From contig NZ_SPQK01000009.1 in assembly GCF_004570875.1 (NCBI RefSeq), positions 1-64,000 on the forward strand: DNA of 64,000 bases. Reading direction: 5' to 3'. The notes beneath the pieces were generated by a model. The model saw only the letters and a list, made by a program, of their open reading frames with translations. It searched no databases and was not told where the DNA came from. The DNA comes from Blastococcus sp. CT_GayMR16 (lineage in GTDB: Bacteria; Actinomycetota; Actinomycetes; Mycobacteriales; Geodermatophilaceae). Positions 1 to 64,000 of the stretch are shown here, piece after piece. Both the position numbers and the translations under genes were made by a program. Within the stretch, counting starts at the first letter, position 1, and every line of letters begins with the position of its first letter.

Positions 1-162
1 CCGACCCCGCCACCGAGCCGACCTCCCCCTCCGGCCCCTCCTCGCTGTACGTCATGGGACTGGGCTTCGTGGTGGGCCTGCTGTTCGGCATCGCGCTGGC
101 CATCGCCCGCAGCCGGATGAGCACCGCGCAGCGGCACCCCCGACCGCCCGGGCGTCAGCCGG

Positions 163-799
163 GTGGTGACCCGGCAGGAGCCGACGGGCTCCGACATCGA
201 CCTCGACGCGACGCTCGCCGCACGCGGAGCCGAGCCGCACTGGCGGGTCGAGCATCTGCGCCACCCGCGGTTGGCGTTCCACCGGCCGGGCCACCGTGCT
301 GCTGGTCGACGCCTCGGGATCCGTGGCCGGCGACGAGCTGGCCGCCGCCGTGCTCACCGCGTCGGCGCTCGTGCAGCGGATGCGCCCCGGTGACGAGCTG
401 GGCGTCGTCGCGTTCTGGTCGACGGCCGTCGTGCTGCGCCCGCTGTCGGCCGACCCGCGGATCGACGTCGTCGTCGACCGGCTCTGCGACCTGCGGGGCG
501 GCGGCACGACCGACCTCGAGCTGGCGCTGCGGACCGCTGCCGCGCAGATCGCCCGCTCCCGGGCCGCCGACCGGCAGGTGCTGCTGCTCTCGGACGGGGT
601 GGCCACCGAGAGCCCCGACCCGGTCAGCGCCGCCGCGGCCCTGGCGCGCATCCCCGCGCGGCTGCAGGTGCTGGCGCTCTCCGCGGAGGAGGAGGCCATG
701 ACGTCCTGCGCAGCCCTCGCGGCAGCGGGCGGCGGCCGGGTCGCGGCCCTGCACCGGCCCTCCCAGGCCCCGGCCGCGGTCCGTGAGCTGCTGGGCTGA
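163..799 (+). pseudogene. VWA-domain protein, probably frameshifted at its 5' end
   Basis: From about 296 to the stop at 797-799 one frame encodes a compact von Willebrand A domain: a strand followed by the MIDAS motif DASGS, then GGTTD and LLLSDG, which are the usual metal-site and core segments. The coding signal before that lies in two other frames: a stretch reading TGSDIDLDATLAARGAEPHW (about 175-234) in frame 1, and a membrane-like segment GLGFVVGLLFGIALAIA (about 57-107) in frame 3. The frame carrying the VWA domain has a stop at 167-169. The simplest reading is one or two indels, real or from sequencing, in a VWA protein. Translation from the GTG at 296 would still give a 167-residue minimal VWA domain, so a functional short protein cannot be excluded. 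It converges with the MOSC gene. Confidence 0.45.
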
Positions 800-802
800 G
801 AC

Positions 803-1390
803 CTACCGACCGCGGGGGCGAAGCGCCGGCCGCACGGCCAGTCCCGCGCGGCCCGGGTCGAGCGGGACGGCGCTCGCCAGGACCGCCGGACCCAGCCGCA
901 GGACGCCGTCCGTGAGCGGCGCACACCGGATGCCGCCCCGTCCCCGCAGGCCGCGATGCGCGCCCGGGGCGAGGACCGTGTCCAGCCAGGCGCACGGGGT
1001 GGCCGGCCGACCGCCCCGGAGGACCACCTCGCCCTCGCCGCAGTCGAGGGAGGACAGCTGCCCGCGCAGCGCCTCCACCTCCGCGCCGCGCAGGACGACG
1101 TTGCGCCGGGCGAGCAGGGGATCGAGGGGCGGCTGGCCCAGTTCCTCGGCCAGGGCCTCGATCGACTCGGCGGCGAGCACGGTCACCGACGCGTCCCGGT
1201 GGGCCCGCCGGCCGCCGTACCGGTCGCCGACGATGCCGAACCCGGCTCGCACCTCGAGCCGCTCGCGCCGGTCCTCGGCCTGTTCCGGGACCGTCGTCCC
1301 CGGCCGCCCCTCGTAGCGGTGCCGGCCCGAGGCGAGCAGCCCGACGATCTCGACGTCGTACCGGTGGGGGAGGCGTCTGGAGTCGGTCAG
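803..1390 (-). CDS. MOSC-domain protein
   Basis: About 195 residues resembling small stand-alone MOSC proteins, a family related to the C-terminal domain of molybdenum cofactor sulfurases and to YiiM-type enzymes. Visible family segments are HRYEGRP near the N-terminus, GIVGDRYGG, a single cysteine in PATPCAWLD, and the C-terminal run RGLRGRGGIRCAPLTDGVL. The fold binds sulfur- or Moco-bearing ligands through the conserved cysteine; the substrate is unknown. The frame stays open upstream, but no ATG, GTG or TTG lies just before the domain. I placed the start at a CTG (1390) that overlaps the stop of the ClpP-like gene as CTGA. It is the last gene of a three-gene operon with an HTH protein and a ClpP-like protein. 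Confidence 0.7.
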   Translation of the reverse strand: MTDSRRLPHRYDVEIVGLLASGRHRYEGRPGTTVPEQAEDRRERLEVRAGFGIVGDRYGGRRAHRDASVTVLAAESIEALAEELGQPPLDPLLARRNVVLRGAEVEALRGQLSSLDCGEGEVVLRGGRPATPCAWLDTVLAPGAHRGLRGRGGIRCAPLTDGVLRLGPAVLASAVPLDPGRAGLAVRPALRPRGR

Positions 1391-2088
1391 GGAACGGGTC
1401 CCACGGGTGGGCGCGCGGTCGGCTCGGTGGCGTCGAGCAGTCCGTACTCCTGCGCCTCCTCGGCGGTCAGCAGCCGCCCGGCACGCATGTCGGCGGCGAT
1501 CCCGTCGACAGGACGCCCGCACGCGGCGGCCAGGCGCTCCTGCAGCCGGCCCAGCTGCCGGGCCCGCTCGGCGACGGCGATCTCCAGGTCTCGGCCCGGG
1601 ATGGCGTGGCCGGGCGCCGTCCGCGGTTCGCACAGGTGGAGGGTCGTGTGCCGGCCGGCGATCCGGCGGTCGCCCACCGCAAGGACGGCGACGGCCGGTC
1701 CGGTCAGGGTGCCGAGGCAGGTGACGTGGACGGGGGCGCCCATCAGGTCGAGGGCGTCGACGAGGGTCAGCGCGGCGCCGAGGTCGGCGCTCACGCCCGA
1801 GAGCCGGAGGCTGACCGGGTCGTCCCCGGTGGCGTCGAGCAGGCCCAGCTCGGCCACGATGCGGTTGACCGTCTCCTCGTCGAGCTCGCCGGCGACGGCG
1901 ATCACCCGCTGCTCCAGCAGGCGCTGGGCCAGCCAGTCCGGCGCCCCGATCACGAGTGAGGCCGACGCCGAAGCCGGGGCCGGTGGCCGGGCCTCGGGCA
2001 GCCAGGGGGACCGGGGGAGCGGCTGGTCGGGGGGCTCGGGCGGCTGCGGTGGCCACCGGGTGATGGGTGCACCGACAGGGATGCTCAT
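1387..2088 (-). CDS. ClpP-fold protein, catalytic serine apparently lost
   Basis: 233 residues. A proline-rich N-terminal tail (about 1-45) precedes a ClpP/crotonase-like fold: VIAVAGELDEETVNRI (about 62-77), an alpha-beta core, and a C-terminal ClpP-like segment LTAEEAQEYGLLDA. In active ClpP the serine sits in G-x-A-A-S-M-G-A; aligned by eye, the matching segment here is GTLTGPAVAVLAVG with Gly130 at the serine position. The usual histidine segment M-I-H-Q-P aligns with HLCEP, putting a cysteine at the histidine position, although His151 is two residues away. Peptidase activity therefore looks absent; a structural or regulatory role is inference. Its ATG overlaps the stop of the upstream HTH gene (ATGA) and its stop overlaps the proposed MOSC start, so all three should be translated together. 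Confidence 0.75.
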   Translation of the reverse strand: MSIPVGAPITRWPPQPPEPPDQPLPRSPWLPEARPPAPASASASLVIGAPDWLAQRLLEQRVIAVAGELDEETVNRIVAELGLLDATGDDPVSLRLSGVSADLGAALTLVDALDLMGAPVHVTCLGTLTGPAVAVLAVGDRRIAGRHTTLHLCEPRTAPGHAIPGRDLEIAVAERARQLGRLQERLAAACGRPVDGIAADMRAGRLLTAEEAQEYGLLDATEPTARPPVGPVP

Positions 2089-2351
2089 GACGACTCCTCG
2101 GAGGGACCGACGTGCCAGTTCACCGTGCGGCCCAATGCCGCCGCGTAGCGCTCCACGGTCGACAGACGCGCGTCCAGGTCACCGCTTTCCAGCCGCGCGA
2201 CGGCCGACTGCGACGTGCCCATGCGGGCGGCGATCTCGGTCTGGCTGAGCTCGCTGTCGCGGCGGGCCTGGACCAGCTCCTCGATCAGTCCACGCCGGCG
2301 GCCGGACAGGTCCTGCAGACCTGGGAAGAGCGACCGGCGCGGAGGGGCCAT
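2085..2351 (-). CDS. XRE-family HTH regulator
   Basis: 88 residues with a Cro/C1-type helix-turn-helix from about residue 30 to 80: SELSQTEIAARMGTSQSAVA followed by RLESGDLDARLSTVERYAAALG. The N-terminal 25 residues are basic and proline-containing. It resembles the antitoxin-like HTH proteins that precede ClpP-like genes in actinobacteria. It starts an operon with the ClpP-like and MOSC genes (4-bp overlap with the next gene). Two inverted repeats directly upstream, one overlapping its own start codon, suggest autoregulation; this is inference from position. Confidence 0.8.
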   Translation of the reverse strand: MAPPRRSLFPGLQDLSGRRRGLIEELVQARRDSELSQTEIAARMGTSQSAVARLESGDLDARLSTVERYAAALGRTVNWHVGPSEESS

Positions 2352-2385
2352 ACCGAGAAAGGTATCTCTTCTCCGCTATAGAAGA
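2350..2385 (-). promoter_or_regulatory. Two inverted repeats upstream of the HTH-ClpP-MOSC operon
   Basis: Repeat 1 is ATACC-N6-GGTAT at 2350-2365 and overlaps the start codon of the HTH gene. Repeat 2 is TCTTCT-N7-AGAAGA at 2367-2385. A -10-like GATACC (minus strand) ends 9 nt before the ATG and lies between the two repeats. The region is clearly AT-richer than its surroundings. A role as operator for the HTH protein is inferred. Confidence 0.45.
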
Positions 2386-2435
2386 CACCCCTCTGCGCCC
2401 CACCGCTCGCAGGCCCGCGGCGGCCCTGCAGCGGG

Positions 2436-3557
2436 CTAGCGCTCGGCCGTCGTGTGGATCGGCCCGTCGGTACCGGCCAGCCGCTCACCCGTTCCGCCCC
2501 ATCGCCCCGCGATGATCTCCGCGGCGATCGAGACGGCGGTCTCCTCCGGCGTCCGGGCGCCGAGGTCCAGGCCGATCGGCGAGGACAGCCGGCCGATCTC
2601 CTCCTTCGACAGCCCGGACTCGGCGAGCCGCGCCTCGCGCTCCTCGTGGGTGCGCCGCGAGCCCATGGCGCCTACGTAGGCGACCGGGATGCGCAGCGCG
2701 ACCTCCAGCAGCGGGACGTCGAACTTCGGGTCGTGGGTCAGCACGCAGAGCACCGTGCGCTCGTCGATGCGCCCGGCGTCGACCTCGGTCTGCAGGTAGC
2801 GGTGCGGCCACTCGACGATCACCTCGTGCGCCTCGGGGAAGCGCTTCGGGGTGGCGAAGATCGGGCGGGCGTCGCAGACCGTGACCCGGTACCCGAGGAA
2901 GGCGCCGACGCGCGCCACCGCGGCAGCGAAGTCGATGGCGCCGAACACCACCATGCGGGCGGCCGGCGCGAAGGAGTTCACGAAGAGCGTGAGGTCGTCC
3001 CCGCGGCGCTCACCGTCGTGGCCGACGTGCAGCATCCCGGTGCGGCCGGCGGCGAGCATTCCGCGCGCGTCGGCGGACACCGCGTCGTCCAGGCGCTGCA
3101 GGCCGAGGGTCCCGGACGCGCGCTCGGGCCACAGCACCAGCCGCCGGCCGAGCCGGTCGTCCGGCCCCTTGACCACGGTGACGACGGCGACCGGCTCGTG
3201 GGCGTCGATCGACTCGGCGATCTCACCGAGCTCGGGAAAGGACTCGCGGGAGATGGACTCGACGAAGACGTCCAGGATCCCCCCGCAGGTCAGCCCGACG
3301 GCGAAGGCGTCGTCGTCGCTGACGCCGTAGCGCTCCAGCGTGGGCTCGCCGGTCTCGACGACGTCCTTGGCCTCCTCGTAGACCGCACCCTCGACGCAGC
3401 CTCCGGAGACGCTCCCGACCGCGGTGCCGTCCGGGCCGACCAGCATCGAGGCACCGGCCGGCCGCGGGGCCGAACGCCAGGTGGCCACGACCGTGCCCAT
3501 CCCGACGGTCTCCCCCGCCTGCCACCAGCCGATCAGCTCGTCGATGACCTCACGCAT
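2436..3557 (-). CDS. xdhC: XdhC/CoxF-family molybdenum hydroxylase maturation protein
   Basis: 373 residues. The N-terminal XdhC/CoxI domain (about 1-105) carries both conserved cysteine segments, SGGCVEGA (Cys54) and GLTCGGILDVFVE (Cys91). The C-terminal Rossmann-like domain (about 185-345) holds the VTVCDARPIFAT and VAYVGAMGSRRTHEER segments. XdhC proteins bind molybdenum cofactor, protect the sulfurated form and pass it to xanthine-dehydrogenase-type enzymes. The ATG at 3557 is preceded by a good GGGAGG ribosome site. It follows an AAA+ ATPase and a VWA protein, the same order as coxD-coxE-coxF in CO dehydrogenase clusters. No hydroxylase subunit is encoded nearby. Confidence 0.9.
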   Translation of the reverse strand: MREVIDELIGWWQAGETVGMGTVVATWRSAPRPAGASMLVGPDGTAVGSVSGGCVEGAVYEEAKDVVETGEPTLERYGVSDDDAFAVGLTCGGILDVFVESISRESFPELGEIAESIDAHEPVAVVTVVKGPDDRLGRRLVLWPERASGTLGLQRLDDAVSADARGMLAAGRTGMLHVGHDGERRGDDLTLFVNSFAPAARMVVFGAIDFAAAVARVGAFLGYRVTVCDARPIFATPKRFPEAHEVIVEWPHRYLQTEVDAGRIDERTVLCVLTHDPKFDVPLLEVALRIPVAYVGAMGSRRTHEEREARLAESGLSKEEIGRLSSPIGLDLGARTPEETAVSIAAEIIAGRWGGTGERLAGTDGPIHTTAER

Positions 3558-3580
3558 GGACGTCCTCCCTCGGGCCGGAC

Positions 3581-3596
3581 TGTTCCACGTGCAACA
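3581..3596. other. parS-like site
   Basis: The 16-mer TGTTCCACGTGCAACA fits the general parS consensus TGTTNCACGTGNAACA at every fixed position. It lies in the 41-bp gap between the xdhC start and the stop of the VWA gene. A second site, matching 15 of 16 positions, is at 36483-36498. ParB binding is inferred from sequence only. Confidence 0.5.
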
Positions 3597-3598
3597 CC

Positions 3599-4816
3599 TC
3601 AGGCACGCTGGATCACTCCCGTCAGCTGCTCGAACGCGGCCATGCTGTGCCCGGAGACGAAGTGGTCCACCGAGGGCAGCGCCGCCACCATGCCGCCGGT
3701 CAGCGGCTCGTACCCGGTCCGGCCCTTGTGCGGGTTCACCCAGACCACCGAGTGCGCCAGCCGCCGCAGCCGGACCATCTGCTCGGCGAGCAGTTCGGTG
3801 CCGCCGCGCTCCCAGCCGTCGCTGCACACCACGACGACCGCCCCGCGCGCCGTCCCGCGCTGGCCCCACCGGTCGAGGAACGCCTTGAGCACCTCGCCGA
3901 GCCGCGTGCCGCCGGACCAGTCGGGGATCGCCGAGCCGCTGGCCGCCAGCGCCTTGTCGGCGTCGCGCAGCCGCATCTCCCGGGTCACACGCGTCAGCCG
4001 GGTGCCGATCGTGAACACCTCGGTCGACGCCGGACGGGCCCGCACCGCGGCGTGCGCGAAGCGCAGCAACGCGTCGGCGTAGGGCGACATCGACCCCGAG
4101 ACGTCGACCAGCACGACGACCCGGCGCGGGCGAGGGGTGCGCCGCCGGTGCAGCAGGCGCTTGACCTCGCCCCCGTCGCGCAGCGCCTGGCGCACCGTCC
4201 GGGCGGGGTGCACCGCGCCGTGCGGGTTGGGCCGCCGGCGACGGGCCGGGCGCATCGGGGTCGCCGGCCGGAGCAGGGCGAACAGCCGCCGCAGGTGTTC
4301 GCGCTCGGCGAGGCTCATCTCGCCGACGTCCCGGTGGCGCAGCACCTCGTCGGCGCTGGCCTGCGTCGCCAGGTCCGGGGTGTCGGAGTCGTCGCCCTCC
4401 CCCGTGCCGGGCTCGAGCGGCGCGGTCGTCGACAGCTGCGGCCGTTCCTGCGCCTCCGGCCGCCGGGCGCGGGGCGTCTCGCCGGCGAAGTAGGCGGCGA
4501 ACGCGGCGTCGTAGCGGTCCAGGTCGTCCGGGCCGCCGCAGAGGGTCAGCCGCCCGGCCCAGTAGACGTCGGTCGGATCGAGCACGTCCAGCGACCCGAG
4601 CGCGGCGAGCATGGCCTCGACCCGGTCCGGAGAGGCGGTCACACCGGCATGGCGCAGCGTGCGCGCGAACCCGAGGACCGTGTCGACGACGTCGCGTACG
4701 GCCCCGTTTCGGCCCTCCTGCAGGGTCCCACCGCGAGCATGCGAGCGGTGGGGGGCAGGAGGGTCCTTCTGCTGAGCCCGCGAAGGGGGAGAGGGACGGG
4801 GTCCTTTTTCAGCCAC
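3599..4816 (-). CDS. CoxE-like VWA-domain protein
   Basis: 405 residues as drawn. An N-terminal helical region (VVDTVLGFARTLRHAGVTAS, about 43-62, and a YWAGRLTLCG segment) typical of CoxE/YehP-type proteins is followed by a charged linker and a VWA domain with an intact MIDAS, DVSGS at 238-242, and later SGGTRLGE and VVVVCSDGWERGG. In CO dehydrogenase clusters CoxE works with the AAA+ protein CoxD in active-site maturation. The GTG at 4816, which overlaps the ATPase stop, is the only ATG/GTG/TTG that keeps the whole N-terminal region. However, codons 17-36 lie inside a dispersed intergenic repeat (4711-4770), so the true start may be downstream, for example the GTG at 4642. Confidence 0.8.
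   Translation of the reverse strand: MAEKGPRPSPPSRAQQKDPPAPHRSHARGGTLQEGRNGAVRDVVDTVLGFARTLRHAGVTASPDRVEAMLAALGSLDVLDPTDVYWAGRLTLCGGPDDLDRYDAAFAAYFAGETPRARRPEAQERPQLSTTAPLEPGTGEGDDSDTPDLATQASADEVLRHRDVGEMSLAEREHLRRLFALLRPATPMRPARRRRPNPHGAVHPARTVRQALRDGGEVKRLLHRRRTPRPRRVVVLVDVSGSMSPYADALLRFAHAAVRARPASTEVFTIGTRLTRVTREMRLRDADKALAASGSAIPDWSGGTRLGEVLKAFLDRWGQRGTARGAVVVVCSDGWERGGTELLAEQMVRLRRLAHSVVWVNPHKGRTGYEPLTGGMVAALPSVDHFVSGHSMAAFEQLTGVIQRA
4711..4770. repeat. Dispersed nested-hairpin repeat, family A, copy 1
   Basis: An outer stem CCCTCCTGC / GCAGGAGGG encloses an inner stem CCACCGC / GCGGTGG whose loop reads GAGCATGCGA. A second copy with the same layout is at 39323-39380. Here the copy falls inside the predicted 5' coding part of the VWA gene, which suggests it is really intergenic or that it was translated after insertion. 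Confidence 0.55.
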
Positions 4817-5723
4817 CGAAGAGCGCCCCCCGCGCCAGGGCGTGCACCCGGTCGGTGTCCTCCCGGTACTTGAGGACGGCGCCGAGCGTGCGTGCGGCGA
4901 GGTCCGGATCGAGGTCGCGCGCGCCCAGGGTGTGCAACGCGGTGGCCCAGTCCATCGACTCGGCGATCCCGGGGGGCTTGAGCAGATCGAGGGTGCGCAG
5001 CTTCGCGGTGGCGCGGGCGACCTCGCGGGCCAGCTGCTCGGTCACCTGCGGCAGCCGGCGCCGCAGGATGGCGACCTCGCGGTCGAAGTCGGGATGCTCG
5101 AGCCAGTGGTAGAGGCAGCGGCGCTTGAGGGCGTCGTGCACCTCGCGCGTGCGGTTGGACGTGAGGATCACCAGCGGCGGCGTCGACGCGCGGACCGTAC
5201 CGAGCTCCGGGATGGAGATCGTGAAGTCCGACAGCACCTCGAGCAGGAAGGCCTCGAACTCGTCGTCCGCCCGGTCGATCTCGTCGACGAGCAGCACGCT
5301 GGGTGCGTCCTCGAGCGCCTGCAGAAGAGGACGGGCCAGCAGGAACCGGCGGTCGTAGAGGGAGGCCTCGAGCCGCTCGGGATCGTCGGTGGCGTGCGCG
5401 GCCTCGGCGGCCCGCAGGTGCAGCAGCTGCCGGCCGAAGTCCCAGTCGTAGAGCGCCTGGCTGGCCTCGAGGCCCTCGTAGCACTGCAGCCGGTAGATCG
5501 GCCGGCCGGTGACCTCGGCCAGGGCGTGCGCCAGGGCCGTCTTGCCGACGCCGGCCTCACCCTCCAGGAAGAGCGGGCGGTGCATCACGAGCGCCAGGTA
5601 CGCCGCGGTCGCCAGGCCTTCGTCGGGCAGGTAGCCGGTCGACTCGAGCGCGGCCGCCAGCTCGTCGGGCCCCGCAAATCCCGGGGGTTCGGCGACGATC
5701 GGCTGCAGGGTGGGCTCGCTCAC
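4809..5723 (-). CDS. MoxR/CoxD-type AAA+ ATPase
   Basis: 304 residues. Walker A is GEAGVGKT (55-62), Walker B VLLVDEID (about 143-150), sensor 1 is the asparagine in VILTSNRTREV, and an arginine-finger segment DALKRRCLYHW follows. This layout and length match MoxR-family ATPases, which pair with VWA proteins as chaperones that remodel or insert metal centres. The GTG at 5723 was chosen because the frame further upstream runs into terminator hairpins. The stop overlaps the start of the VWA gene by 8 nt, so the two are probably co-translated and act together on a molybdenum enzyme. Confidence 0.88.
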   Translation of the reverse strand: MSEPTLQPIVAEPPGFAGPDELAAALESTGYLPDEGLATAAYLALVMHRPLFLEGEAGVGKTALAHALAEVTGRPIYRLQCYEGLEASQALYDWDFGRQLLHLRAAEAAHATDDPERLEASLYDRRFLLARPLLQALEDAPSVLLVDEIDRADDEFEAFLLEVLSDFTISIPELGTVRASTPPLVILTSNRTREVHDALKRRCLYHWLEHPDFDREVAILRRRLPQVTEQLAREVARATAKLRTLDLLKPPGIAESMDWATALHTLGARDLDPDLAARTLGAVLKYREDTDRVHALARGALFGG

Positions 5724-5752
5724 AGCCCGAGCATCCCACCTGCACGCAGAAC

Positions 5753-5820
5753 GGCGGCCGGACGAGTCTGGTCCTCGTCCGGCCGCCGCGGCCTGTGATC
5801 CCGGTGCCCCCCGCACCGGG
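5753..5820 (-). terminator. Tandem hairpins after the PRC-barrel gene
   Basis: Reading from the PRC-barrel stop there is first an 8-bp stem CCCGGTGC / GCACCGGG (5800-5820). Next comes a perfect 14-bp stem at 5753-5766 / 5774-5787 with a 7-nt loop. Neither has a U-tract, as usual in high-GC actinobacteria. They separate the PRC-barrel gene from the AAA+ operon. Confidence 0.65.
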
Positions 5821-5826
5821 GGCGGA

Positions 5827-6648
5827 TCAAGCGCGCCGGTCGGGATCCGTGTCGTACGAGGCGCTCCGGGTCGTGTCGCCCTCGACCTCGATCTCCTCCT
5901 TGCGGAGGCCCTCCGTCACCTGCTGCTGCTCGGTGACGGTGGTCGTGTCCAGGCGGACGCGCTCGACCGGCACGGCCTCCTTCTCGACGACGGCACGCTC
6001 GGCGTGGAGGACGACCTCGTGCTCTTCCTCGCTGATCGCGGGGCCGTCCATCGCGTTGCCGATGTTGGCGTCGGTGATGGGCTCCCGCTCGAGGCGGACC
6101 TCTTCACGGGTGACGGGGACGGTCTCGGTGACGTTCTCCGTGACGACGTACTTGCGCAGTCGGGCCCGGCCGACCTCCTCGCTGCGGGTGCCCACGTTCA
6201 GGCGCTCCTCGGAGAGGGTCATGGCGTTGTCCGTCGTCGGGCCGGAGGTGTCGTGGCCGACGGTGCCGCGGGCGTCGGTGTCCGTCGCCATGCCCGTCGT
6301 CCGCATCTCGGTGGTCTGCATGCCCGTGTCCGTGCCGGCGCCCATGCCGTAGTAGCGGTAGAGCTCCTGCTCCTCCTGCGGCGACAGGTGGCCGTCGGTG
6401 TCGATCTTGGGAGCGTCCTTCACCTGGCTCTTGCTGACGGGTACGCGGACACCGTCGTTGGTCAGGTCGGCGTTCCGGATCGGGACGAAGGACTCCTTGG
6501 TGCCGAACAGGCCGGTGCGGACGGTGACCCATTCCGGCTCGCCGGTCTCGTCGTCGAGGTAGACCTCCGCGGCGGACCCGATCTTCTCCCCGGACTCGTC
6601 GTAGACGTCCTGGCCGATCACGCGGCTGATGGTGTCGGTGCCGATCAT
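5827..6648 (-). CDS. PRC-barrel and DUF2382 (YsnF/AvaK-like) stress protein
   Basis: 273 residues. A PRC-barrel domain (about 5-80: DTISRVIGQDVYDESGEKIG, then EPEWVTVRTGLFG) is joined by a threonine/methionine/glycine-rich linker (about 100-145) to a DUF2382 domain of repeated charged beta segments (LRKYVVTENVTETVPVTREE, VVLHAERAVVEKEAVPVERV). Related proteins are general-stress proteins in Bacillus and actinobacteria; the biochemical role is unknown. The ATG at 6648 has an AGGAG site about 10 nt upstream. It is divergent from the DUF3097 gene. Confidence 0.85.
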   Translation of the reverse strand: MIGTDTISRVIGQDVYDESGEKIGSAAEVYLDDETGEPEWVTVRTGLFGTKESFVPIRNADLTNDGVRVPVSKSQVKDAPKIDTDGHLSPQEEQELYRYYGMGAGTDTGMQTTEMRTTGMATDTDARGTVGHDTSGPTTDNAMTLSEERLNVGTRSEEVGRARLRKYVVTENVTETVPVTREEVRLEREPITDANIGNAMDGPAISEEEHEVVLHAERAVVEKEAVPVERVRLDTTTVTEQQQVTEGLRKEEIEVEGDTTRSASYDTDPDRRA

Positions 6649-6974
6649 CGTCGAAGTGCTCCTATCCGTGACTGGGGGGTGCATTCATCCAAATGGGTGA
6701 CCGGGATCCCCGACGTGAAACAAGACCGTCCTGTACGTGACCGCTGGTCACATGCAGATTCCGGTGGTCCTCGCACCCCCCGCGAGTGCTGCTCCTGCAC
6801 ATTTGCGCAGGTCCCGGGCCAGCGGATGGCGCGCAACCGGTGTGCGATGCGCGATCGACGAACTGTGTGCCCATGGTGACGCTCCGCAGCCTGGCGCGAA
6901 TCCGGGCGTGTCGTGTCGCGTGGGCCCGGCGCGTCCTCCGGGGACGGGACGGGCGGGCTGCTCAGCATGTAGGG
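6649..6974. other. Divergent intergenic region
   Basis: 326 bp without a convincing gene, between the PRC-barrel and DUF3097 genes. It contains the palindrome GTGACC-GCT-GGTCAC (6737-6751), a candidate operator for the stress-gene side. A frame-continuous extension of the DUF3097 gene upstream to 6786 exists but does not look like the family and is not annotated. Confidence 0.4.
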
Positions 6975-7784
6975 GTGCCCCCTCGTTCGCCGTACGACAA
7001 CCTCGTCCACCCCCGCACCGTGAAGAAGGCGGTCCCCTCCGTCGAGGCGGAGATCGACCTCGTCGTGGAGGACCCGAGCTCCGGGTTCGTGGGAGCCGTG
7101 ATCCGGTGCGAGAAGGACGTCGTCCATCTCGAGGACCGCTTCGGCAGGGTGAAGGGGTACCCGCTCGGGCCCGGGTTCTGGGTCGAGGGCAGGCCTGTCG
7201 TGCTGGTGCGGCCGAAGCAGGCGGGGCCGGCCGGGCCGATGCGCAGCGCCTCCGGTTCGACCTACGTGGCCGGCGCCCGGGCGCGCGTGGCCCGCGCCGG
7301 GCGGATCTACGTCGAGGGCAAGCACGACGCCGAACTGGTGGAGAAGGTGTGGGGTCACGACCTGCGGGTCGAGGGCGTCGTCGTCGAGCCCCTGCACGGC
7401 GTGGACGACCTGCCGGCGATCGTGAAGGAGTTCCGTCCGACCCAGGGACGACGGCTCGGCGTGCTGGTCGACCACCTGGTGCGGGGCTCCAAGGAGTCCC
7501 GGATCGCCGAGCAGATCACCGGCGAGCACTCCCTCGTCGTCGGTCACCCGTTCGTCGACATCTGGCAGGCGGTCAAGCCCTCCGTCGTCGGGATCGCCGC
7601 CTGGCCGGTGATCCCGAAGGGGCGGCCGTGGAAGGAAGGCGTCTGCACGGCGCTCGGCTGGGAGGACGACACCGGCTACGTCTGGGCGCAGCGCATCCTC
7701 GCCCGCGTGAAGAACTTCACCGACCTCGAGCCGGAACTGCTGGGCCGCGTGGAAGAACTCATCGACTTCGTCACCACGGACTGA
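6975..7784 (+). CDS. DUF3097 family protein
   Basis: 269 residues, the usual length for this actinobacterial family of unknown function. Conserved-looking segments include VEAEIDLVVEDPSSGFVGAV near the N-terminus, RIYVEGKHDAELVEKVWGHD, GVLVDHLVRGSKESRIA and VGHPFVDIWQAVKP. The YVEGKHDAELVEK segment resembles the start of a TOPRIM-like fold, which is suggestive only. The GTG at 6975 was chosen because the family N-terminus aligns there; there is no strong ribosome site. Followed by a short membrane ORF and a strong bidirectional terminator. Confidence 0.8.
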   Translation: MPPRSPYDNLVHPRTVKKAVPSVEAEIDLVVEDPSSGFVGAVIRCEKDVVHLEDRFGRVKGYPLGPGFWVEGRPVVLVRPKQAGPAGPMRSASGSTYVAGARARVARAGRIYVEGKHDAELVEKVWGHDLRVEGVVVEPLHGVDDLPAIVKEFRPTQGRRLGVLVDHLVRGSKESRIAEQITGEHSLVVGHPFVDIWQAVKPSVVGIAAWPVIPKGRPWKEGVCTALGWEDDTGYVWAQRILARVKNFTDLEPELLGRVEELIDFVTTD

Positions 7785-7796
7785 GCGAGCGCCCGA

Positions 7797-7970
7797 ATGG
7801 GTGCCCCGGCCGTCAGCGCGCCCGACACCGGCCGACGGACGCTCCCGGCCCCGCTCGGCTGGGCACTGTGCCTGGCACTCGGCCTGGGCCTCGGTGGGCT
7901 CTGCTGCTTCCCGCTCACCGACAGCTATCTGACCTTCGCGGCGCTCGACCTCCCAGATCTGCCCACCTGA
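7797..7970 (+). CDS. Small single-pass membrane protein, hypothetical
   Basis: 57 residues with one hydrophobic segment (GWALCLALGLGLGGLCCFPL, about 21-40) and a short C-terminal tail. It starts 12 bp after the DUF3097 stop and ends just before a strong terminator, so it could be the second gene of that transcript. No family recognised. Short length makes this tentative. Confidence 0.4.
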   Translation: MGAPAVSAPDTGRRTLPAPLGWALCLALGLGLGGLCCFPLTDSYLTFAALDLPDLPT

Positions 7971-7987
7971 GGCGGGGTCCCGGCGAG

Positions 7988-8042
7988 CGTTGCCCCTGGA
8001 CCGGCCATTCCGCCCATCGAAGCGGCCGGTCCAGGGACAACG
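7988..8042. terminator. Strong bidirectional terminator
   Basis: A 13-bp perfect stem (7994-8006 / 8024-8036) is extended by CGTTG / CAACG after one mismatch, giving about 18 bp of pairing around a 17-nt loop. It lies between the convergent DUF3097 transcript and the aldo/keto reductase gene and can serve both. Confidence 0.8.
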
Positions 8043-8058
8043 CCTCAGCGGTGGGCCG

Positions 8059-8895
8059 CTACCCGGGGATGTAGTTGAACTCGTCGGGGTTGGGGCCGGT
8101 GCGCTCGTCGCGGTTGAGTGCGGAGATCGCCGCCATCGCCGACTGGTCGAGCTCGAAGTCGAAGATCTCGAAGTTCTCCTCGACCCGGCTCCGGGTCACC
8201 GACTTCGGGAAGACGACGTCGCCGCGCTGGATGTGCCAGCGGAGCGTGACCTGCGCCGGGGTCTTCCCGACCTGCCAGGCGATCTCGGCGATGACCGGGT
8301 CGTCGTTCACCTTTCCGCGGGCGATCGGCGCCCAGGCCTCGGTGACGATCTCGTGGTCGGCGTCGAAGGCCCGCAGCTCGTCCTGGCTGAGGAACGGGTG
8401 GGCCTCGACCTGGTTCACCGCCGGCCGCACCTCGGTGGCGCCGAACAGGTTGCGCAGGTGGTGCGGCTGGAAGTTCGAGACGCCGATGGCCCTGACCCGG
8501 CCGCTGGCGTAGATCTCCTCCATCACCTTCCACCGGGCGACGTAGTCGGCCACCGCCGGCAGCGGCCAGTGGATGAGGAAGAGGTCGAGCCGGTCGAAGC
8601 CCAGCTCGGAGAGGCTCGTGTCGAACGACCGGAGGATGTCGTCGCGCTGGAGCCGGTTGTTGTTCAGCTTGCTGGTCACGAAGACCTCGTCGCGCGGGAT
8701 CCCGGAGTCACGGACGGCGAGGCCGACCTCGCGTTCGTTGCCGTACATCTGTGCCGTGTCGATGTGCCGGTAGCCGATCTCCAGGGCGGAGGTCGTGGCC
8801 TTGACGGTGTCCTCGGGCTTGATCTGGAAGACGCCGAACCCCAACTGGGGGATCTCGACGCCGTTGTTGAGGGTGATCGTGGGCACGGATGCCAC
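8059..8895 (-). CDS. Aldo/keto reductase
   Basis: 278 residues, full length for the AKR5-like family of NADPH-dependent (alpha/beta)8-barrel reductases. Visible signatures: GYRHIDTAQMYGNEREVG (catalytic Asp and Tyr), VFVTSKLNNN (catalytic Lys), the catalytic-His segment LFLIHWPLP, IGVSNFQPHHL and the cofactor segment VVFPKSVTRSRVEENFEIFDF. Related enzymes reduce 2,5-diketogluconate, methylglyoxal and other carbonyls; the substrate here is unknown. The GTG at 8895 has a GGAAGGA site at a good distance. Followed directly by a terminator. Confidence 0.93.
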   Translation of the reverse strand: MASVPTITLNNGVEIPQLGFGVFQIKPEDTVKATTSALEIGYRHIDTAQMYGNEREVGLAVRDSGIPRDEVFVTSKLNNNRLQRDDILRSFDTSLSELGFDRLDLFLIHWPLPAVADYVARWKVMEEIYASGRVRAIGVSNFQPHHLRNLFGATEVRPAVNQVEAHPFLSQDELRAFDADHEIVTEAWAPIARGKVNDDPVIAEIAWQVGKTPAQVTLRWHIQRGDVVFPKSVTRSRVEENFEIFDFELDQSAMAAISALNRDERTGPNPDEFNYIPG

Positions 8896-8958
8896 CGGGC
8901 GGTCCTTCCGATCGAGGGGGCGCCGCGCGACAATGGCGCGACCTGCCGAGCTCACCCG

Positions 8959-10224
8959 CTACCCCGCCGCCGGGCGCTCCACGCTCGCCCTTCCACCCCA
9001 TGGGATCTCGTCGTGCTCCGCGGGCCGCCGGCGGAGCAGCGGCGCGCCGGCCAGCGCCAGGAAGGCGGCGAGCGCGGCGGCCAGCGCAGGGACGGCGAAC
9101 GCCGCCTCCGCGCCCCAGTGGTCCACGGCCCAGCCCGCCGCCGCCGACCCCGCGGTGACGCCGAGGGTCAGCCCCGTCGTCGTCCAGGACAGCGCCTCGG
9201 TGAGGGCCGAGCGCGGCACGCGCGACTCCACCAGCGAGAGCCCCGAGACCAGCACCGGCGCGATCGTCAGGCCGGCCACGAAGCCCGCTGCCAGGAGCAC
9301 GGTCAGCGAGCCGACCCCCCACAGCAGCTGCGCTGCGAGCCCGAACAGCACGGCGGTGCCGAGGAATCGGCTGGTCAGCGTGCCCGGGATGCGCGCCACC
9401 CCGTACGCGAGGCCGGCCACCAGGCTGCCCGCGGCGTACACCGCCAGGGCGAGGCCGGCGAATGCCGGCACACCCTCGGCCTCGGTGAACCCCACGACGA
9501 CGACGTCCATGGCCCCGAAGACGATGCCGACCGCCAGGTAGCTCACCGCAACGACGAGGACCGTGGCGTTGAGAGCGGCCCAGCGGCGGGCCGGCTTCTC
9601 CGGGTCGACCGCCTGCACCTGCGGTTCGGTGGCCCGCTGACCGGCCAGCCAGAACCCGCCGACCGCACCCAGGACGATCCCCGTCAGGAAGCCCACGGGC
9701 GGTGCGACGAGCGTGGCCAGCAGCGTCACGAGCGGCGGCCCGACGACGAAGACCACCTCGTCGACGACGGCCTCGAGCGCGAACGCCGTCTGCCGCCGGG
9801 CCGGGTCCTCGAGGGCCTCGGCCCAGCGGGCGCGCACCAGCGACCCGATGTTGGGACCGCTCGCCCCGGTGAGCGCGGCGAGCACGAACCAGCTCCACCG
9901 CGGCCCGTCCGCGACGACGACGCTGACGAACGCGATGCCGGAGATCAGATAGGCCGTCATGGCCCAGTGCAGGATCGTGCCCTGACCGCGGCGGTCCATG
10001 GCCCGGGCCCACTGCGGGCTGGCCACCGAGAAGCTCAGCGCGAGCGTGCCGGAGACCGCGCCGGCCAGCGCGTAGCTGCCGGTCTCCCCCGCGACGAGCA
10101 GCACCGCGCCGAGGCCGAGCATGGGGATGGGCAGCCGGGCGACCCAGCCGGCAAACGAGAACGCACCCGACCCGGGGACGGCGAACAGGCGGACGTACGG
10201 ACTGAAGACGGTGCGGGGCGACAC
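8959..10224 (-). CDS. MFS transporter
   Basis: 421 residues with about 12 hydrophobic segments and the loop 2-3 motif region SPQWARAMDRRGQGTIL. The long central loop after helix 6 (ATEPQVQAVDPEKPARRW) is typical of drug/sugar efflux MFS proteins of actinobacteria. A GTG at 10224 preceded by GAGAG is used. The substrate cannot be inferred. It is divergent from moaA with a 136-bp intergenic region. Confidence 0.85.
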   Translation of the reverse strand: MSPRTVFSPYVRLFAVPGSGAFSFAGWVARLPIPMLGLGAVLLVAGETGSYALAGAVSGTLALSFSVASPQWARAMDRRGQGTILHWAMTAYLISGIAFVSVVVADGPRWSWFVLAALTGASGPNIGSLVRARWAEALEDPARRQTAFALEAVVDEVVFVVGPPLVTLLATLVAPPVGFLTGIVLGAVGGFWLAGQRATEPQVQAVDPEKPARRWAALNATVLVVAVSYLAVGIVFGAMDVVVVGFTEAEGVPAFAGLALAVYAAGSLVAGLAYGVARIPGTLTSRFLGTAVLFGLAAQLLWGVGSLTVLLAAGFVAGLTIAPVLVSGLSLVESRVPRSALTEALSWTTTGLTLGVTAGSAAAGWAVDHWGAEAAFAVPALAAALAAFLALAGAPLLRRRPAEHDEIPWGGRASVERPAAG

Positions 10225-10360
10225 GGGTTCTCTCGCGCTCTCTGGCCACAGGCGAGTGCGGGAAATCCTCCGCCGGGCTCTCGGGTGGCAGCACGAGCCT
10301 AGCTGCGGAAGCTGACCACCCCCGACCGCATTTCGCCCGTTTCGGCACTACATTCGGCCT

Positions 10361-11413
10361 GTGAGCAGCAGCCCCTTGCCCGATCCCTGGGTGCGCCCTG
10401 CCCAGGACGCCCAGCCGGGGAGCGGTGGGCTGGTCGACAAGCACGGCCGCGTGGCCACCGACCTGCGGGTATCGCTGACCGACCGGTGCAACCTGCGCTG
10501 CACGTACTGCATGCCGCCCGAGGGTCTGGACTGGCTGCCCAAGGTCGAGGTGCTCACCGACGAGGAGATCTCGCGGCTGGTGCGCATCGGCGTGGAGCAC
10601 CTCGGGATCGACGAGGTCCGGTTCACCGGCGGCGAGCCGCTGCTCCGCCCCGGCCTGGTAGGCATCGTCGCCGCCGCGACGGCGCTCTCCCCGCGCCCCG
10701 AGGTCAGTCTCACCACGAACGCCATCGGGCTCGCGCGCGTCGCCCCGGCTCTGGCCGCCGCCGGTCTCGACCGGATCAACTGCAGCCTCGACACCGTCGA
10801 CCCGGCCCGCTTCAAGCAGCTCACCCACCGCGACCGCCTGGACGACGTCATCGCCGGTCTCGCCGCGGCCCAGGCGGCCGGACTCACCCCGGTGAAGGTC
10901 AACGCCGTCCTGCTGCGGGGGATCAACGAGGCCGACGCCCTGCCGCTGCTGGACTTCTGCCTGGAGCACGGCTACCAGCTGCGCTTCATCGAGCAGATGC
11001 CGCTGGACGCCCACCACGCGTGGACCCGCGGCGAGATGGTGACGGCCGAGGACATCCTCGCGCAGCTGACGGCCGCGCACACGCTCACGCCGGACACCGA
11101 GGACCGCGGCTCGGCGCCCGCCGAACGGTGGCTGGTGGACGGCGGTCCGGCGACCGTCGGCGTCATCGCGTCGGTGACCCGCAACTTCTGCGGGGCCTGC
11201 GACCGGACCCGGCTGACCGCCGACGGCCAGATCCGCAACTGCCTGTTCGCCCGCGAGGAGTCCGACCTCCGGACGGCGATGCGCGAGGGTGCCACCGACC
11301 AGGAGCTGGCCGACCGCTGGCGGACCGCGACCCTGAGCAAGCTGCCCGGCCACGGCATCGACGACCCGAGCTTCCTGCAGCCCAGCCGGCCGATGTCGGC
11401 GATCGGCGGCTGA
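10361..11413 (+). CDS. moaA: GTP 3',8-cyclase MoaA
   Basis: 350 residues. First step of molybdenum cofactor synthesis: radical-SAM conversion of GTP to 3',8-cyclo-GTP. The SAM cluster motif is CNLRCTYC (Cys43, Cys47, Cys50); the second Fe-S cluster uses Cys277, Cys280 and Cys294 in NFCGACDRTRL...RNC. The FTGGEPLLRP segment and the C-terminal GG dipeptide, which is needed for activity in the family, are intact. The GTG lies 6 nt after a -10-like TACATT (10349-10354), suggesting leaderless transcription. Forms a tight pair with moaD. Confidence 0.97.
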   Translation: MSSSPLPDPWVRPAQDAQPGSGGLVDKHGRVATDLRVSLTDRCNLRCTYCMPPEGLDWLPKVEVLTDEEISRLVRIGVEHLGIDEVRFTGGEPLLRPGLVGIVAAATALSPRPEVSLTTNAIGLARVAPALAAAGLDRINCSLDTVDPARFKQLTHRDRLDDVIAGLAAAQAAGLTPVKVNAVLLRGINEADALPLLDFCLEHGYQLRFIEQMPLDAHHAWTRGEMVTAEDILAQLTAAHTLTPDTEDRGSAPAERWLVDGGPATVGVIASVTRNFCGACDRTRLTADGQIRNCLFAREESDLRTAMREGATDQELADRWRTATLSKLPGHGIDDPSFLQPSRPMSAIGG

Positions 11414-11417
11414 GCCG

Positions 11418-11657
11418 ATGGTGACTGTGCGCTACTTCGCCGGGGCCCGGGCGGCCTCCGGCGTCGACACCGAGAGCCGCGAGGCGGGAACGCTCGACGA
11501 GCTCGTCGGGCAGGTCGTCGAGGCGCACGGCGAGAAGCTGGAGCGCGTCCTGACCGCCTGCTCCTTCCTCGTCGACGGAACCTCCACCCGGGACCGGACG
11601 TTGGCGCTGTCACCCGGGGCGGTGGTGGACGTCCTGCCGCCGTTCGCCGGAGGCTGA
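11418..11657 (+). CDS. moaD: MoaD/ThiS-family sulfur carrier
   Basis: 79 residues with the beta-grasp pattern and the C-terminal PPFAGG ending: the terminal glycine forms the thiocarboxylate used by MoaE in molybdopterin synthase. Starts 4 nt after the moaA stop. moaE is not adjacent but lies 1.7 kb further on, on the other strand. Confidence 0.93.
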   Translation: MVTVRYFAGARAASGVDTESREAGTLDELVGQVVEAHGEKLERVLTACSFLVDGTSTRDRTLALSPGAVVDVLPPFAGG

Positions 11658-11758
11658 CAGGCCCGGGAGCATCGCAGCGAGCGCCAGCGAGCGAGGAGCG
11701 GACCCGGCGGCGGAAGCCGACCAGCGGCAGGGCGGATGACCTGCGGAAGGATGGGCTC

Positions 11759-11962
11759 ATGAGCATCTTCGACAAGGTGAAGGTCAAGGCGCAGGAGCTG
11801 CTGGGCCGCGCGGAGCAGGTCTACGGCGAGTCCCACGGCGACGCCGCGGCCTCGGTCGCGGGCGAGGCCAATGTGCTGGAGGCCGAGGTCGAGGAGGAAG
11901 AGCTCGAGCGCGAGGAGCGCGAGCGCCACGGCGACGACGACGGGCTCGCCGGCGCGCGCTGA
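11759..11962 (+). CDS. Small acidic CsbD-like protein, hypothetical
   Basis: 67 residues, very charged: an amphipathic start DKVKVKAQELLGRAEQVYGE followed by an acidic helix (about 38-62). The N-terminal half is reminiscent of CsbD-type stress proteins, but the match is weak. The 100 bp upstream contain a diverged GAGC/GCGAGC-rich segment (11661-11710) similar in style to repeat family A. Confidence 0.6.
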   Translation: MSIFDKVKVKAQELLGRAEQVYGESHGDAAASVAGEANVLEAEVEEEELEREERERHGDDDGLAGAR

Positions 11963-11970
11963 CGACCGAC

Positions 11971-12816
11971 GTGCGCGCGCAGCAGGCGACCGATCCGGTC
12001 GCCTACCACGCGGAGGGCCCGGTCTGGTCCGACCGCTGGGGCGGCCTCCGGTGGGTGGACATGCTCGCCGGCGACGTCCTCTCGCTGGCCGAGGACGGAA
12101 CGGTCCGGCGCAGCCACGTCGGGAGCGTCGCGGCCGCGCTGCGACCCCGCCGCGGCGGCGGAGCGGTCATCGCCGTCGAGCGGGGCGTCGTCCTCGAGGA
12201 GACCGACGGCTCGCTGACGCCCCTGGAGCCCGCGTGGTCCGACCCCGCAGTGCGGATGAACGAGGGCGGCTGCGATCCCGACGGCCGGTTCTGGTGCGGG
12301 TCCATGGCCTACGACCAGCGGCAGGGCGCGGCTGCGCTCTACCGGCTCGACGCCGACCGGTCGGTCCACCGGGTGCTGGACGGCGTCACCGTCTCCAACG
12401 GCCTCGACTGGAGCCCGGACGGGTCCCTCGCGTACTACGACGACACCGCGACCCACCGCGTCGACGTGTTCGACTACGACCGGGACGCCGGCCTGACCGG
12501 GCGCCGTCCCTTCGTGCGGCTGCCCGAGGACGGCCATCCCGACGGGCTGACCGTCGACGCCGACGGCGGTGTGTGGGTGGCCCTGTTCGGCAGCGGGGTC
12601 GTGCACCGCTACACCCCGGCGGGCCGCCTGGACGACGTCGTAGAGGTGCCCGCGGCGCAGGTGACCGCCTGCACGTTCGGCGGGCCACGCCTGGACCGCC
12701 TGTTCATCACCACCTCGCGGGAGGGCCTCGACCCCGGCGACGACCCGCTCGCCAGCTCGCTGTTCGTGGTCGACGCCGGCGTCGTGGGACTGCCGGCACG
12801 TGAGTTCGCCGGCTGA
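11971..12816 (+). CDS. SMP-30/gluconolactonase-family protein
   Basis: 281 residues forming a six-bladed propeller by family analogy. Metal-site segments are visible: the glutamate in YHAEGPVW (near residue 14), NEGGCDPDGRFWCGSM, SNGLDWSPDG and GHPDGLTVDADGGVW, supplying the Asn/Asp ligands. The family hydrolyses sugar lactones such as gluconolactone. The GTG at 11971 begins 8 nt after the preceding small ORF, so co-transcription is likely. Confidence 0.88.
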   Translation: MRAQQATDPVAYHAEGPVWSDRWGGLRWVDMLAGDVLSLAEDGTVRRSHVGSVAAALRPRRGGGAVIAVERGVVLEETDGSLTPLEPAWSDPAVRMNEGGCDPDGRFWCGSMAYDQRQGAAALYRLDADRSVHRVLDGVTVSNGLDWSPDGSLAYYDDTATHRVDVFDYDRDAGLTGRRPFVRLPEDGHPDGLTVDADGGVWVALFGSGVVHRYTPAGRLDDVVEVPAAQVTACTFGGPRLDRLFITTSREGLDPGDDPLASSLFVVDAGVVGLPAREFAG

Positions 12817-12861
12817 ACCGGAACGGGGTTGATCCGCCTCTCATCAGGGAATACGAGGCCC

Positions 12862-13353
12862 GTGGTTCCGGGCGGGATCGGAGACGTCGCGCCCTGGCCG
12901 GACTGGAGTGCCGCAGCCAGGGGAGCGCTCGAGTTCCTGCACGAGCACGTCGGCTGGGACCTCTGGATGGTCACTCGGGTCGTGGACGACTGCCAGTACG
13001 TCCTGTGCTCCTACCCCGACGGCGCGGTCCGGCCCGGGGCCCGCATCTGGTGGGAGGAGAGCTTCTGCCGGCAGATGATCGAGGGCCGGGCCCCCCGGGT
13101 CGCGACCGTGACCGCCGCCATCCCGGCGTACGCCGCACTGACCAAGGGGCTGGGGCGCGACGTCGCGGCCTACATCGGCGTTCCGCTGGTCACCGCGGAC
13201 GGGCAGCTGTTCGGCACGCTCTGCGGGGTGGCGTTCCGGGCGAAGCCGCTCAGCGCCGCGCGAGACCTACGACTCGTGGAGACGATCGCGCGGATGCTCA
13301 GCACCCTGCTGGCCGCCGGCGTCGAGCCCCCGACGCCGCCGGACCTGCCCTAG
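12862..13353 (+). CDS. GAF-domain protein
   Basis: About 163 residues containing a single GAF domain: GALEFLHEHVGWDLWMVTRV, AYIGVPLVTADGQLFGTLCG and a C-terminal helix RDLRLVETIARML. Stand-alone GAF proteins of this size usually serve as small-molecule or redox sensors; ligand unknown. The frame is open from a TTG at 12829; I prefer the GTG at 12862, which leaves the domain intact. It converges on moaE with a 4-bp overlap of stops. Confidence 0.78.
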   Translation: MVPGGIGDVAPWPDWSAAARGALEFLHEHVGWDLWMVTRVVDDCQYVLCSYPDGAVRPGARIWWEESFCRQMIEGRAPRVATVTAAIPAYAALTKGLGRDVAAYIGVPLVTADGQLFGTLCGVAFRAKPLSAARDLRLVETIARMLSTLLAAGVEPPTPPDLP

Positions 13354-13760
13354 GGGCAGGCCACCCATTCCTCCTCGCCGTCGGTGAAGACCTGCCGCTT
13401 CCAGATCGGCAGCCGCTTCTTCACCTCGTCGACGAGTTCGGCACACGTCGCGAAGGCCTGATCCCGGTGCGACGCGCTGACCGCGCAGGCCAGCGCGACG
13501 TCCCCGATTCCGAGCAGGCCGATCCGGTGCGAGACGGCGACGGCGTGCACGTCGGGCCGCGCGGCGAACTCCTCCGCCAGCTCGCGGATCACGTCGGGAG
13601 CGGTCGGATGGCCGACGTACTCGAGCTCGGTCACCGACCGGCCGCCGTCGTGGTCCCGGACCACACCGGAGAAGGAGACGACGGCGCCGGCGGCCTTGTC
13701 AGTCACGGCGTCCTCGTGCTCGGCCACGGACAGTGGCTCGTCGACGACCCGGGCGATCAC
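13350..13760 (-). CDS. moaE: Molybdopterin synthase catalytic subunit MoaE
   Basis: 136 residues. With MoaD it inserts two sulfurs into cyclic pyranopterin monophosphate to give molybdopterin. Family segments: GAVVSFSGVVRDHDGGRSV, LEYVGHPTAP, the HRIGLLGIGD loop, and VKKRLPIWKRQVFTDGEEEW, which carries the active-site lysines. Its ATG overlaps the stop of the MocA-like gene (ATGA), forming a two-gene Moco operon. Confidence 0.96.
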   Translation of the reverse strand: MIARVVDEPLSVAEHEDAVTDKAAGAVVSFSGVVRDHDGGRSVTELEYVGHPTAPDVIRELAEEFAARPDVHAVAVSHRIGLLGIGDVALACAVSASHRDQAFATCAELVDEVKKRLPIWKRQVFTDGEEEWVACP

Positions 13761-14338
13761 GGCGCCGAAGGTACCCCGGACGGCGGGACGTCGAGGTCGG
13801 TCGGATCCGCGAGGCCGGTGCAGTCGACCTCGAGGACGTCGTGTGCGGCCAGGTAGCGGCGGGCGCCCTCGTCGCCGGTGGCCGTCTCGATCACGCCGGC
13901 CCAGTGCTCCCGTCCCAGGAGCACCGGGTGCGCGCGGACCCCGCCGTAGGTCGCGACGGCGAGTGCGTCAGGGGAGGCGTGCCCGGCCACGCGGGCCAGC
14001 GCCTCCGGCGTCATCCCCGGCACGTCGACGAGGAGCAGGAGCGCGGCGTCGACGCGGCCGGGCCAGCCGCGCAGGCCGTCGAGGCCGACGCGCAGCGAGG
14101 AGGCCATCCCGGTCTCCCAGTCCTGATTGGCGAGCACCGTGGCCCCGCCGAGGTCGGCCGCCCGCCAGACGTCGACCGCCTGCGCACCGAGGACGACGAG
14201 CACCGGGTCGCAGATCGCGGTCGCCGTCCGGACCGCGCGCTCGACGAGCAGGCTGCCCTCGTACTCGACCAGCGCCTTCGGCATCCCGTACCGGCGTCCT
14301 CCCCCCGCCGCGAGGACGACAGCGGCGACCGTGTTCAC
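13757..14338 (-). CDS. MocA/MobA-like nucleotidyltransferase
   Basis: 193 residues. The N-terminal nucleotide-binding signature AAVVLAAGGGRRYGMPKAL is characteristic of molybdenum cofactor guanylyl/cytidylyltransferases. LLLLVDVPGMTPEAL contains the metal-binding aspartate, and AHPVLLGREHW the family C-terminal segment. The LAAGGGRRYGMPK form and the presence of XdhC and Cox-type accessory genes favour a MocA-type cytidylyltransferase, which makes the dinucleotide cofactor of xanthine/CO-dehydrogenase-type enzymes; the base specificity cannot be proven by eye. Translationally coupled to moaE. Confidence 0.85.
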   Translation of the reverse strand: MNTVAAVVLAAGGGRRYGMPKALVEYEGSLLVERAVRTATAICDPVLVVLGAQAVDVWRAADLGGATVLANQDWETGMASSLRVGLDGLRGWPGRVDAALLLLVDVPGMTPEALARVAGHASPDALAVATYGGVRAHPVLLGREHWAGVIETATGDEGARRYLAAHDVLEVDCTGLADPTDLDVPPSGVPSAP

Positions 14339-15612
14339 GCCCCCAGCCTCTCAGCGCGCCCGGCGGGTTCGGACTCCGGCCTCCGGAGCTCGCGCCACGG
14401 CCCGCCGAGCAGCGGCGTCAGGACGAGCAGTACGTAGGCGAGCCCCACCGCCACCAGTGTTGTCCGCAGCCCGACCTGCTCGACCGCGACCCCGCCCAGC
14501 AACGAGCCGACGGGCATCGCGGCCCAGGCACCGGCTCCGATCAGTCCGTAGACGCGCGCCCGCATGCCGGCCGGCACCCGCTCGAGCTTGACCGCGCCGA
14601 TGATCGGGTTGATCGCCCCGGCGCCGAGGCCGGAGAGCAGCGTGACCGCGAGGATGCCCGGCAGGGGCAGGCCGGCCGCCAGGGCGAAGTACGGCGGTCC
14701 CCCCGCGAGGGCGAAGGCCAGCACGAAGGTCGCGCGACGGGGCAGGCGGTGGCCGACGGCGCTGAAGGTCAGCGAGCCGACGACGGCACCCCCGGCCATC
14801 GCTCCGACGATCAGGCCGAAGGCCACGGCGCCGCCCAGTTCCCGGTCGGCGTAGACGGGGAGCAGCACCGTGCCCTTGGCGGCGTCGAACATGTTGGTCA
14901 GCAGCACCAGCAGGACCAGCGCCCGCAACAGGGGCTCCCGCAGCGTGAACGTCAGACCCTGACGGAGCTGCCGCCAGTAGCCGCCGGCGCTCTCGTCGAC
15001 GGCGACGGCACCGAGGGCGGCGGGCACCCACCGCGCCACCAGTCCGGCGCTCAGCACGAACGTCCCCGCGTCCAGAGCGAGCACGGTCAGCGGACCGAGG
15101 AGGGCCACGCCCACTCCGGCCAGCGGGGCGCCGAGCAGCCGAGCGCCGCGCTCCACTGCCTCGAACAGGCCGACGGCACGCTCGAGCGGTGTACCGGCGA
15201 CCTCTGCGGCGGCCGGCAGCAACGCGCTGCGTGCCATCTCCCCCGGTGTGTCCAACAGGCCGGTGAGGACCACGAGGGCCAGCAGGGCCGGGAAGGACAG
15301 ACCGACGGTGGCGTCCAGCAGCGGGACGAGTCCGATGGAGACACCGCTCGCGAGATCGGCCAGGACGCTGGCCCGCCGGTAGCCGAGACGGTCGACGAGG
15401 ACGCCGCCGAACGCTCCGCCGAGGACGACGGGCACCGTCGCCGCCGCCCCGGTCAGTCCGGTCGCTGCGGCCGATCCGGTCTCCGTCAGCACGTACAGCG
15501 GCAGCGCGATCAGCGTGAGGACGTTCCCGGTCAGGGAGACGCCGTGCGCGGCGACGAGCGCGATCAGCGGCCGACGCGAGCGCCCCCGAGCGGACGGAGG
15601 ACGTGTCGCCAT
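14335..15612 (-). CDS. MFS exporter under ArsR-type control
   Basis: 425 residues, about 12 hydrophobic segments, similar to the enterobactin/macrolide exporter-type MFS group (GGVLVDRLGYRRASVLADLA between helices 2 and 3; VPAGMRARVYGLIGAG after helix 10). The ATG at 15612 is preceded on the minus strand by a TTGACA -35, a 16-bp spacer, TATCTT and 6 nt, so the mRNA is probably leaderless and an upstream in-frame start inside the operator (15633) is not used. Divergent from the ArsR-like regulator gene. Its stop overlaps the start of the MocA-like gene by 4 bp. Confidence 0.88.
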   Translation of the reverse strand: MATRPPSARGRSRRPLIALVAAHGVSLTGNVLTLIALPLYVLTETGSAAATGLTGAAATVPVVLGGAFGGVLVDRLGYRRASVLADLASGVSIGLVPLLDATVGLSFPALLALVVLTGLLDTPGEMARSALLPAAAEVAGTPLERAVGLFEAVERGARLLGAPLAGVGVALLGPLTVLALDAGTFVLSAGLVARWVPAALGAVAVDESAGGYWRQLRQGLTFTLREPLLRALVLLVLLTNMFDAAKGTVLLPVYADRELGGAVAFGLIVGAMAGGAVVGSLTFSAVGHRLPRRATFVLAFALAGGPPYFALAAGLPLPGILAVTLLSGLGAGAINPIIGAVKLERVPAGMRARVYGLIGAGAWAAMPVGSLLGGVAVEQVGLRTTLVAVGLAYVLLVLTPLLGGPWRELRRPESEPAGRAERLGA

Positions 15613-15614
15613 AG

Positions 15615-15660
15615 TGTGAAGATAGAACTTCACATGTGGATGTCAAGGTGGAACTTCACG
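15615..15660. promoter_or_regulatory. Duplicated operator in a divergent promoter
   Basis: Two related 20-bp sites: TGTGAAGATAGAACTTCACA (15615-15634, arms TGTGAAG / CTTCACA) and TGTCAAGGTGGAACTTCACG (15641-15660). They are 26 bp apart centre to centre. Site 1 covers the -10 (15619-15624, minus strand) of the MFS gene. Site 2 covers that gene's TTGACA -35 (15641-15646) and ends directly before a -10-like TATGCT (15662-15667) of the regulator gene. Binding by the adjacent ArsR-like protein is inferred. Confidence 0.7.
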
Positions 15661-15673
15661 TTATGCTGGGCGA

Positions 15674-16309
15674 ATGGTGCGGAACAGTCGCTGGGGCGTG
15701 CAGCTCACCGATCCGGCGGTGCTCAAGGCGCTGGCACATCCTGCCCGGTTGCAGATGCTCGACGTCCTGCAGGACAGCGAGGGCGCGACCGCGACGCAGT
15801 GCGCGGCGGTCGTCGGGCTCAGCGCGAGCGCCTGCTCCTGGCACCTGCGGCTGCTCCACCGGGCCGGACTGGTGGAGCACGCCGACCCGGGCGCAGACGG
15901 GCGGGAGCGACGCTGGCGCAGCAGTGTGCCGAGCTGGCAGGTCAGCCGGGACGCGATCGAGGCCGACGTCGTGGAGGCCAGAGCCCTCGACATGGCGGTG
16001 ACGAGATCACTGCTGGAGGCGTCCGACGCGGCGGTGGAGACGTTCACGACGGCGTCCGCCCAGGGGGACGAGACGCTGCAGTGGCGACGCGCCGCTCTCG
16101 TCAGCAATTCCACCCTGTGGCTCACCGCTGAGGAGCTGCTGGACGTCACCGAGAAGGTGGGGGAGTTGCTCGAGCCCTACCGGCGGTCCTCCCGCACCAG
16201 CGCCCCGGAGGACGCGCGGATCACTCACGCCGCACTGCGCTTCGTGCCGCAGCGCGCGCGACTCGACGGCACTCGCGCCCACCGGACGCCGGACGATCAG
16301 CGCGCGTAG
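15674..16309 (+). CDS. ArsR-like winged-helix regulator
   Basis: 211 residues. N-terminal winged HTH (about 10-85): DPAVLKALAHPARLQMLDVL, ATQCAAVVGLSASACSWHLR with the recognition helix, and LVEHADPGADGRERRWR as the wing. The C-terminal half is helical and of unknown ligand. The ATG is 6 nt after a TATGCT -10, consistent with a leaderless transcript. The duplicated operator upstream suggests it represses itself and the divergent exporter. It overlaps modC by 13 bp tail to tail. Confidence 0.88.
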   Translation: MVRNSRWGVQLTDPAVLKALAHPARLQMLDVLQDSEGATATQCAAVVGLSASACSWHLRLLHRAGLVEHADPGADGRERRWRSSVPSWQVSRDAIEADVVEARALDMAVTRSLLEASDAAVETFTTASAQGDETLQWRRAALVSNSTLWLTAEELLDVTEKVGELLEPYRRSSRTSAPEDARITHAALRFVPQRARLDGTRAHRTPDDQRA

Positions 16310-17352
16310 ACGGCGACCTCGGAGGCCTTCACCGTCGCCCAGACCGGCGACCCGGGGACGAGCCCGAGCTCGGCGAAGGCGGTCGCGGTGACGTCGGCGA
16401 CCAGCGGCACCTCGCCGGACAGTTCGCAGCGCACCGTCGCCCCGTGCGGGGTGGCGCCGACCAGCGTCGCCGGCCAGACGTTGCGCGGGCTGCCCTCGGG
16501 CCGGGCAAGGTAGAGCGCGACCGACTCCGGCCGGACGGCGGCGAACACCGGCCCCGACGCCTCCTCGGCGACAGCCACCTCGCCCCCGCTGTCCAGCCGG
16601 ACGCTTCGCCCCGCGGCCGTGCCCGTGCCCGGCAGCAGTGAGAGCCCGACCAGGCGGGCCACGTAGTCCGTGCGCGGGCGGCGGTTGACCTCGGCGGGCG
16701 TACCGGCCTGGACGACGCGGCCGTCCTCGACGACGACGACGCGGTCGGCCAGGGCCATCGCATCCACGGGGTCGTGGGTGACGAGCACCGTGCTGCCCGC
16801 GAACTCGGCCAGGTGACGGCGCAGTTCGGCGCGGACGGTGAGCCGGGTGCGGGCGTCCAAGGCGGACAGCGGTTCGTCGAGCAGCAGCACCCGGGGATCG
16901 CCGACGAGCGCCCGGGCCAGCGCCGCCCGCTGGGCCTGTCCGCCGGAGAGCTGGGCCGGACGGCGTCCGCCCAGACCCTCGAGCCCGACCCTCGCGAGCC
17001 AGCCCTGAGCCGTGGACCGCGCCTCCGCCTTGCCGACGCCGCGGGTGCGCAGGCCGAACGCCACGTTCTCGGTGACCGAGAGGTGGGGGAAGAGCAGGTG
17101 GTCCTGGAAGACCATGCCGAGGGCCCGCCGGTGCGCGGCGACGTGCGTCCCGTCGCCGTCCCAGATCGTGGCGCCCTCGCGGACCACCGATGCGCCGTCC
17201 GGAGGGAGCAGCCCCGCGAGCACCCGCAGCAGGGAGGACTTGCCCGCGCCGTTGGGCCCGAGGACGGCGAGCACCTCTCCGTCGGCCACCTCGATCTCGA
17301 CGTCGAGCGACAGCGAACCCCGCTGGAGGACGACCTGTGCCGCGAGGCTCAT
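16297..17352 (-). CDS. modC: Molybdate ABC transporter ATPase ModC
   Basis: 351 residues. Walker A GPNGAGKSS (about 33-41), signature LSGGQAQRAALARAL, Walker B VLLLDEPLSALD and the H-loop VLVTHDPVDAM are all intact. The C-terminal part (about 230-351) contains a TOBE domain (VWPATLVGATPHGATVRCEL, VWATVKASEVAVYAR), characteristic of ModC. Its ATG overlaps the modB stop (ATGA). Confidence 0.95.
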   Translation of the reverse strand: MSLAAQVVLQRGSLSLDVEIEVADGEVLAVLGPNGAGKSSLLRVLAGLLPPDGASVVREGATIWDGDGTHVAAHRRALGMVFQDHLLFPHLSVTENVAFGLRTRGVGKAEARSTAQGWLARVGLEGLGGRRPAQLSGGQAQRAALARALVGDPRVLLLDEPLSALDARTRLTVRAELRRHLAEFAGSTVLVTHDPVDAMALADRVVVVEDGRVVQAGTPAEVNRRPRTDYVARLVGLSLLPGTGTAAGRSVRLDSGGEVAVAEEASGPVFAAVRPESVALYLARPEGSPRNVWPATLVGATPHGATVRCELSGEVPLVADVTATAFAELGLVPGSPVWATVKASEVAVYAR

Positions 17353-18161
17353 GCGACCGGCACCGTCGCGCGGCCGAGCCAGCGGTCGCGGAGCAGCAGC
17401 AGCGTCGCCAGCGAGACCGCGAGCAGGACCATCGACAGCACGATCGCCGCCTCGGTGTCCTCCTGCAGCGCCAGGTAGACGGCCAGCGGCATCGTCTGCG
17501 TCGTCCCGGGGAAGTTGCCGGCGAAGGTGATCGTCGCGCCGAACTCGCCCAGCGCCCGCGCCCAGCAGAGCACCGCCCCGGCCGCGATCCCGGGGGAGAC
17601 CAGCGGCAGGGTGACCCGCCGGAACGTCGTCCAGCGCCCGGCACCGAGCGTGGCGGCGACGTCCTCGAACCGTGCGTCGGCAGCCCGCAGGGCGCCCTCG
17701 ACGCTGATGACCAGGAAGGGCATGGCCACGAACGTCTCGGCGATGACGACGGCGGTCGTGGTGAACGGGATCGTCACGTCGAACTGCTCGAACAGCCACC
17801 GCCCGATGAGCCCCTGCCGACCGAGCACGAGGAACAGCGCGACCCCGCCGACGACCGGCGGCAGCACCAGGGGCACCGTCACCAGCGCCCGGAGGATGCT
17901 CCGGCCGCGGATCCGCGAACGGGCGAGCACCCAGGCCAGCGGCACGCCCATCAGCAGGGAGAGCAGGGTGGCGAGCGTCGCGGACAGGAGCGACAGCCGG
18001 AGCGCGTCGCCCACACCCGGGGCCGTGAGCTTCGGCCCCAGGTCCGACCACGGCGTACGCACCAGCAGGCCGACGACCGGGAGCACCAGGAAGGCGATCC
18101 CGGCGGCGGCCGGGACCAGGAGCGGCGCGGGGATGCCGGTGCCCCCGCGGGCCCGCGTCAC
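17349..18161 (-). CDS. modB: Molybdate ABC transporter permease ModB
   Basis: 270 residues with about six membrane segments and the EAA loop EDVAATLGAGRWTTFRRVTL (about 183-203) that contacts ModC. The C-terminal ARALGEFGATITFAGNFPG segment is typical of ModB/CysT-type permeases. Start overlaps the modA stop by 4 bp. Confidence 0.95.
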   Translation of the reverse strand: MTRARGGTGIPAPLLVPAAAGIAFLVLPVVGLLVRTPWSDLGPKLTAPGVGDALRLSLLSATLATLLSLLMGVPLAWVLARSRIRGRSILRALVTVPLVLPPVVGGVALFLVLGRQGLIGRWLFEQFDVTIPFTTTAVVIAETFVAMPFLVISVEGALRAADARFEDVAATLGAGRWTTFRRVTLPLVSPGIAAGAVLCWARALGEFGATITFAGNFPGTTQTMPLAVYLALQEDTEAAIVLSMVLLAVSLATLLLLRDRWLGRATVPVA

Positions 18162-18985
18162 GGCTCGAGGAATCCCGCGTCCCGGAGGGTCTGCTGACCG
18201 TCGTCGGAGAGGACCAGGTCGACGAACGCCTGCGCTGCGGCCGGGTTGGGTGCGGCGGTCAGCACGGAGATCGGGTACCGGTTGATCGCCTGGAAGGACT
18301 CACTGAAGCCGAACGCGACGACCTTGTCGCCGGCGGCGTGCACGTCGGAGACGTAGACGAGGCCGGCGTCGACCTCACCCAGCTCCACCTTGGTGAGCAC
18401 CGCGCGGACGTCCTCCTCGTACGTGTCCGGATAGGCCGACAGCCCGGCCGCGTCGAGGACCTTCGCCGCTGCCGCCCCGCACGGCACCTGTGGCGCACAG
18501 ACGGCCATGGTGGCGTCGTGGTCGAGGATCTCGGTGAGACTTGGGACGCCTCCCCCTCCGGGCAGCTGGATGCCGAGGGGGTTGTCCGCGGGGACGACGA
18601 GCATCAGCGGGTTCTCGGCGAAGACCGCCGGATCCACGGCCAGTCCGGCGTCGCCCGCCTTCGCCATCTGGACCTCGTCCGCCGAGGCGAACACGTCGGC
18701 CGGGGCCCCCTGCGTGATCTGGGTGGCCAGCGCGGAGCTGCCGGCGAAGTTGAACCGCACCTCCAGGCCGGGATGGTCGTCCATGAACTGGTCGCCGAGC
18801 TCGGTGAAGACGTCGGTGAGCGACGCGGCCGCGAAGACCGTCAGGGTGCCGGTGATCTGCTCACTGCCGGACGTCCCCGCCGCCGACGAGCCCGTCGCCT
18901 CGTCCCGGGACGAGGCGGACGAGCCGGTGCAGCCGGCAAGAGCGAGGAGCGCCGCAGCCCCGAGCGCTGCCATGCGGCGGTTCAC
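18158..18985 (-). CDS. modA: Molybdate-binding lipoprotein ModA
   Basis: 275 residues. Signal peptide with lipobox LAGC (cysteine near residue 19), then a Ser/Thr-rich tether. The binding domain starts TLTVFAAASLTDVFTELGDQ, with NFAGSSALATQITQGAPADVFASAD supplying the oxyanion-binding serines, and ends EVDAGLVYVSDVHAAGDKV. Captures molybdate or tungstate at the outer membrane face for ModBC. GTG at 18985 overlaps the regulator stop by 4 bp. Confidence 0.95.
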   Translation of the reverse strand: MNRRMAALGAAALLALAGCTGSSASSRDEATGSSAAGTSGSEQITGTLTVFAAASLTDVFTELGDQFMDDHPGLEVRFNFAGSSALATQITQGAPADVFASADEVQMAKAGDAGLAVDPAVFAENPLMLVVPADNPLGIQLPGGGGVPSLTEILDHDATMAVCAPQVPCGAAAAKVLDAAGLSAYPDTYEEDVRAVLTKVELGEVDAGLVYVSDVHAAGDKVVAFGFSESFQAINRYPISVLTAAPNPAAAQAFVDLVLSDDGQQTLRDAGFLEP

Positions 18986-19374
18986 GGGACGTCCACGCTG
19001 ACCTGCGTGGCCTTCACCGTCGCGACGGCGCGGACGCCTGCCTCGAGACCGAGCTCGTCGGCCGCCTCCCGGGACATGAGGGAGACCAGACGGAAGGGCC
19101 CCGCCTGGATCTCGACCTGCGCCATCACGGTGTCCCGCACGACCCGCGTGACGATGCCGGTGAGCCTGTTCCGGGCCGACGACGGCGTTGTCCCGGGCTC
19201 CGGGGCCTCCCGGAGCTGGGTGGCGACGTGGGCGAGGTCCGCGCCGTCGACGACCGCCGGTCCGGCGCCCTCCCGATGTGCGGGCAGGCGGTCGCTGTCG
19301 ATCCAGCGGCGGACGGTGTCGTCGCTGACGCCGAGCAGCGACGCGGCTTCGGCGATCCGGTAGGTGGTCGGCAC
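18982..19374 (-). CDS. Excisionase-type HTH plus Mop/TOBE molybdate regulator
   Basis: 130 residues. An excisionase/MerR-like HTH (about 3-45: TYRIAEAASLLGVSDDTVRR, WIDSDRLPAH) is fused to a single Mop-type TOBE domain (about 68-128: NRLTGIVTRVVRDTVMAQVE, VRAVATVKATQVSVDVP), the molybdate-binding module. This architecture is the actinobacterial counterpart of ModE. It is the first gene of the modABC operon. The GTG at 19374 was chosen because it lies 6 nt after a TACAGT -10. An ATG at 19395, upstream, would fall inside the palindromic operator. Confidence 0.88.
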   Translation of the reverse strand: MPTTYRIAEAASLLGVSDDTVRRWIDSDRLPAHREGAGPAVVDGADLAHVATQLREAPEPGTTPSSARNRLTGIVTRVVRDTVMAQVEIQAGPFRLVSLMSREAADELGLEAGVRAVATVKATQVSVDVP

Positions 19375-19380
19375 GGCGGC

Positions 19381-19436
19381 ACTGTAGGTCCGCATATACG
19401 GACATAGCAAGCGCCAATACCTCCGCATCTGCGGAG
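19381..19436 (-). promoter_or_regulatory. mod operon promoter with two palindromic operators
   Basis: On the minus strand TTGCTA (19405-19410), an 18-bp spacer and TACAGT (19381-19386) end 6 nt before the regulator start. The palindrome GTCCGCATATACGGAC (19388-19403) fills the spacer. A second palindrome, CTCCGCATCTGCGGAG (19421-19436), shares the core CCGCAT-N-T-R-CGG pattern and sits 33 bp upstream, three helical turns. Molybdate-dependent autorepression by the HTH-TOBE protein is inferred. Confidence 0.7.
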
Positions 19437-19556
19437 ACCCGACAAGCGCCGAAAGCTAGCCCCGCTAGCTGTCCAGCCCCGAGGCCGGATTGTGGACAGG
19501 CCTCTGACCTGGGGATTCAGGTCGCGTCTCATCCTCCGAGCGGCTATGATTCGTAC

Positions 19557-20792
19557 ATGTGTTCGACCCGTCCGGATGACGCCCTCGCGGACCTCGAGGC
19601 CGCGTTGGATCGGTTGGCCGCCGAGGACATGACGTCGATGTTCGGGCCGCAGGTCCTCGATCGGACGAGGCGGCTGCTGCGCGCGCAGAACCGGCTCGAC
19701 GCGCAGGTCGCCCGCGCGGTCCGCGAAGGCGAGCTCACCCAGGCCCCGGCGCACGACGGGCTGACGTCCATGCAGTCCTGGCTCCGCGGCCACGCCCGCC
19801 TGTCCCCCTCGGCCGCCGCCCGGCTCGTCCGCACCGGCCGGGCACTGGAGCGCCTGCCGGCCGTGGCCGCCGCGTTCGCCGGCGGCCGGATCACCGCCGA
19901 GCAGGTCGCCGTCATCGCCCCGGTCACCCGCGACGAGCACCGGGCCGCGGCCGCCGCCCACGACGTCGACGTCGCCGCGGTCGACGCGACTCTGGCCGAC
20001 GTCGCTGCCACGCGACCGCACCGCGAGCTGACCCAGGTGGTGCACCACTACCTCGAGCGGCTCGACCCCGACGGTCCCGAACCCGACCCGACGGAGAGCC
20101 GATCGTTGACGATCTCGCGGCACGCCGACGGCAGCGTGAGCGGCCGCTTCGAGCTCGACGCGGTCGGCGGGGAGAGGGTGCAGGCCGCGCTGGAGTCGAT
20201 CGTGCAGGCCAACCGGCCGGCCGGTGACACCCGCATTCGCGGCCAGCAGTTGGCGGATGCACTGGTGCAGACCTGCGACAACGCGCTGGCCTCCGGCGCA
20301 CTGCCGATCCTGCGCACGGTCAAGCCGCACGTCATCGTCACCATCCCGCTGGCCGACCTCGTCGACCCGCACCCGGGCCTCGGCACCGCCTCCACCGGAT
20401 TCGGGGCCACCATCTCCGCCGCCCGCGCCCGGATGCTTGCCTGCGACGGCTCGATCACGCGCGTCGTGCTCGGGCCCGAATCCCAGCCGCTGGAGATGGG
20501 CCGCACCCACCGGGTCGTCCCGCCCCACCTACGGCGGGCCACCGAGACCCGCGACCGGCACTGCGTCTTCGCCGGCTGCCTGGCACCCAGCTACTGGTGC
20601 GACGTCCACCATCTCCTGCACTGGATCGACGGCGGTGAGACCGACCTGGACAACAGCGCGCTGCTCTGCGAGCAGCACCACACGAAGGTCCACCACGGGT
20701 TCCGGGTGGAACGACAACCCGACGGCTGCTGGCGCACCTGGCGGCCCGACGGCACCGAGATCCTTCTCCACCCCCACCTGCTCGCCGCCTGA
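19557..20792 (+). CDS. DUF222/13E12-type HNH protein
   Basis: 411 residues. The N-terminal DUF222 domain (about 10-270) has the helical ITAEQVAVIAPVTRDEH pattern. A C-terminal HNH nuclease domain (about 325-385) has RHCVFAGCLAPSYWCDVHHLLHWIDGGETDLDN and CEQHHTKVHHG with the zinc cysteines and catalytic histidine. This family is multicopy in actinobacteria and some members are carried by mobile elements; function is uncertain. The ATG is 6 nt after a near-consensus TATGAT (19545-19550), suggesting a leaderless mRNA. A perfect 7-bp inverted repeat, AGCTAGC-CCC-GCTAGCT, lies at 19454-19470. Confidence 0.9.
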   Translation: MCSTRPDDALADLEAALDRLAAEDMTSMFGPQVLDRTRRLLRAQNRLDAQVARAVREGELTQAPAHDGLTSMQSWLRGHARLSPSAAARLVRTGRALERLPAVAAAFAGGRITAEQVAVIAPVTRDEHRAAAAAHDVDVAAVDATLADVAATRPHRELTQVVHHYLERLDPDGPEPDPTESRSLTISRHADGSVSGRFELDAVGGERVQAALESIVQANRPAGDTRIRGQQLADALVQTCDNALASGALPILRTVKPHVIVTIPLADLVDPHPGLGTASTGFGATISAARARMLACDGSITRVVLGPESQPLEMGRTHRVVPPHLRRATETRDRHCVFAGCLAPSYWCDVHHLLHWIDGGETDLDNSALLCEQHHTKVHHGFRVERQPDGCWRTWRPDGTEILLHPHLLAA

Positions 20793-20855
20793 GTCGCTAC
20801 TGCCGGTGACCTGCGGCACCGTTTGCTGATCACGGCGGCCGGGGAGGTGGAGTCG

Positions 20856-22595
20856 GTGCCCCCTGCTCCCCCCGTGGACAGCTCCGTGGACGACCCGGCC
20901 GGGAACTCGGCGTCGGACCGCACGCGCCGCATCCGCGCGGTCGCCCGCGACCTCCTCGGCTTCACCGAGTTCCGGCCGGGCCAGGAACAGGCGATGCAGT
21001 CGGCGGTCGCCGGCCGCGACACGCTCGCCGTCCTCCCGTCCGGTGCGGGGAAGACCGCCATCTACCAGGTCGCCGGCCAGCTGCTCGACGGACCGGTGGT
21101 GGTCGTGTCGCCGCTGATCGCGCTGCAGCGCGACCAGGTCGAGCGGTTGGCGGAGATCGAGGACCGCGCCGGCCGGGCCGCCCAGCTGAACTCCAGCATG
21201 TCGGCCGGTGACCAGCGGGAGGTCCTGGAGGCACTCGGGGACGGAACGGTCCGCTTCGTCTTCCTCGCCCCCGAGCAACTCACCAAGCCCGAGGTCGTGG
21301 AGGCCGCGCGCGAGGCGGGCCCGGCGCTGTTCGTCGTCGACGAGGCGCACTGCGTCTCCGCGTGGGGCCACGACTTCCGGCCCGACTACCTGCGGCTGGG
21401 CGGTGTCATCGAGCAGCTGGGGCACCCGACGGTGCTCGCGCTCACGGCCACCGCCGCGCCGCCGGTCCGGGCCGAGATCGTCGAACGGCTGGAGATGCGC
21501 GACGCGCAGGTCGTCGTCGCCGGCTTCGACCGACCCGAGATCCGGCTGGAGGTCGACCACTACGCCGACGCCTACGGCAAGCAGCACGGGGTGCTCGACC
21601 GGGTCCTCGCCGAGATCGGCGAGGGCCGCGGTCCCGGCATCGTCTACAGCGCCACCCGCCGGGGCACCGAGGAGATCGCCGAGCAGCTGGCCGATCGCGG
21701 ACTCCGCGTCCGGCCGTACCACGCGGGCCTGCCCAGGGCCGAGCGCGAGGACACCCAGCGCGCCTGGATGGACGACGAACTGGACGTGGTCGTCGCGACC
21801 ACCGCGTTCGGCATGGGCATCGACAAGCCCGGCACCCGGTTCGTCGTCCATGCCGAGCCCGCGGACTCCGTCGACAGCTACTACCAGGAGATCGGCCGGG
21901 CCGGGCGCGACGGGAAGCCGGCGCTCGCCGTGCTGGTCTACCGGCAGGAGGACCTCGGCATCCGCCGGTTCTTCGCCGCCGGCACCCCGGCGGAAGAGGA
22001 GCTCCAGCAGGTCGCCGGGCTGGTGCAGGCCGCCGCCGCGGCCGGCATCGACGAGGGCGTGGACGTGAAGGACCTGCGGGAGGAGACCGGCCGCGCGGCC
22101 ACCCCGCTGGCGCGGGACCTCAACCTGCTCGAGCAGGTCGAGGCCGTCGTCCTGGACGAGGAGGGCGCAGCCCACCCGGCCGAGGGCGCCCCGACCCCCG
22201 GCGAGGCCGCGGCGGCCGCCCGGGAGCTGGCCGAGCACCACGAGCGGGTGGACCAGAGCCGGGTCGAGATGATGCGCGGCTACGCCGAGACCACGACCTG
22301 CCGCCGCCAGTTCCTCCTCGGCTACTTCGGCGAGCAGCTCGACGAGCCGTGCGGCAACTGCGACAGCGACACCTGCTCCGGCACCCCCGAGGAGCGCGCG
22401 GCGGCCGCCGAGGCCCGCGCGCACACGCCGTTCCCGGTCGAGACGGCCGTCGAGCACACCGAGTGGGGGCCGGGCGTGGTCATGCGGGTCGAGGACGACC
22501 GCCTGGTCGTGCTCTTCGACGAAGTCGGCTACAAGACGCTCGGCATCGCCGCCGTCGTCGAGCACGGCCTGCTGCGGGCGCGCACCCCGGCCTGA
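20856..22595 (+). CDS. RecQ-family ATP-dependent DNA helicase
   Basis: 579 residues. Motif 0 (FRPGQEQAMQ), Walker A LPSGAGKTAIYQ, DEAHC motif II, SAWGHDFRPDY, LALTATAAPPVR, and helicase-C motifs including GIVYSATRRGTEEIAE and the arginine-finger stretch YYQEIGRAGRDG are intact. The RecQ zinc site is visible in TTCRRQFLLGYFGE..CGNCDSDTC. There is no HRDC domain. Instead the last 60 residues (about 525-579: VEHTEWGPGVVMRVEDDRLV, FDEVGYKTLGIAAV) resemble the Tudor-like C-terminal domain of UvrD/PcrA. GTG at 20856 has GGGGAGG upstream; the frame is open from a TTG at 20823. Confidence 0.92.
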   Translation: MPPAPPVDSSVDDPAGNSASDRTRRIRAVARDLLGFTEFRPGQEQAMQSAVAGRDTLAVLPSGAGKTAIYQVAGQLLDGPVVVVSPLIALQRDQVERLAEIEDRAGRAAQLNSSMSAGDQREVLEALGDGTVRFVFLAPEQLTKPEVVEAAREAGPALFVVDEAHCVSAWGHDFRPDYLRLGGVIEQLGHPTVLALTATAAPPVRAEIVERLEMRDAQVVVAGFDRPEIRLEVDHYADAYGKQHGVLDRVLAEIGEGRGPGIVYSATRRGTEEIAEQLADRGLRVRPYHAGLPRAEREDTQRAWMDDELDVVVATTAFGMGIDKPGTRFVVHAEPADSVDSYYQEIGRAGRDGKPALAVLVYRQEDLGIRRFFAAGTPAEEELQQVAGLVQAAAAAGIDEGVDVKDLREETGRAATPLARDLNLLEQVEAVVLDEEGAAHPAEGAPTPGEAAAAARELAEHHERVDQSRVEMMRGYAETTTCRRQFLLGYFGEQLDEPCGNCDSDTCSGTPEERAAAAEARAHTPFPVETAVEHTEWGPGVVMRVEDDRLVVLFDEVGYKTLGIAAVVEHGLLRARTPA

Positions 22596-22750
22596 TCCGA
22601 TCTCGGTTCGGCACCGGTCGCTGCGCGGGCGCCTCGACACATCGCGCGCCACCCGTTCGGGCGACGCGCCGTTAACAGGGGGCCCAAGCGGGGTATTTCG
22701 TTCCGGAACCGCCGCAACATGGCGGCAGAACGAATGTCTGGGAGGACACC

Positions 22751-23185
22751 ATGGCCGCATCCGCGGGCAACACCGGCACTACCCGGGGCAAGACCTGGCC
22801 CGAGCTGCTGGCACTCGCATTCGGTGCCATCTACACGCTGATCGGGATCATCGGGTTCTTCATCACCGGCTTCGACAACTTCTTCGAGCACACCGGCGAG
22901 ACGCTGCTGGGCTTCGAGATCAACGGGATGCACAACGTCGTCCACATCCTGATCGGTGTCGCCGGTCTGGTCCTCGCCCGGACGCTGGCCGGCGCGCGCA
23001 CCTACGGCTGGCTGCTCGCCATCGGCTACGGCGCCGCCTTCGTCTACGGCCTGTTCGCCGTCGGCGAGGACTGGGACTTCCTCAGCCTCAACGCTGCGGA
23101 CAACGTCCTGCACATCGTCACCGCCGTCGTCGGCCTGGTGATCGCGCTGGCCCCCGTCCGGACCGGCGACCGCACGCGCGCCTGA
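22751..23185 (+). CDS. DUF4383 membrane protein
   Basis: 144 residues with four membrane segments (about 18-40, 57-77, 83-105, 116-137) and the family-typical NGMHNVVHILIGVAGL and ADNVLHIVTAVVGL repeats, each with an asparagine and histidine. Function unknown; common in actinobacteria. ATG preceded by GGGAGG. Followed by a strong terminator. Confidence 0.88.
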   Translation: MAASAGNTGTTRGKTWPELLALAFGAIYTLIGIIGFFITGFDNFFEHTGETLLGFEINGMHNVVHILIGVAGLVLARTLAGARTYGWLLAIGYGAAFVYGLFAVGEDWDFLSLNAADNVLHIVTAVVGLVIALAPVRTGDRTRA

Positions 23186-23210
23186 TCGCGCTCCGGTAAC
23201 CGCCTGACAG

Positions 23211-23256
23211 AGAGCCGGGTGCCGTCGTCCCTCGAGGGGCGGCGGCGCCCGGCTCT
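23211..23256 (+). terminator. Hairpin terminator after the DUF4383 gene
   Basis: A 14-bp stem (23211-23224 / 23243-23256) with one G-T wobble; the loop contains the small palindrome CCCTCGAGGG. It starts 25 bp after the stop codon. Confidence 0.75.
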
Positions 23257-23354
23257 CGGCGTCTTCCCCGGTGCGCCGTCGCGGAGCACACTCGCGGGCA
23301 ACGGCGGGGAGGCCGAGCAGCGGCCGGCGTCCGCCCGCTCCCCGAGGGGCTGCC

Positions 23355-23624
23355 ATGGACGACGACCCGGTCCTGCGCTCCCTGGAAGCCGACCTCGAAC
23401 GGGACGACCCCGCCCTCGCGGCGTTCCTCAGCGTCGGGTCGCCTACCCCACGCAGGCATTCACGGACGTGGGTGCTGCTGGCACTGCCGCTGCTGGTGCC
23501 GGCCCTGCTGCTCCCGGAGCGGGTGACCTTCGGGGTGGTCGCGACGCTGCTGATCCTCGGCTCGCCGTTGTTCGTCTGCTGGCTGTGCGCCTCGCGGGAA
23601 GGTCTGGCCGGCCCGCCCGCCTGA
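23355..23624 (+). CDS. DUF3040-like membrane protein
   Basis: 89 residues: an acidic N-terminal segment DPVLRSLEADLERDDPALAA with the LExxLxxDDPxLA pattern of DUF3040, and two membrane segments (about 37-55 and 58-78). Function unknown. The ATG at 23355 follows GAGGGG; an earlier in-frame start at 23271 would add a low-complexity stretch and is not favoured. Confidence 0.8.
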   Translation: MDDDPVLRSLEADLERDDPALAAFLSVGSPTPRRHSRTWVLLALPLLVPALLLPERVTFGVVATLLILGSPLFVCWLCASREGLAGPPA

Positions 23625-23696
23625 CCGCCACGGAACCCGGCCGGCCGGCCCCACCCCCGATGCGACGCCGGTCACGTTCGCCGTTACGTTGCCGAC

Positions 23697-24908
23697 ATGG
23701 ACTTCGCGCTCTCCGCCAAAGCCGAGGACGTCACCGGCCGCATGTGGGACTTCATGCGTGAGCATGTCTTCCCGGCCGAGCCGGTCTACGAGGAGTGGCG
23801 CGCCGCCCGCGGCCACGACAACCACGAGCACCCGCCGGTGCTGGAGGAGCTGAAGGCCGAGGCGCGCAAGCGCGACCTGTGGAACCTCTTCCACCACGAG
23901 CTGGCGGGGCTGTCCAACCTCGAGTACGCCTCGGTCGCCGAGATCACCGGGTGGTCGCCGACGATCGCCCCGGAGGCGATCAACTGCGGCGCCCCGGACA
24001 CCGGCAACATGGAGACGCTCATGTTGTTCGGCACCGACGAGCAGAAGCAGCGGTGGCTGCAGCCCCTCCTCGAGGGCGAGATCCGGTCCGGTTTCGCGAT
24101 GACGGAGCCCGACGTCGCGTCGTCCGACGCGCGCAACATCCAGACGTCGATCGTCCGCGACGGCGACGACTACGTGATCAACGGCCGCAAGTGGTGGACC
24201 AGCGGGGCTGCCGACGAGCGCTGCCAGATCTTCATCGTCATGGGGAAGACCGACCCGGACGGCGCACCGCACAACCAGCAGTCGATGGTGCTCGTGCCCC
24301 GGGACACCCCCGGCCTGGAGATCATCCGGCACCTGCCGGTCTTCGGGTACCAGGACCAGCACGGACACTCGGAGCTCCGCTTCACCGACGTCCGGGTGCC
24401 GAAGACCAACATCCTCTCCGGCGAGGGCGACGGCTTCATGATCGCCCAGGCCCGGCTCGGCCCCGGCCGGATCCACCACTGCATGCGCGCCATCGGCATG
24501 GCCGAGCGCGCGCTGGCGCTCATGGTCGAGCGGGCCAAGGCACGCGTCGCCTTTGGCCGCCCCCTGGCCGAGCAGGGCACCGTGCGCGAGTCCATCGCCG
24601 AGTCGCGGATCGAGATCGACCAGGCCCGCCTGCTGGTGCTCAAGACCGCCGACCTGATCGACAAGTTCGGCGCCAAGGGCGCCCGCACCGAGATCTCCTC
24701 GATCAAGGTCGCCGCACCGCGGGTGGCGCTGAACGTCATCGACCGCGCGATCCAGGTGCACGGCGGCGCCGGTGTCAGCAACGACACGGTGCTGGCCCGC
24801 TTCTACGCCAGCGCCCGGACGCTGCGCATCGTCGACGGCCCCGACGCGGTGCACATCCGCGGTGTCGCCAAGGAGGAGCTGGCGCGGGAGCGCCCGTACA
24901 GCGCCTGA
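23697..24908 (+). CDS. Acyl-CoA dehydrogenase (ACAD11-like)
   Basis: 403 residues. Three-domain acyl-CoA dehydrogenase: N-terminal helices, [18 protein letters not shown] (FAD-binding beta region), [11 protein letters not shown], and the C-terminal helical domain with [20 protein letters not shown] and [20 protein letters not shown]. The length and long N-terminal helix with EPVYEEW resemble the ACAD10/11 branch that acts on long or hydroxylated acyl-CoAs; substrate not provable. The ATG is 6 nt after a TACGTT -10-like element (23685-23690), suggesting leaderless transcription. Confidence 0.93.
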
Positions 24909-25036
24909 CGACAGCCCCCTCCTCCCCACCGGCTGCATCGGCGGCCCAGCGGAACTCCCTCGATCACGATCCGGTCACGGTGGCGTTCGTTCCCGGGTGG
25001 TCGCGGCGTCATAGGGGTGACGACGGGGGGGATCCA

Positions 25037-25546
25037 GTGGGAGCCAAGGACGAGGCCGCCTTCGAGGCGTTCGTCGCCGCGCGGTCCGGTGACCTGCTGC
25101 GCACCGCCGTGCTGCTCACGCGGGACCGCGGCCACGCCGAGGACCTCCTGCAGACCGCGCTGGTGAAGGCCTATCGCCGGTGGAACCGGATCGGCGGCGA
25201 CCCCTACCCCTACGTCCGGCGCGTGCTCGTGACCACCGCCGCCAGCTGGCGGCGGCTGCGCACCACGCAGGAGATCGTCGCCCTGCCGGCGCACGAGTAC
25301 GCCACCCCCGACGGAACCGATGTCGTCGACGAGCGTCAACGGATGACCGACGTCCTCGCCACTCTTCCGCCGCGGATGCGTGCGGTGCTCGTCCTCCGCT
25401 ACACCGAGGACCTCAGCGAGGCCGACACCGCCGAACTCCTGGGGTGCTCGGTGCACACGGTCCGCAGTCAGACCGTCCGCGGGCTGGCCCGGCTCCGCGC
25501 CCTGCTCGGCGCCGGCGCGCCGTCCATCGTCCTCGAGGAGTGCTGA
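25037..25546 (+). CDS. SigE-family ECF sigma factor
   Basis: 169 residues. Region 2 (DLLRTAVLLTRDRGHAEDLL, QTALVKAYRRW) and region 4 (LPPRMRAVLVLRYTEDLSEADTAELLG, CSVHTVRSQTVRGLARLR) are complete; this is the actinobacterial SigE-type ECF group. GTG at 25037 follows a GGGGGG tract at ribosome-site distance. The next gene starts 1 nt after its stop and encodes a membrane-anchored protein that may be its partner. Upstream, TCACGG and CGTCATA (24976-25016) form a possible autoregulatory promoter. Confidence 0.9.
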   Translation: MGAKDEAAFEAFVAARSGDLLRTAVLLTRDRGHAEDLLQTALVKAYRRWNRIGGDPYPYVRRVLVTTAASWRRLRTTQEIVALPAHEYATPDGTDVVDERQRMTDVLATLPPRMRAVLVLRYTEDLSEADTAELLGCSVHTVRSQTVRGLARLRALLGAGAPSIVLEEC

Positions 25547-25547
25547 C

Positions 25548-26930
25548 GTGACGATCTCCGACACCGAGCTCGAGGCCGGTCTGCGCTCGCTGCGCGCCCG
25601 AGCCGACGAGATCCCGCCGCCTCCGTCCGACCTGGCCCGGCGCACCCGCGAGCGGTACCGGGCGCAGCGCCGCTCCCGGGCCGCCCTCGCCGCCGGTGGA
25701 CTGGTGGCGCTGGTCGTGCTCGTCGGCGTGCCGGTCGCCGCCTCGACGATCCTCACGGGCGAGGGCCAGACGGCGACCCCGTCGGGCCACACCTCCACGC
25801 CGGCCACCCGGACCGGGCTCTACGGCCTCCCCACTCGCGGCGACCTGGCCGACGACGAGGAGTGGCTGGCTGCCGTGACCGCGCTGGACTGGGGGCCCGT
25901 CGACACGTCGTTGCTCCCCGCGGGCATGGAGGTGCCGGATCCGTCCGTCGGTTCTCGCCGCGTCGCCTTCGCCGGCGACGTGGCGAGCGGGCGGGTGGCC
26001 CTGGTTCTCGGCATGGACGGGCGCAACCTCGGCTTCGCCTGGTTCCTCGGGCCAGAGGACGCCGAACCGGACGAGATGGCGCTGGCCACGATGCCCGGTG
26101 TCGTCGGCGCCGACGGCTTCCTGGGGCTGGTCGACGCACCGAGCCCGGACGCGTTGGAGCAGAGCCTGATCGTCGTGGCGACGCCGGGGGACACCATGAC
26201 GTGGAAGGGGCCGTCCATCGTGTCCGCCTCGGGCGAGGTCGACGAGCAGACCGTTCCACTCGACCTCGACGACGGCATCGGCACGCACGAGGTCTCGGTG
26301 CCCTTCACGTGGGACGTGGACGTGCGGGGGCCCGGCAACCAGCGCCGGGGCGGCTCGCTCACCGACAGCGACCGGAGCAGGCCGGGTGGTTCTGCGCAGG
26401 GGATCCCGGCGGACGTCGCAATCGCCGATCCTCGCGGGCTGGCCACCATGACCGTGCGCGACAACGCCGCGTACATCGCCAGGTCGGTGCTGGACGAGTA
26501 CGCCCTCGGCGCCGCGGACGCGCAGCCCACCCTGCTCGCCGCCGGCCCGCTGGGGGTACGTGGTGACATGTTCGGGGAGCTCTACGGCCTGACCCACCTG
26601 TCGGGAGCCACCGAGGTCTGGCTGACGACCTACGTGCCCTCGCGGCCGGACTCCGGCTTCCAGATCTCCCGATTCCCACCCGCTCCGGTCGGGCAGGCGC
26701 TGATGGACCGCGTGATCGCCGTGAGCGCCGAGTCGTGCCTGCTGGTCAGTGCACCCGAGGGGGTCCAGGCCCAGGTGCTGGACCGGGCGGGGGTCGTGCT
26801 GACGACCATCCCGCTCACGCAGGGCGCCGGAGCCGGGCCGATGAACGACCCGAACGCTTCGAAGGTCCGCGTCCTCGACGCCGCCGGGAGCGTCGTCGGC
26901 GAAGGACCCGTCACCAGGGCCGGCGAGTGA
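25548..26930 (+). CDS. Membrane-anchored partner of the sigma factor, unknown family
   Basis: 460 residues. A cytoplasmic N-terminal stretch of about 45 residues (TELEAGLRSLRARADEIPPP, RRTRERYRAQRRSR) precedes one membrane segment (about 46-67) and a large extracellular domain with no motif I recognise. The topology and the 1-nt gap after the sigma gene match anti-sigma-type partners, but no zinc-binding HxxxCxxC motif is present in the N-terminal part. Regulation of the sigma factor is therefore inference. Starts at GTG. Confidence 0.75.
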   Translation: MTISDTELEAGLRSLRARADEIPPPPSDLARRTRERYRAQRRSRAALAAGGLVALVVLVGVPVAASTILTGEGQTATPSGHTSTPATRTGLYGLPTRGDLADDEEWLAAVTALDWGPVDTSLLPAGMEVPDPSVGSRRVAFAGDVASGRVALVLGMDGRNLGFAWFLGPEDAEPDEMALATMPGVVGADGFLGLVDAPSPDALEQSLIVVATPGDTMTWKGPSIVSASGEVDEQTVPLDLDDGIGTHEVSVPFTWDVDVRGPGNQRRGGSLTDSDRSRPGGSAQGIPADVAIADPRGLATMTVRDNAAYIARSVLDEYALGAADAQPTLLAAGPLGVRGDMFGELYGLTHLSGATEVWLTTYVPSRPDSGFQISRFPPAPVGQALMDRVIAVSAESCLLVSAPEGVQAQVLDRAGVVLTTIPLTQGAGAGPMNDPNASKVRVLDAAGSVVGEGPVTRAGE

Positions 26931-27040
26931 CCGAGCCCGCATCGCTGACGGCGATGCGTCAGCTGGTCGCGGAGGCCCGGCTCCGGCGGACCCTCGATCC
27001 CCGGCGGTTCCCGCCGCGACCGGCCCGTGACCCCGGCCGG

Positions 27041-27250
27041 TCAGCCCCGGGTGGCGCGCCGCAGCAGGAAGGCGCCGACGACGGCCAGGACGACGCCGAG
27101 GACGAGCTGTCCGACGCCGACGCCGGACTGGTCACTGGCGAACCACGAGACCGACGACACCAGGAGGACGACGGCGACGCCGAGGACGAGCAACCCGACC
27201 AGGCGCTCGCGGCGGGCGTCACGGGAGCCGGGAGGAACGGGGGCTGACAT
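27041..27250 (-). CDS. Small two-pass membrane protein
   Basis: 69 residues with two membrane segments (about 17-37 and 46-64) separated by a short WFASDQSG loop, and a basic C-terminus LLRRATRG. No family recognised. It lies between the sigma-partner gene and a GNAT gene read in the same direction as itself. Confidence 0.65.
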   Translation of the reverse strand: MSAPVPPGSRDARRERLVGLLVLGVAVVLLVSSVSWFASDQSGVGVGQLVLGVVLAVVGAFLLRRATRG

Positions 27251-27271
27251 GCCCGCCAGCCTGCCAGCCGC

Positions 27272-27799
27272 TCAGAACCGGTGGAGCAGCAGGATCTCCT
27301 CGCGGTCGTCGCCCGGCGCGACCCTGATGGCCCCTGCGACGCGGCCTACCTCGGTGTAGCCCAGGCCCCGGTAGAAGGCGTCGACCCCCGTGCCGCCCCG
27401 CGCGGTCAGCTGCAGGAACTCCCAGCCCCGGGTGCGGGCGATGTCGTGCACACCGCCCATCAGCACGCGCCCCAGGCCGTGGCCCTGACGCGAGGGGTGC
27501 ACCTGCACGCGCAGCACCGTCGCCCAGTGCCGGCGCAGTGGACTCGAGGAACCGACGAGTGCGGCGAACCCCGCCGTCGCACCGTCGACGGTCAGCACGG
27601 CGAGGACGTCGCGCCCGGAGTGCACGCCCTCGAGCAGGCGGTCCAGCACCGGGGCGACGTCGTCCCGGGTGACCGGGGGGACGAAACCGACGGCCCCACC
27701 GGCGTTGGACACGTCGGTCCAGCAGGCCAGCAGCTCACCGCGGAGGACGTCGTCGACGGCGGAGACGGCTCGGACCTCGGCATCGGGCACGCCGACCAT
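27272..27799 (-). CDS. GNAT-family N-acetyltransferase
   Basis: 175 residues. Acetyl-CoA binding motif A is VLRVQVHPSRQGHGLGRVLM (Q/RxxGxG/A present), and the C-terminal GVDAFYRGLGYTEVGRVAG completes the fold. Substrate unknown. The ATG at 27799 is used; a GTG at 27793 is close. Divergent from the nuclease gene with about 100 bp between them. Confidence 0.87.
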   Translation of the reverse strand: MVGVPDAEVRAVSAVDDVLRGELLACWTDVSNAGGAVGFVPPVTRDDVAPVLDRLLEGVHSGRDVLAVLTVDGATAGFAALVGSSSPLRRHWATVLRVQVHPSRQGHGLGRVLMGGVHDIARTRGWEFLQLTARGGTGVDAFYRGLGYTEVGRVAGAIRVAPGDDREEILLLHRF

Positions 27800-27898
27800 G
27801 CTCCCGCGCGCGTCGCGGGCCGCTGCCGGGACCCCCGCCCCGACGCACCGCGCACGACCTCCTGGCGCGTCGGAGCCGGGCGGTCCTAGCGTTCTGCC

Positions 27899-28789
27899 AT
27901 GACAGACCTTGCCGGAAGCCCCACGGCACAGGACCTGAGAGACCGGACGGGCTACGACCCGCTCTTCCTCGGCCCCGGCGTGCCGATGCCCGCTGTCACC
28001 ACCGACGCGGCGACCGTGATGCTGCCCTACCTCCACTACTCCGTCGTGTTCCGTCCCGACCGGCGCTTCGCGGCACTGACCGCCCTCGACCTGGACGGCG
28101 CCCGGCTGAAGAGCCTCGACCGCGCCGACGCCTGGCAGCTCGATCCGCGGTTGGCCGCCGAGCTCCAGGCCGGCCCCCCGGTCTACGCCCACAACGACCT
28201 CGACCGCGGGCACCTGGTGATGCGCGCGTCGTCGATGTGGGGGGACACCGAGGACGAGGCGCGCAGGGCCGAGGCCGACACCTTCTACTTCACCAACGCC
28301 GCACCGCAGGCTGCGATGTTCAACCAGGGCCGGCAGCTGTGGCTGGGGCTGGAGGAGTACCTGCAGGAGCACGCGGCGACCTTCGACCGGAAGCTGGCCG
28401 TCTTCGCCGGTCCGGTCCTCGACCCCGATGACCCGCCCTACCGGGGGATCCAGATCCCGCTGCGGTTCTGGAAGGTCGTGGCCTTCGTGCAGGACGGCGC
28501 GCTGGCCGCCACCGGGTACATCCTCGACCAGACGCCGCTGGTGGACGACCTCGACGCGGCGCTCGCCGCGGCCGAGGCGGCGGGCGCCCTGCCTCCGCTG
28601 GGCGCGTTCCGCACGTTCCAGGTGCCGATCGCCGACATCGCCGTCCTGGCCGGCCTGGATCTCGACCAGCTGATCCTGGTGGACCGGCTCGGGGCGGCGG
28701 TGACCGGCGAGACACCACCACCTCCCGGGCGGGCGTCCTCGACCTGGCTGGAGCTGAGCTCGCTGGACGATCTGGTGCTGGCGGGCTGA
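27899..28789 (+). CDS. DNA/RNA non-specific endonuclease (NUC1 family)
   Basis: 296 residues. The beta-beta-alpha-metal nuclease signature is NDLDRGHLVMR with catalytic histidine in DRGH. The downstream TNAAPQAAMFNQGRQLWLGLEEY supplies the family's metal-binding asparagine and the N..W..LE helix, and VFAGPV follows as the next conserved strand. The N-terminus shows no signal peptide, unlike most secreted members. The ATG is 6 nt after TAGCGT (27887-27892), so transcription may be leaderless. Whether the protein stays inside the cell, and what inhibits it, is not visible. Confidence 0.87.
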   Translation: MTDLAGSPTAQDLRDRTGYDPLFLGPGVPMPAVTTDAATVMLPYLHYSVVFRPDRRFAALTALDLDGARLKSLDRADAWQLDPRLAAELQAGPPVYAHNDLDRGHLVMRASSMWGDTEDEARRAEADTFYFTNAAPQAAMFNQGRQLWLGLEEYLQEHAATFDRKLAVFAGPVLDPDDPPYRGIQIPLRFWKVVAFVQDGALAATGYILDQTPLVDDLDAALAAAEAAGALPPLGAFRTFQVPIADIAVLAGLDLDQLILVDRLGAAVTGETPPPPGRASSTWLELSSLDDLVLAG

Positions 28790-28794
28790 GCCAC

Positions 28795-28824
28795 TTGTCA
28801 GGCAAGTAGTTACTTGCCTATGGT
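28795..28824 (+). promoter_or_regulatory. Promoter with palindromic operator of the ArsR-VOC pair
   Basis: TTGTCA (28795-28800) and TATGGT (28819-28824) frame an 18-bp spacer filled by the perfect palindrome AGGCAAGTAGTTACTTGCCT (28800-28819, 9-bp arms). The start codon follows 6 nt after the -10. Autorepression by the ArsR protein is inferred. Confidence 0.7.
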
Positions 28825-28830
28825 CTCCCC

Positions 28831-29103
28831 GTGGGCGATGTGTTCAAAGCCCTCGCGGACCCGACCCGGCGCGCCATCCTCGACGAACTCCAGGAGCGGG
28901 ACGACCAGACCCTGTTCGAGCTGTGCTCCCGGCTGATCAGCCGGCACGGGCTCAGCTCCAGCAGGCAGGCGGTCTCCCAGCACCTCGAGGTCCTGGAGGC
29001 GGCCGGCCTGGTCACCACCCGCCGCGAGGGTCGCTACAAGTTCCACTCCTTGGACACCTCGCCGCTGAAGACCATCACCGACCGGTGGCGGGTCGACCCC
29101 TAG
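28831..29103 (+). CDS. ArsR-family repressor
   Basis: 90 residues, a minimal winged HTH: VFKALADPTRRAILDELQER, SSSRQAVSQHLEVLEAAGLV (recognition helix) and TTRREGRYKFHSLD (wing). No metal-binding cysteine pair is present, so the signal is probably not a metal; such repressors often sit with a START or VOC protein. GTG start 6 nt after a -10. The VOC gene begins 11 nt after its stop. Confidence 0.92.
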   Translation: MGDVFKALADPTRRAILDELQERDDQTLFELCSRLISRHGLSSSRQAVSQHLEVLEAAGLVTTRREGRYKFHSLDTSPLKTITDRWRVDP

Positions 29104-29114
29104 GGAGGCACATC

Positions 29115-29498
29115 ATGCGGATCAACCTGGCCAGCGTCCTCGTCGACGACCAGGAGCGGGCGCTGCGGTTCTACACCGACGTGCTCGGCTTCGTGAAGAA
29201 GACCGAGGTGCCGCTCGGCGAGCACCGGTGGCTGACCGTCGTCTCGCCCGAGGACCCGGACGGCGTCGAGCTCGTGCTGGAACCGAGCGACCATCCCGCC
29301 GTCGGGCCCTTCAAGAACGCCCTCGTGGCCGACGGCATCCCGTTCACCTCGTTCGCCGTGGACGACGTCCACAAGGAGTACGAGCGGCTGAAGGGGCTGG
29401 GCGTCACCTTCACCCAGGAGCCGACGGCGATGGGCCCGGTGACCACCGCCGTCCTCGACGACACCTGCGGGAACCTGATCCAGATCGCCGCCATGTGA
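29115..29498 (+). CDS. VOC/glyoxalase-family protein
   Basis: 127 residues with two beta-alpha-beta-beta-beta modules: [24 protein letters not shown] and [20 protein letters not shown], ending [18 protein letters not shown] with the usual C-terminal metal-site segment (DxxGNLIQ). Members include glyoxalases, dioxygenases and antibiotic-binding proteins. Co-transcribed with the ArsR repressor; AGGGAGG ribosome site before the ATG. Confidence 0.88.
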
Positions 29499-29547
29499 GC
29501 GCCGGAGGGGGCTGACCGCACGGCCCGGGAGTCCTAGGTTCACGGTC

Positions 29548-30471
29548 GTGGACTCTGCGGTCTCGGTCTCCGGGCTGGTCAAGACGTTCGGTGCCACCCG
29601 CGCCCTCGACGGCCTGGACCTGGAGATCGCCACCGGCGAGGTGCACGGCTTCCTCGGTCCCAACGGATCGGGGAAGTCGACCACCATCCGGGTGCTCCTC
29701 GGCCTCCTGCGCCCCGACTCGGGCACCGTCCGGCTGCTCGACGGCGATCCCTGGCACGACGCCGTCGCCCTGCACCGCCGGCTGGCGTACGTACCCGGCG
29801 ATGTGACCCTCTGGCCCCAGATCAGCGGCGGGGAGGCCATCGACCTGCTCGGCCGGCTCCGCGGCGGCCTGGACCCGGCCCGCCGCGCCGACCTGCTCGA
29901 GCGCTTCGACCTCGACCCGACCAAGAAGGCCCGCAGCTACTCGAAGGGCAACCGGCAGAAGGTCGCCCTGGTGGCAGCCCTGGCCTCCGACGCCGAGCTG
30001 CTGATCCCCGACGAGCCGACGTCGGGTCTCGACCCACTCATGGAGGCGGTCTTCCAGGAGAACATCCGCGAGGTCCGCGCCCAGGGCCGCACGGTGCTGC
30101 TGTCGAGCCACATCCTGGCCGAGGCCGAGGCGCTCTGTGACCGCGTGAGCATCATCCGGCACGGTCGCACCGAGCAGAGCGGCAGCCTGAGCGAGCTGCG
30201 CCACCTCACCCGGACCTCGATCGCGGCCGAGACCGCCCGCCCGGTCACGGGTCTCGACTCGCTGCCCGGGGTGCACGATGCGGCGATCCGGGACGGCCGG
30301 GTGCGCTTCGACGTCGACACCGACCATCTGGACGGCGTCCTCCGGCACCTCGCGGCCTTCGGCGTCCGGTCGCTGAACAGCGCGCCGCCCACCCTGGAGG
30401 AGCTCTTCCTGCGCCACTACGGCGACGAGCTGGCCGAGGACGGCGTGCGGCTCGCGGGCACGGACCGGTGA
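29548..30471 (+). CDS. ABC exporter ATPase
   Basis: 307 residues. Walker [12 protein letters not shown]-loop region [10 protein letters not shown], a degenerate signature [15 protein letters not shown] and Walker [14 protein letters not shown]-loop in [14 protein letters not shown]. The C-terminal DUF4162-like extension (about 215-300) is typical of ATPases that pair with large exporter permeases, such as the tetronasin/daunorubicin type. Its stop overlaps the permease start (GTGA). Confidence 0.92.
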
Positions 30472-32072
30472 GCACGGCCCGTCCCACGCTGGCCGGTACT
30501 GGCGCACTGGTCCGCTTCGCGCTGCGCCGCGACCGGCTGCGGCTGCCGCTCTGGATCGCGCTCGGCGCCGGACTGGTCGCCTCCCAGTCGGTCTCCAGCC
30601 AGACGCTCTACGACTCCCCCGCCGCCCTCGTGGCCTACCGGGATTCGGTCGGGAGCAACGCGGCCACCATCGCGTTCGCGGGGCCACCCGTGGGCCTCTC
30701 CACCGTGGCCGGCGCGGTCGCCTTCGAGATCTCCGCGTCGGTCATGCTCGCCGCCGCCCTCATGGCGATGTTCACGACCGGCCGGCACACCCGCGCCGAC
30801 GAGGAGGCCGGCCGCACGGAGCTGATCCGTGCCGGCCGCGTCGGCCGGCACGCACCCCTGATCGCCGCGGTGCTCGTGTCGGCACTGGCGTGCGTCGCGA
30901 TGGCGCTCGCGATCGGCCTGGTGGGCACCGCGACCGGGCTGCCGACGGGCGGATCGTTCCTGCTGGGCGCCTCGGTGGGCGCCTGCGGTCTCGTCTTCAC
31001 CGGCATCGCCGCCGTCGCCGCCCAGGTGACGGAGTCCACGCGTTCGGCGTACGGGATCGTCGGAGCCGTCTTCGGCGTCGCCTTCGTCCTCCGGGCTGTG
31101 GGCGACATCAACGGCAGCTGGCTCGTCTGGGCCTCGCCGGTCGGCTGGGCGCAGGCCGTGCACCCGTTCTCCGACGACCGTGTGCTTCCCCTGCTGCTCT
31201 GCCTGGTCGCGACCGCCGGTCTGGTCGCCGCGGCGATGACGCTGCTCGACCACCGCGACCTGGGCTCCGGGCTGCTGCCGGCGCGGCCGGGGCCGCCCCG
31301 GGCGGGCCCGCTGCTCGGCTCCCCGCTGGGGCTCGCGATCCGGCTGCAGCGCGCCGCGCTCATCGCCTGGGCGGTGAGCCTCGCACTGCTGGGTGCGGTG
31401 TACGGCGGGGTGGGGGACGCCGTCGAGACCCTGTTCGCCGACAACCCCCAGGCGCAGGTCTTCTTCCCCGGCGCCTCGTCCGCGGGCCTCGTCGAGGCCT
31501 ACCTGGCCACCATCTTCTCCATCAACGCCCTGCTGGCCGCGGCCTACGCCGTCTCCTCGGTGCTGCGCGCACGGGCGGAGGAGTCGGCGGGCCGGGCCGA
31601 GTCCGTCCTGGCGACGGCGACCTCCCGCGGGGCATGGCTGGGCAGCCACGTGACCGTGGCGCTGCTGGGGTCGGCGCTCCTCGTCGTCCTCTCGGGTGCC
31701 GCGACCGCGCTGGTCCGGGGCCTGTCGAGCGGCGATCTCGGCTCGTTCGGCCGGCTCTTCGCCGCGTCGCTGGCCTACGTGCCGGCCGTCTGGGCGGTCG
31801 CCGCCCTGGCCGTCGCCCTCGTCGGGCTGGCCCCCCGGATCGCGACGGGGGCGGCCTGGGGCGGCGTTGCCTACGTCGTCGTGGTGGCCATGGTGGCCCA
31901 GGCGCTGGACTGGCCGGGCTGGGTGGGCGACCTGTCCCCGTTCGCGTGGACGCCCCTGGTGCCGATCGAGGCGTGGACGCTGCCGGTGGCCGTGGGTCTG
32001 GGCGCCGTCGTCCTCGTGTTGCTGGCCGTGGGATTCGGCGCCTTCCGCCACCGGGACCTCAGCACCGGCTGA
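30468..32072 (+). CDS. ABC exporter permease
   Basis: 534 residues with roughly 12 hydrophobic segments in two similar halves. This is the size and layout of the TetP-like exporter permeases found behind such ATPases in actinobacteria. An [20 protein letters not shown] segment and its counterpart [22 protein letters not shown] show the internal duplication. Substrate unknown. GTG start overlapping the ATPase stop. Confidence 0.88.
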
Positions 32073-32074
32073 GG

Positions 32075-33667
32075 TCAGCCGTTCTTGGTCGGCGGCTCGC
32101 CCTCGGCCAGGGCATCCTGAGCCTGGGCCGGGTCGTAGGCGCAGGCGTCGCCGACGTCGGCTGCCGGGTTCGGTGACGCCGGCGCGCCAGCGCCCGTGGT
32201 GGGCGCGGCGGATCCGCTGCCGTTGGCGGCGCCGGACGAGGGAGTGGCGGGCGCGGGCGCCAGCGCCTCCTGCACGATCTGGCGCATCTGGTCGTAGTCC
32301 GGATACGCCGGGTCGATCAGGGTCGAGTCGAAGACGACGCTGCGGGTGGTCGCGTCCTTGACGAGGAAGGCGACGTCCACGAAGTCGTCCAGAGCGGACC
32401 GGGGGATGTCGGTGCTGACGATGTCCTGGGTGGTCGCCGCGAGCTCCTGGTACTTCGCGAGCAGCCGCACCGGGTTCGCCGCCTGGATGATCGAGTCGAT
32501 CGTGCAGCGCTGCCGGGCCATCCGGTCGTAGTCGGTGAGACCGAACCGGCCGCGGGCAAACGCGAGGGCCGTGGGGCCGTCCATGTGCTGGTTCGGCCCG
32601 GGCGCGATGTAGGCGTCGGGCAGGGAGCCGGTCGACGGCTCGCCCCCCACCGGCACGTAGTAGTTGACGTTGACCGTGATGCCACCGAGGGCGTCGACCA
32701 GGCTGCTGAACCCGTCGAGGTTCACCAGCACGTAGTAGTCGATGGTCAGGCCCAGCGCCTCACCGACGCCGAGCTTGAGGAAGTCCGCGCCGGGGTTGTC
32801 GGTGGGCCCGAGGATGTCGGGGTACTCCGCCGGGCCGTTGCGGTAGACGGCGTTGAGCAGGCTCTCGCTCTCGTCGCCCGCCTCGAAGCCGTCGGGATAC
32901 ACCTCGGCCAGCGGGCTGTCGGCCGGGAACGGCAGGTTCTCCAGGTTGCGCGGCAGGCTGAACAGGATCGTGTCGCCGGTGGCGGTGTCGATGCTCGCGA
33001 CGATGACGGTGTCGGTGCGCACGCCGTCGCGGCCCTCCCCGCCGTCGCCGCCGAGCAGCAGGACGTTGACCCGCTCCTTGTCCCCGAACGGGTCCGGGGT
33101 GTCGATGACGGTGGCGGACCTGCCGTTGTCGTCGAAGACCTCGGCGATCAGGTCGCGCTGGGTCATCGCCAGCCGTCCCGCGAGCACCGCCGGGGCGGCG
33201 ACGGCCGCGACGAGCAGCAGGACGACGACGGCGCCGAGAAGGTGCCGGCCGCGGCCCACCCGCGGCGGCAGCAGCATCCGGTAACCGGCGACGACGACCA
33301 CGATCCACAGCAACGCGACCAGCGCGATCGTGCCGACGACCCAGAGCAGGGCGCCGGTGTCGACCGCGGTGCGGACCGCCGTCCGTCGTCCGCCGGTGGC
33401 CAGCCAGACCCCGCCGCCGACGAGCAGGAGGAACAGCAGGAGCGTGATCGCGCCCAGGACGCGGCGGCCCGCGGCGAGGAACGCCGTCCCCGGGACGACC
33501 GCCCCGAGCACCGTCCAGCCGAGCGCGGAACCGAAACTCCGCTCTGCCCGGCGCCGTCCGCGGCCCGGCGAATGCACCGTGGCACCCCCCGCAGAAGGCG
33601 CGCCGGAAGTCGCGCTCACGCGGGATCCGTCGCTCGGCGCCACAAGGTCATCCGGCCATGATCGCAC
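32075..33667 (-). CDS. LytR-CpsA-Psr (LCP) cell-wall ligase
   Basis: 530 residues. A cytoplasmic proline/arginine-rich N-terminus is followed by four membrane segments (about 45-170), then an extracellular LCP domain (about 195-430) with NVLLLGGDGGEGRDGVRTDT, FSLPRNL, ALGGITVNVN and LAFARGRFGLTDYDRMARQR, which carry the conserved acidic and arginine residues. LCP enzymes transfer lipid-linked polymers (arabinogalactan or teichoic acid type) to peptidoglycan. The C-terminus is a low-complexity Pro/Ala/Gly/Ser tail. Four rather than one membrane segment is a known variant. It converges on the ABC permease gene with 2 bp between stops. Confidence 0.9.
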   Translation of the reverse strand: MRSWPDDLVAPSDGSRVSATSGAPSAGGATVHSPGRGRRRAERSFGSALGWTVLGAVVPGTAFLAAGRRVLGAITLLLFLLLVGGGVWLATGGRRTAVRTAVDTGALLWVVGTIALVALLWIVVVVAGYRMLLPPRVGRGRHLLGAVVVLLLVAAVAAPAVLAGRLAMTQRDLIAEVFDDNGRSATVIDTPDPFGDKERVNVLLLGGDGGEGRDGVRTDTVIVASIDTATGDTILFSLPRNLENLPFPADSPLAEVYPDGFEAGDESESLLNAVYRNGPAEYPDILGPTDNPGADFLKLGVGEALGLTIDYYVLVNLDGFSSLVDALGGITVNVNYYVPVGGEPSTGSLPDAYIAPGPNQHMDGPTALAFARGRFGLTDYDRMARQRCTIDSIIQAANPVRLLAKYQELAATTQDIVSTDIPRSALDDFVDVAFLVKDATTRSVVFDSTLIDPAYPDYDQMRQIVQEALAPAPATPSSGAANGSGSAAPTTGAGAPASPNPAADVGDACAYDPAQAQDALAEGEPPTKNG

Positions 33668-33811
33668 CGAGCAGCGGCCTGGGCGTCGGCTGGACGGTTG
33701 CTCCCCGCCCCCTGGGGACCGCGGGACTCGCCGGAAACAGCCGCGATCCGACGCTGGATGAGGGGTGAACGAGGGTGGTTCGGGGCACCTGTTCTGGATA
33801 CCGACCGATGC

Positions 33812-33841
33812 TTACGGCGGCGTAGGTTACGCAGGCGTAGG
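33812..33841. promoter_or_regulatory. Tandem 15-bp repeats before the desaturase gene
   Basis: TTACGGCGGCGTAGG (33812-33826) is followed immediately by TTACGCAGGCGTAGG (33827-33841). Each copy contains the inverted repeat TACG-N4-CGTA. The array ends 24 bp before the desaturase ATG. A role as a lipid-responsive operator is inferred from position. Confidence 0.6.
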
Positions 33842-33865
33842 TCGCTTCACCCTCCGGAGGTCACG

Positions 33866-34816
33866 ATGCCCCAGACACCCCCGCAGGCAGCGGTGCTGAC
33901 CGAGCTCGAGCCGGTGGTCGCCGAGAACCTCGAGCGGCACATCACGGTGGCCAAGGAGTGGCACCCGCACGACTACGTCCCGTGGGACGAGGGCCGCAAC
34001 TTCGCCTTCCTCGGCGGGGAGGACTGGTCGCCCGACCAGTCGCGGTTGGACGACACGGCGAAGGCCGCGATGTTCGTCAACCTGCTCACCGAGGACAACC
34101 TGCCCAGCTACCACCGGGAGATCGCCACCCGGTTCGGCCGGGACGGCGCGTGGGGTCAGTGGGTGGGCCGCTGGACGGCGGAGGAGGGGCGGCACGGCGT
34201 CGCCCTGCGCGACTACCTCGTCGTCACCCGGGGCGTCGACCCGGTCGAGCTCGAGCGTGCCCGGATGGACTACATGACCACCGGCTACGACTCCGGCGAC
34301 AAGACCCCGCTGGAGGCCGTCGCCTACGTGTCGTTCCAGGAGCTGGCCACCCGGGTCTCCCACCGGAACACGGGCAAGGCGACCGGCGACCCGATCGCGG
34401 AGAAGCTGCTGGCCCGCATCGCCACCGACGAGAACCTGCACATGATCTTCTACCGGAACCTCGTCACCGCGGCCTTCGACATCAACCCCGACGAGATGAT
34501 GCGGGCGGTGGCCAACGAGGTGATGAACTTCGAGATGCCCGGCGCCAACATGGCGAACTTCCGCAAGAACTCGATCATCATCGCCAAGGCCGGCATCTAC
34601 GACCCGCGTCTGCACTTCGACGAGGTCGTCAGCCCCATCCTGCGCACCTGGAAGGTGTTCGACCGCACCGACTTCGGCCCCGAGGGGGAGAAGGCGCGCG
34701 ACGAGCTGGCGGAGTTCCTCGCCGCCCTCGACGTCCAGGCGACGAAGTTCGTCGACAACCGGGAGCGGATCCGCGCACGGATCGCGGCCCGTGGCGAGAT
34801 CCCCGTCCAGGTCTGA
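33866..34816 (+). CDS. desA: Acyl-ACP desaturase (DesA-type)
   Basis: 316 residues. Soluble di-iron desaturase that introduces a cis double bond into acyl-ACP. Iron ligands are visible in the EExxH pairs: TAEEGRHGVAL in the first half and ATDENLHMIF in the second, with further glutamates in LTEDNLPSYH and SFQELATRVSH. ATG with a strong GGAGG ribosome site. Tandem 15-bp repeats upstream suggest a dedicated regulator. A structured repeat follows the stop by 18 bp. Confidence 0.93.
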   Translation: MPQTPPQAAVLTELEPVVAENLERHITVAKEWHPHDYVPWDEGRNFAFLGGEDWSPDQSRLDDTAKAAMFVNLLTEDNLPSYHREIATRFGRDGAWGQWVGRWTAEEGRHGVALRDYLVVTRGVDPVELERARMDYMTTGYDSGDKTPLEAVAYVSFQELATRVSHRNTGKATGDPIAEKLLARIATDENLHMIFYRNLVTAAFDINPDEMMRAVANEVMNFEMPGANMANFRKNSIIIAKAGIYDPRLHFDEVVSPILRTWKVFDRTDFGPEGEKARDELAEFLAALDVQATKFVDNRERIRARIAARGEIPVQV

Positions 34817-34833
34817 AGGCCCCTGACCGGGAC

Positions 34834-34943
34834 TGTCGGTCGATCCGAGCGGGGCCCGGAGGGTCCCCGAGGAACGACGGGACCGCTGGGGCTCGACGCA
34901 GGTCGAGGGCCCCCTGGCCGCGGTGTCGGCCGGTAGGCCGACA
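34834..34943 (+). repeat. Structured three-hairpin repeat, family B, copy 1
   Basis: Domain 1: outer stem TCGATCC / GGAACGA (34840-34846 / 34871-34877, one mismatch), a 4-nt GAGC bulge, a 7-bp inner stem and a GGA loop. Domain 2: CTCGAC-GCAG-GTCGAG. Domain 3: perfect TGTCGGCC-GGTA-GGCCGACA (34924-34943). Other copies are at 56383-56487 and 56561-56755. It fills the gap between the desaturase and exonuclease III genes. Confidence 0.7.
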
Positions 34944-34951
34944 ATGTCTCA

Positions 34952-35752
34952 GTGCGCCTGGCCACCTGGAACGTGAACTCGATCCGCAGCCGAGCCGACC
35001 GGGTGGCCGCCTGGCTGGAGCGCAGCGACGTCGACGTCGTCGCGCTGCAGGAGACCAAGTGCCGCGACGACCAGTTCCCCGAGATGATGTTCAACGCCAT
35101 CGGGTACGAGGTCGCCCACGTCGGCCACTCGCAGTGGAACGGGGTCGCGATCCTGTCCCGGGTCGGCATCGAGGACGTCGAGATCGGCTTCCCGGGGATG
35201 CCGTCCTGGTCGTCGAAGGAGGGTCTGGACCCGGCACCCGAGGCGCGGGCCCTCGGCGCCACGTGCGGGGGCGTGCGGGTGTGGAGTCTCTACGTGCCGA
35301 ACGGCCGCACCCTGGCCGACCCGCATCTGCAGTACAAGCTCCAGTGGCTCGAGGCTCTGCGGACGACGGCCGCGGACTGGCTGGCCGCGGACCCGGCGGC
35401 CCAGGTCGCCCTGGTCGGCGACTGGAACATCGCCCCGGAGAACGACGACGTCTGGGACATCACCGTCTTCTCGCACTCGACGCACGTCTCCCCGCCCGAG
35501 CGAGCGGCGTTCCGCGGCGTCGTCGAGGCTGGCTACGCCGACGTCGTCCGTCCGTACACCCCCGGACCGGGCGTCTACACCTACTGGGACTACACGCAGC
35601 TGCGCTTCCCCCGTCGGGAGGGCATGCGGATCGACTTCGTGCTCGGCTCGCCTGCCCTCCAGGCCCGGGTGACCGGTGCCCGCATCGACCGCGAGGAGCG
35701 GAAGGGCAAGGGCGCCAGCGACCACGCGCCCGTCATCGTGGAACTGGCCTGA
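34952..35752 (+). CDS. xth: Exodeoxyribonuclease III
   Basis: 266 residues. AP endonuclease / 3'-5' exonuclease of base-excision repair. Motifs: ATWNVNSIRSR, LQETKCRDDQFP (catalytic Glu), LYVPNG, GDWNIAPENDDVWD (Asp/Asn), and the C-terminal RIDFVL and SDHAPV (catalytic His). The GTG lies 6 nt after GACAAT, which overlaps the end of the family B repeat. Confidence 0.95.
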   Translation: MRLATWNVNSIRSRADRVAAWLERSDVDVVALQETKCRDDQFPEMMFNAIGYEVAHVGHSQWNGVAILSRVGIEDVEIGFPGMPSWSSKEGLDPAPEARALGATCGGVRVWSLYVPNGRTLADPHLQYKLQWLEALRTTAADWLAADPAAQVALVGDWNIAPENDDVWDITVFSHSTHVSPPERAAFRGVVEAGYADVVRPYTPGPGVYTYWDYTQLRFPRREGMRIDFVLGSPALQARVTGARIDREERKGKGASDHAPVIVELA

Positions 35753-35794
35753 CGACTCCGGCAGGCCCTGAAGGGGGCCTTACACTGGCGTCCC

Positions 35795-36541
35795 GTGCTC
35801 GTCCTGCTGCCGCCCTCGGAGACCAAGGCGCCCGGCGGCGACGGTCCCCCGCTGGACCTCACCACCCTGTCCGCACCCGAGCTCACGCCGGTGCGCACCG
35901 AGCTCGCCGAGACGCTGGTCGAGCTGGCCGGTGACGTCCCGGCCGCCCGCACGGCACTGGGCCTGACCGCGCGTCAGGACGACGAGATCGCGCGCAACGC
36001 CGTGCTCTGGAACAGCCCGACGCTCCCGGCCCTGCGGCGCTACACCGGCGTGCTCTACGACGCCCTGGACATCGGCTCCATGACGCGGGCCCAGCGGGCT
36101 CGGGCCGGACGGCGGCTGTCGGTCGGGTCCGCGCTGTTCGGGCTGGTCCGCGGTGAGGACCGGATCCCGGCCTACCGGCTGTCCGCCGGCTCGGCGCTGC
36201 CCGGCCTCCCCACGCTCCGCGCGATCTGGCGCCCGGCGCTCTCCCCGGTGCTCGCCGCCGTCGACGAACTCGTCGTCGACCTGCGCAGCGGTTCCTATGC
36301 CGCGCTCGCCCCGGTGCCGGGCGCGGTCACGGTCGAGGTGCTCAGCGAGCGCCCGGACGGCACTCGGTCGGTGGTCAGCCATTTCAACAAGGCGCACAAG
36401 GGCCGGGTGGCCCGGTTGCTGGCCACGACGACCGGCGAACCGGCCGACGTGGTGCGACTCAGGAGCCTGCTGAGGCGCGCCGGGTTGCACGTGGAACAGA
36501 ACGGCGGCAGGGGGCTGGTCCTCGTCGTCCCTGCTCCCTGA
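35795..36541 (+). CDS. yaaA: YaaA-family peroxide-response protein
   Basis: 248 residues. YaaA/DUF328 proteins limit free iron and DNA damage during peroxide stress. Characteristic segments: the N-terminal VLLPPSETKAPGG, LYDALDIGSM, LRSGSYAAL and the C-terminal SHFNKAHKGRVARLLA. GTG start with TACACT 8 nt upstream. The 3' end contains a parS-like match at 36483-36498. Confidence 0.9.
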   Translation: MLVLLPPSETKAPGGDGPPLDLTTLSAPELTPVRTELAETLVELAGDVPAARTALGLTARQDDEIARNAVLWNSPTLPALRRYTGVLYDALDIGSMTRAQRARAGRRLSVGSALFGLVRGEDRIPAYRLSAGSALPGLPTLRAIWRPALSPVLAAVDELVVDLRSGSYAALAPVPGAVTVEVLSERPDGTRSVVSHFNKAHKGRVARLLATTTGEPADVVRLRSLLRRAGLHVEQNGGRGLVLVVPAP

Positions 36542-36573
36542 CTCCCTGACCGACCAGGATGGGAGTGACCTGC

Positions 36574-36603
36574 GTCCGGTTGGTTGCGCGCAACCGACCG
36601 GAC
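36574..36603. other. 30-bp near-perfect palindrome
   Basis: Arms of 14 bp, beginning GTCCGGTTGGTTGC, with a single G-T mismatch around a GC centre. It lies between yaaA and the multi-sensor phosphatase gene; a shorter ACTCCC / GGGAGT hairpin (36541-36566) precedes it. It could terminate yaaA or act as an operator for the phosphatase gene. Confidence 0.5.
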
Positions 36604-36692
36604 GTGACATAACTGACGCGAGCGTGCGGACTCCAGAGGCGGGGCCGGGGCGTCACTGCATCCCTGACAGAGCGCGGGGCAGAAGGGCTTCG

Positions 36693-39299
36693 GTGGAGAT
36701 CTCCACAGATCTGTCCGTGACCGATCGCCGTCATCCCGGCGAACGGGCGGCCGCAGCGCTGATCGCCGATCCGGAGCGGCTGGCGGAGGCCCGGCGGTTG
36801 CTGCCGACCCACGGCGACGCGCACGCGCTGGACCGGTTGGCCGAGCTCGCCGCGCGACTTCTGGGCACCACGGCGAGCCAGGTCGCGCTGCTGACCGACG
36901 TCCAGTTCCTGGCCGCGGGCGGCGGTCTGCCCCCAGGCCTGGTGGGCGGCGAGAGCCCGCTCAGCGAGTCGCTGTGCACGGTCACCGCGGCCGGCACCGG
37001 GGTGCTCGCCGTCACCGATGCGCGCCACGACCCACGGGTACGCGACCTGCCACCGGTGGTCTCCGGCCAGGTCGGCGCCTACCTCGGCGTTCCCCTGGCC
37101 GGGCGGAACGGCCAGGTGATCGGCGCCCTCTGCGTGTTCGACCCCGACCCTCGCGACTGGTCCGACACCGACATCGCGACCGTCCGTCAACTGGCCGAGT
37201 CGTCGGTCACGCAGCTCGAGCTCTCGGCAACGGTCCGCGAGTACGAGAGCGACCGGATGCGCTGGGGGCTGGCGATCGACTCGGCCGGCATCGGCACGTT
37301 CGACCTGGACGTGGTCACCGGGCGACTCACCTGGGACGACCGCCTGCTCACCATGTTCGGCTACGAGGACACGGCGTTCGAGGAGACCATCGACGCGTTC
37401 AACGCGCGGGTGCACCCCGACGACGTCCCGAGGGTGACCGAGGCCATGGCGGCCTGCATCGACACCTGCGGGGAGTTCGAGGCGCAGTACCGCATCATCC
37501 GCCTCGACGGCGAGACCCGGTGGGTGCACGCCCGGGGGCGGGCGATCGCCGATGCCGGCGGCCGCGCCGTCCGGTTCCTCGGCGCGGCCTACGACACCAC
37601 CGGCGAGCGCGAGGGGGCGGCGCGCGTCACCCGGGTGCTGGAGGCGATGCCGGCGGGCTTCTACAGCCTGGACCGCGAATGGCGGTTCACCCATGTCAAC
37701 GCCGAGGCGGAACGGCTGCTCGGCCGCACGCGGGAGCAACTCCTCGGGCGCGTGCTCTGGGACGACTGGCCCGCGGCGATCAACAGCATCTTCGAGGACA
37801 GCTACCGCACCGCCGTCCGGACCGGCGTGCCCGTCTCCTTCGACGCGTACTACCCCGCCCCGCTGGACGGCTGGTTCGAGCTGCGGGCCTGGCCGAGCCC
37901 CGACGGGTTGTCGGTGTACTTCACCGAGGTCACCGAGCGCCGCCGGATGCAGGATCAGGCCGAGCGTTCGGCACGCCGGCTGGCGGTCCTGGCCCAGGTG
38001 AGCGCCGAGCTGGCCGGCACCCTGGATGCACCCACTGCCGCGGCCCACCTGCCCCGACTCGTCGTCCCCACCCTCGCGGACTTCGCGGTCGTCACCCTGG
38101 TCGATCCGGACGGGCGCCCTCGCGACGTCGGCTCGTGGCACTCCGACCCGGCGTCCCGGCGCCTGCTCGAGCGATACGCCTCCGTTCGGCTGGAGTCCAT
38201 GCCTGCCGTCTCACCGGTGGCCCGGGCCCTGATCAGCGGCGAGCCGATCCGCGAGCACGGCCGCACCGTGATCAGACTGCTCCCGTCCGGCGAGGCCCAG
38301 GACCTGCTCAGCCTCCTGGGGCCCGATTCGGCTGTCGTGCTCCCGATGCGCGGTCGCGGCCGCATCCTGGGCCTGCTCACCCTCTACTTCGCTCCCGGGT
38401 CGACGGTCGTCGACGAGGACCTCGCGACGGCACAGGACGTCGCCGACCGCGCCGGCCTGGCGCTGGACAACGCCCGCCTCTACAACGCTCAGCAGCAGCT
38501 CGCCGAGGGGCTGCAGCGCAGCCTGCTCACCGAGCCGCCTCAGCCCGACCACGGCGAGATCGCCGTCCGCTACCTGCCCGCGGCCGAGGCCGCGCGGGTG
38601 GGCGGCGACTGGTACGACGCCTTCCTGCAGCCCGGCGGCGCCACGATGCTCGTGATCGGCGACGTCGTCGGCCACGACACCGAGGCGGCCGCCGCCATGG
38701 GCCAGCTGCGCGGGCTGCTCCGAGGGATCGCGACCTACAGCGACGCGGGGCCGGCCGAGGTGCTCCGCGGGCTCGACACGTCCATGACGACGCTGCAGAC
38801 CACGACCCTGGCCACCGCCGCCGTCGCGCGCTTCGAGCAGACACCCGAGGAGCGCGAGCGGGGCATCACCCGGATGCGGTGGGCAAACGCGGGCCACCTG
38901 CCGCCGCTGGTGGTCAACCCGGACGGGAGTGTCGCCGAGCTCGCCTCGTGGCGGGGTGATCTGCTCCTGGGCGTCGACCACGAGACCCAGCGCCGGGAAT
39001 CGGTGGTCACCCTCGACCGCGGAGCGACCGTGCTGCTCTACACCGACGGACTCGTGGAGCGGCGCGACGCCGATCTGGACGCCGGCCTGGTGCGGCTCCG
39101 GGACACGTTGATCGAGCTCGCCGACCGGCCGCTGGAGGAGCTGCTCGACGAGGTGCTCGAGCGGCTCGTGCAGGGCCGCCCGGAGGACGACGTCGCGCTC
39201 GTCGCCGTCCGGCTGCACCGGCAGGACCTGCCCCGGCCCGCGGAAGCCGGGCCGAACGACGTGCCACCCACCGTGCCGGACGAGCCCGCGACCACCTGA
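36693..39299 (+). CDS. Multi-sensor SpoIIE/PP2C serine phosphatase
   Basis: 868 residues. Domain order, approximate: GAF (25-160, VGAYLGVPLAGRNGQVIGAL), PAS with PAC (185-310, GTFDLDVVTGRLTWDDRLLTMF, RWVHARGRAI), PAS (310-425, MPAGFYSLDREWRFTHVNAEAE), GAF (430-592), PP2C (600-840). Metal-binding motifs of the phosphatase are intact: VGGDWYDAF, VIGDVVGHD, ATAAVARFE and EDDVALVAV. No transmembrane segment. Such RsbU/RsbP-type enzymes dephosphorylate anti-anti-sigma factors in response to sensory input. The GTG at 36693 has an AGAAGGG site. Two shorter relatives are at 52-56 kb. Confidence 0.9.
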   Translation: MEISTDLSVTDRRHPGERAAAALIADPERLAEARRLLPTHGDAHALDRLAELAARLLGTTASQVALLTDVQFLAAGGGLPPGLVGGESPLSESLCTVTAAGTGVLAVTDARHDPRVRDLPPVVSGQVGAYLGVPLAGRNGQVIGALCVFDPDPRDWSDTDIATVRQLAESSVTQLELSATVREYESDRMRWGLAIDSAGIGTFDLDVVTGRLTWDDRLLTMFGYEDTAFEETIDAFNARVHPDDVPRVTEAMAACIDTCGEFEAQYRIIRLDGETRWVHARGRAIADAGGRAVRFLGAAYDTTGEREGAARVTRVLEAMPAGFYSLDREWRFTHVNAEAERLLGRTREQLLGRVLWDDWPAAINSIFEDSYRTAVRTGVPVSFDAYYPAPLDGWFELRAWPSPDGLSVYFTEVTERRRMQDQAERSARRLAVLAQVSAELAGTLDAPTAAAHLPRLVVPTLADFAVVTLVDPDGRPRDVGSWHSDPASRRLLERYASVRLESMPAVSPVARALISGEPIREHGRTVIRLLPSGEAQDLLSLLGPDSAVVLPMRGRGRILGLLTLYFAPGSTVVDEDLATAQDVADRAGLALDNARLYNAQQQLAEGLQRSLLTEPPQPDHGEIAVRYLPAAEAARVGGDWYDAFLQPGGATMLVIGDVVGHDTEAAAAMGQLRGLLRGIATYSDAGPAEVLRGLDTSMTTLQTTTLATAAVARFEQTPEERERGITRMRWANAGHLPPLVVNPDGSVAELASWRGDLLLGVDHETQRRESVVTLDRGATVLLYTDGLVERRDADLDAGLVRLRDTLIELADRPLEELLDEVLERLVQGRPEDDVALVAVRLHRQDLPRPAEAGPNDVPPTVPDEPATT

Positions 39300-39322
39300 G
39301 ACCTTGTTCCGATGTGCGGTTC

Positions 39323-39380
39323 GGCCCCCTGCGGGGTCCGGGCGCGAGCGTGCGAGCGGCGGGGGCAGGGGGACCTTCCT
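39323..39380. repeat. Dispersed nested-hairpin repeat, family A, copy 2
   Basis: Outer stem CCCCCTGC / GCAGGGGG around a GAGCGTGCGA loop region, the same layout as 4711-4770. Base changes in the outer stem keep pairing. It lies between the phosphatase and the convergent helicase gene, where it may also act as a terminator. Confidence 0.6.
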
Positions 39381-41065
39381 CAGGTGCGGTCGCGGCGGAC
39401 CGTGGCCTTGCGTCCCTTGATCATGGTGGCGCGCAGCGCCTGGACGACCTCGTCGGCCGCTGACTCCGGCACCTCCACCAGCGCGAACCGCTGGTGGATC
39501 TCGATCGAGCCGATGTCGCGGCCCTTGAGGCCGGTCTCCCCGGTGATCGCCCCGACGAGATCGCCCGGGCGGATCCCGGCGTCCCGGCCCGCGCCGACGA
39601 ACACGCGGGCGGCCGCGCCGCCCGTGACCCGCCGCGGCGGCCGGTCGTCCCGGCTGCCGGCGCTGCGGCCGGCGGGCCCGCGTCCGCCGTCCTTGTCCTG
39701 CCGGAAGGCGACCTGCGGGATCTCCTCGTCGTCGTCGGAGCCTCCCCCGGCCTCGTGTGCGAGCTTCACCGCGGCCAGGGCGACCTCCATGAGGTCGAAC
39801 TCGTCGGTGAGGGTCTCGACGACTCCGCGGAACCGGTCGAGGTCGTCGGTCAGCAGGCTCTCGCGGAGCGCAGCCTGGGTGAGCTGCAGTCGCCGGTTCC
39901 GCAGATCGGCCACGGTCGGCACCGTCTGGACGGCGATGGGCGCACCGGCGACCCGCTCGATCGTCTTGAGCATCCGGTGCTCGCGCGGCTCGGCCAGGGT
40001 GATCGCGACGCCCTCGCGGCCCGCGCGGCCGACCCGGCCGATGCGGTGCACATAGGACTCGGGCGCCGAGGGGACGTCGTAGTTGACGACGTGCGTGAGC
40101 TGCTCGATGTCCAGGCCGCGCGCGGCGACGTCGGTGGCGACCAGCAGCTCCGCGATCCCGCCGCGGACTCGGCCCATCACCCGGTCGCGCTGCTCCTGGC
40201 TCATGCCGCCGTGCAGGGCCTCGGCGCGGTAGCCGCGGCCGTTGAGGGTCTCGGTGAGGGAGTCGACCTCCTCGCGGGTGCGGCAGAAGACGATCGCCGC
40301 GGCGGGCGCCTCGATGTCGAGGATCCGGCCGAGCGCTGCGGGCTTCGCCCCCCGGGGGACGACGTAGGCGGTCTGCCGGACCCGGGGCGCCTCCCCGGCG
40401 ACCGCCTTCTCGCGGCCGATGGCGATGCGGACCGGGTCGTTGAGGTGCCGGCGGGCGAGGGAATCCAGCCGCCGCGGCATGGTCGCGGAGAACAGCACGG
40501 TCTGCCGGGTGTCCGGTGTCTCGCCGAGGATCGCCTCGAGGTCCTCGGCGAAGCCCATGTCGAGCATCTCGTCGGCTTCGTCGAGGACGACGGTGGCGAC
40601 GTCCCCGAGCCGCAGGCTGCCGCGGTTCAGCAGGTCCAGGGCCCGGCCGGGAGTCGCGACGACGACGTCGACGCCGGACTCCAGGCTGCGCAGCTGGCGG
40701 ACGATCGGGGCGCCCCCGTAGACCGGGAGCACCCGGGCGCCGAGGTCCTTGCCGTAGCGGTGCAGCGCCTCCGACACCTGGACGGCGAGCTCGCGGGTCG
40801 GCACGAGGACCAGCGCGATCGGTGCGCGCTCGGACCGGTGCGCGGTCAGCTGCTGGAGGATCGGCAGCGCGAACGCAGCCGTCTTGCCGGTGCCGGTGGC
40901 CGCCTGTCCCAGCAGGTCGCGCCCGGCCACCAGCGGCGGGATCGCCTCCTGCTGGATCGGTGTCGGCTCCTCGTACCCGAGGGCGGACAGCGCCTGCAGC
41001 AGCTCCGGCCGCAGACCGAGACCGTCGAAAGTGGCGCCCTGCTCGTCGTCGTCCATCGGGGTCAT
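39380..41065 (-). CDS. deaD: DEAD-box RNA helicase (DeaD/CsdA-like)
   Basis: 561 residues. Q motif EPTPIQQEAIPPL, motif I AATGTGKT, Ia PTRELAVQ, Ib TPGRALD, motif II DEAD, motif III SAT, and the C-terminal VATDVAARGLD and HRIGRVGRAG are all present. The C-terminal domain (about 480-555: ARVFVGAGRDAGIRPGDLVG, IEIHQRFALVEVP) is a DbpA-type RNA-binding domain, as in cold-shock helicases that help ribosome assembly and mRNA decay. The start has GGGGAAC upstream. Confidence 0.94.
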   Translation of the reverse strand: MTPMDDDEQGATFDGLGLRPELLQALSALGYEEPTPIQQEAIPPLVAGRDLLGQAATGTGKTAAFALPILQQLTAHRSERAPIALVLVPTRELAVQVSEALHRYGKDLGARVLPVYGGAPIVRQLRSLESGVDVVVATPGRALDLLNRGSLRLGDVATVVLDEADEMLDMGFAEDLEAILGETPDTRQTVLFSATMPRRLDSLARRHLNDPVRIAIGREKAVAGEAPRVRQTAYVVPRGAKPAALGRILDIEAPAAAIVFCRTREEVDSLTETLNGRGYRAEALHGGMSQEQRDRVMGRVRGGIAELLVATDVAARGLDIEQLTHVVNYDVPSAPESYVHRIGRVGRAGREGVAITLAEPREHRMLKTIERVAGAPIAVQTVPTVADLRNRRLQLTQAALRESLLTDDLDRFRGVVETLTDEFDLMEVALAAVKLAHEAGGGSDDDEEIPQVAFRQDKDGGRGPAGRSAGSRDDRPPRRVTGGAAARVFVGAGRDAGIRPGDLVGAITGETGLKGRDIGSIEIHQRFALVEVPESAADEVVQALRATMIKGRKATVRRDRT

Positions 41066-41163
41066 CGTTCCCCGGCCGCCCCTGCCGCGCGCGGCCGGGG
41101 GCTATCGGCGGGCGGGGGAAAGCGCGGTGGGGCGGGCGGGGGAAAGCATGGCAGGCTCCACCG

Positions 41164-42576
41164 GTGGACGACGACCTCTTCTTCCGGCCGGCGACGGAGC
41201 TCGCCGGGATGCTCCGTGCGCGCGAGATCTCGGCGCGCGAGCTGATGGACGCGCACCTCGACCGGATCGACCGGCTGAACCCCGATCTCAACGCCGTCGT
41301 GACCCTCGACGCCGACGGCGCCCGGGCAGCAGCCGACGCCGCCGACGCGGCCCTCGCGGCCGGTGATTCAGTGGGCCCCCTGCACGGGCTGCCCGTCGCA
41401 CACAAGGACACGCACGCCACCGGCGGCATGCGGACGACGTGGGGGTCGCCGCTGCACACCGACACGGTGCCGCTGCGGGACGAGCTGATCGTGGCCCGCT
41501 ACAAGGCTGCCGGCGCCCTGCGGGTCGGGAAGACCAACGTGCCGGAGTTCGCAGCCGGATCGCACACGTACAACACGGTCTTCGGGGCGTCGCACAACCC
41601 GTACCGGCACGGCCTCTCCGTCGGCGGCTCGTCGGGTGGGTCGGCCGCCGCGCTGGCGGCGGGCCTCGTGCCACTGGCCGACGGCAGCGACATGGGCGGC
41701 TCGCTGCGCAACCCGGCGGCGTTCTGCAACGTCGTCGGTCTCCGGCCCACGCCGGGCCGGGTGCCGACGTGGCCGGCCGCGATGGGGTGGTCGCAGCTGT
41801 CCGTGCAGGGGCCCATGGGACGCACGGTCGCCGACGTCGCGCTCCAGCTGTCGGTGCTCGCCGGGGCGGACCCCCGGGTGCCGATCTCGCTGGCCGACGA
41901 CCCCGCGGAGTTCGCCTCCCCCCTGCCGTCGTCGCTGGCCGGGCTGCGGGTGGCGTGGGCGCCCGACCTCGGTGGCCGGGTGACGGTCGACCCGGCGATC
42001 ACCTCGGTGCTGGCGTCGTCCGCGGCCGTGTTCGCCGACCTGGGCGCGACCGTGGCGGACGACTGCCCCGACCTGTCCGGCGCCGACGACGTGTTCGGGA
42101 CGCTGCGGGCCTGGCTGTTCGAGTCGACCTTCGGCGAGCTCGGGCGGCGCAATCCCGGCAAGGTCAAGGAGTCGATCCGGTGGAACGCCGAGCTGGGCGC
42201 CACGCTCAGCGGCGCCGACATCGCCCGCGCCGAGATCGAGCACACGAAGCTGTTCGAGCGGATGGTGGCGTTCTTCGAGCGCTACGACGTCCTGCTGGCA
42301 CCGACGACCCAGGTGCTGCCGTTCCCGGTCGAGCTGGAGTACCCGACCGAGATCGGGGGAGTGCCGCAGGAGAACTACCTGGAGTGGATGCGGTCCTGCA
42401 CGGTCATCTCGGCGACCGGCTGCCCCGCGCTGTCGGTGCCGGGCGGGTTCACGCCGGACGGCCTGCCGGTGGGGCTGCAGATCATCGGGGCACCGCGCGC
42501 GGACCGCCGCATCCTCGAGGTCGGCCACGCGTTCGAGCAGGCCACCCGGTTCGGCCAGCGCCGCCCTGCCCTCTGA
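41164..42576 (+). CDS. Amidase (amidase-signature family)
   Basis: 470 residues. Ser-cisSer-Lys hydrolase: HGLPVAHKDTHATGG contains the catalytic lysine, and SVGGSSGGSAAALAAGLVPLADGSDMGGS contains the Gly/Ser-rich signature with the cis-Ser and nucleophilic Ser. LLAPTTQVLPFP and SATGCPALSVPGGF complete the fold. Substrate unknown. GTG at 41164 lies 6 nt after CAGGCT, a weak -10. Three hairpins follow the stop. Confidence 0.92.
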   Translation: MDDDLFFRPATELAGMLRAREISARELMDAHLDRIDRLNPDLNAVVTLDADGARAAADAADAALAAGDSVGPLHGLPVAHKDTHATGGMRTTWGSPLHTDTVPLRDELIVARYKAAGALRVGKTNVPEFAAGSHTYNTVFGASHNPYRHGLSVGGSSGGSAAALAAGLVPLADGSDMGGSLRNPAAFCNVVGLRPTPGRVPTWPAAMGWSQLSVQGPMGRTVADVALQLSVLAGADPRVPISLADDPAEFASPLPSSLAGLRVAWAPDLGGRVTVDPAITSVLASSAAVFADLGATVADDCPDLSGADDVFGTLRAWLFESTFGELGRRNPGKVKESIRWNAELGATLSGADIARAEIEHTKLFERMVAFFERYDVLLAPTTQVLPFPVELEYPTEIGGVPQENYLEWMRSCTVISATGCPALSVPGGFTPDGLPVGLQIIGAPRADRRILEVGHAFEQATRFGQRRPAL

Positions 42577-42639
42577 GGCGTTCTACGCCTCTCTAGCGGA
42601 GGAGTTAGAGAGCCTCAGACCGGTATAGCGGCGCTGAGG
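42575..42639. terminator. Cluster of three hairpins between convergent genes
   Basis: GAGGCG-TTCTA-CGCCTC (42575-42591, overlapping the amidase stop), CTCTCTA-N10-TAGAGAG (42589-42612) and CCTCAG-N15-CTGAGG (42613-42639). The first two are mutually exclusive by 3 bp. They lie between the convergent amidase and glutamate dehydrogenase genes. Confidence 0.65.
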
Positions 42640-42643
42640 GGGC

Positions 42644-45600
42644 CTACTCGGGGCGGGGGATGCGGCGGGCCTGGCGGCGCTTGCGCAGGCCACGCAGCGT
42701 GCGGACGGCGACCAGCAGCTCGGCCAGCTCGTGGCGGTCGCCGGCGGAGATGTCGGCGAGCTGCGCGGCCGAGCGGGCCTGCGTGGTGTCCCAGCCCTCG
42801 ACCCACAGGGCGACCAGCTTCTCGGGCGGATCGGTGTCCGTCGTCCGCAGGCTGAGCACGTCCTCGGTGAGCGAGGCCTGCTCCATCGCCAGGTCGTCAC
42901 GCAGCGAGGCCCGCGCCATCGACGGCCAGCGCCGGTCCCGCGGGAGCGCGATGACCAGTTCGCGCAGCGGCACCAGCCCGAGCCGCTCGGCGACGCACTG
43001 CATGACCTGCCCGGCCAACGCCACCGGCGCCCCGCTCCGCTCGCTGACGACGGCGAGATCCAGCGCGGCCGGCAGCAGCGGCGCCGCCGCCACCTCCGCG
43101 GCCAGCTCCTTCGGCACGCCGGCTTCCTGTAGCTTCGCCGACCGCTCGGCGTAGGACTCGGCCTCGTTGCCGAGGAGCCACCCTGGCAGGCCCGCCCGGA
43201 CGGCCGAGACGGGCGCAGCGAACCGGTCCCTCACATCGGCGATCGACGGCGCCGTCTCCTCGGCGAGCTCCGGCTGCCGCAGGATCCACCGGGCGGTCCG
43301 CTCCGCCAGCCGGGTCGCCTCGGTGCGCAGCTCGACCTGGGTCGCCGCCGGCACCACGTTGTCCAGCGGCCGGACGGCGTCCCACAGCCGGTCCACGTCG
43401 AAGACGGCGCGCGCGACGGTGTGCGCGAGCACGACCCGGGACAGCGGCGCCCCGGTCTCCTGGGCCAGCCGGAACAGGCCGGTGACTCCGGCGATGTTCA
43501 CTGCACGGTTGGTCAGGACCGTCGCGATGATCTCCCGCCGCAGCGCGTGGCCGGTGACTGCCGCGGGGAACCGCTTGGTCAGCGGCGCCGGGAAGTAGTC
43601 GATGAGCAGCTGCTCGAGCGCCGGGTCGTCGGGCAGCCCGGAGGCGAGCACCTCGGTGCCGGCCTGGAGCTTGGCGTAGGCCAGCAGCACCGACAGCTCC
43701 GGCCCGGTCAGCGCCTGGCCGTCGCGCCGCCGCTCGGCGAGCTGCCGGTCGTCGGGCAGCGCCTCCACGCTGCGCAGCAGCCGTCCCGAGCGCTCCAGGC
43801 TCCGGATGAAGCGCTCGTGGGCGTCCAGCAGGCTGCGCGCGGAGGTCACCTCGACGGCGAGGGTCGCGTTCTGCGCGTGGTTGTTCCGGAGGACGGCGAC
43901 GGCGACGTCGTCGGCCATCTCGCCGAGCAGCGCGGCACGGTCGGCGGCCTCGAGCTTCCCGGCGTCGACCACCCGGTTCAGCGCGATCTTGATGTTGACC
44001 TCGTGGTCGGAGGTGTCCACCCCGGCGGAGTTGTCGATCGCGTCGGTGTTCACCCGCCCGCCGGTCAGCGCGTACTCGACCCGCCCGCGCTGGGTCAGGC
44101 CGAGGTTGCCTCCCTCGCCGACAACGCGGGCCCGCACCTGCTCGCCGTCCACCCGTACGGCGTCGTTGGCCTTGTCCCCGACGTCGAGGGCGCTCTCGCC
44201 GGCCGCCCTCACGTAGGTGCCGATGCCGCCGTTGAACAGCAGGTCGACGGGCGCCTGCAGGATCGCCTTGATGAGCTCGACCGGGCTGAGCGCTGCCACG
44301 CCGTCGGGCAGGCCGAGGGCGGCCCGCATCGGCTCGGAGACCGGGATCGACTTCGCCGTCCGGGGCCACACGCCGCCGCCGGCGCTGATCCGGGAGCGGT
44401 TGTAGTCGGCCCACGAGGAGCGCTGGAGCCCGAACAGCCGCTTGCGCTCCGGGAAGGACGACGCCGCGTCCGGGGTCGGGTCGATGAACACGTGCCGGTG
44501 GTCGAAGGCGGCCACCAGGCGGATGTGCGGCGACAGGAGCATGCCGTTGCCGAACACGTCACCGGACATGTCGCCGATGCCGACGACCGTGAAGTCCTGC
44601 TTCGCGACGTCGATGTCGAGCTCGCGGAAATGCCGGGTCACCGACTCCCACGCGCCCCGGGCGGTGATGCCCATGGCCTTGTGGTCGTACCCGACCGACC
44701 CGCCGGAGGCGAAGGCGTCGCCGAGCCAGAAGCCCCGCTCGATCGCGACGGAGTTGGCGAGATCGGAGAAGGTCGCCGTGCCCTTGTCGGCAGCGACCAC
44801 CAGGTAGGTGTCGTCGGCGTCGTGCCGGACGACCCGCTCCGGCGGGACCACGACGCCGTCGACCAGGTTGTCGGTCAGCGACAGCAGGGCGCCGATGAAC
44901 AGCTTGTAGCAGGCCTGCCCCTCGGCGAGGACGGCGTCCCGCGAGGCGCCGTCCGGGAGCGGGTGCTTGACGACGAAGCCGCCCTTGGCGCCGGTCGGCA
45001 CGATCACCGTGTTCTTGACCATCTGGGCCTTGACCAGGCCGAGCACCTCGGTGCGCAGGTCCTCGCGGCGGTCCGACCAGCGCAGGCCGCCGCGGGCGAC
45101 GGCGCCGAAGCGCAGGTGGATGCCCATGACGCGCGGCGAGCTGACCCAGACCTCGTGGGCCGGCCGCGGCTCGGGCAGGTCGGGGACGGCGGATGGGTCG
45201 AGCTTCAGCGCCAGCGGACCGCCTGCGTAGTACGTCGTCCGCTGGGTGGCGGTGACCGCGGCGAGCAGTGACGTGAGGACGCGGTCGGCGTCGAGGGACT
45301 CGACCTCGCCGATGGACGTGCGCAGCGACTCGACGACGTCGCGCTGACGCCCCTCGCGGCCACGACTGCGCTCCGGGGAGAAGCGGGCCTCGAACAGCGT
45401 GACCAGCCGGGCGACGACCTCGGGGTGCGCGGCCAGCGTCTGCTCGACGTAGCGCTGCCCGAACGGCAGACCGGCCTGGCGCAGCCACTGCACGTAGGCA
45501 CGCACGACGGTGACCTGGCGCCAGTTGAGGCCGGCGAGCATGACCAGCGCACCCAGCCCGTCGTCCTCGGCCTCGCCGCGCCAGACCGCCGCGACCGCCT

Positions 45601-47617
45601 CGGTGAACCGCTCGGGCAGCGAGCGCAGCAGCGGCAGCTCGACCTGGGGGACCGCCACGCCGAAGTCGTAGATCCAGGTGGGCGGCGCGCCGATGCGGTC
45701 GATCTCGTACGGCCGTTCGTCGACGACGTCGACGCCCATGTTCTGCAGGACCGGCAGCACCTCCGACAGCAGCAGCCGCTGGCCGACCCGGTAGATGGTC
45801 AGCCGCCGGTCACCGGGCGCCGAGCCCTTCGGCGTCCAGAGGCGGAGGGCGAGCTGCCCCTCGCCCAGGCCGTCGAGCCGCTCCAGGTCGTCGACGGCCT
45901 GCTCGGCGGAGAAGTCGTTCTGGTACGACGCCGGGAACGCGTCGGCGACCTGGGACAGCAGCCGCTCCGCCTCGGCGCCGCGCCGCGCATGCAGCGTGTC
46001 GGCGAGGTCGTCGGTCCAGCTGCGGGCGGCGGCGGCCAGCTCGGCCTGCAGCGCCTCGACGTCGACGACCATGAGCTTGGGGGACCCGCGACGGCCCACC
46101 GGCACCCGGACGACGAAGTGCAGCCGCGCGAGCACCGATTCGGTGGACCGCGCCGTGTACTCGACGTTCGTGCCCCCGAGCCGCTCGAGCAGGATCTGCT
46201 GCATCGCCAGCCGGACCTCGGTGGTGTACCGGTCGCGGGGCAGATAGACCAGCGCGGACCAGAACCGCCCGGTCGGGTCCTGCCGCAGGAACAGGCGGGT
46301 CTGGCGGCGCTCCTGCAGGTGCAGCACGGCGAGGGCCACCGGCAGCAGCTCGTCGGCGCCGACCTGGAGCAGCTCGTCGCGGGGATAGGTCTCCAGAACG
46401 TCGAGCAGTTCCTTGCCGGTGTGGCTGTCGACCGGCACCCCGGAGCGGGTGATGACCTCGGCGACGCGGCGGCGCACCAGGGGGACGTCGACGACGCTGG
46501 TCGTGTATGCGGTCGACGGGAAGAGCCCGACGAACCGCAGCTGACGGGTCGGGCCGCCGTCGGTCGCCGGCAGGCTCACCGCGATCAGGTCCAGCCAGGC
46601 GCGCCGGTGCACGGGGGAGCGGGCGTCGGCCTTGGTCACCTCGAGCAGGTGCTGCGCGGGGGAGCGGGTCGCCTCGGGCATGCCGGCCACCGACGCCGAC
46701 ATGTCGGTGTCGCTGCGCAGGACGCCGAGTCCGGTGCCGTGGACGGCGCGCGCCGCGAGCTTTCCCCGGCTCGGGACGAGGTCGACGTCGCGAGCGCCCA
46801 GGAAGACGAAATTCCCGTCGGCCAGCCAGCGCAGCAGCGCGGCGGCCTCCGCGGGATCGTCGGCCGGCTCGGCGGCGGCGGGGGAGGGGCCGGCGCGTTC
46901 CTCGAGGCGCGCGGCCAGTTCCAGCACCCGGGCCCGCAACCGCTCGGCGTCCTCGTCCACCGCCCGGACGTCGTCGAGCACGGTGCGCAGGCCGGTGATG
47001 AGATCGGCGGCCGACTCGTCGTCCAGAGACCCGTCGACGACGACGGCCATCCAGGACTCGGTGAGAGCGTCGGAGCCGCAGCCGACGGCGAGCGAGCTGT
47101 CGCAGAAGGCCAAGATCCGGCCGCGCAGGTCACGCCGGACGACGACGACGGGATGCACGATGTGGGCGAGCGTGACGCCCTGCCGCACCACCTCTGCCAT
47201 CACCGAGTCGACGAGGTAGGGCATGTCGTCGGTGACCAGGCGGATGACCGACCGGCCGTCGGGCAGGCGCTGCACGTCGACGGTGGCCGAGCCGGGCGGG
47301 CGGATCTCGGCGAGCTTCAGGTGGCCGAGCGCGAGACCGGCGAGCTCGGCCGGCTCGTGCCCGAGGACCTCGGCCGCGGGCTCGCTCCAGTAGTAGCGCT
47401 GCAGCAGGGCGGGGAGGTCGTCGGGCTCGCAGCCCGCGGGGAGCCGGCTCTTGGCGCCCAGCCCTGACCGGGCCGACTCGGCGGCACGGTCCAGCAGCTG
47501 ACGCTTCTCGTCTCTGGCCGCCTCGAGCGCAGCCAGCTCGGTCAGAGAGCCCGCCGCGGGGCCGCCGTCCGGCTCGCGCACCGGGGTCTCCGGTGCGAGA
47601 CCGGTGGTGCTCGCCAC
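42644..47617 (-). CDS. gdh: NAD-specific glutamate dehydrogenase, large type
   Basis: 1657 residues, the length of the 180-kDa class. The central catalytic part (about 800-1250) has GIHLRFGAVARGGLRWSDRR, VPTGAKGGFVVKHPL with the catalytic lysine, GIGDMSGDVFGNGML (nucleotide-binding fold) and FNGGIGTYVRA. Long N-terminal (ACT-like regulatory) and C-terminal helical regions are typical. It deaminates glutamate to 2-oxoglutarate, mostly in catabolism. The GTG at 47617 was chosen over an earlier in-frame start at 47653. Confidence 0.95.
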   Translation of the reverse strand: MASTTGLAPETPVREPDGGPAAGSLTELAALEAARDEKRQLLDRAAESARSGLGAKSRLPAGCEPDDLPALLQRYYWSEPAAEVLGHEPAELAGLALGHLKLAEIRPPGSATVDVQRLPDGRSVIRLVTDDMPYLVDSVMAEVVRQGVTLAHIVHPVVVVRRDLRGRILAFCDSSLAVGCGSDALTESWMAVVVDGSLDDESAADLITGLRTVLDDVRAVDEDAERLRARVLELAARLEERAGPSPAAAEPADDPAEAAALLRWLADGNFVFLGARDVDLVPSRGKLAARAVHGTGLGVLRSDTDMSASVAGMPEATRSPAQHLLEVTKADARSPVHRRAWLDLIAVSLPATDGGPTRQLRFVGLFPSTAYTTSVVDVPLVRRRVAEVITRSGVPVDSHTGKELLDVLETYPRDELLQVGADELLPVALAVLHLQERRQTRLFLRQDPTGRFWSALVYLPRDRYTTEVRLAMQQILLERLGGTNVEYTARSTESVLARLHFVVRVPVGRRGSPKLMVVDVEALQAELAAAARSWTDDLADTLHARRGAEAERLLSQVADAFPASYQNDFSAEQAVDDLERLDGLGEGQLALRLWTPKGSAPGDRRLTIYRVGQRLLLSEVLPVLQNMGVDVVDERPYEIDRIGAPPTWIYDFGVAVPQVELPLLRSLPERFTEAVAAVWRGEAEDDGLGALVMLAGLNWRQVTVVRAYVQWLRQAGLPFGQRYVEQTLAAHPEVVARLVTLFEARFSPERSRGREGRQRDVVESLRTSIGEVESLDADRVLTSLLAAVTATQRTTYYAGGPLALKLDPSAVPDLPEPRPAHEVWVSSPRVMGIHLRFGAVARGGLRWSDRREDLRTEVLGLVKAQMVKNTVIVPTGAKGGFVVKHPLPDGASRDAVLAEGQACYKLFIGALLSLTDNLVDGVVVPPERVVRHDADDTYLVVAADKGTATFSDLANSVAIERGFWLGDAFASGGSVGYDHKAMGITARGAWESVTRHFRELDIDVAKQDFTVVGIGDMSGDVFGNGMLLSPHIRLVAAFDHRHVFIDPTPDAASSFPERKRLFGLQRSSWADYNRSRISAGGGVWPRTAKSIPVSEPMRAALGLPDGVAALSPVELIKAILQAPVDLLFNGGIGTYVRAAGESALDVGDKANDAVRVDGEQVRARVVGEGGNLGLTQRGRVEYALTGGRVNTDAIDNSAGVDTSDHEVNIKIALNRVVDAGKLEAADRAALLGEMADDVAVAVLRNNHAQNATLAVEVTSARSLLDAHERFIRSLERSGRLLRSVEALPDDRQLAERRRDGQALTGPELSVLLAYAKLQAGTEVLASGLPDDPALEQLLIDYFPAPLTKRFPAAVTGHALRREIIATVLTNRAVNIAGVTGLFRLAQETGAPLSRVVLAHTVARAVFDVDRLWDAVRPLDNVVPAATQVELRTEATRLAERTARWILRQPELAEETAPSIADVRDRFAAPVSAVRAGLPGWLLGNEAESYAERSAKLQEAGVPKELAAEVAAAPLLPAALDLAVVSERSGAPVALAGQVMQCVAERLGLVPLRELVIALPRDRRWPSMARASLRDDLAMEQASLTEDVLSLRTTDTDPPEKLVALWVEGWDTTQARSAAQLADISAGDRHELAELLVAVRTLRGLRKRRQARRIPRPE

Positions 47618-47707
47618 GCCCCTGACGCTACTGCGACATGGGGGGCCCGTCACTGCGACGCGGCGAGCGTTACCGACCCGTGGCCCCGGTCGCCCCGGCC
47701 TGCGCGA

Positions 47708-48076
47708 TCAGCGGTCGAGCAACTGGTCGGCGGCCCAGCCGACGAGGGCCAGGATCAGGCCGCCGAGGAGTGCGGTGCCGAAGCCGTCCACGTCCAGCCG
47801 ATCGGTGATCAGAGCCGTGAGACCCAGCAGGGCGGCGTTGATGATCAGCAGGAACAGGCCCAGCGTCAGGACGACGAACGGCAACGAGAGCAGCCGGAGG
47901 ACCGGGCCCACGATCGCGTTGACGACCCCGAAGATCAGCCCGATCCAGAGGTAGGTGCCGTAGATGCCCAACGGCCCGCCAGGGTTCTCCTCCACCGTGA
48001 GCCCGTCGAGGACGTACTTCGACATCACGAAGAATGCCGCCGCGAGGATGACCACCTTGAGCGCGAACTTGATCAC
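47708..48076 (-). CDS. Phage-holin-4-type membrane protein (DUF360-like)
   Basis: 122 residues with four membrane segments; segments IGLIFGVVNAIVGPVLRLLSLPFVVLTLG and NAALLGLTALI are typical of the widespread phage-holin 4_2 family of chromosomal membrane proteins of unknown function. GTG at 48076 fits the family start (VIKFALKVV); an ATG at 48103 is the alternative. Confidence 0.82.
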   Translation of the reverse strand: MIKFALKVVILAAAFFVMSKYVLDGLTVEENPGGPLGIYGTYLWIGLIFGVVNAIVGPVLRLLSLPFVVLTLGLFLLIINAALLGLTALITDRLDVDGFGTALLGGLILALVGWAADQLLDR

Positions 48077-48156
48077 GCCGGCGACGCTAGCGGTGCGCGG
48101 CATCCCGATGGGGGATCTGGCCGCTTCCTGCAGGTGTCCGGCGTCCGCCCTGGACG

Positions 48157-48186
48157 TTGGCAGATGCCGGACGACGCTCGCAGAAT
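48157..48186 (+). promoter_or_regulatory. Promoter of the PH-domain gene
   Basis: TTGGCA (48157-48162), an 18-bp spacer and CAGAAT (48181-48186), with the GTG start 6 nt further on. This would give a leaderless mRNA. Confidence 0.5.
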
Positions 48187-48192
48187 GCCGTC

Positions 48193-48663
48193 GTGACGAG
48201 GACGGACGAGCCGCTGGACATCCGGCCGCCGGGCTGGGCGAGGGTCCTGGGTCCGGTGTTCCTCGTCGGCTGGCTGTCGGTGCTCCTCGTCTCGCCGCCT
48301 GCGGACGAGGTCCTGGCACCGGGCCTGGTCATCGCGCTCCTCGTGGCCGCCGTCGTCGGCCGGATGCTGATGATGAGCGTGATCGGTACCCATGGCGGGC
48401 TGCTCACGGTGCGCAACCACTGGTCCACCCGCACCTTCGCCCGCGATGAGATCGAGGACGTCGAGATCGATCGAGCAGGCGGCTCCGGGCGGGGCTGGGC
48501 CGTGTGGTTACGGCTCACCGACGGCGAGCGGCATCGGCTCGATGTGACCGAGGCGCCGTTCCTCGGGTCGTTCTCCGCGACGATGGAGGGGCAGTCCGTT
48601 GCGATCCGCATGTGGCTGGACGGTGGCCTACCGGCGTGGGCTGACCGTCGCGACACGCGCTAG
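48193..48663 (+). CDS. Bacterial PH-domain-like membrane protein
   Basis: 156 residues: two membrane segments (about 17-34 and 42-62) followed by a PH-like beta domain (GGLLTVRNHWSTRTFARDEIEDVEID, VWLRLTDGERHRLDV). Resembles actinobacterial PH-domain/DUF3093-type proteins of unknown role. Start chosen at the GTG that follows a good promoter. Confidence 0.75.
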   Translation: MTRTDEPLDIRPPGWARVLGPVFLVGWLSVLLVSPPADEVLAPGLVIALLVAAVVGRMLMMSVIGTHGGLLTVRNHWSTRTFARDEIEDVEIDRAGGSGRGWAVWLRLTDGERHRLDVTEAPFLGSFSATMEGQSVAIRMWLDGGLPAWADRRDTR

Positions 48664-48717
48664 GTCGTTCTACCGATGTCTACGGCCCTTGCTAGACGAC
48701 CCCATACGGTGCTCGAC

Positions 48718-49923
48718 ATGGATCCCGTGCGGAACCCGTACGCCCCGGGCGCCGGACAGCGCCCACCCGAACTGGCCGGTCGGGACGCCGAGCTGTCGGC
48801 GTTCGACGTCGTCCTGGAGCGGATCGCGTACGGGCGGCCGGAACGGTCCCTGGTGCTCACCGGGCTGCGCGGGGTCGGGAAGACGGTGCTGCTCAACCAG
48901 CTCCGCTCGGCCGCGATCTCCCGCGGCTGGGGCACCGGCAAGATCGAGGCGCGGCCGGACCAGTCGCTGCGCCGTCCGGTGTCCTCGGCCCTGCACATGG
49001 CGCTGCGCGAGCTGGGACCGCGGCACAAGGACCAGGAGTCGATCGAGGAGGTCCTTGGCGTCCTGAAGGCGTTCGCGCTGCGGGAGGCAGGCGGCCCTTC
49101 TGGGTCCCCCGCGAAGGTGCGCGACCGGTGGCAGCCGGGCATCGACGTCCCCGCGGCGACCGGGCGGGGCGACTCCGGCGACATGGAGATCGACCTCGTC
49201 GAACTGCTCAGCGACGCCGCGGGCGTGGCGGCCGACATCGGCAGCGGCATCGCGCTGTTCATCGACGAGATGCAGGACGTGCAGCCCGACGACGTCTCGG
49301 CGATCTGCGCCGCCTGCCACGAGCTCTCCCAGCAGGGCGCGCCGCTGATCGTCGTCGGCGCGGGCCTCCCCCACCTGCCCGCCGTCCTGAGCGCCTCCAA
49401 GAGCTACTCGGAGCGCCTCTTCCGCTACCTGCGGATCGACCGCCTCGACCGGGAGGCCGCCGACCACGCGCTGCTGGCCCCGGCCGCCCGCGAGGACGTC
49501 GCGTTCGAGCCGGCAGCGCTGGACGCCCTGTACGCGGCGGCCGACGGCTACCCCTACTTCGTCCAGGCCTACGGAAAGGTCACCTGGGATCTCGCGGCCT
49601 CCTCACCCATCACCGCCGAGGACGTCGCGATGGCCGCCCCCGTCGCCGAGGCGGAGCTCGCGGTCGGGTTCTTCGGCTCCCGCTACGACCGCGCAACGCC
49701 GGCCGAGCGCGAGTACATGCACGCGATGGCCGACCTCGGCGGGCCCAGCGGCGCCGCGGTCGCCACCTCGGAGGTGGCCGTCTCCCTCGGGCGCAAGCCC
49801 GCCTCGCTCTCCCCCGCCCGGGACTCGCTGATCAAGAAGGGCCTGGTGTACTCGGCCGAGCGCGGCTCGATCGCGTTCACCGTCCCCCATTTCGGCCGGT
49901 ACCTGCTGCGCCACCCCGACTAG
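48718..49923 (+). CDS. P-loop ATPase with C-terminal winged helix
   Basis: 401 residues. N-terminal NPYAPGAGQRPPELAGRDAE, Walker A LTGLRGVGKTVLL (about 45-57), Walker B GIALFIDEMQDV, then helical subdomains and a C-terminal winged-helix region (SEVAVSLGRKPASLSPARDSLIKKGLVY). This is the ORC/Cdc6-like, STAND-related AAA ATPase group found singly in actinobacteria. Partner and role unknown. ATG 7 nt after TACGGT; no ribosome site. Confidence 0.85.
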   Translation: MDPVRNPYAPGAGQRPPELAGRDAELSAFDVVLERIAYGRPERSLVLTGLRGVGKTVLLNQLRSAAISRGWGTGKIEARPDQSLRRPVSSALHMALRELGPRHKDQESIEEVLGVLKAFALREAGGPSGSPAKVRDRWQPGIDVPAATGRGDSGDMEIDLVELLSDAAGVAADIGSGIALFIDEMQDVQPDDVSAICAACHELSQQGAPLIVVGAGLPHLPAVLSASKSYSERLFRYLRIDRLDREAADHALLAPAAREDVAFEPAALDALYAAADGYPYFVQAYGKVTWDLAASSPITAEDVAMAAPVAEAELAVGFFGSRYDRATPAEREYMHAMADLGGPSGAAVATSEVAVSLGRKPASLSPARDSLIKKGLVYSAERGSIAFTVPHFGRYLLRHPD

Positions 49924-49935
49924 GCGAGGAGCGTC

Positions 49936-50685
49936 ATGCCGACCTGGCTCGAGGCCGGGCTCTGGGGGCTGCTCGGCGGCGGCGCGCTGGTCATCGGCGC
50001 GCTGATCGCCTGGTTCACCCCTGTCCCGCCCAAGGTGGTGGCGTCGGTGATGGCCTTCGGCTCCGGCGTGCTGATCTCCGCCGTCGCCTTCGACCTGATG
50101 GAGGAGGCCGCGCGGACCGGCGGCCTCGCCGCCACCGCGCTCGGCTTCCTCGGCGGCGCGGTGGTGTACCTGGCCGCGAACCTGACGCTCGCCCGCCGGG
50201 GCGCCCGGCACCGGAAGCGGTCGGGGAACCAGCAGCCGTCGGAGGACGAGCAGGCGGGCAGCGGTGCCGCCATCGCGATCGGGGCGCTGCTGGACGGCGT
50301 CCCCGAGTCCGTGGTGCTGGGCCTCGGCCTGATCGGCGGCGGGTCGGTGAGCCTGTCGGTGCTCGCCGCCGTCTTCATCTCCAACGTCCCCGAGGGGCTC
50401 TCGAGCGCGGCCGGGATGAAGCGCAGCGGGCGCTCGGCCCGGTACGTCTTCGGCGTCTGGGGCGGGATCGCCGCGGCCAGCGGGCTGGCGGCGCTGCTCG
50501 GCTACGTCCTCCTGGGCGACGCGTCTCCGCAGCTCGAGGCGGTGATCACAGCGGTCGCCGCGGGCGCGATCCTCACGATGATCGCCGACACCATGATCCC
50601 GGAGGCGTTCGAGAACACGCACGCCTGGACCGGTCTCATCACGACCGTCGGGTTCCTGACCGCCTTCGCGATCAGCCTGGCCTGA
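49936..50685 (+). CDS. ZIP-family divalent metal transporter
   Basis: 249 residues, about eight membrane segments. ZIP helix motifs are visible: ALLDGVPESVVLG, FISNVPEGLSSAAGM and MIADTMIPEAFENTH, which carry the metal-binding polar residues. The cytoplasmic loop after helix 3 is basic (RRGARHRKRSG). Probably imports zinc or iron. The neighbouring insertion sequence entered at its stop codon without altering the protein. Confidence 0.9.
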   Translation: MPTWLEAGLWGLLGGGALVIGALIAWFTPVPPKVVASVMAFGSGVLISAVAFDLMEEAARTGGLAATALGFLGGAVVYLAANLTLARRGARHRKRSGNQQPSEDEQAGSGAAIAIGALLDGVPESVVLGLGLIGGGSVSLSVLAAVFISNVPEGLSSAAGMKRSGRSARYVFGVWGGIAAASGLAALLGYVLLGDASPQLEAVITAVAAGAILTMIADTMIPEAFENTHAWTGLITTVGFLTAFAISLA

Positions 50686-50691
50686 CCCCTC

Positions 50692-52125
50692 GGTAGCGTC
50701 AGCCAGCGTTGAACTTCGCCGTGGTGATGTTGAAGGCGATGGCGTTGGGTGGTCGTAGGGACTGACGCAGTGTGGTCCAGGCCGGGTGGTTGGTCATCCG
50801 GGCCAGCTGCACCGTGATGAGGTCGCGCAGGCCGTCGACGGACCAGCGGCTGCCGCCGATGTCGGTGCGGGCGTTGAGTTCGCGCATCACCCGCTCGAGG
50901 ACGCCGGAGCCCAGCTCGGGTCCGCCGAGGTGGGCGAGGCGGGCCCGGAGCACGGGGCGCAGGCAGGTGAAGACCTGCTCGCGGGCGCCGGTGAGCACCT
51001 CTCCGGCGGCGTGGTGGCCCTCGGCGGTGATCGTGGCGGTGAAGGCGTCGTAGGCGGCCAGCGCCTGGCCGTGGGTGAGGTGTTCCCGGGCGACCCGGCG
51101 CAGCAGGGCAACCAACTCGGTGCGCTTGGCATTCGACCACGGGTGGGGGGCCTTGTCGGCATACAGCGCCCAGCGCAGCGCCCGGGGCAGGTGCCACCAG
51201 CAGCGCTGGATCGGCACGTCGGGCCAGACCGTCTCGGCCAGTGTGGTGATCGCGATCTCGCCGTCGACGACCACGACCGCGGGCGCGTCGAGGGCGCGCA
51301 GCTGGGCGGCCATCGCCGACCACGGCTGCTGCAGGGTCAGGCCCAGCAGCACCGTTCCGGCCGACCGGCGGCGCCGCGGGCCACCCCTGCTGGTCAGGCC
51401 CAGGGCGAGGTTGCAGTCCACGCCCAGCCGCCGCCGGCCGGCGCGCATCCCGGTGCCATCGAGGATCACCACATCGGCACCGGTCGGGGCGCCGGGCACC
51501 TCCGGCCGCCCAACCCCGTCCAGCAGCGGCGCCAGGTCGGCCACCGCCGAGTGCGCCCGCCCGGCCGAACCGGGCACCCCGAAGGAGGCGGCGACCGCAC
51601 CGGCCCGGGCGAAGGACATCTGGCTGGCCAGCTCGGCCAGCTCGATCATCAGCCGGTCGGTGCGCCGCTTGCCCGACAGATCCAGCATCAGCAGCAGCGG
51701 GGCGAACACCCGGCCACACGAGCGGCAGCCCACGTTGGCCAGCCGGATCTGCACGATGCCGGCCGCGGTATCGAACCGGCGCAGTCGGGTGCGTTTGCCC
51801 TTGCGGGCGAAGTCGTCCATCACCCCGCAGCCGGGACAGCCGAACGGCGCCGGCAGATCCCGCACCGGCAGCCATTTGGGGCCGCAGACCTGGTCGATCA
51901 GCCGGTCCTGCAGGTCTTCCAGGGCGGCCGCCAGCGCCGCTGCGGGCAGCTCCTCGCGCATCGCCACCGCCCACGCCTCCAGCTGCGACCAGGCCAGCGA
52001 CTCACCGAGCTCGGGCAGCTCCGCGGTCAAGGCAAGGGTAGTGAGCGGCACGGCGATGACTCCTCGGATCGGGTGCCATCACCCCACAGCAAGATCCGAG
52101 AAGTTCAACGCTGCGCCACGCTACC
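50692..52125. mobile_element. Complete insertion sequence, 1434 bp
   Basis: 26-bp terminal inverted repeats at 50692-50717 and 52100-52125 match at 22 positions: GGTAGCGT, a 4-base variable block, then CAGCGTTGAACTTC. The element is flanked by direct repeats GACCCCTC (50684-50691 and 52126-52133), an 8-bp target duplication. One transposase ORF on the minus strand fills it, with its stop inside the left terminal repeat. Size, repeats and duplication fit the Mutator-like IS256/ISKra4/ISLre2 superfamily. Confidence 0.92.
50699..52051 (-). CDS. Mutator-like DDE transposase
   Basis: 450 residues. N-terminal zinc-binding CPGCG (72-76) and CRSCG (109-113), then a DDE core: VVILDGTGM (Asp198), VVVVDGEIAI (Asp263), the C-(2)-H segment QRCWWHLPRAL (284-287) typical of Mutator-like enzymes, and a helix ELGSGVLERVMRELNAR offering the catalytic Glu (386 or 391). 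GTG start. The frame is complete, so the element may still be active. Confidence 0.9.
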   Translation of the reverse strand: MPLTTLALTAELPELGESLAWSQLEAWAVAMREELPAAALAAALEDLQDRLIDQVCGPKWLPVRDLPAPFGCPGCGVMDDFARKGKRTRLRRFDTAAGIVQIRLANVGCRSCGRVFAPLLLMLDLSGKRRTDRLMIELAELASQMSFARAGAVAASFGVPGSAGRAHSAVADLAPLLDGVGRPEVPGAPTGADVVILDGTGMRAGRRRLGVDCNLALGLTSRGGPRRRRSAGTVLLGLTLQQPWSAMAAQLRALDAPAVVVVDGEIAITTLAETVWPDVPIQRCWWHLPRALRWALYADKAPHPWSNAKRTELVALLRRVAREHLTHGQALAAYDAFTATITAEGHHAAGEVLTGAREQVFTCLRPVLRARLAHLGGPELGSGVLERVMRELNARTDIGGSRWSVDGLRDLITVQLARMTNHPAWTTLRQSLRPPNAIAFNITTAKFNAG

Positions 52126-52131
52126 GACCCC

Positions 52132-53904
52132 TCAGACGGGGCGGGGGACGGCGGGCGGCACGCGCACCGGGCCGGCCTCGACCGGGCGGTCCTCGTGCAC
52201 GGGATGCGCCCGGACGGCGAGCACCGCCACGTCGTCCTCGACGCCCTCTCCCAGCATCTCGGCGAGGAGACGGTCGCAGAGGGCGTCGAGCGGGAGATCT
52301 GCCGAGCGCTCGAGGATCTCGCGGACCTGCGCACGGCCCTCGTCCAGCGGGACGCCGCGCCGCTCGAACAGCCCGTCGGTGAACAGCAGCAGCGTGCTGT
52401 CCTCCGGCAGCGTGGCCATGCCGTCGAGTCGGCGGCCGAGCCAGCCGATGCCCAGCGGCGGGCCGATCGGCGCGGAGAGGTCACCGACGGTGCCGTCGGC
52501 CAGCAGCAGCATCGGGTCCGGATGGCCGGCCGAGGCCCAGCGGAGCCGCCGCAGGCCGTGGGCGCGATCGGCCGGATCCTGCTCCACGCGGCACACGAGG
52601 GCGGTCGCCATCGCGGGCACGGCGAGTCCGACGAGCGCGTGGTCGACGCGACGCAGTACCTCGGCCGGCTCCTCCAGCCGGTCGAAGGCGATCCCCCGCA
52701 CCAGCGTCTTGACCTGGCCCATGGCGGCGGCGGCCTCGATGTCGTGGCCCATCACGTCCCCGATGACGAGGACGGTGTCGCCGTCGGGCTGCAGGAAGGC
52801 GTCGTACCAGTCCCCGCCGATCGACACCCCCTGCGTGGCCGGCCGGTAGCGGACGGCGAGCTCCAGCTGGTCGGGCTGGACCGGCGGGGAGAGCAGGCTC
52901 AGCTGGAGCCGCTCGGCCACCTGCTGGCTGGCCGAGGCGAGCCGGGCGTTGTCCAGGGCGAGCGCCGCGCGCCGGGAGGCGATCTCCGCGGTCCGGAGCT
53001 CGGAGGCGGTGTGCGGACCCCGCTCCGGCCCGTTGACCAGGGTGAGCGCGCCGAAGACCTCACCCCGGGCGATGAGCGGAAAGGCCGCGATGGCCGTGGG
53101 TCGCAGCGGTTCGAGGGCCTTGCGGGCCTCGGCGCTGGCCACCATCACCGCGGCGTGCTCGGGCGTGAAGTCGGGGATGATCACCGGGCGCTGATTGCGC
53201 AGCAGTTGAGGCACGGGCGCGGTGGCGAGATTCGTCGCGACCCGGAGGTCGGCGTACCGGTGCATGGCGCCGGCCAACGCCGGGTCGCGGTGCGCGCGGC
53301 CGACGTCGCGCCGGGTGCCGTCGGGATCCACCACGCTGACCAGGCACCAGTCGGTGAGCAGCGGGACGACGAGGTGCGCGAAGCGGTCGACCGCCTCGTC
53401 GGTGTCGATCGTCGAGGTCATCGCCAGGTTGATGTCGCCGAGGAGCATCAGATGTCGCCCGGCCTCCTCCGCCCGGGCGGCGGCGTCCGCGGCCGCGGCG
53501 GCCGCCGCCTCGCGTTCGGCGACCGCCGCCGCGCGCTCCTCCTCGGTGCGGCGCCGTTGGGTGACGTCGTCGTAGGTGACCACCAACCCCCCGTCGGTGC
53601 GGAAGGCGTCCACCTGGAACCAGATCTGCAGCGGGTCGAACCAGGCCTCGAAGCTGGCCGGCTCACCCGTCGCGGCCACGCGCCGGTAGTTCAGCTCGAA
53701 GGGGCTGTCGACCGCCTCGGGGAACTCCGCCCAGATCTCCCGGCCGACCAGTGCGTCGACCGTCCGGTCCAGCAGCGCCGCGCCGGCGGGGTTCATGTAG
53801 CTGAACCGCCAGTCGTCGTCGAGGACGAACAGCGGCCGCTCCATGCCCTCGACGGCCTGCAGCAGCAGGTCGGCGGGCAGCGGAGCCGCGTCGTCCCCGG
53901 TCAT
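52132..53904 (-). CDS. PAS-GAF-PP2C serine phosphatase
   Basis: 590 residues. PAS (about 12-115, MERPLFVLDDDWRFSYMNPAGA), an alanine/glutamate-rich coiled segment (about 120-150), GAF (150-310), PP2C/SpoIIE (320-560) with IGGDWYDAF, VIGDVMGHD, LLLFTDGLFERR and EDDVAVLAV intact. Probably an RsbU-like anti-anti-sigma phosphatase. ATG at 53904; a GTG at 53913 is 9 nt upstream. Divergent from another phosphatase of the same design; its stop codon lies in the 8-bp target duplication of the insertion sequence. Confidence 0.88.
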   Translation of the reverse strand: MTGDDAAPLPADLLLQAVEGMERPLFVLDDDWRFSYMNPAGAALLDRTVDALVGREIWAEFPEAVDSPFELNYRRVAATGEPASFEAWFDPLQIWFQVDAFRTDGGLVVTYDDVTQRRRTEEERAAAVAEREAAAAAAADAAARAEEAGRHLMLLGDINLAMTSTIDTDEAVDRFAHLVVPLLTDWCLVSVVDPDGTRRDVGRAHRDPALAGAMHRYADLRVATNLATAPVPQLLRNQRPVIIPDFTPEHAAVMVASAEARKALEPLRPTAIAAFPLIARGEVFGALTLVNGPERGPHTASELRTAEIASRRAALALDNARLASASQQVAERLQLSLLSPPVQPDQLELAVRYRPATQGVSIGGDWYDAFLQPDGDTVLVIGDVMGHDIEAAAAMGQVKTLVRGIAFDRLEEPAEVLRRVDHALVGLAVPAMATALVCRVEQDPADRAHGLRRLRWASAGHPDPMLLLADGTVGDLSAPIGPPLGIGWLGRRLDGMATLPEDSTLLLFTDGLFERRGVPLDEGRAQVREILERSADLPLDALCDRLLAEMLGEGVEDDVAVLAVRAHPVHEDRPVEAGPVRVPPAVPRPV

Positions 53905-54139
53905 GTCGATCACTCTGCCCCATCAGCACCGCCCCGCCGGGAGCCCTGACCGATCGTGAACGCAAGGTCACCCGTTCGCGGGGGGCGGACTCGCGACGCG
54001 GCCGCTCCGTGACTCCTTGGCAGCGGCCGGTGGGATCGACAGAATCGCCGTGTCCGTGACCGCCCGGTTCCGCTCGGTCGGCGCGGACGCTCCAGCAGCG
54101 GGGCCACCAGCGCGGACGGCCGGACGTGGGGGCATCGCA

Positions 54140-55846
54140 GTGGGCGAGATCGATCGGTGCCTGGGCAGCATCCCCGCCCCGCGGGGCGAGCTCCACAGCG
54201 CCGACCTGGTGGGGTTCCTCGAGGCGATGCCCGCAGCCTTCTGCCTGCTCGACACCGAGTGGCGCTTCCGCTACGTCAACGCCGAGGCCGAACGGCTGAT
54301 GAACCGCGCCCGCGACGAGGTCGTCGGCGAATCGCTGTGGACCGCGTTCCCCCACCTCTCCGGCAGCCTCGTCGAGGAGAACTGCCGGGCCGCCGTCGCC
54401 ACGGGACGGGCGATGTCCTTCGAGACCGCCCCCCACGGATCGCCGGAGGGCTGGGTCGAGGTGCGCGTGTGGCCGGGGCCCGACGGCCTCGCCGTCTACG
54501 TCCTCGACGCCACCGACCGGCGAGCCGCCGAGGACAGGGTGCGCCGCGCCACCGCGCGGACCGCCCTGCTCTCCCATGTCAGCGCAGAGCTCGCCGGGGA
54601 GGTGGACACCGAGGCGGCCCTCAGCCGGCTTGCCCAGCTGGTCGTGCCGGTCCTGACCGACGGCTGCATCGTCACCGTCATCGACCGCGAGGGCCGCGCC
54701 CGCGACGTCGGGTCCTGGCACGCGGACCCCGACCGGCGGCCGCTCATGCAGCGGTACACGCTCGTTCGGATGGACTCGCTGCCCACCGCATCCCCCGTGG
54801 CACAGGCGCTGCACGCCGGGACGTCGGTGACGCAGCCGGTGGACGCCGTCCTGCGCCTCATGCGGCCCGGCCCGTCGCGGGACCTGCTCGTGGCCCTCCA
54901 CCCGGCGACGGCCGTGGTGCTGCCGCTGACGGCCGAGGCGCGCACGGTCGGCGTCCTCACCCTGTATCTCGATGCGGGGCGCACCCTCAGCGAGGAGGAC
55001 CTGCAGACCGCCCACCAGGTCGCCGCCGAGGCAGGCCGGGCCGTCGTCCGGGTGCACCGGCAGAGTCAGCAGGCGCAGCTGGCCGAGGCGCTCCAGCGCA
55101 GCCTGCTCACCGATCCGCCGGCGACGGGGGCGGCAGAGATCGTGGTGCGGTACGTCCCTGCCGCCGAGGCCGCCCGCGTGGGGGGCGACTGGTACGACGC
55201 CTTCCGGCATCGCGACGGGACGCCCGTTCTCGTCATCGGCGACGTCGTGGGCCACGACACCGCGGCCGCGGCGGCGATGGGCCAGCTGCGGGCGCTGCTC
55301 CGGGGGATCGCCCACTACAGCGGGGCCGGCCCGGCCGAGGTGCTCCGTGGCCTGGACGAGGCCATCGCGGACATGCACACCGACACACTCGCAACGGCGG
55401 CCGTCGCCCAGCTCGAGCCCGCCGTGAAGGACGGGAGCTCCCGTCGGCTCCGCTGGGCCAATGCCGGTCACCCGCCGCCGATCCTGGTCGCCCCGGACGG
55501 CTCCGCCACCGTCCTCGGCGGCCCGATCGGCGACCTGATGCTCGGGGTGGACTGCTCCGCCGAGCGCCCGGAGTCGGTGATCGACGTCCTGCCGGGCGCC
55601 ACCGTCCTGCTCTACACCGACGGACTGATCGAGCGGCGCGGAAGCACCCTGGACGAGGGGATGGCCCGACTCGTCGAGCATCTCGGCACGCTGGCCGGTG
55701 AGCCGCTCGAGGACTTCTGCGACGCGCTCCTCGAGCGCATGGTGCAGGGCACACCCCAGGACGACGTCGCCATCGTCGCCGTCCGACTGGCCGATCTCGA
55801 GCCGAATTACCCCCAAGAGTCAGGAAGCGGCCTGGGTCACGGTTGA
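54140..55846 (+). CDS. PAS-GAF-PP2C serine phosphatase
   Basis: 568 residues. PAS (about 20-130, MPAAFCLLDTEWRFRYVNAEAERL), GAF-like (140-310, with DVGSWHADPDRRPLMQRYTLVRM), PP2C (320-550) with VGGDWYDAF, VIGDVVGHD, LLYTDGLIERR and QDDVAIVAV. Very similar to the C-terminal half of the 36.7-kb phosphatase, including the GSWH sentence, so the two are paralogues. The GTG at 54140 was chosen; the frame is open from 54017. An RsbW-like kinase gene follows 65 bp downstream. Confidence 0.87.
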   Translation: MGEIDRCLGSIPAPRGELHSADLVGFLEAMPAAFCLLDTEWRFRYVNAEAERLMNRARDEVVGESLWTAFPHLSGSLVEENCRAAVATGRAMSFETAPHGSPEGWVEVRVWPGPDGLAVYVLDATDRRAAEDRVRRATARTALLSHVSAELAGEVDTEAALSRLAQLVVPVLTDGCIVTVIDREGRARDVGSWHADPDRRPLMQRYTLVRMDSLPTASPVAQALHAGTSVTQPVDAVLRLMRPGPSRDLLVALHPATAVVLPLTAEARTVGVLTLYLDAGRTLSEEDLQTAHQVAAEAGRAVVRVHRQSQQAQLAEALQRSLLTDPPATGAAEIVVRYVPAAEAARVGGDWYDAFRHRDGTPVLVIGDVVGHDTAAAAAMGQLRALLRGIAHYSGAGPAEVLRGLDEAIADMHTDTLATAAVAQLEPAVKDGSSRRLRWANAGHPPPILVAPDGSATVLGGPIGDLMLGVDCSAERPESVIDVLPGATVLLYTDGLIERRGSTLDEGMARLVEHLGTLAGEPLEDFCDALLERMVQGTPQDDVAIVAVRLADLEPNYPQESGSGLGHG

Positions 55847-55911
55847 CCCGCGGCCTGACTGGGCAACCCCGGTGTGGCGGAATTCCGGCGAATCGGGGGG
55901 CGACGACGACC

Positions 55912-56370
55912 ATGGGACGGCTTGCGTGGCCACTGCGCCCGCTACCGGACGGCCGGGGCGAGGTGTGGCGCTGGGATCTCGGCGCGGTCGCCGAACTGCC
56001 TGCAGCCCGAGCCGGACTCCGCGATCGCCTCGGTGGCGTGGGGTTCCAGCCGGACGGGGACAACACCGCGGGCGAGAGCCTGATCCTGGCCTTCGACGAA
56101 CTCGCGTCCAACGCGCTGCGGCACGGGGCGTCCCCCGTCGTCGCGACGGTCGTGGCCGGAAGTGGCGGATGGCTGCTCGACGTCAGCGACCGCGCGGCCG
56201 AGACGATGCCCGCCCCGGCCGTGGACCGTGATCCCGCCAAGGGCGGGATGGGTCTGCACCTCGTCGCCCGGATGTCCGTGGCGCACGGCTGGTACGTCGA
56301 CGGCGGCCACAAGCACGTCTGGGCCTGCCTGCCGACCACGGTCGACGACCGCGAGCCCGCCCTGGCCTAG
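55912..56370 (+). CDS. RsbW-like ATP-binding protein
   Basis: 152 residues with a single GHKL/HATPase domain: N-box AFDELASNALRHG and G-box GGMGLHLVARMS. Anti-sigma-type serine kinases of this size act opposite PP2C phosphatases on STAS-domain proteins, so with the adjacent phosphatase this gene may form a switch. Its STAS partner is not in the window. A strong hairpin terminator follows at 56499-56538. Confidence 0.85.
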   Translation: MGRLAWPLRPLPDGRGEVWRWDLGAVAELPAARAGLRDRLGGVGFQPDGDNTAGESLILAFDELASNALRHGASPVVATVVAGSGGWLLDVSDRAAETMPAPAVDRDPAKGGMGLHLVARMSVAHGWYVDGGHKHVWACLPTTVDDREPALA

Positions 56371-56382
56371 CAGGCGCCGGTT

Positions 56383-56487
56383 TCGCTCGTCCCGAGTGGG
56401 CCCCGGAGGGGTCCGCATAGGGACGACGGTGGTGCTCAGCGCAGAGGGGAACGTCTCCTGGCCGCGCTGTCGTCCGGTAGGACGACC
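56383..56487 (+). repeat. Structured three-hairpin repeat, family B, copy 2
   Basis: Domain 1: outer stem TCGTCCC / GGGACGA (56387-56393 / 56420-56426), GAGT bulge, inner stem GGGCCCC / GGGGTCC with GGA loop. Domain 2 around GGGGAACG. Domain 3: GTCGTCC-GGTA-GGACGAC (56469-56486). Starts 12 bp after the RsbW-like gene. Confidence 0.7.
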
Positions 56488-56498
56488 ATGACATTGCG

Positions 56499-56538
56499 CC
56501 CGGGGCGGCGGGAACCGAAGTTCCAGCGCCGCCCCGGG
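56499..56538. terminator. Strong hairpin with CGAA loop
   Basis: 12-bp stem CCCGGGGCGGCG / CGCCGCCCCGGG (56499-56510 / 56527-56538), continued by GGAAC-CGAA-GTTCC after a 2-nt bulge: 17 bp of pairing in all. Probably terminates the RsbW-like transcript. No U-tract. Confidence 0.8.
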
Positions 56539-56560
56539 GTGTCTGTCGTTCCCTGAGTGC

Positions 56561-56755
56561 TGTCGCGACGAGTGGAGGCCCGAAGGGTCTCCTGGATGTC
56601 GTGACGATGGTGCTCAGCTCAGCAGGGGAACGGCTCCTGGCCGTAGTTCTGTCGCGACGAGTGGAGGCCCGAAGGGTCTCCGGGATGTCGTGACGGTGGT
56701 GCTCAGCTCAGGAGGGGAACGGCTCCTGGCCGCGGTGTCGTCCGGAGGACGACAG
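56561..56755 (+). repeat. Structured repeat, family B, copies 3 and 4 in tandem
   Basis: Two units start at 56561 and 56650 (89-bp period). Each domain 1 has outer stem GTCGCGAC / GTCGTGAC, GAGT bulge, inner 8-bp stem GGAGGCCC / GGGTCTCC and GAA loop. Copy 4 has domain 2 CAGGAG / CTCCTG (56709-56728) and domain 3 TGTCGTCC-GGA-GGACGACA (56736-56754). Copy 3 lacks domain 3. The array ends 3 bp from the stop of the convergent CheX-like gene. With 56383-56487 and the terminator it accounts for the whole 387-bp gap 56371-56757. Confidence 0.7.
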
Positions 56756-56757
56756 AG

Positions 56758-57240
56758 TTAGGGCAGGACGAGGGAGAGCGATCCCTTGCCGTAGCCCTGC
56801 ACGTCGAGGTCGAGGTCGATGCGGTTGAAGCCGGCGAGCATGCCCGCCAGGTCCCCGGCGACCTCTTCGCCCGGCGCGTACAGCTTGTGGAGCTTCGAGT
56901 GCGGGGCACCCGGGGTGTTGAACAGCGCCGAGATCACGTTGACGACCTCGTGCAGGGCCTCGACGAGCATCGGGCTCAGCTCGCCGTCCTCCTCCACCGC
57001 GTCCTGGCAGCCGCCGGGGGGCAGCAGGGCCAGGCCACCGGCGGTGTACGCCGACGCACCGAGGTCCATCAGGCACAGCGCGTTCACCGACATGTCGGGC
57101 GCCACGTAGACGGCAACGGCGACGGGCCGGTCCGGCGACGGCGTGACCGGCGCACCGGGGGAGACGACGACCGTGCGGCCGACGAGACCCTCGAGCATCT
57201 CGCGGACGTCCTTGGCAGCCGGCAGCAGCACGGTGCTCAT
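56758..57240 (-). CDS. Diverged CheX/CheC-like protein
   Basis: 160 residues. The alpha/beta pattern and an ExxN motif (Glu98-Asn101 in EALHEVVNVISALFN) resemble the active-site helix of CheX/CheC phosphatases that dephosphorylate CheY-P. The rest is too diverged for a firm call. It is the last gene of the chemotaxis operon, and its ATG overlaps the stop of the preceding cheY by 4 bp. Such pairing repeats in the next CheX-like/cheY pair. Confidence 0.65.
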   Translation of the reverse strand: MSTVLLPAAKDVREMLEGLVGRTVVVSPGAPVTPSPDRPVAVAVYVAPDMSVNALCLMDLGASAYTAGGLALLPPGGCQDAVEEDGELSPMLVEALHEVVNVISALFNTPGAPHSKLHKLYAPGEEVAGDLAGMLAGFNRIDLDLDVQGYGKGSLSLVLP

Positions 57241-57599
57241 GCGATCACCCCGTCCAGGTGCTCGTTGAACGTGTCGGCGGTGAACGGCTTGGCGATGAGG
57301 AAGAGTGCGCCGGCGTTCGCCGCCTTCTCCCGCATCTCCGGCGAGCCCTCCGAGGTGACGAAGCCGAAGGGCACGGCCGAGCCGGAGGCCCGCATGGCCA
57401 CCAGGCACTCGATGCCGGTCATGTTCGGCATGTTCCAGTCCGACAGGACCAGGTCCGGCTTCTCCGACGACACCTTGGCCAGCGCGTCGGCGCCGTCCTC
57501 GGCCTCGACGATGTCGTGGTCGTCGTAGCCGGCCTGACGGAGGGTGCGGATGACGATCTGCCGCATCACGCGGCTGTCGTCGGCGACCAGGATCTTCAC
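57237..57599 (-). CDS. cheY: CheY-type response regulator
   Basis: 120 residues, a single receiver domain: acidic pair Asp7-Asp8, phospho-acceptor Asp54 (LSDWNMPNMTG), Thr82-Ser83 region and Lys104 in AKPFTADTF. No output domain, as in CheY. GTG at 57599 preceded by AGAGG. Translationally coupled to the downstream CheX-like gene. Confidence 0.9.
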   Translation of the reverse strand: MKILVADDSRVMRQIVIRTLRQAGYDDHDIVEAEDGADALAKVSSEKPDLVLSDWNMPNMTGIECLVAMRASGSAVPFGFVTSEGSPEMREKAANAGALFLIAKPFTADTFNEHLDGVIA

Positions 57600-57628
57600 A
57601 ATGGCACCTCTGTTCTTCTGCTGGTTCG

Positions 57629-58138
57629 TTACTGGTCGAGCAGGGCGCCGGCGGTGCCCTGCACGGAGATGGTCAGAGACTGGCCGCGCCACAGGAGGTC
57701 GACGCGGCAGGTGTCGGGGCCGGCGACGGGGGCATCCCCCACCACGGGCAGGCCGAGGGCGGACGGTCCGGGGAGGACCGCCTTGACGTTGCCGCCCACG
57801 ACGTTGGCGAGCTCGCCGAGGCCGTCCTCGATGTCCTCCTCGTCGAGCACCGGCGGAGCGTGCTCCTTGAGCAGTTCCCGGGAGAGCTGCTCGGCGGTCG
57901 ACCGCCCGGTGGTGATCACCACGGTGCCGTTCCACGGACCACGGACGTCGACCCACGAGCTGACGGCGTCCTCCGGGAGGTCGCCCGGCAGCGGGACGAG
58001 GAACTCGTCCTCCCCGACCAGGGCCGACCAGGCCTCCTGGGCGATGCTCTGGACGGTCTCCTCGTCAATCAGGTCGGTGATGGACGGGGCGGCGTCGTCG
58101 GCGCGGCGACGCAACCCGGTGTCCTGGAGCTCGGTCAC
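57629..58138 (-). CDS. CheX/CheC-family CheY-P phosphatase
   Basis: 169 residues. The helix IEDGLGELANVVGGNVKAVLPG carries the ExxN catalytic pair (Glu109-Asn112) and the GGNxK motif of CheX/CheC proteins; the WNGTVVITTGRSTAEQLSREL segment is the preceding strand and helix. Only one such helix is present, as in CheX. Likely removes phosphate from one or both nearby CheY proteins. Its GTG overlaps the stop of the upstream cheY. Confidence 0.8.
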   Translation of the reverse strand: MTELQDTGLRRRADDAAPSITDLIDEETVQSIAQEAWSALVGEDEFLVPLPGDLPEDAVSSWVDVRGPWNGTVVITTGRSTAEQLSRELLKEHAPPVLDEEDIEDGLGELANVVGGNVKAVLPGPSALGLPVVGDAPVAGPDTCRVDLLWRGQSLTISVQGTAGALLDQ

Positions 58139-58518
58139 AGAACTGCCTCCTGGGGGAGCATGCCGAGCAGCGCGAGCTTGTCGCGGAAGGCGTCGGCGGT
58201 GAACGGCTTGATCATGTATTCGTGGGCGCCGGCGGCCAGGGCCCGCACGATCTGGCCGTGCTCGCTCTCGGAGGTGACCATCATGATCGTCAGCTGCCGC
58301 CAGGCCGGGTTGGAGCGGACGGCGGAGACGAACTGCAGCCCGTCCATCACCGGCATGTTCCAGTCGACGCAGGCCAGGTCGGGGACCCAGCCTCCGTCCA
58401 TGACATCGAGTCCCTCGCGGCCGTGACCGGCCTGCTGTACCTCGTAGCCGAGATCCTCGAGGATCCCGGAGACGATCCGTCGCATGACGCGTGAATCGTC
58501 GATTACCAGAGCGCGCAC
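58135..58518 (-). CDS. cheY: CheY-type response regulator
   Basis: 127 residues. Receiver domain with Asp7-Asp8, phospho-acceptor Asp52 (CVDWNMPVMDG), Thr82 (MVTSESE) and Lys104 (MIKPFTADAF). GTG start 1 nt after the cheR stop. Shares the WNMP and KPFTAD(T/A)F segments with the other CheY, so they look like recent paralogues. Confidence 0.9.
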   Translation of the reverse strand: MRALVIDDSRVMRRIVSGILEDLGYEVQQAGHGREGLDVMDGGWVPDLACVDWNMPVMDGLQFVSAVRSNPAWRQLTIMMVTSESEHGQIVRALAAGAHEYMIKPFTADAFRDKLALLGMLPQEAVL

Positions 58519-58519
58519 G

Positions 58520-59344
58520 TCAGTTCCCCTTTTTCGGGCGGTAGGCGGAGCTGCGGCCGACGACGACCCGCTCCCATGTGTCGTCCACCCCGAGCGTCGT
58601 CTCTGCCGCACCGAGGAACAGCCAGCCGTCGGGGCGCATGAGCTCACGCACCCGGCGGAGGATCACCTGCTTGGTCGGCAGGTCGAAGTAGATGAGGACG
58701 TTGCGCAGGTAGACCACGTCGAACGGGCCCATCCGCGGCAACGGGGCCGCGAGGTTGCACTCGGTCGCCGTCACCATCCGGCGCAGCGGCGCGGCCACCT
58801 CCCACTCGTTCCCCGCCCGCGTGAAGTGCCGGACGAGCATGGGTGCGGGCAGGCCGCGGTTGACCTCGAGTTGGCTGAACCGGCCGGCCTTGGTGCGCGC
58901 GACCATCTCGCGCGACAGGTCGGTCGCCGTGATCGAGACGCGGGTCGTCGCGTTCGGCATCGAGTCCTCGAGCAGCATCGCGATCGTGTACGCCTCCTGC
59001 CCGCTGGAGCAGGCAGCCGACCAGATCTGCAGGCGCTCGCTCGGGCCCCGCGCCGCCAGCAGGGCGGGCATGACCGTGGAGGTCAGGGCCGTGAACGGGT
59101 CGCCGTCGCGGAACCAGGAGGTCTCGTTGGTCGTCAGGGCCTCGACGATGCAGCGCATGCTGTCGGTGTCGGGGCGGGACCGCACGGACTCCACGAACGC
59201 CGAGACGTCGGCGAGCCCGCGCTGGCGTGCGATGGGGAGCAATCGCGCCTCGACCAGGTACTCCTTGCCCGGCTGGAGCACGATCGCGCTCTCCTTGTGC
59301 ACGAGCGCGCGGACCCAGTCGAAGCTGGTGGTGGTCAGCGTCAT
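58520..59344 (-). CDS. cheR: Chemotaxis protein methyltransferase CheR
   Basis: 274 residues. N-terminal helical domain (about 1-75), then the SAM-binding domain: TNETSWFRDGDPF, IWSAACSSGQEAYTIAM, ITATDLSREMVARTKAGRFS and DVVYLRNVLIYFDLPTKQ. It methylates glutamates of chemoreceptors with S-adenosylmethionine. No receptor gene is in the window. ATG overlaps the cheB stop by 4 bp. Confidence 0.95.
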   Translation of the reverse strand: MTLTTTSFDWVRALVHKESAIVLQPGKEYLVEARLLPIARQRGLADVSAFVESVRSRPDTDSMRCIVEALTTNETSWFRDGDPFTALTSTVMPALLAARGPSERLQIWSAACSSGQEAYTIAMLLEDSMPNATTRVSITATDLSREMVARTKAGRFSQLEVNRGLPAPMLVRHFTRAGNEWEVAAPLRRMVTATECNLAAPLPRMGPFDVVYLRNVLIYFDLPTKQVILRRVRELMRPDGWLFLGAAETTLGVDDTWERVVVGRSSAYRPKKGN

Positions 59345-60474
59345 CGGACACCTCCGGACAGGATTGCGGCCGCCGAGCGGGCGGGTGAGACCCCGGCCAG
59401 GTGACGCAGGATCGCCTCGGGGATGCGGTCCAGCGGGAGGATCTCGTCGGCCAAGCCGGCCTGGGCGATCGCGCCGGGCATGCCCCAGACGACCGAACTG
59501 GCCTGGTCCTGGACGATGACCGTGCCCCCGGCGGCCCGGACCTCGGCAGCGCCGTTGCGCCCGTCCGATCCCATGCCGGTCAGGACGACGGCCAGGACGG
59601 CGCCGTCGTAGGCGGTCACCACCGACCGGAAGAGCGGGTCGACGGCGGGCCGGCAGAAGTTCTCCGGCGGCCCCTGGTTGAGCCCGGTCTGCAGGTTGGC
59701 GTTGGGAGCGCGGCCGTGCGTGCGGACGACGAGGTGGTGGTCACCGGGCGCCAGGTGGGCCGTGCCCGGGATGAGCGGGCTGCCGTCGGCGGCCTCGACC
59801 ACGCGTATCGGGCTCAGCCGGTCCAGCCGCTGGGCGAACTGGCGGGTGAAGACGGGGGGCATGTGCTGCACGAGGAGCACCGGCACGGGGAGGGTGGCCG
59901 GGAGGAGCGGGAGCACCCGGGCGAGCGCCTCGGGTCCGCCGGTGGAGGAGCCGATGACGAGGACGGCGGGCTTCTTGCCCGGGCCGGTGCGGGGGGCTAC
60001 GGGGGGCAGCGGCGCCGGCGCCGCGGCGCGGACGGGGCCGGCGGTGACCGGGCGTCCGGTGAGCGCCTTGATCTTGGGGATCAGCTGCTCGCGGACACTC
60101 TCCATCGACTGACCCACGCTGCCGACGTTGGCCGGCTTCGTGACGTACTCGTTGGCGCCCGCGGAGAGGGCGTCGAGGGTCGCGGACGCGCCGCGCTCGG
60201 TGAGCGTGCTGAACATGATGATCGGCAGGCGGCTGTACTCCCGCCCGCCCTGGCCGCCACGGATCGCGCGGACAGCCTCGATGCCGTTCATCTCCGGCAT
60301 CTCGATGTCCATGGTGACCAGGTCGGGCTTGAGCTGCTCGAGCTTGGCCACGGCGACCTTGCCGTTGACGGCGGTACCCACGACCTCGATGTCGGGGTCT
60401 GCGGACAGCACGTCGGTCACGATCTTGCGGACGACGACGGAATCGTCGACGACCATCACCCTGATCGGGTTCAC
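59341..60474 (-). CDS. cheB: Chemoreceptor glutamate methylesterase CheB
   Basis: 377 residues. N-terminal receiver (Asp10-Asp11, phospho-acceptor Asp56, Lys113), a proline/alanine linker (about 140-168) and the methylesterase domain with catalytic Ser177 (IGSSTGGPEA), His204 (VQHMPP) and Asp304 (LTGMGSDG). Reverses CheR methylation and deamidates receptors. The GTG at 60474 has AGGAGGA upstream. A 9-bp hairpin, CCTGCTGGG-TCAG-CCCAGCAGG (60492-60513), sits in its leader. Confidence 0.95.
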   Translation of the reverse strand: MNPIRVMVVDDSVVVRKIVTDVLSADPDIEVVGTAVNGKVAVAKLEQLKPDLVTMDIEMPEMNGIEAVRAIRGGQGGREYSRLPIIMFSTLTERGASATLDALSAGANEYVTKPANVGSVGQSMESVREQLIPKIKALTGRPVTAGPVRAAAPAPLPPVAPRTGPGKKPAVLVIGSSTGGPEALARVLPLLPATLPVPVLLVQHMPPVFTRQFAQRLDRLSPIRVVEAADGSPLIPGTAHLAPGDHHLVVRTHGRAPNANLQTGLNQGPPENFCRPAVDPLFRSVVTAYDGAVLAVVLTGMGSDGRNGAAEVRAAGGTVIVQDQASSVVWGMPGAIAQAGLADEILPLDRIPEAILRHLAGVSPARSAAAILSGGVR

Positions 60475-60898
60475 GCGTGTCCTCCTGCATCCCTGCTGGG
60501 TCAGCCCAGCAGGCTGTCGTCTCTGTATCGGCAGGAGGCCGCGGCCCTTGAGCGGGGCCGGGCACCGCGTACCGCGCGGCCGGCGGGAGCCGGTCGGCGG
60601 TATTGCCTCTCGCAGGAATTGTCGGGCCACGCGATGCGGAACTGAACCGCTACCGCGGATTCGTTACGCGATTCATCGGTGACCGATCAGAATGGCGCAG
60701 AGAAAGTCAGTTCGGGCATTTGTCGACATTTGTCGACGAGGAGTCCGGAAGGCTCTGGACCTGCGGATTCGACCCGCGCGGGCAACCCTGTGGGGGAGCG
60801 GACGGCGACGAGCCGGGTGCGGTGACGTCGCGGCTCGGACGCCGCAGAATGAGCGGGACGGTCCGACGTCGGCCGTCAGGACGACGGTGAGCCAGGGC
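60475..60898. other. Intergenic region between cheB and the unknown gene
   Basis: 424 bp without a convincing gene. Besides the cheB leader hairpin it has an AT-richer stretch (about 60600-60740) with the palindrome ATCGGT-G-ACCGAT (60675-60687) and two adjacent copies of CATTTGTCGA (60717-60736). These may hold the cheB promoter and a regulator site. Confidence 0.4.
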
Positions 60899-61780
60899 TC
60901 AGCGGCCGCGGACCCGCGTCCACGGTGCCTGCAGGGCGGCCAGCGACGCCTCGTCGAGCATGTCCGCCACGACCGTCCCCTGGACGCACCCGGCGAGGGC
61001 GTTCCAGACGCCGGCGGCGCCGTCGTGCAGGTCGAATCCGCCGTCGAGGAACGCCTGGACGGCGTGCAGCTGGGCGGCGGCCAGGGTGCGGGTGCGCCCG
61101 GACACGTGACCGGCCCAGGAGGCCTCGTGCATCGCGGTGGCCCAGGGCCGATGGTCGGCCCGGCCCTCGTCCACGGCGGCCCGCCAGGCGGCCCGTCCGG
61201 GGGCGTCCAGCGCGCGCACGGCGTCGAGCAGCTCGGTGAGGGCGTCGTCGACGGGCGGGCCCGCGACGGCGCCGCGGTCCAGTGCCCGGTCGAAGGGGCC
61301 GGTCAGTTCCCGGCGGACGAGTGGGGGCAGCACCCCGGCGGCCCAGTGCCCGAGGGCCGCGTCGGCGAGCACGTCGGCCGCCTCGTCCCACTCGTCCTCG
61401 GTGAGGAAGCCGCGGGCGATGTGCTCGGGGCCCAGGACGTCGTCCCGGAGCAGCCGCTCGAGGGTGGGGGCGTCGCCGATCGTGCCGCGCTCGAGCTGGG
61501 CGACGAGGACGGCGGTGCGGTCGCCCGCCGCGGCACCCGCGGCCACGCCACGCATGTGGGGGACGGCGGCGGCGAGCTCGCGGGCCTTGCGGGAGCGGAT
61601 GGCGAGCCCGCCACGCTCCCCGCGGGCCAGACCGCGGCCGGGGTGGACGGCGGCGATGGAGGCGAGAGCGGGGGCGTCGGCGCCCAGACCCGCCAGCAGG
61701 ACCGTGGCGACCGATCGGCCTGCCGGTAGCCGCACCAGGTCGAAACCCAGCGTGGCGGCACTGACCAGTGAGTACGGCAC
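60899..61780 (-). CDS. Unknown protein inside the chemotaxis cluster
   Basis: 293 residues, alanine-rich and largely helical, with a tryptophan/glutamate-rich middle (LTEDEWDEAADVLADAALGHWA) and no motif I can assign. No signal peptide or membrane segment. It lies between cheW and cheB in the same orientation but is separated from cheW by two hairpins and from cheB by 424 bp, so it is probably its own transcript. GTG at 61780 used; the frame is open to 61858. Confidence 0.7.
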   Translation of the reverse strand: MPYSLVSAATLGFDLVRLPAGRSVATVLLAGLGADAPALASIAAVHPGRGLARGERGGLAIRSRKARELAAAVPHMRGVAAGAAAGDRTAVLVAQLERGTIGDAPTLERLLRDDVLGPEHIARGFLTEDEWDEAADVLADAALGHWAAGVLPPLVRRELTGPFDRALDRGAVAGPPVDDALTELLDAVRALDAPGRAAWRAAVDEGRADHRPWATAMHEASWAGHVSGRTRTLAAAQLHAVQAFLDGGFDLHDGAAGVWNALAGCVQGTVVADMLDEASLAALQAPWTRVRGR

Positions 61781-61864
61781 GGCAGCGCCTCCAACCGACG
61801 ATCTCCCCCGAGGTGGGTCGGACCATGGTGGCGGGGATCGCCCCCGGACGCGAACCAACGCAGA

Positions 61865-61937
61865 GCGGCCATCACCCCTTCGCGGGAGGGCGAAGGAGTG
61901 ACGGCCGCGTGTTCCGTCTGCCTGTGTTATCAGACGG
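61865..61937 (-). terminator. Two hairpins after cheW
   Basis: CCGTCTG / CAGACGG (61914-61937) lies 17 bp after the cheW stop. It is followed by a long stem at 61865-61908 (GCGGCC, TCAC, CCTTCGC paired with GCGAAGG, GTGA, GGCCGC, two mismatches). They probably end the cheA-cheW transcript. Confidence 0.75.
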
Positions 61938-61954
61938 TTGCGCTCAGTAACTGC

Positions 61955-62407
61955 TCAGGCGCTGACGGCCTTCTGGACGTCAAGCGCCAAGAGCAGCTGG
62001 CCGTGCAGCTTGTAGGCACCGCGGATCAGGTCGCGGGCCTGGCCCTCGAGGGTGTCCGGCGGGGCCTCGAAGTCCTTGGCGTCCACGTCGACGACGTCGG
62101 CGATCGAGTCGACGAGCAGGCTGACCGCCTCGCCGTGCAGGCGCACCACGATGACCACGGCGTCGGTGCCCTCCGGGCGCGGCGGCCGGCCGAGCCGCTC
62201 GCGCAGCTCGATCGCGGTGACGACCTGACCGCGCAGGTTGATCAGCCCGGCCACGGCCGAGGGTGCCAGCGGTACCCGGGTCAGCTGCTGGCTGCGGAGC
62301 ACCTCCTGCACGTGCTCGACCTCGATGCCGTAGAGGTCGCCGTCCAGCCGGAAGGTGGCCAGCTGCCCGCTGGTGGCGGGCGCCTTGATGTCGGTCGGGG
62401 CGGTCAT
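61955..62407 (-). CDS. cheW: Chemotaxis coupling protein CheW
   Basis: 150 residues, a single CheW domain: FRLDGDLYGIEVEHVQEVLR, VAGLINLRGQVVTAIELRERLG and VSLLVDSIADVVDVDAKDF. Couples receptors to CheA. Its ATG is 2 nt after the cheA stop. Confidence 0.95.
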   Translation of the reverse strand: MTAPTDIKAPATSGQLATFRLDGDLYGIEVEHVQEVLRSQQLTRVPLAPSAVAGLINLRGQVVTAIELRERLGRPPRPEGTDAVVIVVRLHGEAVSLLVDSIADVVDVDAKDFEAPPDTLEGQARDLIRGAYKLHGQLLLALDVQKAVSA

Positions 62408-62409
62408 GG

Positions 62410-64000
62410 TCAGACCTCCAGCAGAGAGGTGGTGGCGCCCTCGGGCGTCATCTGGGCGGGGATCGCGGGGGTGTTGTAGAACGCCGGGTCGGCGGCGAGG
62501 ATCGCGGCCCGCACGTCCAGCAGCTCGGTCACCTTGTCGCCGAGGACGGCGGAGCCGAGCAGGCCCAGGTCGTCGATGTCGCTGCGGATCGCCGCCTCGC
62601 CGTCGACGATGTCGAGGATCTCCTCGACGACGATCGCGACGCTGCGGCCGTGGTCGGCGTAGACGATGACCTCGAGGACCTCGCGGTCGCTCTCGCCGTA
62701 GGCGCCGAGGTGACGGTCCAGCCGCACGATCGGCAGGATCGCGCCGCGGTACTGGACGACCTCGCGGTTGCCGACCTTCTCCACCGAGTCGGTGCGGACC
62801 TGCTCGAGGCGGGTCACGGTGTCCAGCGGGATGGCCACGCGCCGGCCGCCGCCGATGGCTGCCAACAGCATGCGCTGCCGCTCGGTCTCGCTGGCGGCGG
62901 CGGCGTGCGCAGCCGCCTTCTGCGAGTCCTGACGATCGGTGGTCTCGGTGCGCAGTGCCCGGCGGGCCAGCGCCTGCACGTCGAGGATCAGGGCGACGGT
63001 GCCGTCACCGAGGACGGTGGCGCCGGAGTACAGGCCGATCGCCTTCATCTGGCCACCGACCGCCTTGACGACGATCTCCTCGGTGTTGATGACGCGGTCG
63101 ACCACCAGGCCGAAGCGCCGTCCCTCGGAGCGCAGCACGGCGATGACGACGTGGCCGTCATGCCGCTCGGACGTCAGGCCCAGGACGTCGGTGAGCCGGA
63201 CCAGGGGGAGCAGCTCGCCACGCAGGCGGTAGACCTGCGCGCCGCCGACCTCCTCGACCGCGTTCGCCGCCTTCTCGGCGTCCAGGCTGACCAGCTCCTG
63301 CAGGCTGATCTGCGGGATGGCGTAGCGGTCGCCGGCGCACTCGACGGTCAGCGCCGGGACGATCGCCAGGGTCAGCGGGATCCGGAGTCGGCACACGGTG
63401 CCGCGGCCGGCCTCGGACTCGACCTCGATGGTGCCGCCGATGGACTCGATGTTGGTCTTGACCACGTCCATGCCGACCCCGCGGCCGGAGACGTTGGTGA
63501 CCGCGGCCGCCGTCGAGAACCCGGGCAGGAAGATCATCTGCAGGATGTCGGCCGGGCTCATGCGGGTCAGCGCGTCGGCGGTGACCAGGCCGCGCTGCAC
63601 CGCCTTGGCGCCCAGCTTGGCCGGGTCGATGCCGGCGCCGTCGTCGGCCACCTCGACGACGACCTGTCCGCTCTCGTGCCGTGCGCGGAGGGTCAGGACG
63701 CCCTCGGCGGGCTTGCCTGCCTTCCTGCGCTCGTCGGGCGTCTCGATGCCGTGGTCGACGGAGTTGCGGACGAGGTGCGTCAACGGGTCCTTGACGGCCT
63801 CGAGCAGCGTCTTGTCGAGCTCGGTCTCGCGGCCCTCCATCTCCAGGGTGATCGACTTCTTCAGCTGGAGACCGAGGTCGCGGACGACGCGCGGCAGCTT
63901 CGACCAGATGTGGTCGATGGGCTGCATGCGCGTCTTCATGACGCCCTCCTGCAGCTCGCTGGCGATGAGGTTGAGCCGCTGCGACGCCCGGATCAGGTCG
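62410..64000 (-). CDS. cheA: Chemotaxis histidine kinase CheA, C-terminal part
   Basis: About 530 residues to the window edge; the 5' end, including the phospho-accepting P1 domain, is outside. Visible: the end of the P3 dimerisation region (MKTRMQPIDHIWSKLPRVVRDL), P4 kinase with N-box HLVRNSVDHGIE, DDGAGID and GRGVGMDVVKTNIES, then two consecutive CheW-like modules (PALTVECAGDRYAIPQISLQ to ILDVQALARRAL; LLAAIGGGRRVAIPLDTVTR to LLDVRAAILAAD). Most CheA proteins have one such P5 module, so the duplication is notable. Confidence 0.93.
   Translation of the reverse strand, partial: DLIRASQRLNLIASELQEGVMKTRMQPIDHIWSKLPRVVRDLGLQLKKSITLEMEGRETELDKTLLEAVKDPLTHLVRNSVDHGIETPDERRKAGKPAEGVLTLRARHESGQVVVEVADDGAGIDPAKLGAKAVQRGLVTADALTRMSPADILQMIFLPGFSTAAAVTNVSGRGVGMDVVKTNIESIGGTIEVESEAGRGTVCRLRIPLTLAIVPALTVECAGDRYAIPQISLQELVSLDAEKAANAVEEVGGAQVYRLRGELLPLVRLTDVLGLTSERHDGHVVIAVLRSEGRRFGLVVDRVINTEEIVVKAVGGQMKAIGLYSGATVLGDGTVALILDVQALARRALRTETTDRQDSQKAAAHAAAASETERQRMLLAAIGGGRRVAIPLDTVTRLEQVRTDSVEKVGNREVVQYRGAILPIVRLDRHLGAYGESDREVLEVIVYADHGRSVAIVVEEILDIVDGEAAIRSDIDDLGLLGSAVLGDKVTELLDVRAAILAADPAFYNTPAIPAQMTPEGATTSLLEV

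Follow-up and report, generated by a model that had tools for sequence, protein, structure and literature searches.

A modular, folded interspersed repeat in the genomes of Geodermatophilaceae

Copies of the repeat in Blastococcus sp. CT_GayMR16

The window analysed here, i.e., the first 64 kb of contig NZ_SPQK01000009.1 of Blastococcus sp. CT_GayMR16, carries four plus-strand copies of a repeat of about 110 bases. Many copies of this folded DNA repeat are dispersed over the chromosomes of Geodermatophilaceae, an actinobacterial family from soil and rock. The repeat consists of hairpin A (an outer stem, a GAGY bulge, an inner stem and a GNA loop), region B, a linker conserved at the sequence level, and hairpin C, which bears an RTGTCA tail at the right end of the repeat. 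Hairpin C has an 8-bp stem with TGTC inside it and a loop that is mostly GGA and sometimes GGTA, and the tail RTGTCAYNG belongs to the element.

Copy 1 (34839–34948), a full A-B-C unit, has genes matching FA_desaturase_2 and Exo_endo_phos as neighbours, one on each side. Its hairpin A is formed by the outer stem (34839–34846/34871–34878, with one A/A mismatch), the GAGC bulge (34847–34850) and the inner stem (34851–34857/34861–34867) with a GGA loop, and is followed by region B (approximately 34888–34923), hairpin C (34924–34931/34936–34943, GGTA loop) and the tail ATGTC. The RNA fold of copy 1 is weak (z −1.67). Copy 2 (56387–56492) is also a full unit, with the outer stem at 56387–56393/56420–56426, the inner stem at 56398–56404/56408–56414 (GGA loop), region B at approximately 56433–56468 and hairpin C at 56469–56475/56480–56486 (GGTA loop); its fold gave a z of −3.41 (56380–56492).

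Copies 3 and 4 form a tandem pair with a period of 89 and 94% identity over 89 nt. Copy 3 (56562–56648), the first unit, includes A and B without hairpin C (outer stem 56562–56569/56598–56605, inner stem 56574–56581/56585–56592, GAA loop). Copy 4 (56651–56757), the second and capped unit, contains the outer stem 56651–56658/56687–56694, the inner stem 56663–56670/56674–56681 with a GAA loop, region B (approximately 56699–56735) and hairpin C (56736–56743/56747–56754, GGA loop). Hairpin C is followed by the tail GAGTTA (56755–56760), the final TTA of which is the TAA stop codon of a predicted opposite-strand gene (56758–57240). No intrinsic terminator (a hairpin followed by a T-tract) and no promoter-like site was found on either strand of 56340–56800.

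The original prediction had placed four copies at these sites, which the sequence confirmed, and covariance model R1 matched all four in a search of the strain's own genome (34834–34944, 73.8 bits; 56381–56488, 99.2 bits; 56557–56648, 68.2 bits; 56646–56756, 106.6 bits). The two stems, the GAGC/GAGT bulge and the GNA loop of hairpin A were as described, and the G-C to T-A change noticed in the last hairpin proved genuine, copy 1 having TGTCGGCC/GGCCGACA and copy 4 TGTCGTCC/GGACGACA. The third hairpin, assigned to all four copies, is present in three of them, since copy 3 is the first tandem unit and a single cap closes copy 4.

Abundance, distribution and modular architecture

The further copies on whose existence the prediction depended were numerous. 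Model R1, whose automatic structure is poor and which was used for finding copies only, gave 63 matches at E ≤ 0.1, including 60 at E ≤ 0.001, in the own genome, a few of them overlapping within one array, and copy 1 as a BLAST query gave 31 matches at E ≤ 0.001, itself included. With 34 candidates scored per genome, the model matched 101 of 112 Geodermatophilaceae genomes from 9 of 12 genera; G466 and G502, fairly complete genomes from genera carrying the repeat, had no match. It matched none of 24 genomes from other families of the order (63 candidates each) and, in a shallow search, none of 395 other genomes of the phylum (9 candidates each). Because the candidates scored per genome were limited, the copy counts in these sets are lower bounds and the absences are not firm. 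All 80 record titles among the matches listed belonged to Geodermatophilaceae.

A match to an already described repeat, which would have spoken against the prediction, was not found in Rfam or among plasmid, phage and viral sequences. Rfam gave no above-threshold match on the window element or anywhere in 10 copy-bearing loci, plasmids and phages gave none with one copy as the query, and viral contigs contained no exact B-core match. Carriage by plasmids or phages was rejected on the basis of that one-copy search. As far as these searches show, the repeat family is undescribed and, in the data examined, confined to Geodermatophilaceae.

The arrays have the layout (AB)n-C, where A-B units stand in tandem (n = 1–5) and are usually closed by a single C; one unit is present in 136 of 152 arrays and two to five in the other 16. 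An 84-nt A-B unit repeated 4.1 times with a 100% match is one example, and the hairpin modules multiply alone as well (C, 34 nt × 5; A, 49 nt × 3). The statement that the copies are not simple duplicates holds for the dispersed copies, but the modules are clearly duplicated in tandem. Judged on architecture only, the repeat is BOX-like, with a module of variable number between distinct end modules. By eye, its left end, an outer stem that commonly reads GTCGYGCC, and its right end, RTGTCAYNG, are not mutual inverted copies, and the terminal inverted repeats of a MITE are therefore lacking. A separate REP family of orphan C hairpins was rejected: of the 15 TGTC-tailed caps that lacked a nearby upstream B core, 12 directly follow another cap.

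Covariation and the folding strand

Copies for the covariation, context, paralogue, flank and tail analyses were picked by a B-core match with 3–4 substitutions allowed, so that the conservation of B is partly built in. In the set of 158 capped copies, hairpin C was required to show CC-loop-GG, and hairpin A needed a C(GNA)G loop and Watson-Crick pairing in 4 or more of its 7 inner pairs; consequently, the choice of copies itself fixes these positions and accounts for some of the pairing in the inner stem, while positions 3–8 of hairpin C and the outer stem were not among the criteria. At the four variable positions of hairpin C, Watson-Crick pairs were present in 140–150 of the 158 copies versus 71–92 after shuffling. 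The outer stem had 6.19 Watson-Crick pairs of 8 with itself and 5.28 with non-self partners (185 copies). Under a tree-aware null, six pairs were significant (E ≤ 0.033), five of which lay in the inner stem or hairpin C and none in the outer stem. In the curated alignment A5, which leans towards structure because 12 of 43 copies were dropped (nine gap-shifted and three of another outer-stem type; 31 kept), 92.8% of the cells were paired compared with 80.6% after shuffling (0 of 500 as high) and 40–54% in slides. The repeat is real, and its covariation, significant in these larger samples as the original prediction had expected, is far beyond chance.

At flank-matched sites, 181 double changes preserved pairing and 11 broke it (98 non-independent pairs). 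The preservation of pairing while the letters change suggests that a folded single strand matters. The prediction had allowed for either a folded RNA or a cruciform. The strong covariation supports selection on a folded strand. G.T pairs far exceeded A.C in the inner stem (193/7), hairpin C (23/2) and the outer stem (53/10), as well as among tree events in the inner stem (9/0) and hairpin C (8/1), which indicates that one strand, A-B-C, folds and not a symmetric cruciform. Outer-stem tree events, noisy and counted in a single register, included 20 into G.T and 11 into A.C.

Region B is the stretch with the highest sequence conservation. The second hairpin proposed around GGGGAACG yielded no covarying pair in 43 ungapped copies, which is weak evidence either way because this stretch hardly varies; its sequence conservation is plain, and a hairpin in B was not retained in our reading of the repeat. 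Pairing of the GAGY bulge with GCTC as a pseudoknot was observed in 90.3% of cells (1 of 500 shuffles was equally high), but a double change occurred in only two cells, and shuffled alignments reached an equally good covariation score.

Gene context, turnover and possible origin

According to a home-made gene finder, the 152 arrays counted (without 14 that lay at the edge of a locus and 3 that lay within predicted genes) fall into 82 convergent, 52 stop-C′B′A′-start, 14 stop-ABC-start and 4 divergent settings. The location on the coding strand after plus-strand genes, as originally noticed, is half of this pattern: in 134 of 152 arrays, the C end points to the 3′ end of a gene on the opposite strand. 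It often supplies the stop codon of that gene, reading TGACA from the gene's side; the TCA/TTA of the tail is exactly this stop in 27 of the 74 arrays (out of 134) in which a tail was recognisable. Convergent gaps with the element (medians of 133 in the own genome and 155 in others) are about one element longer than those without it, which are already short (21 and 62); on this ground, the view that the tight fit results from stop-codon targeting alone was rejected. In 52 of 66 tandem-gene settings, the neighbour's transcript would bear the opposite strand, so a simple 3′-UTR RNA fits badly. This orientation was 16:4 in the own genome, 32:6 in the named set and 4:4 in relatives, a small set without bias, and the pooled p of 2.8e-6 is too small because the loci are related.

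Among 39 own copies, the best identity between dispersed paralogues was 85% and the median 73%; none of those compared were near-identical, and hence present-day mobility is at most putative. Presence and orientation vary between congeners, among which the desaturase locus shows turnover. In 98 of 122 pairs of flank-matched sites, which are not independent, both sites carried the element in the same orientation, and this is also expected of a functional, vertically inherited element; the flank-matched elements were only slightly more alike than random pairs (medians of 0.79 and 0.76). A comparison of congeners at two loci gave no alignment between intergenic regions with and without the element, and no empty/filled pair was close enough to define an insertion boundary or a target duplication. 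No autonomous partner element was found.

Based on the above results, the repeat probably ranks among the small interspersed repeats of the BOX/REP/MIRU kind, as a structured and modular family that is mostly old in its spread, any host function being putative. It would have spread via a putative enzyme recognising the folded A-B-C strand, the bulk of the spread being presumably old, and copies may persist where an insertion carrying its own stop codon does little harm. With less weight, we suggest that hairpins A and C could additionally influence the 3′ ends of adjacent transcripts, acting as an exonuclease barrier or a weak terminator.

It is possible, though we think it rather unlikely, that the repeat is instead a host-beneficial structured RNA or cis element, in which A-B-C is transcribed and the hairpins stop or process antisense RNA into the C-side gene or protect 3′ ends. 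The folding of a single strand, the excess of pairing-preserving changes, the rarity of divergent placement, the direction of the C end and the presence of a full copy at the RsbW-like locus in nine genomes spread over several genera are consistent with it. However, the lack of terminator- and promoter-like sites in 56340–56800, the opposite strand in most tandem settings, the turnover between congeners, the slight gain in flank-matched similarity and the two genomes without a match argue against it. Its fuller form appears doubtful, namely that the module was domesticated across Geodermatophilaceae, with an A-to-C transcript that ends or disarms convergent as well as antisense transcription where genes end, helices that compensatory change maintains at orthologous sites, and a C end that serves as the neighbour's stop.

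If the repeat were a site of DNA-level architecture or protein binding, of the kind suggested for BIMEs, B would be bound as a duplex and the hairpins would be incidental or cruciform. The conservation of B without a covarying pair and the mainly convergent placement agree with this, but a cruciform would fold on both strands, which the G.T excess argues against, and the conservation of B is in part a product of B-core selection, so we regard such a site as improbable. That the repeat is of the REP/REPIN type and is mobilised by a RAYT, a tyrosine transposase of the IS200/IS605 group, is very unlikely: hairpin units, 3′-end placement and high copy number do resemble REPs as described in PMC3733652, yet Y1_Tnp (PF01797) was found in 0 of 37 family genomes, the own one included, while the control search was positive in 5 of 14 reference genomes, and a RAYT origin was rejected. 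Nor was there a replication-orientation bias (38 co-directional versus 34 anti, p 0.72) in four genomes that include a long chromosomal contig, where the origin was set from dnaA, the terminus was assumed opposite and 72 of 86 matches were used (11 on contig C2 of G012 and three array members were dropped); single-strand movement at the replication fork was rejected on the same counts. Chance hairpins or ordinary segmental duplication are practically negligible as an explanation. GC-rich DNA does fold readily, and the fold of copy 1 is weak, but the shuffle, slide and tree-aware controls and the absence of matches in the 24 genomes from other families of the order contradict them.

MIRUs of Mycobacterium tuberculosis are tandem intergenic units in an actinobacterium, the ends of which run into a neighbouring gene's stop codon, and the Geodermatophilaceae repeat is like them in these respects by general description. 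No conserved multi-hairpin fold is known for MIRUs, whereas the present repeat, compared at the same descriptive level, has one. MIRU is named in PMC3110155. The section of PMC3733652 considered here mentions untagged REP-like sequences in M. tuberculosis and gives no actinobacterial host for tagged REPs.

The favoured reading as interspersed repeats is close to BOX of Streptococcus pneumoniae (boxA-boxB(n)-boxC), which, in the description consulted (PMC3049150), is likewise small and modular with one module variable in number, has a predicted RNA fold, is over-represented between convergent genes and now rarely inserts anew. In BOX it is boxB that varies, whereas here AB, A alone and C alone can all multiply; unlike BOX as described, the repeat provides stop codons from its C ends, and the phyla differ. 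GTAG- and CGTC-tagged REPs/REPINs are also many short hairpins lying mostly between unidirectional or convergent genes, and CGTC REPs, according to the same part of PMC3733652, likewise have no dedicated transposase. A REP is, however, a 20–40 bp palindrome, and the repeat has about 110 nt, two supported hairpins and a conserved linker. The CGTC-tagged type is given there with an unpaired CGTC/TGTC/CCTC tag, an 8–9 bp stem, a 4–5 nt loop and a CCA-like tail; by eye, hairpin C differs from it in its usually 3-nt, mostly GGA loop, its RTGTCA tail and TGTC within the stem. Correia/NEMIS, ERIC, RUP and CIR resemble the repeat as structured, non-autonomous elements of approximately 100–200 bp, but Correia, ERIC and RUP are described with terminal inverted repeats and target duplications (PMC2229807), while the ends of the repeat are not inverted repeats. 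The nearest in shape, by description, is CIR, a two-arm structure with a linker that appears in that source's list without inverted repeats.

The results bring to a group in which our searches found none described a family of structured repeats that is both large and sharply delimited, and with it a collection of many natural pairing-preserving changes. The covariance model, which can be rebuilt from alignments A1 and A5, makes the family searchable. The repeat offers a test case for two views of dispersed repeats, as parasites that their mobiliser maintains or as RNA parts that the host retains, and the separate multiplication of its hairpin modules is a clue to how BOX-like repeats grow.

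Element anatomy and modular tandem growth

The four copies of the original prediction were confirmed in the sequence: copy 1 (34839..34948) at the desaturase locus and copies 2 (56387..56492), 3 (56562..56648) and 4 (56651..56757) at the RsbW-like locus, all on the plus strand. The outer stem of hairpin A, commonly GTCGYGCC/GGCGCGAC, is followed by a GAGY bulge, an inner stem (GGGGCCC/GGGTCCC and variants) and a GNA loop. Region B (GGCTC ... GGGRACGGCTCCTGGCCGCGG) lies 3' of hairpin A and is followed by hairpin C, the cap (TGTCGTCC-GGA-GGACGACA, with numerous variants), and by the tail RTGTCAYNG. The CC-loop-GG of hairpin C is invariant in the 158 capped copies by selection, as it was required; a few caps with other letters were found in a separate comparison of tails and flanks. 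No conservation was found 5' of the outer stem when the flanks of copies were compared.

The element grows in tandem by modules. A and B multiply jointly, and the array is usually closed by a single C; one unit was found in 136 of 152 arrays and two to five in 16. At locus L115, an AB unit of 84 nt is repeated 4.1 times with a 100% match. In an array of the window's own genome (L240, 1366-1706), a 49-nt A unit by itself is present in three copies and a 34-nt C unit by itself in five, the two having been amplified separately. In the window, copies 3 and 4 form a tandem pair, the first unit without and the second with a cap.

Distribution and novelty

With copy 1 as the query, BLAST found 31 matches (the query itself counted) at E ≤ 0.001 in the genome to which the window belongs, an assembly of 4.52 Mb in 47 contigs. 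A covariance-model search, proposed earlier as a source of further copies, was productive: model R1, built from 21 copies, yielded 63 matches at E ≤ 0.1 in this genome, 60 of them at E ≤ 0.001; a few overlap inside one array. R1 matched 32 of 61 genomes, namely 32 of 37 from Geodermatophilaceae and none of 24 from other families of the order. Model R2, with 34 candidates scored per genome, matched 101 of 112 Geodermatophilaceae genomes in 9 of 12 genera. Among the 11 genomes without a match, nine are fragmented assemblies (genera g6, g9 and g11). Genomes G466 and G502, also without a match, are fairly complete, though other members of their genera carry the element, which may have been lost in these two. 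Across 396 genomes of the phylum, some of which overlap with the R1 set, R2 matched the window's own genome alone (nine candidates scored per genome).

The exact pattern of the B core was found in at least 112 stretches of a species-level collection, and all 80 among the matches listed belong to Blastococcus, Geodermatophilus, Modestobacter, Klenkia or unclassified Geodermatophilaceae. An identical copy (both 107.7 bits) in L025 and L153, a relative of the window's genus and a Blastococcus record, was merged as one. Plasmids and phages gave no match with one copy as the query, and the exact B core was absent from IMG/VR contigs.

In the Rfam check, no family passed its threshold on the element, whether in the window or across ten loci that hold other copies. 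The element was likewise absent from the portions available of the literature on BOX (PMC3049150), REPs (PMC3733652), small mobile repeats (PMC2229807), a Bordetella repeat (PMC3110155), Geodermatophilaceae genomes (PMC9686282, PMC3035280) and Kineococcus (PMC2587704); subscription papers and preprints lie outside this scope. It is similar in kind to BOX, REP and MIRU, but its architecture is its own. These structured interspersed repeats thus make up a genuine and clearly delimited family, new as far as Rfam and the literature searched show.

Conserved pairing and the folded strand

The structural insight of the original prediction, a conserved fold with pairing-preserving changes, was right. 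At positions 3-6 of hairpin C, Watson-Crick pairs were present in 150, 140, 149 and 146 of the 158 capped copies, against means of 71, 92, 78 and 75 when partners were dealt among copies. The outer stem held 6.19 of 8 Watson-Crick pairs (185 copies) versus 5.28 with partners from other copies (top mean 5.38 among 20 shuffles), the best register being allowed equally to real and shuffled partners. Under a tree-simulated null with 43 ungapped copies, six column pairs were significant at E ≤ 0.033: hairpin C contributes three of them and the inner stem two, while the sixth links the bulge with the internal loop opposite it; the outer stem had none in this test. In a curated alignment of 31 of these 43 copies (12 were dropped, a choice that favours the structure), the 23 named pairs were formed in 92.8% of cells versus 80.6% after shuffling, with none of 500 shuffles reaching 92.8%, and in 40-54% when the alignment was slid. 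Double changes occurred in 14 pairs, and by helix 80.6, 100 and 98.8% of cells were paired.

Among non-Watson-Crick cells, G.T outnumbered A.C in every stem: the inner stem has 193 against 7, hairpin C 23 against 2 and the outer stem 53 against 10. Since the inner-stem excess is largely one inherited wobble, changes were also counted on the tree, giving 9 to 0 for the inner stem, 8 to 1 for hairpin C and a noisy 20 to 11 for the outer stem, where a single register was used. A cruciform would be expected to fold on both strands, which fits poorly with this excess of G.T; what is kept therefore appears to be one single strand, A-B-C, whether RNA or single-stranded DNA. GNA loops with a C-G closing pair form very stable DNA mini-hairpins. 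With DNA folding parameters, the plus strand was better by 2 to 6 kcal/mol in all three copies tried; for copy 1, however, the optimal DNA structure lacks hairpin A.

Gene-end placement, possible role and history

The element lies at the 3' ends of genes and supplies stop codons. Among 152 arrays with predicted genes on both sides (arrays at the edge of a locus, 14, or within a predicted gene, 3, were left out), 82 were convergent, 52 stop-C'B'A'-start (the element in reverse), 14 stop-ABC-start and 4 divergent. The pooled bias of 52 to 14 in tandem settings comprises 16:4 in the own genome (p 0.012), 32:6 in named records and 4:4 in a small set of relatives; pooled p values are too small because the loci are related. 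Where the C end faces an opposing gene (134 arrays), the stop codon stands at 3-7 nt in 53, within 12 nt in 90 and beyond 100 nt in 11, and on the A side a co-directional stop was found at 3-7 nt in 14 of 96. The TCA/TTA of the tail is the exact stop of the opposing gene in 27 of 74 recognisable tails. The tail is also conserved in 62 arrays without such a stop within 12 nt, and thus belongs to the element. Convergent gaps without the element are already short (median 21 in the own genome, 62 in others), and the seemingly precise fit can therefore be explained without any special targeting.

A functional RNA is the boldest reading. A host role at the RNA level may exist, though the neighbour's transcript would correspond to the other strand in 52 of 66 tandem settings, and a scan around copies 2-4 detected neither a terminator-like nor a promoter-like site. 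The element is dispersed with its fold kept on one strand; it probably spread via an enzyme acting on this folded strand, and tandem growth of the modules may proceed by slippage at hairpins. The IS200/RAYT transposases that Pfam describes were rejected as the mobiliser, as a search of 37 family genomes matched none. No replication-direction bias was found (38:34). In the one-contig genome G009, the DnaA match (G009:C1:3230490-3232198) is split in two overlapping open frames, probably by a frameshift or assembly error.

Of 16 congeners, a set that includes the own genome, 14 allowed the intergenic stretch at the desaturase locus to be excised. It carries copies in plus orientation, in minus orientation or in both, or else remnants, and in some cases the element is missing. 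Minus-orientation copies adjoin the desaturase gene in two congeners: in L059, the usual stop is missing and the gene ends on the TGA of the element, while in L058 a TAG stands before it. An Rfam match to ASdes, a TB sRNA (RF01781; 68 bits, cut-off 40), at 34184-34251 on the minus strand, antisense to the fatty-acid desaturase gene, may reflect coding conservation of the desaturase and not an RNA. At the RsbW-like locus, whose protein falls just below the Pfam cut-off (HATPase_c_2, 26.2 vs 27.4 bits), the intergenic region was excised for 12 of 16 congeners; some have a full copy, others fragments or only a bare hairpin C, and in the rest the element is missing. Copies 2 and 3 are separated by a long, GC-rich, terminator-like hairpin (~56493-56545), and similar hairpins were seen at this locus in three congeners (L075, L077, L079).

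Flank-matched sites across all loci gave 98 pairs in the same orientation and 24 inverted. In the stem cells of equal-orientation sites, double changes kept pairing in 181 cases and broke it in 11, and single changes kept it in 124 and broke it in 60, the pairs compared being non-independent. Elements at these sites are only slightly more alike than random ones (median 0.79 vs 0.76), so some may be separate insertions. Given the identity among the dispersed copies of the window's genome (top 85%, median 73%, 39 copies), the family looks old, with local tandem growth continuing.
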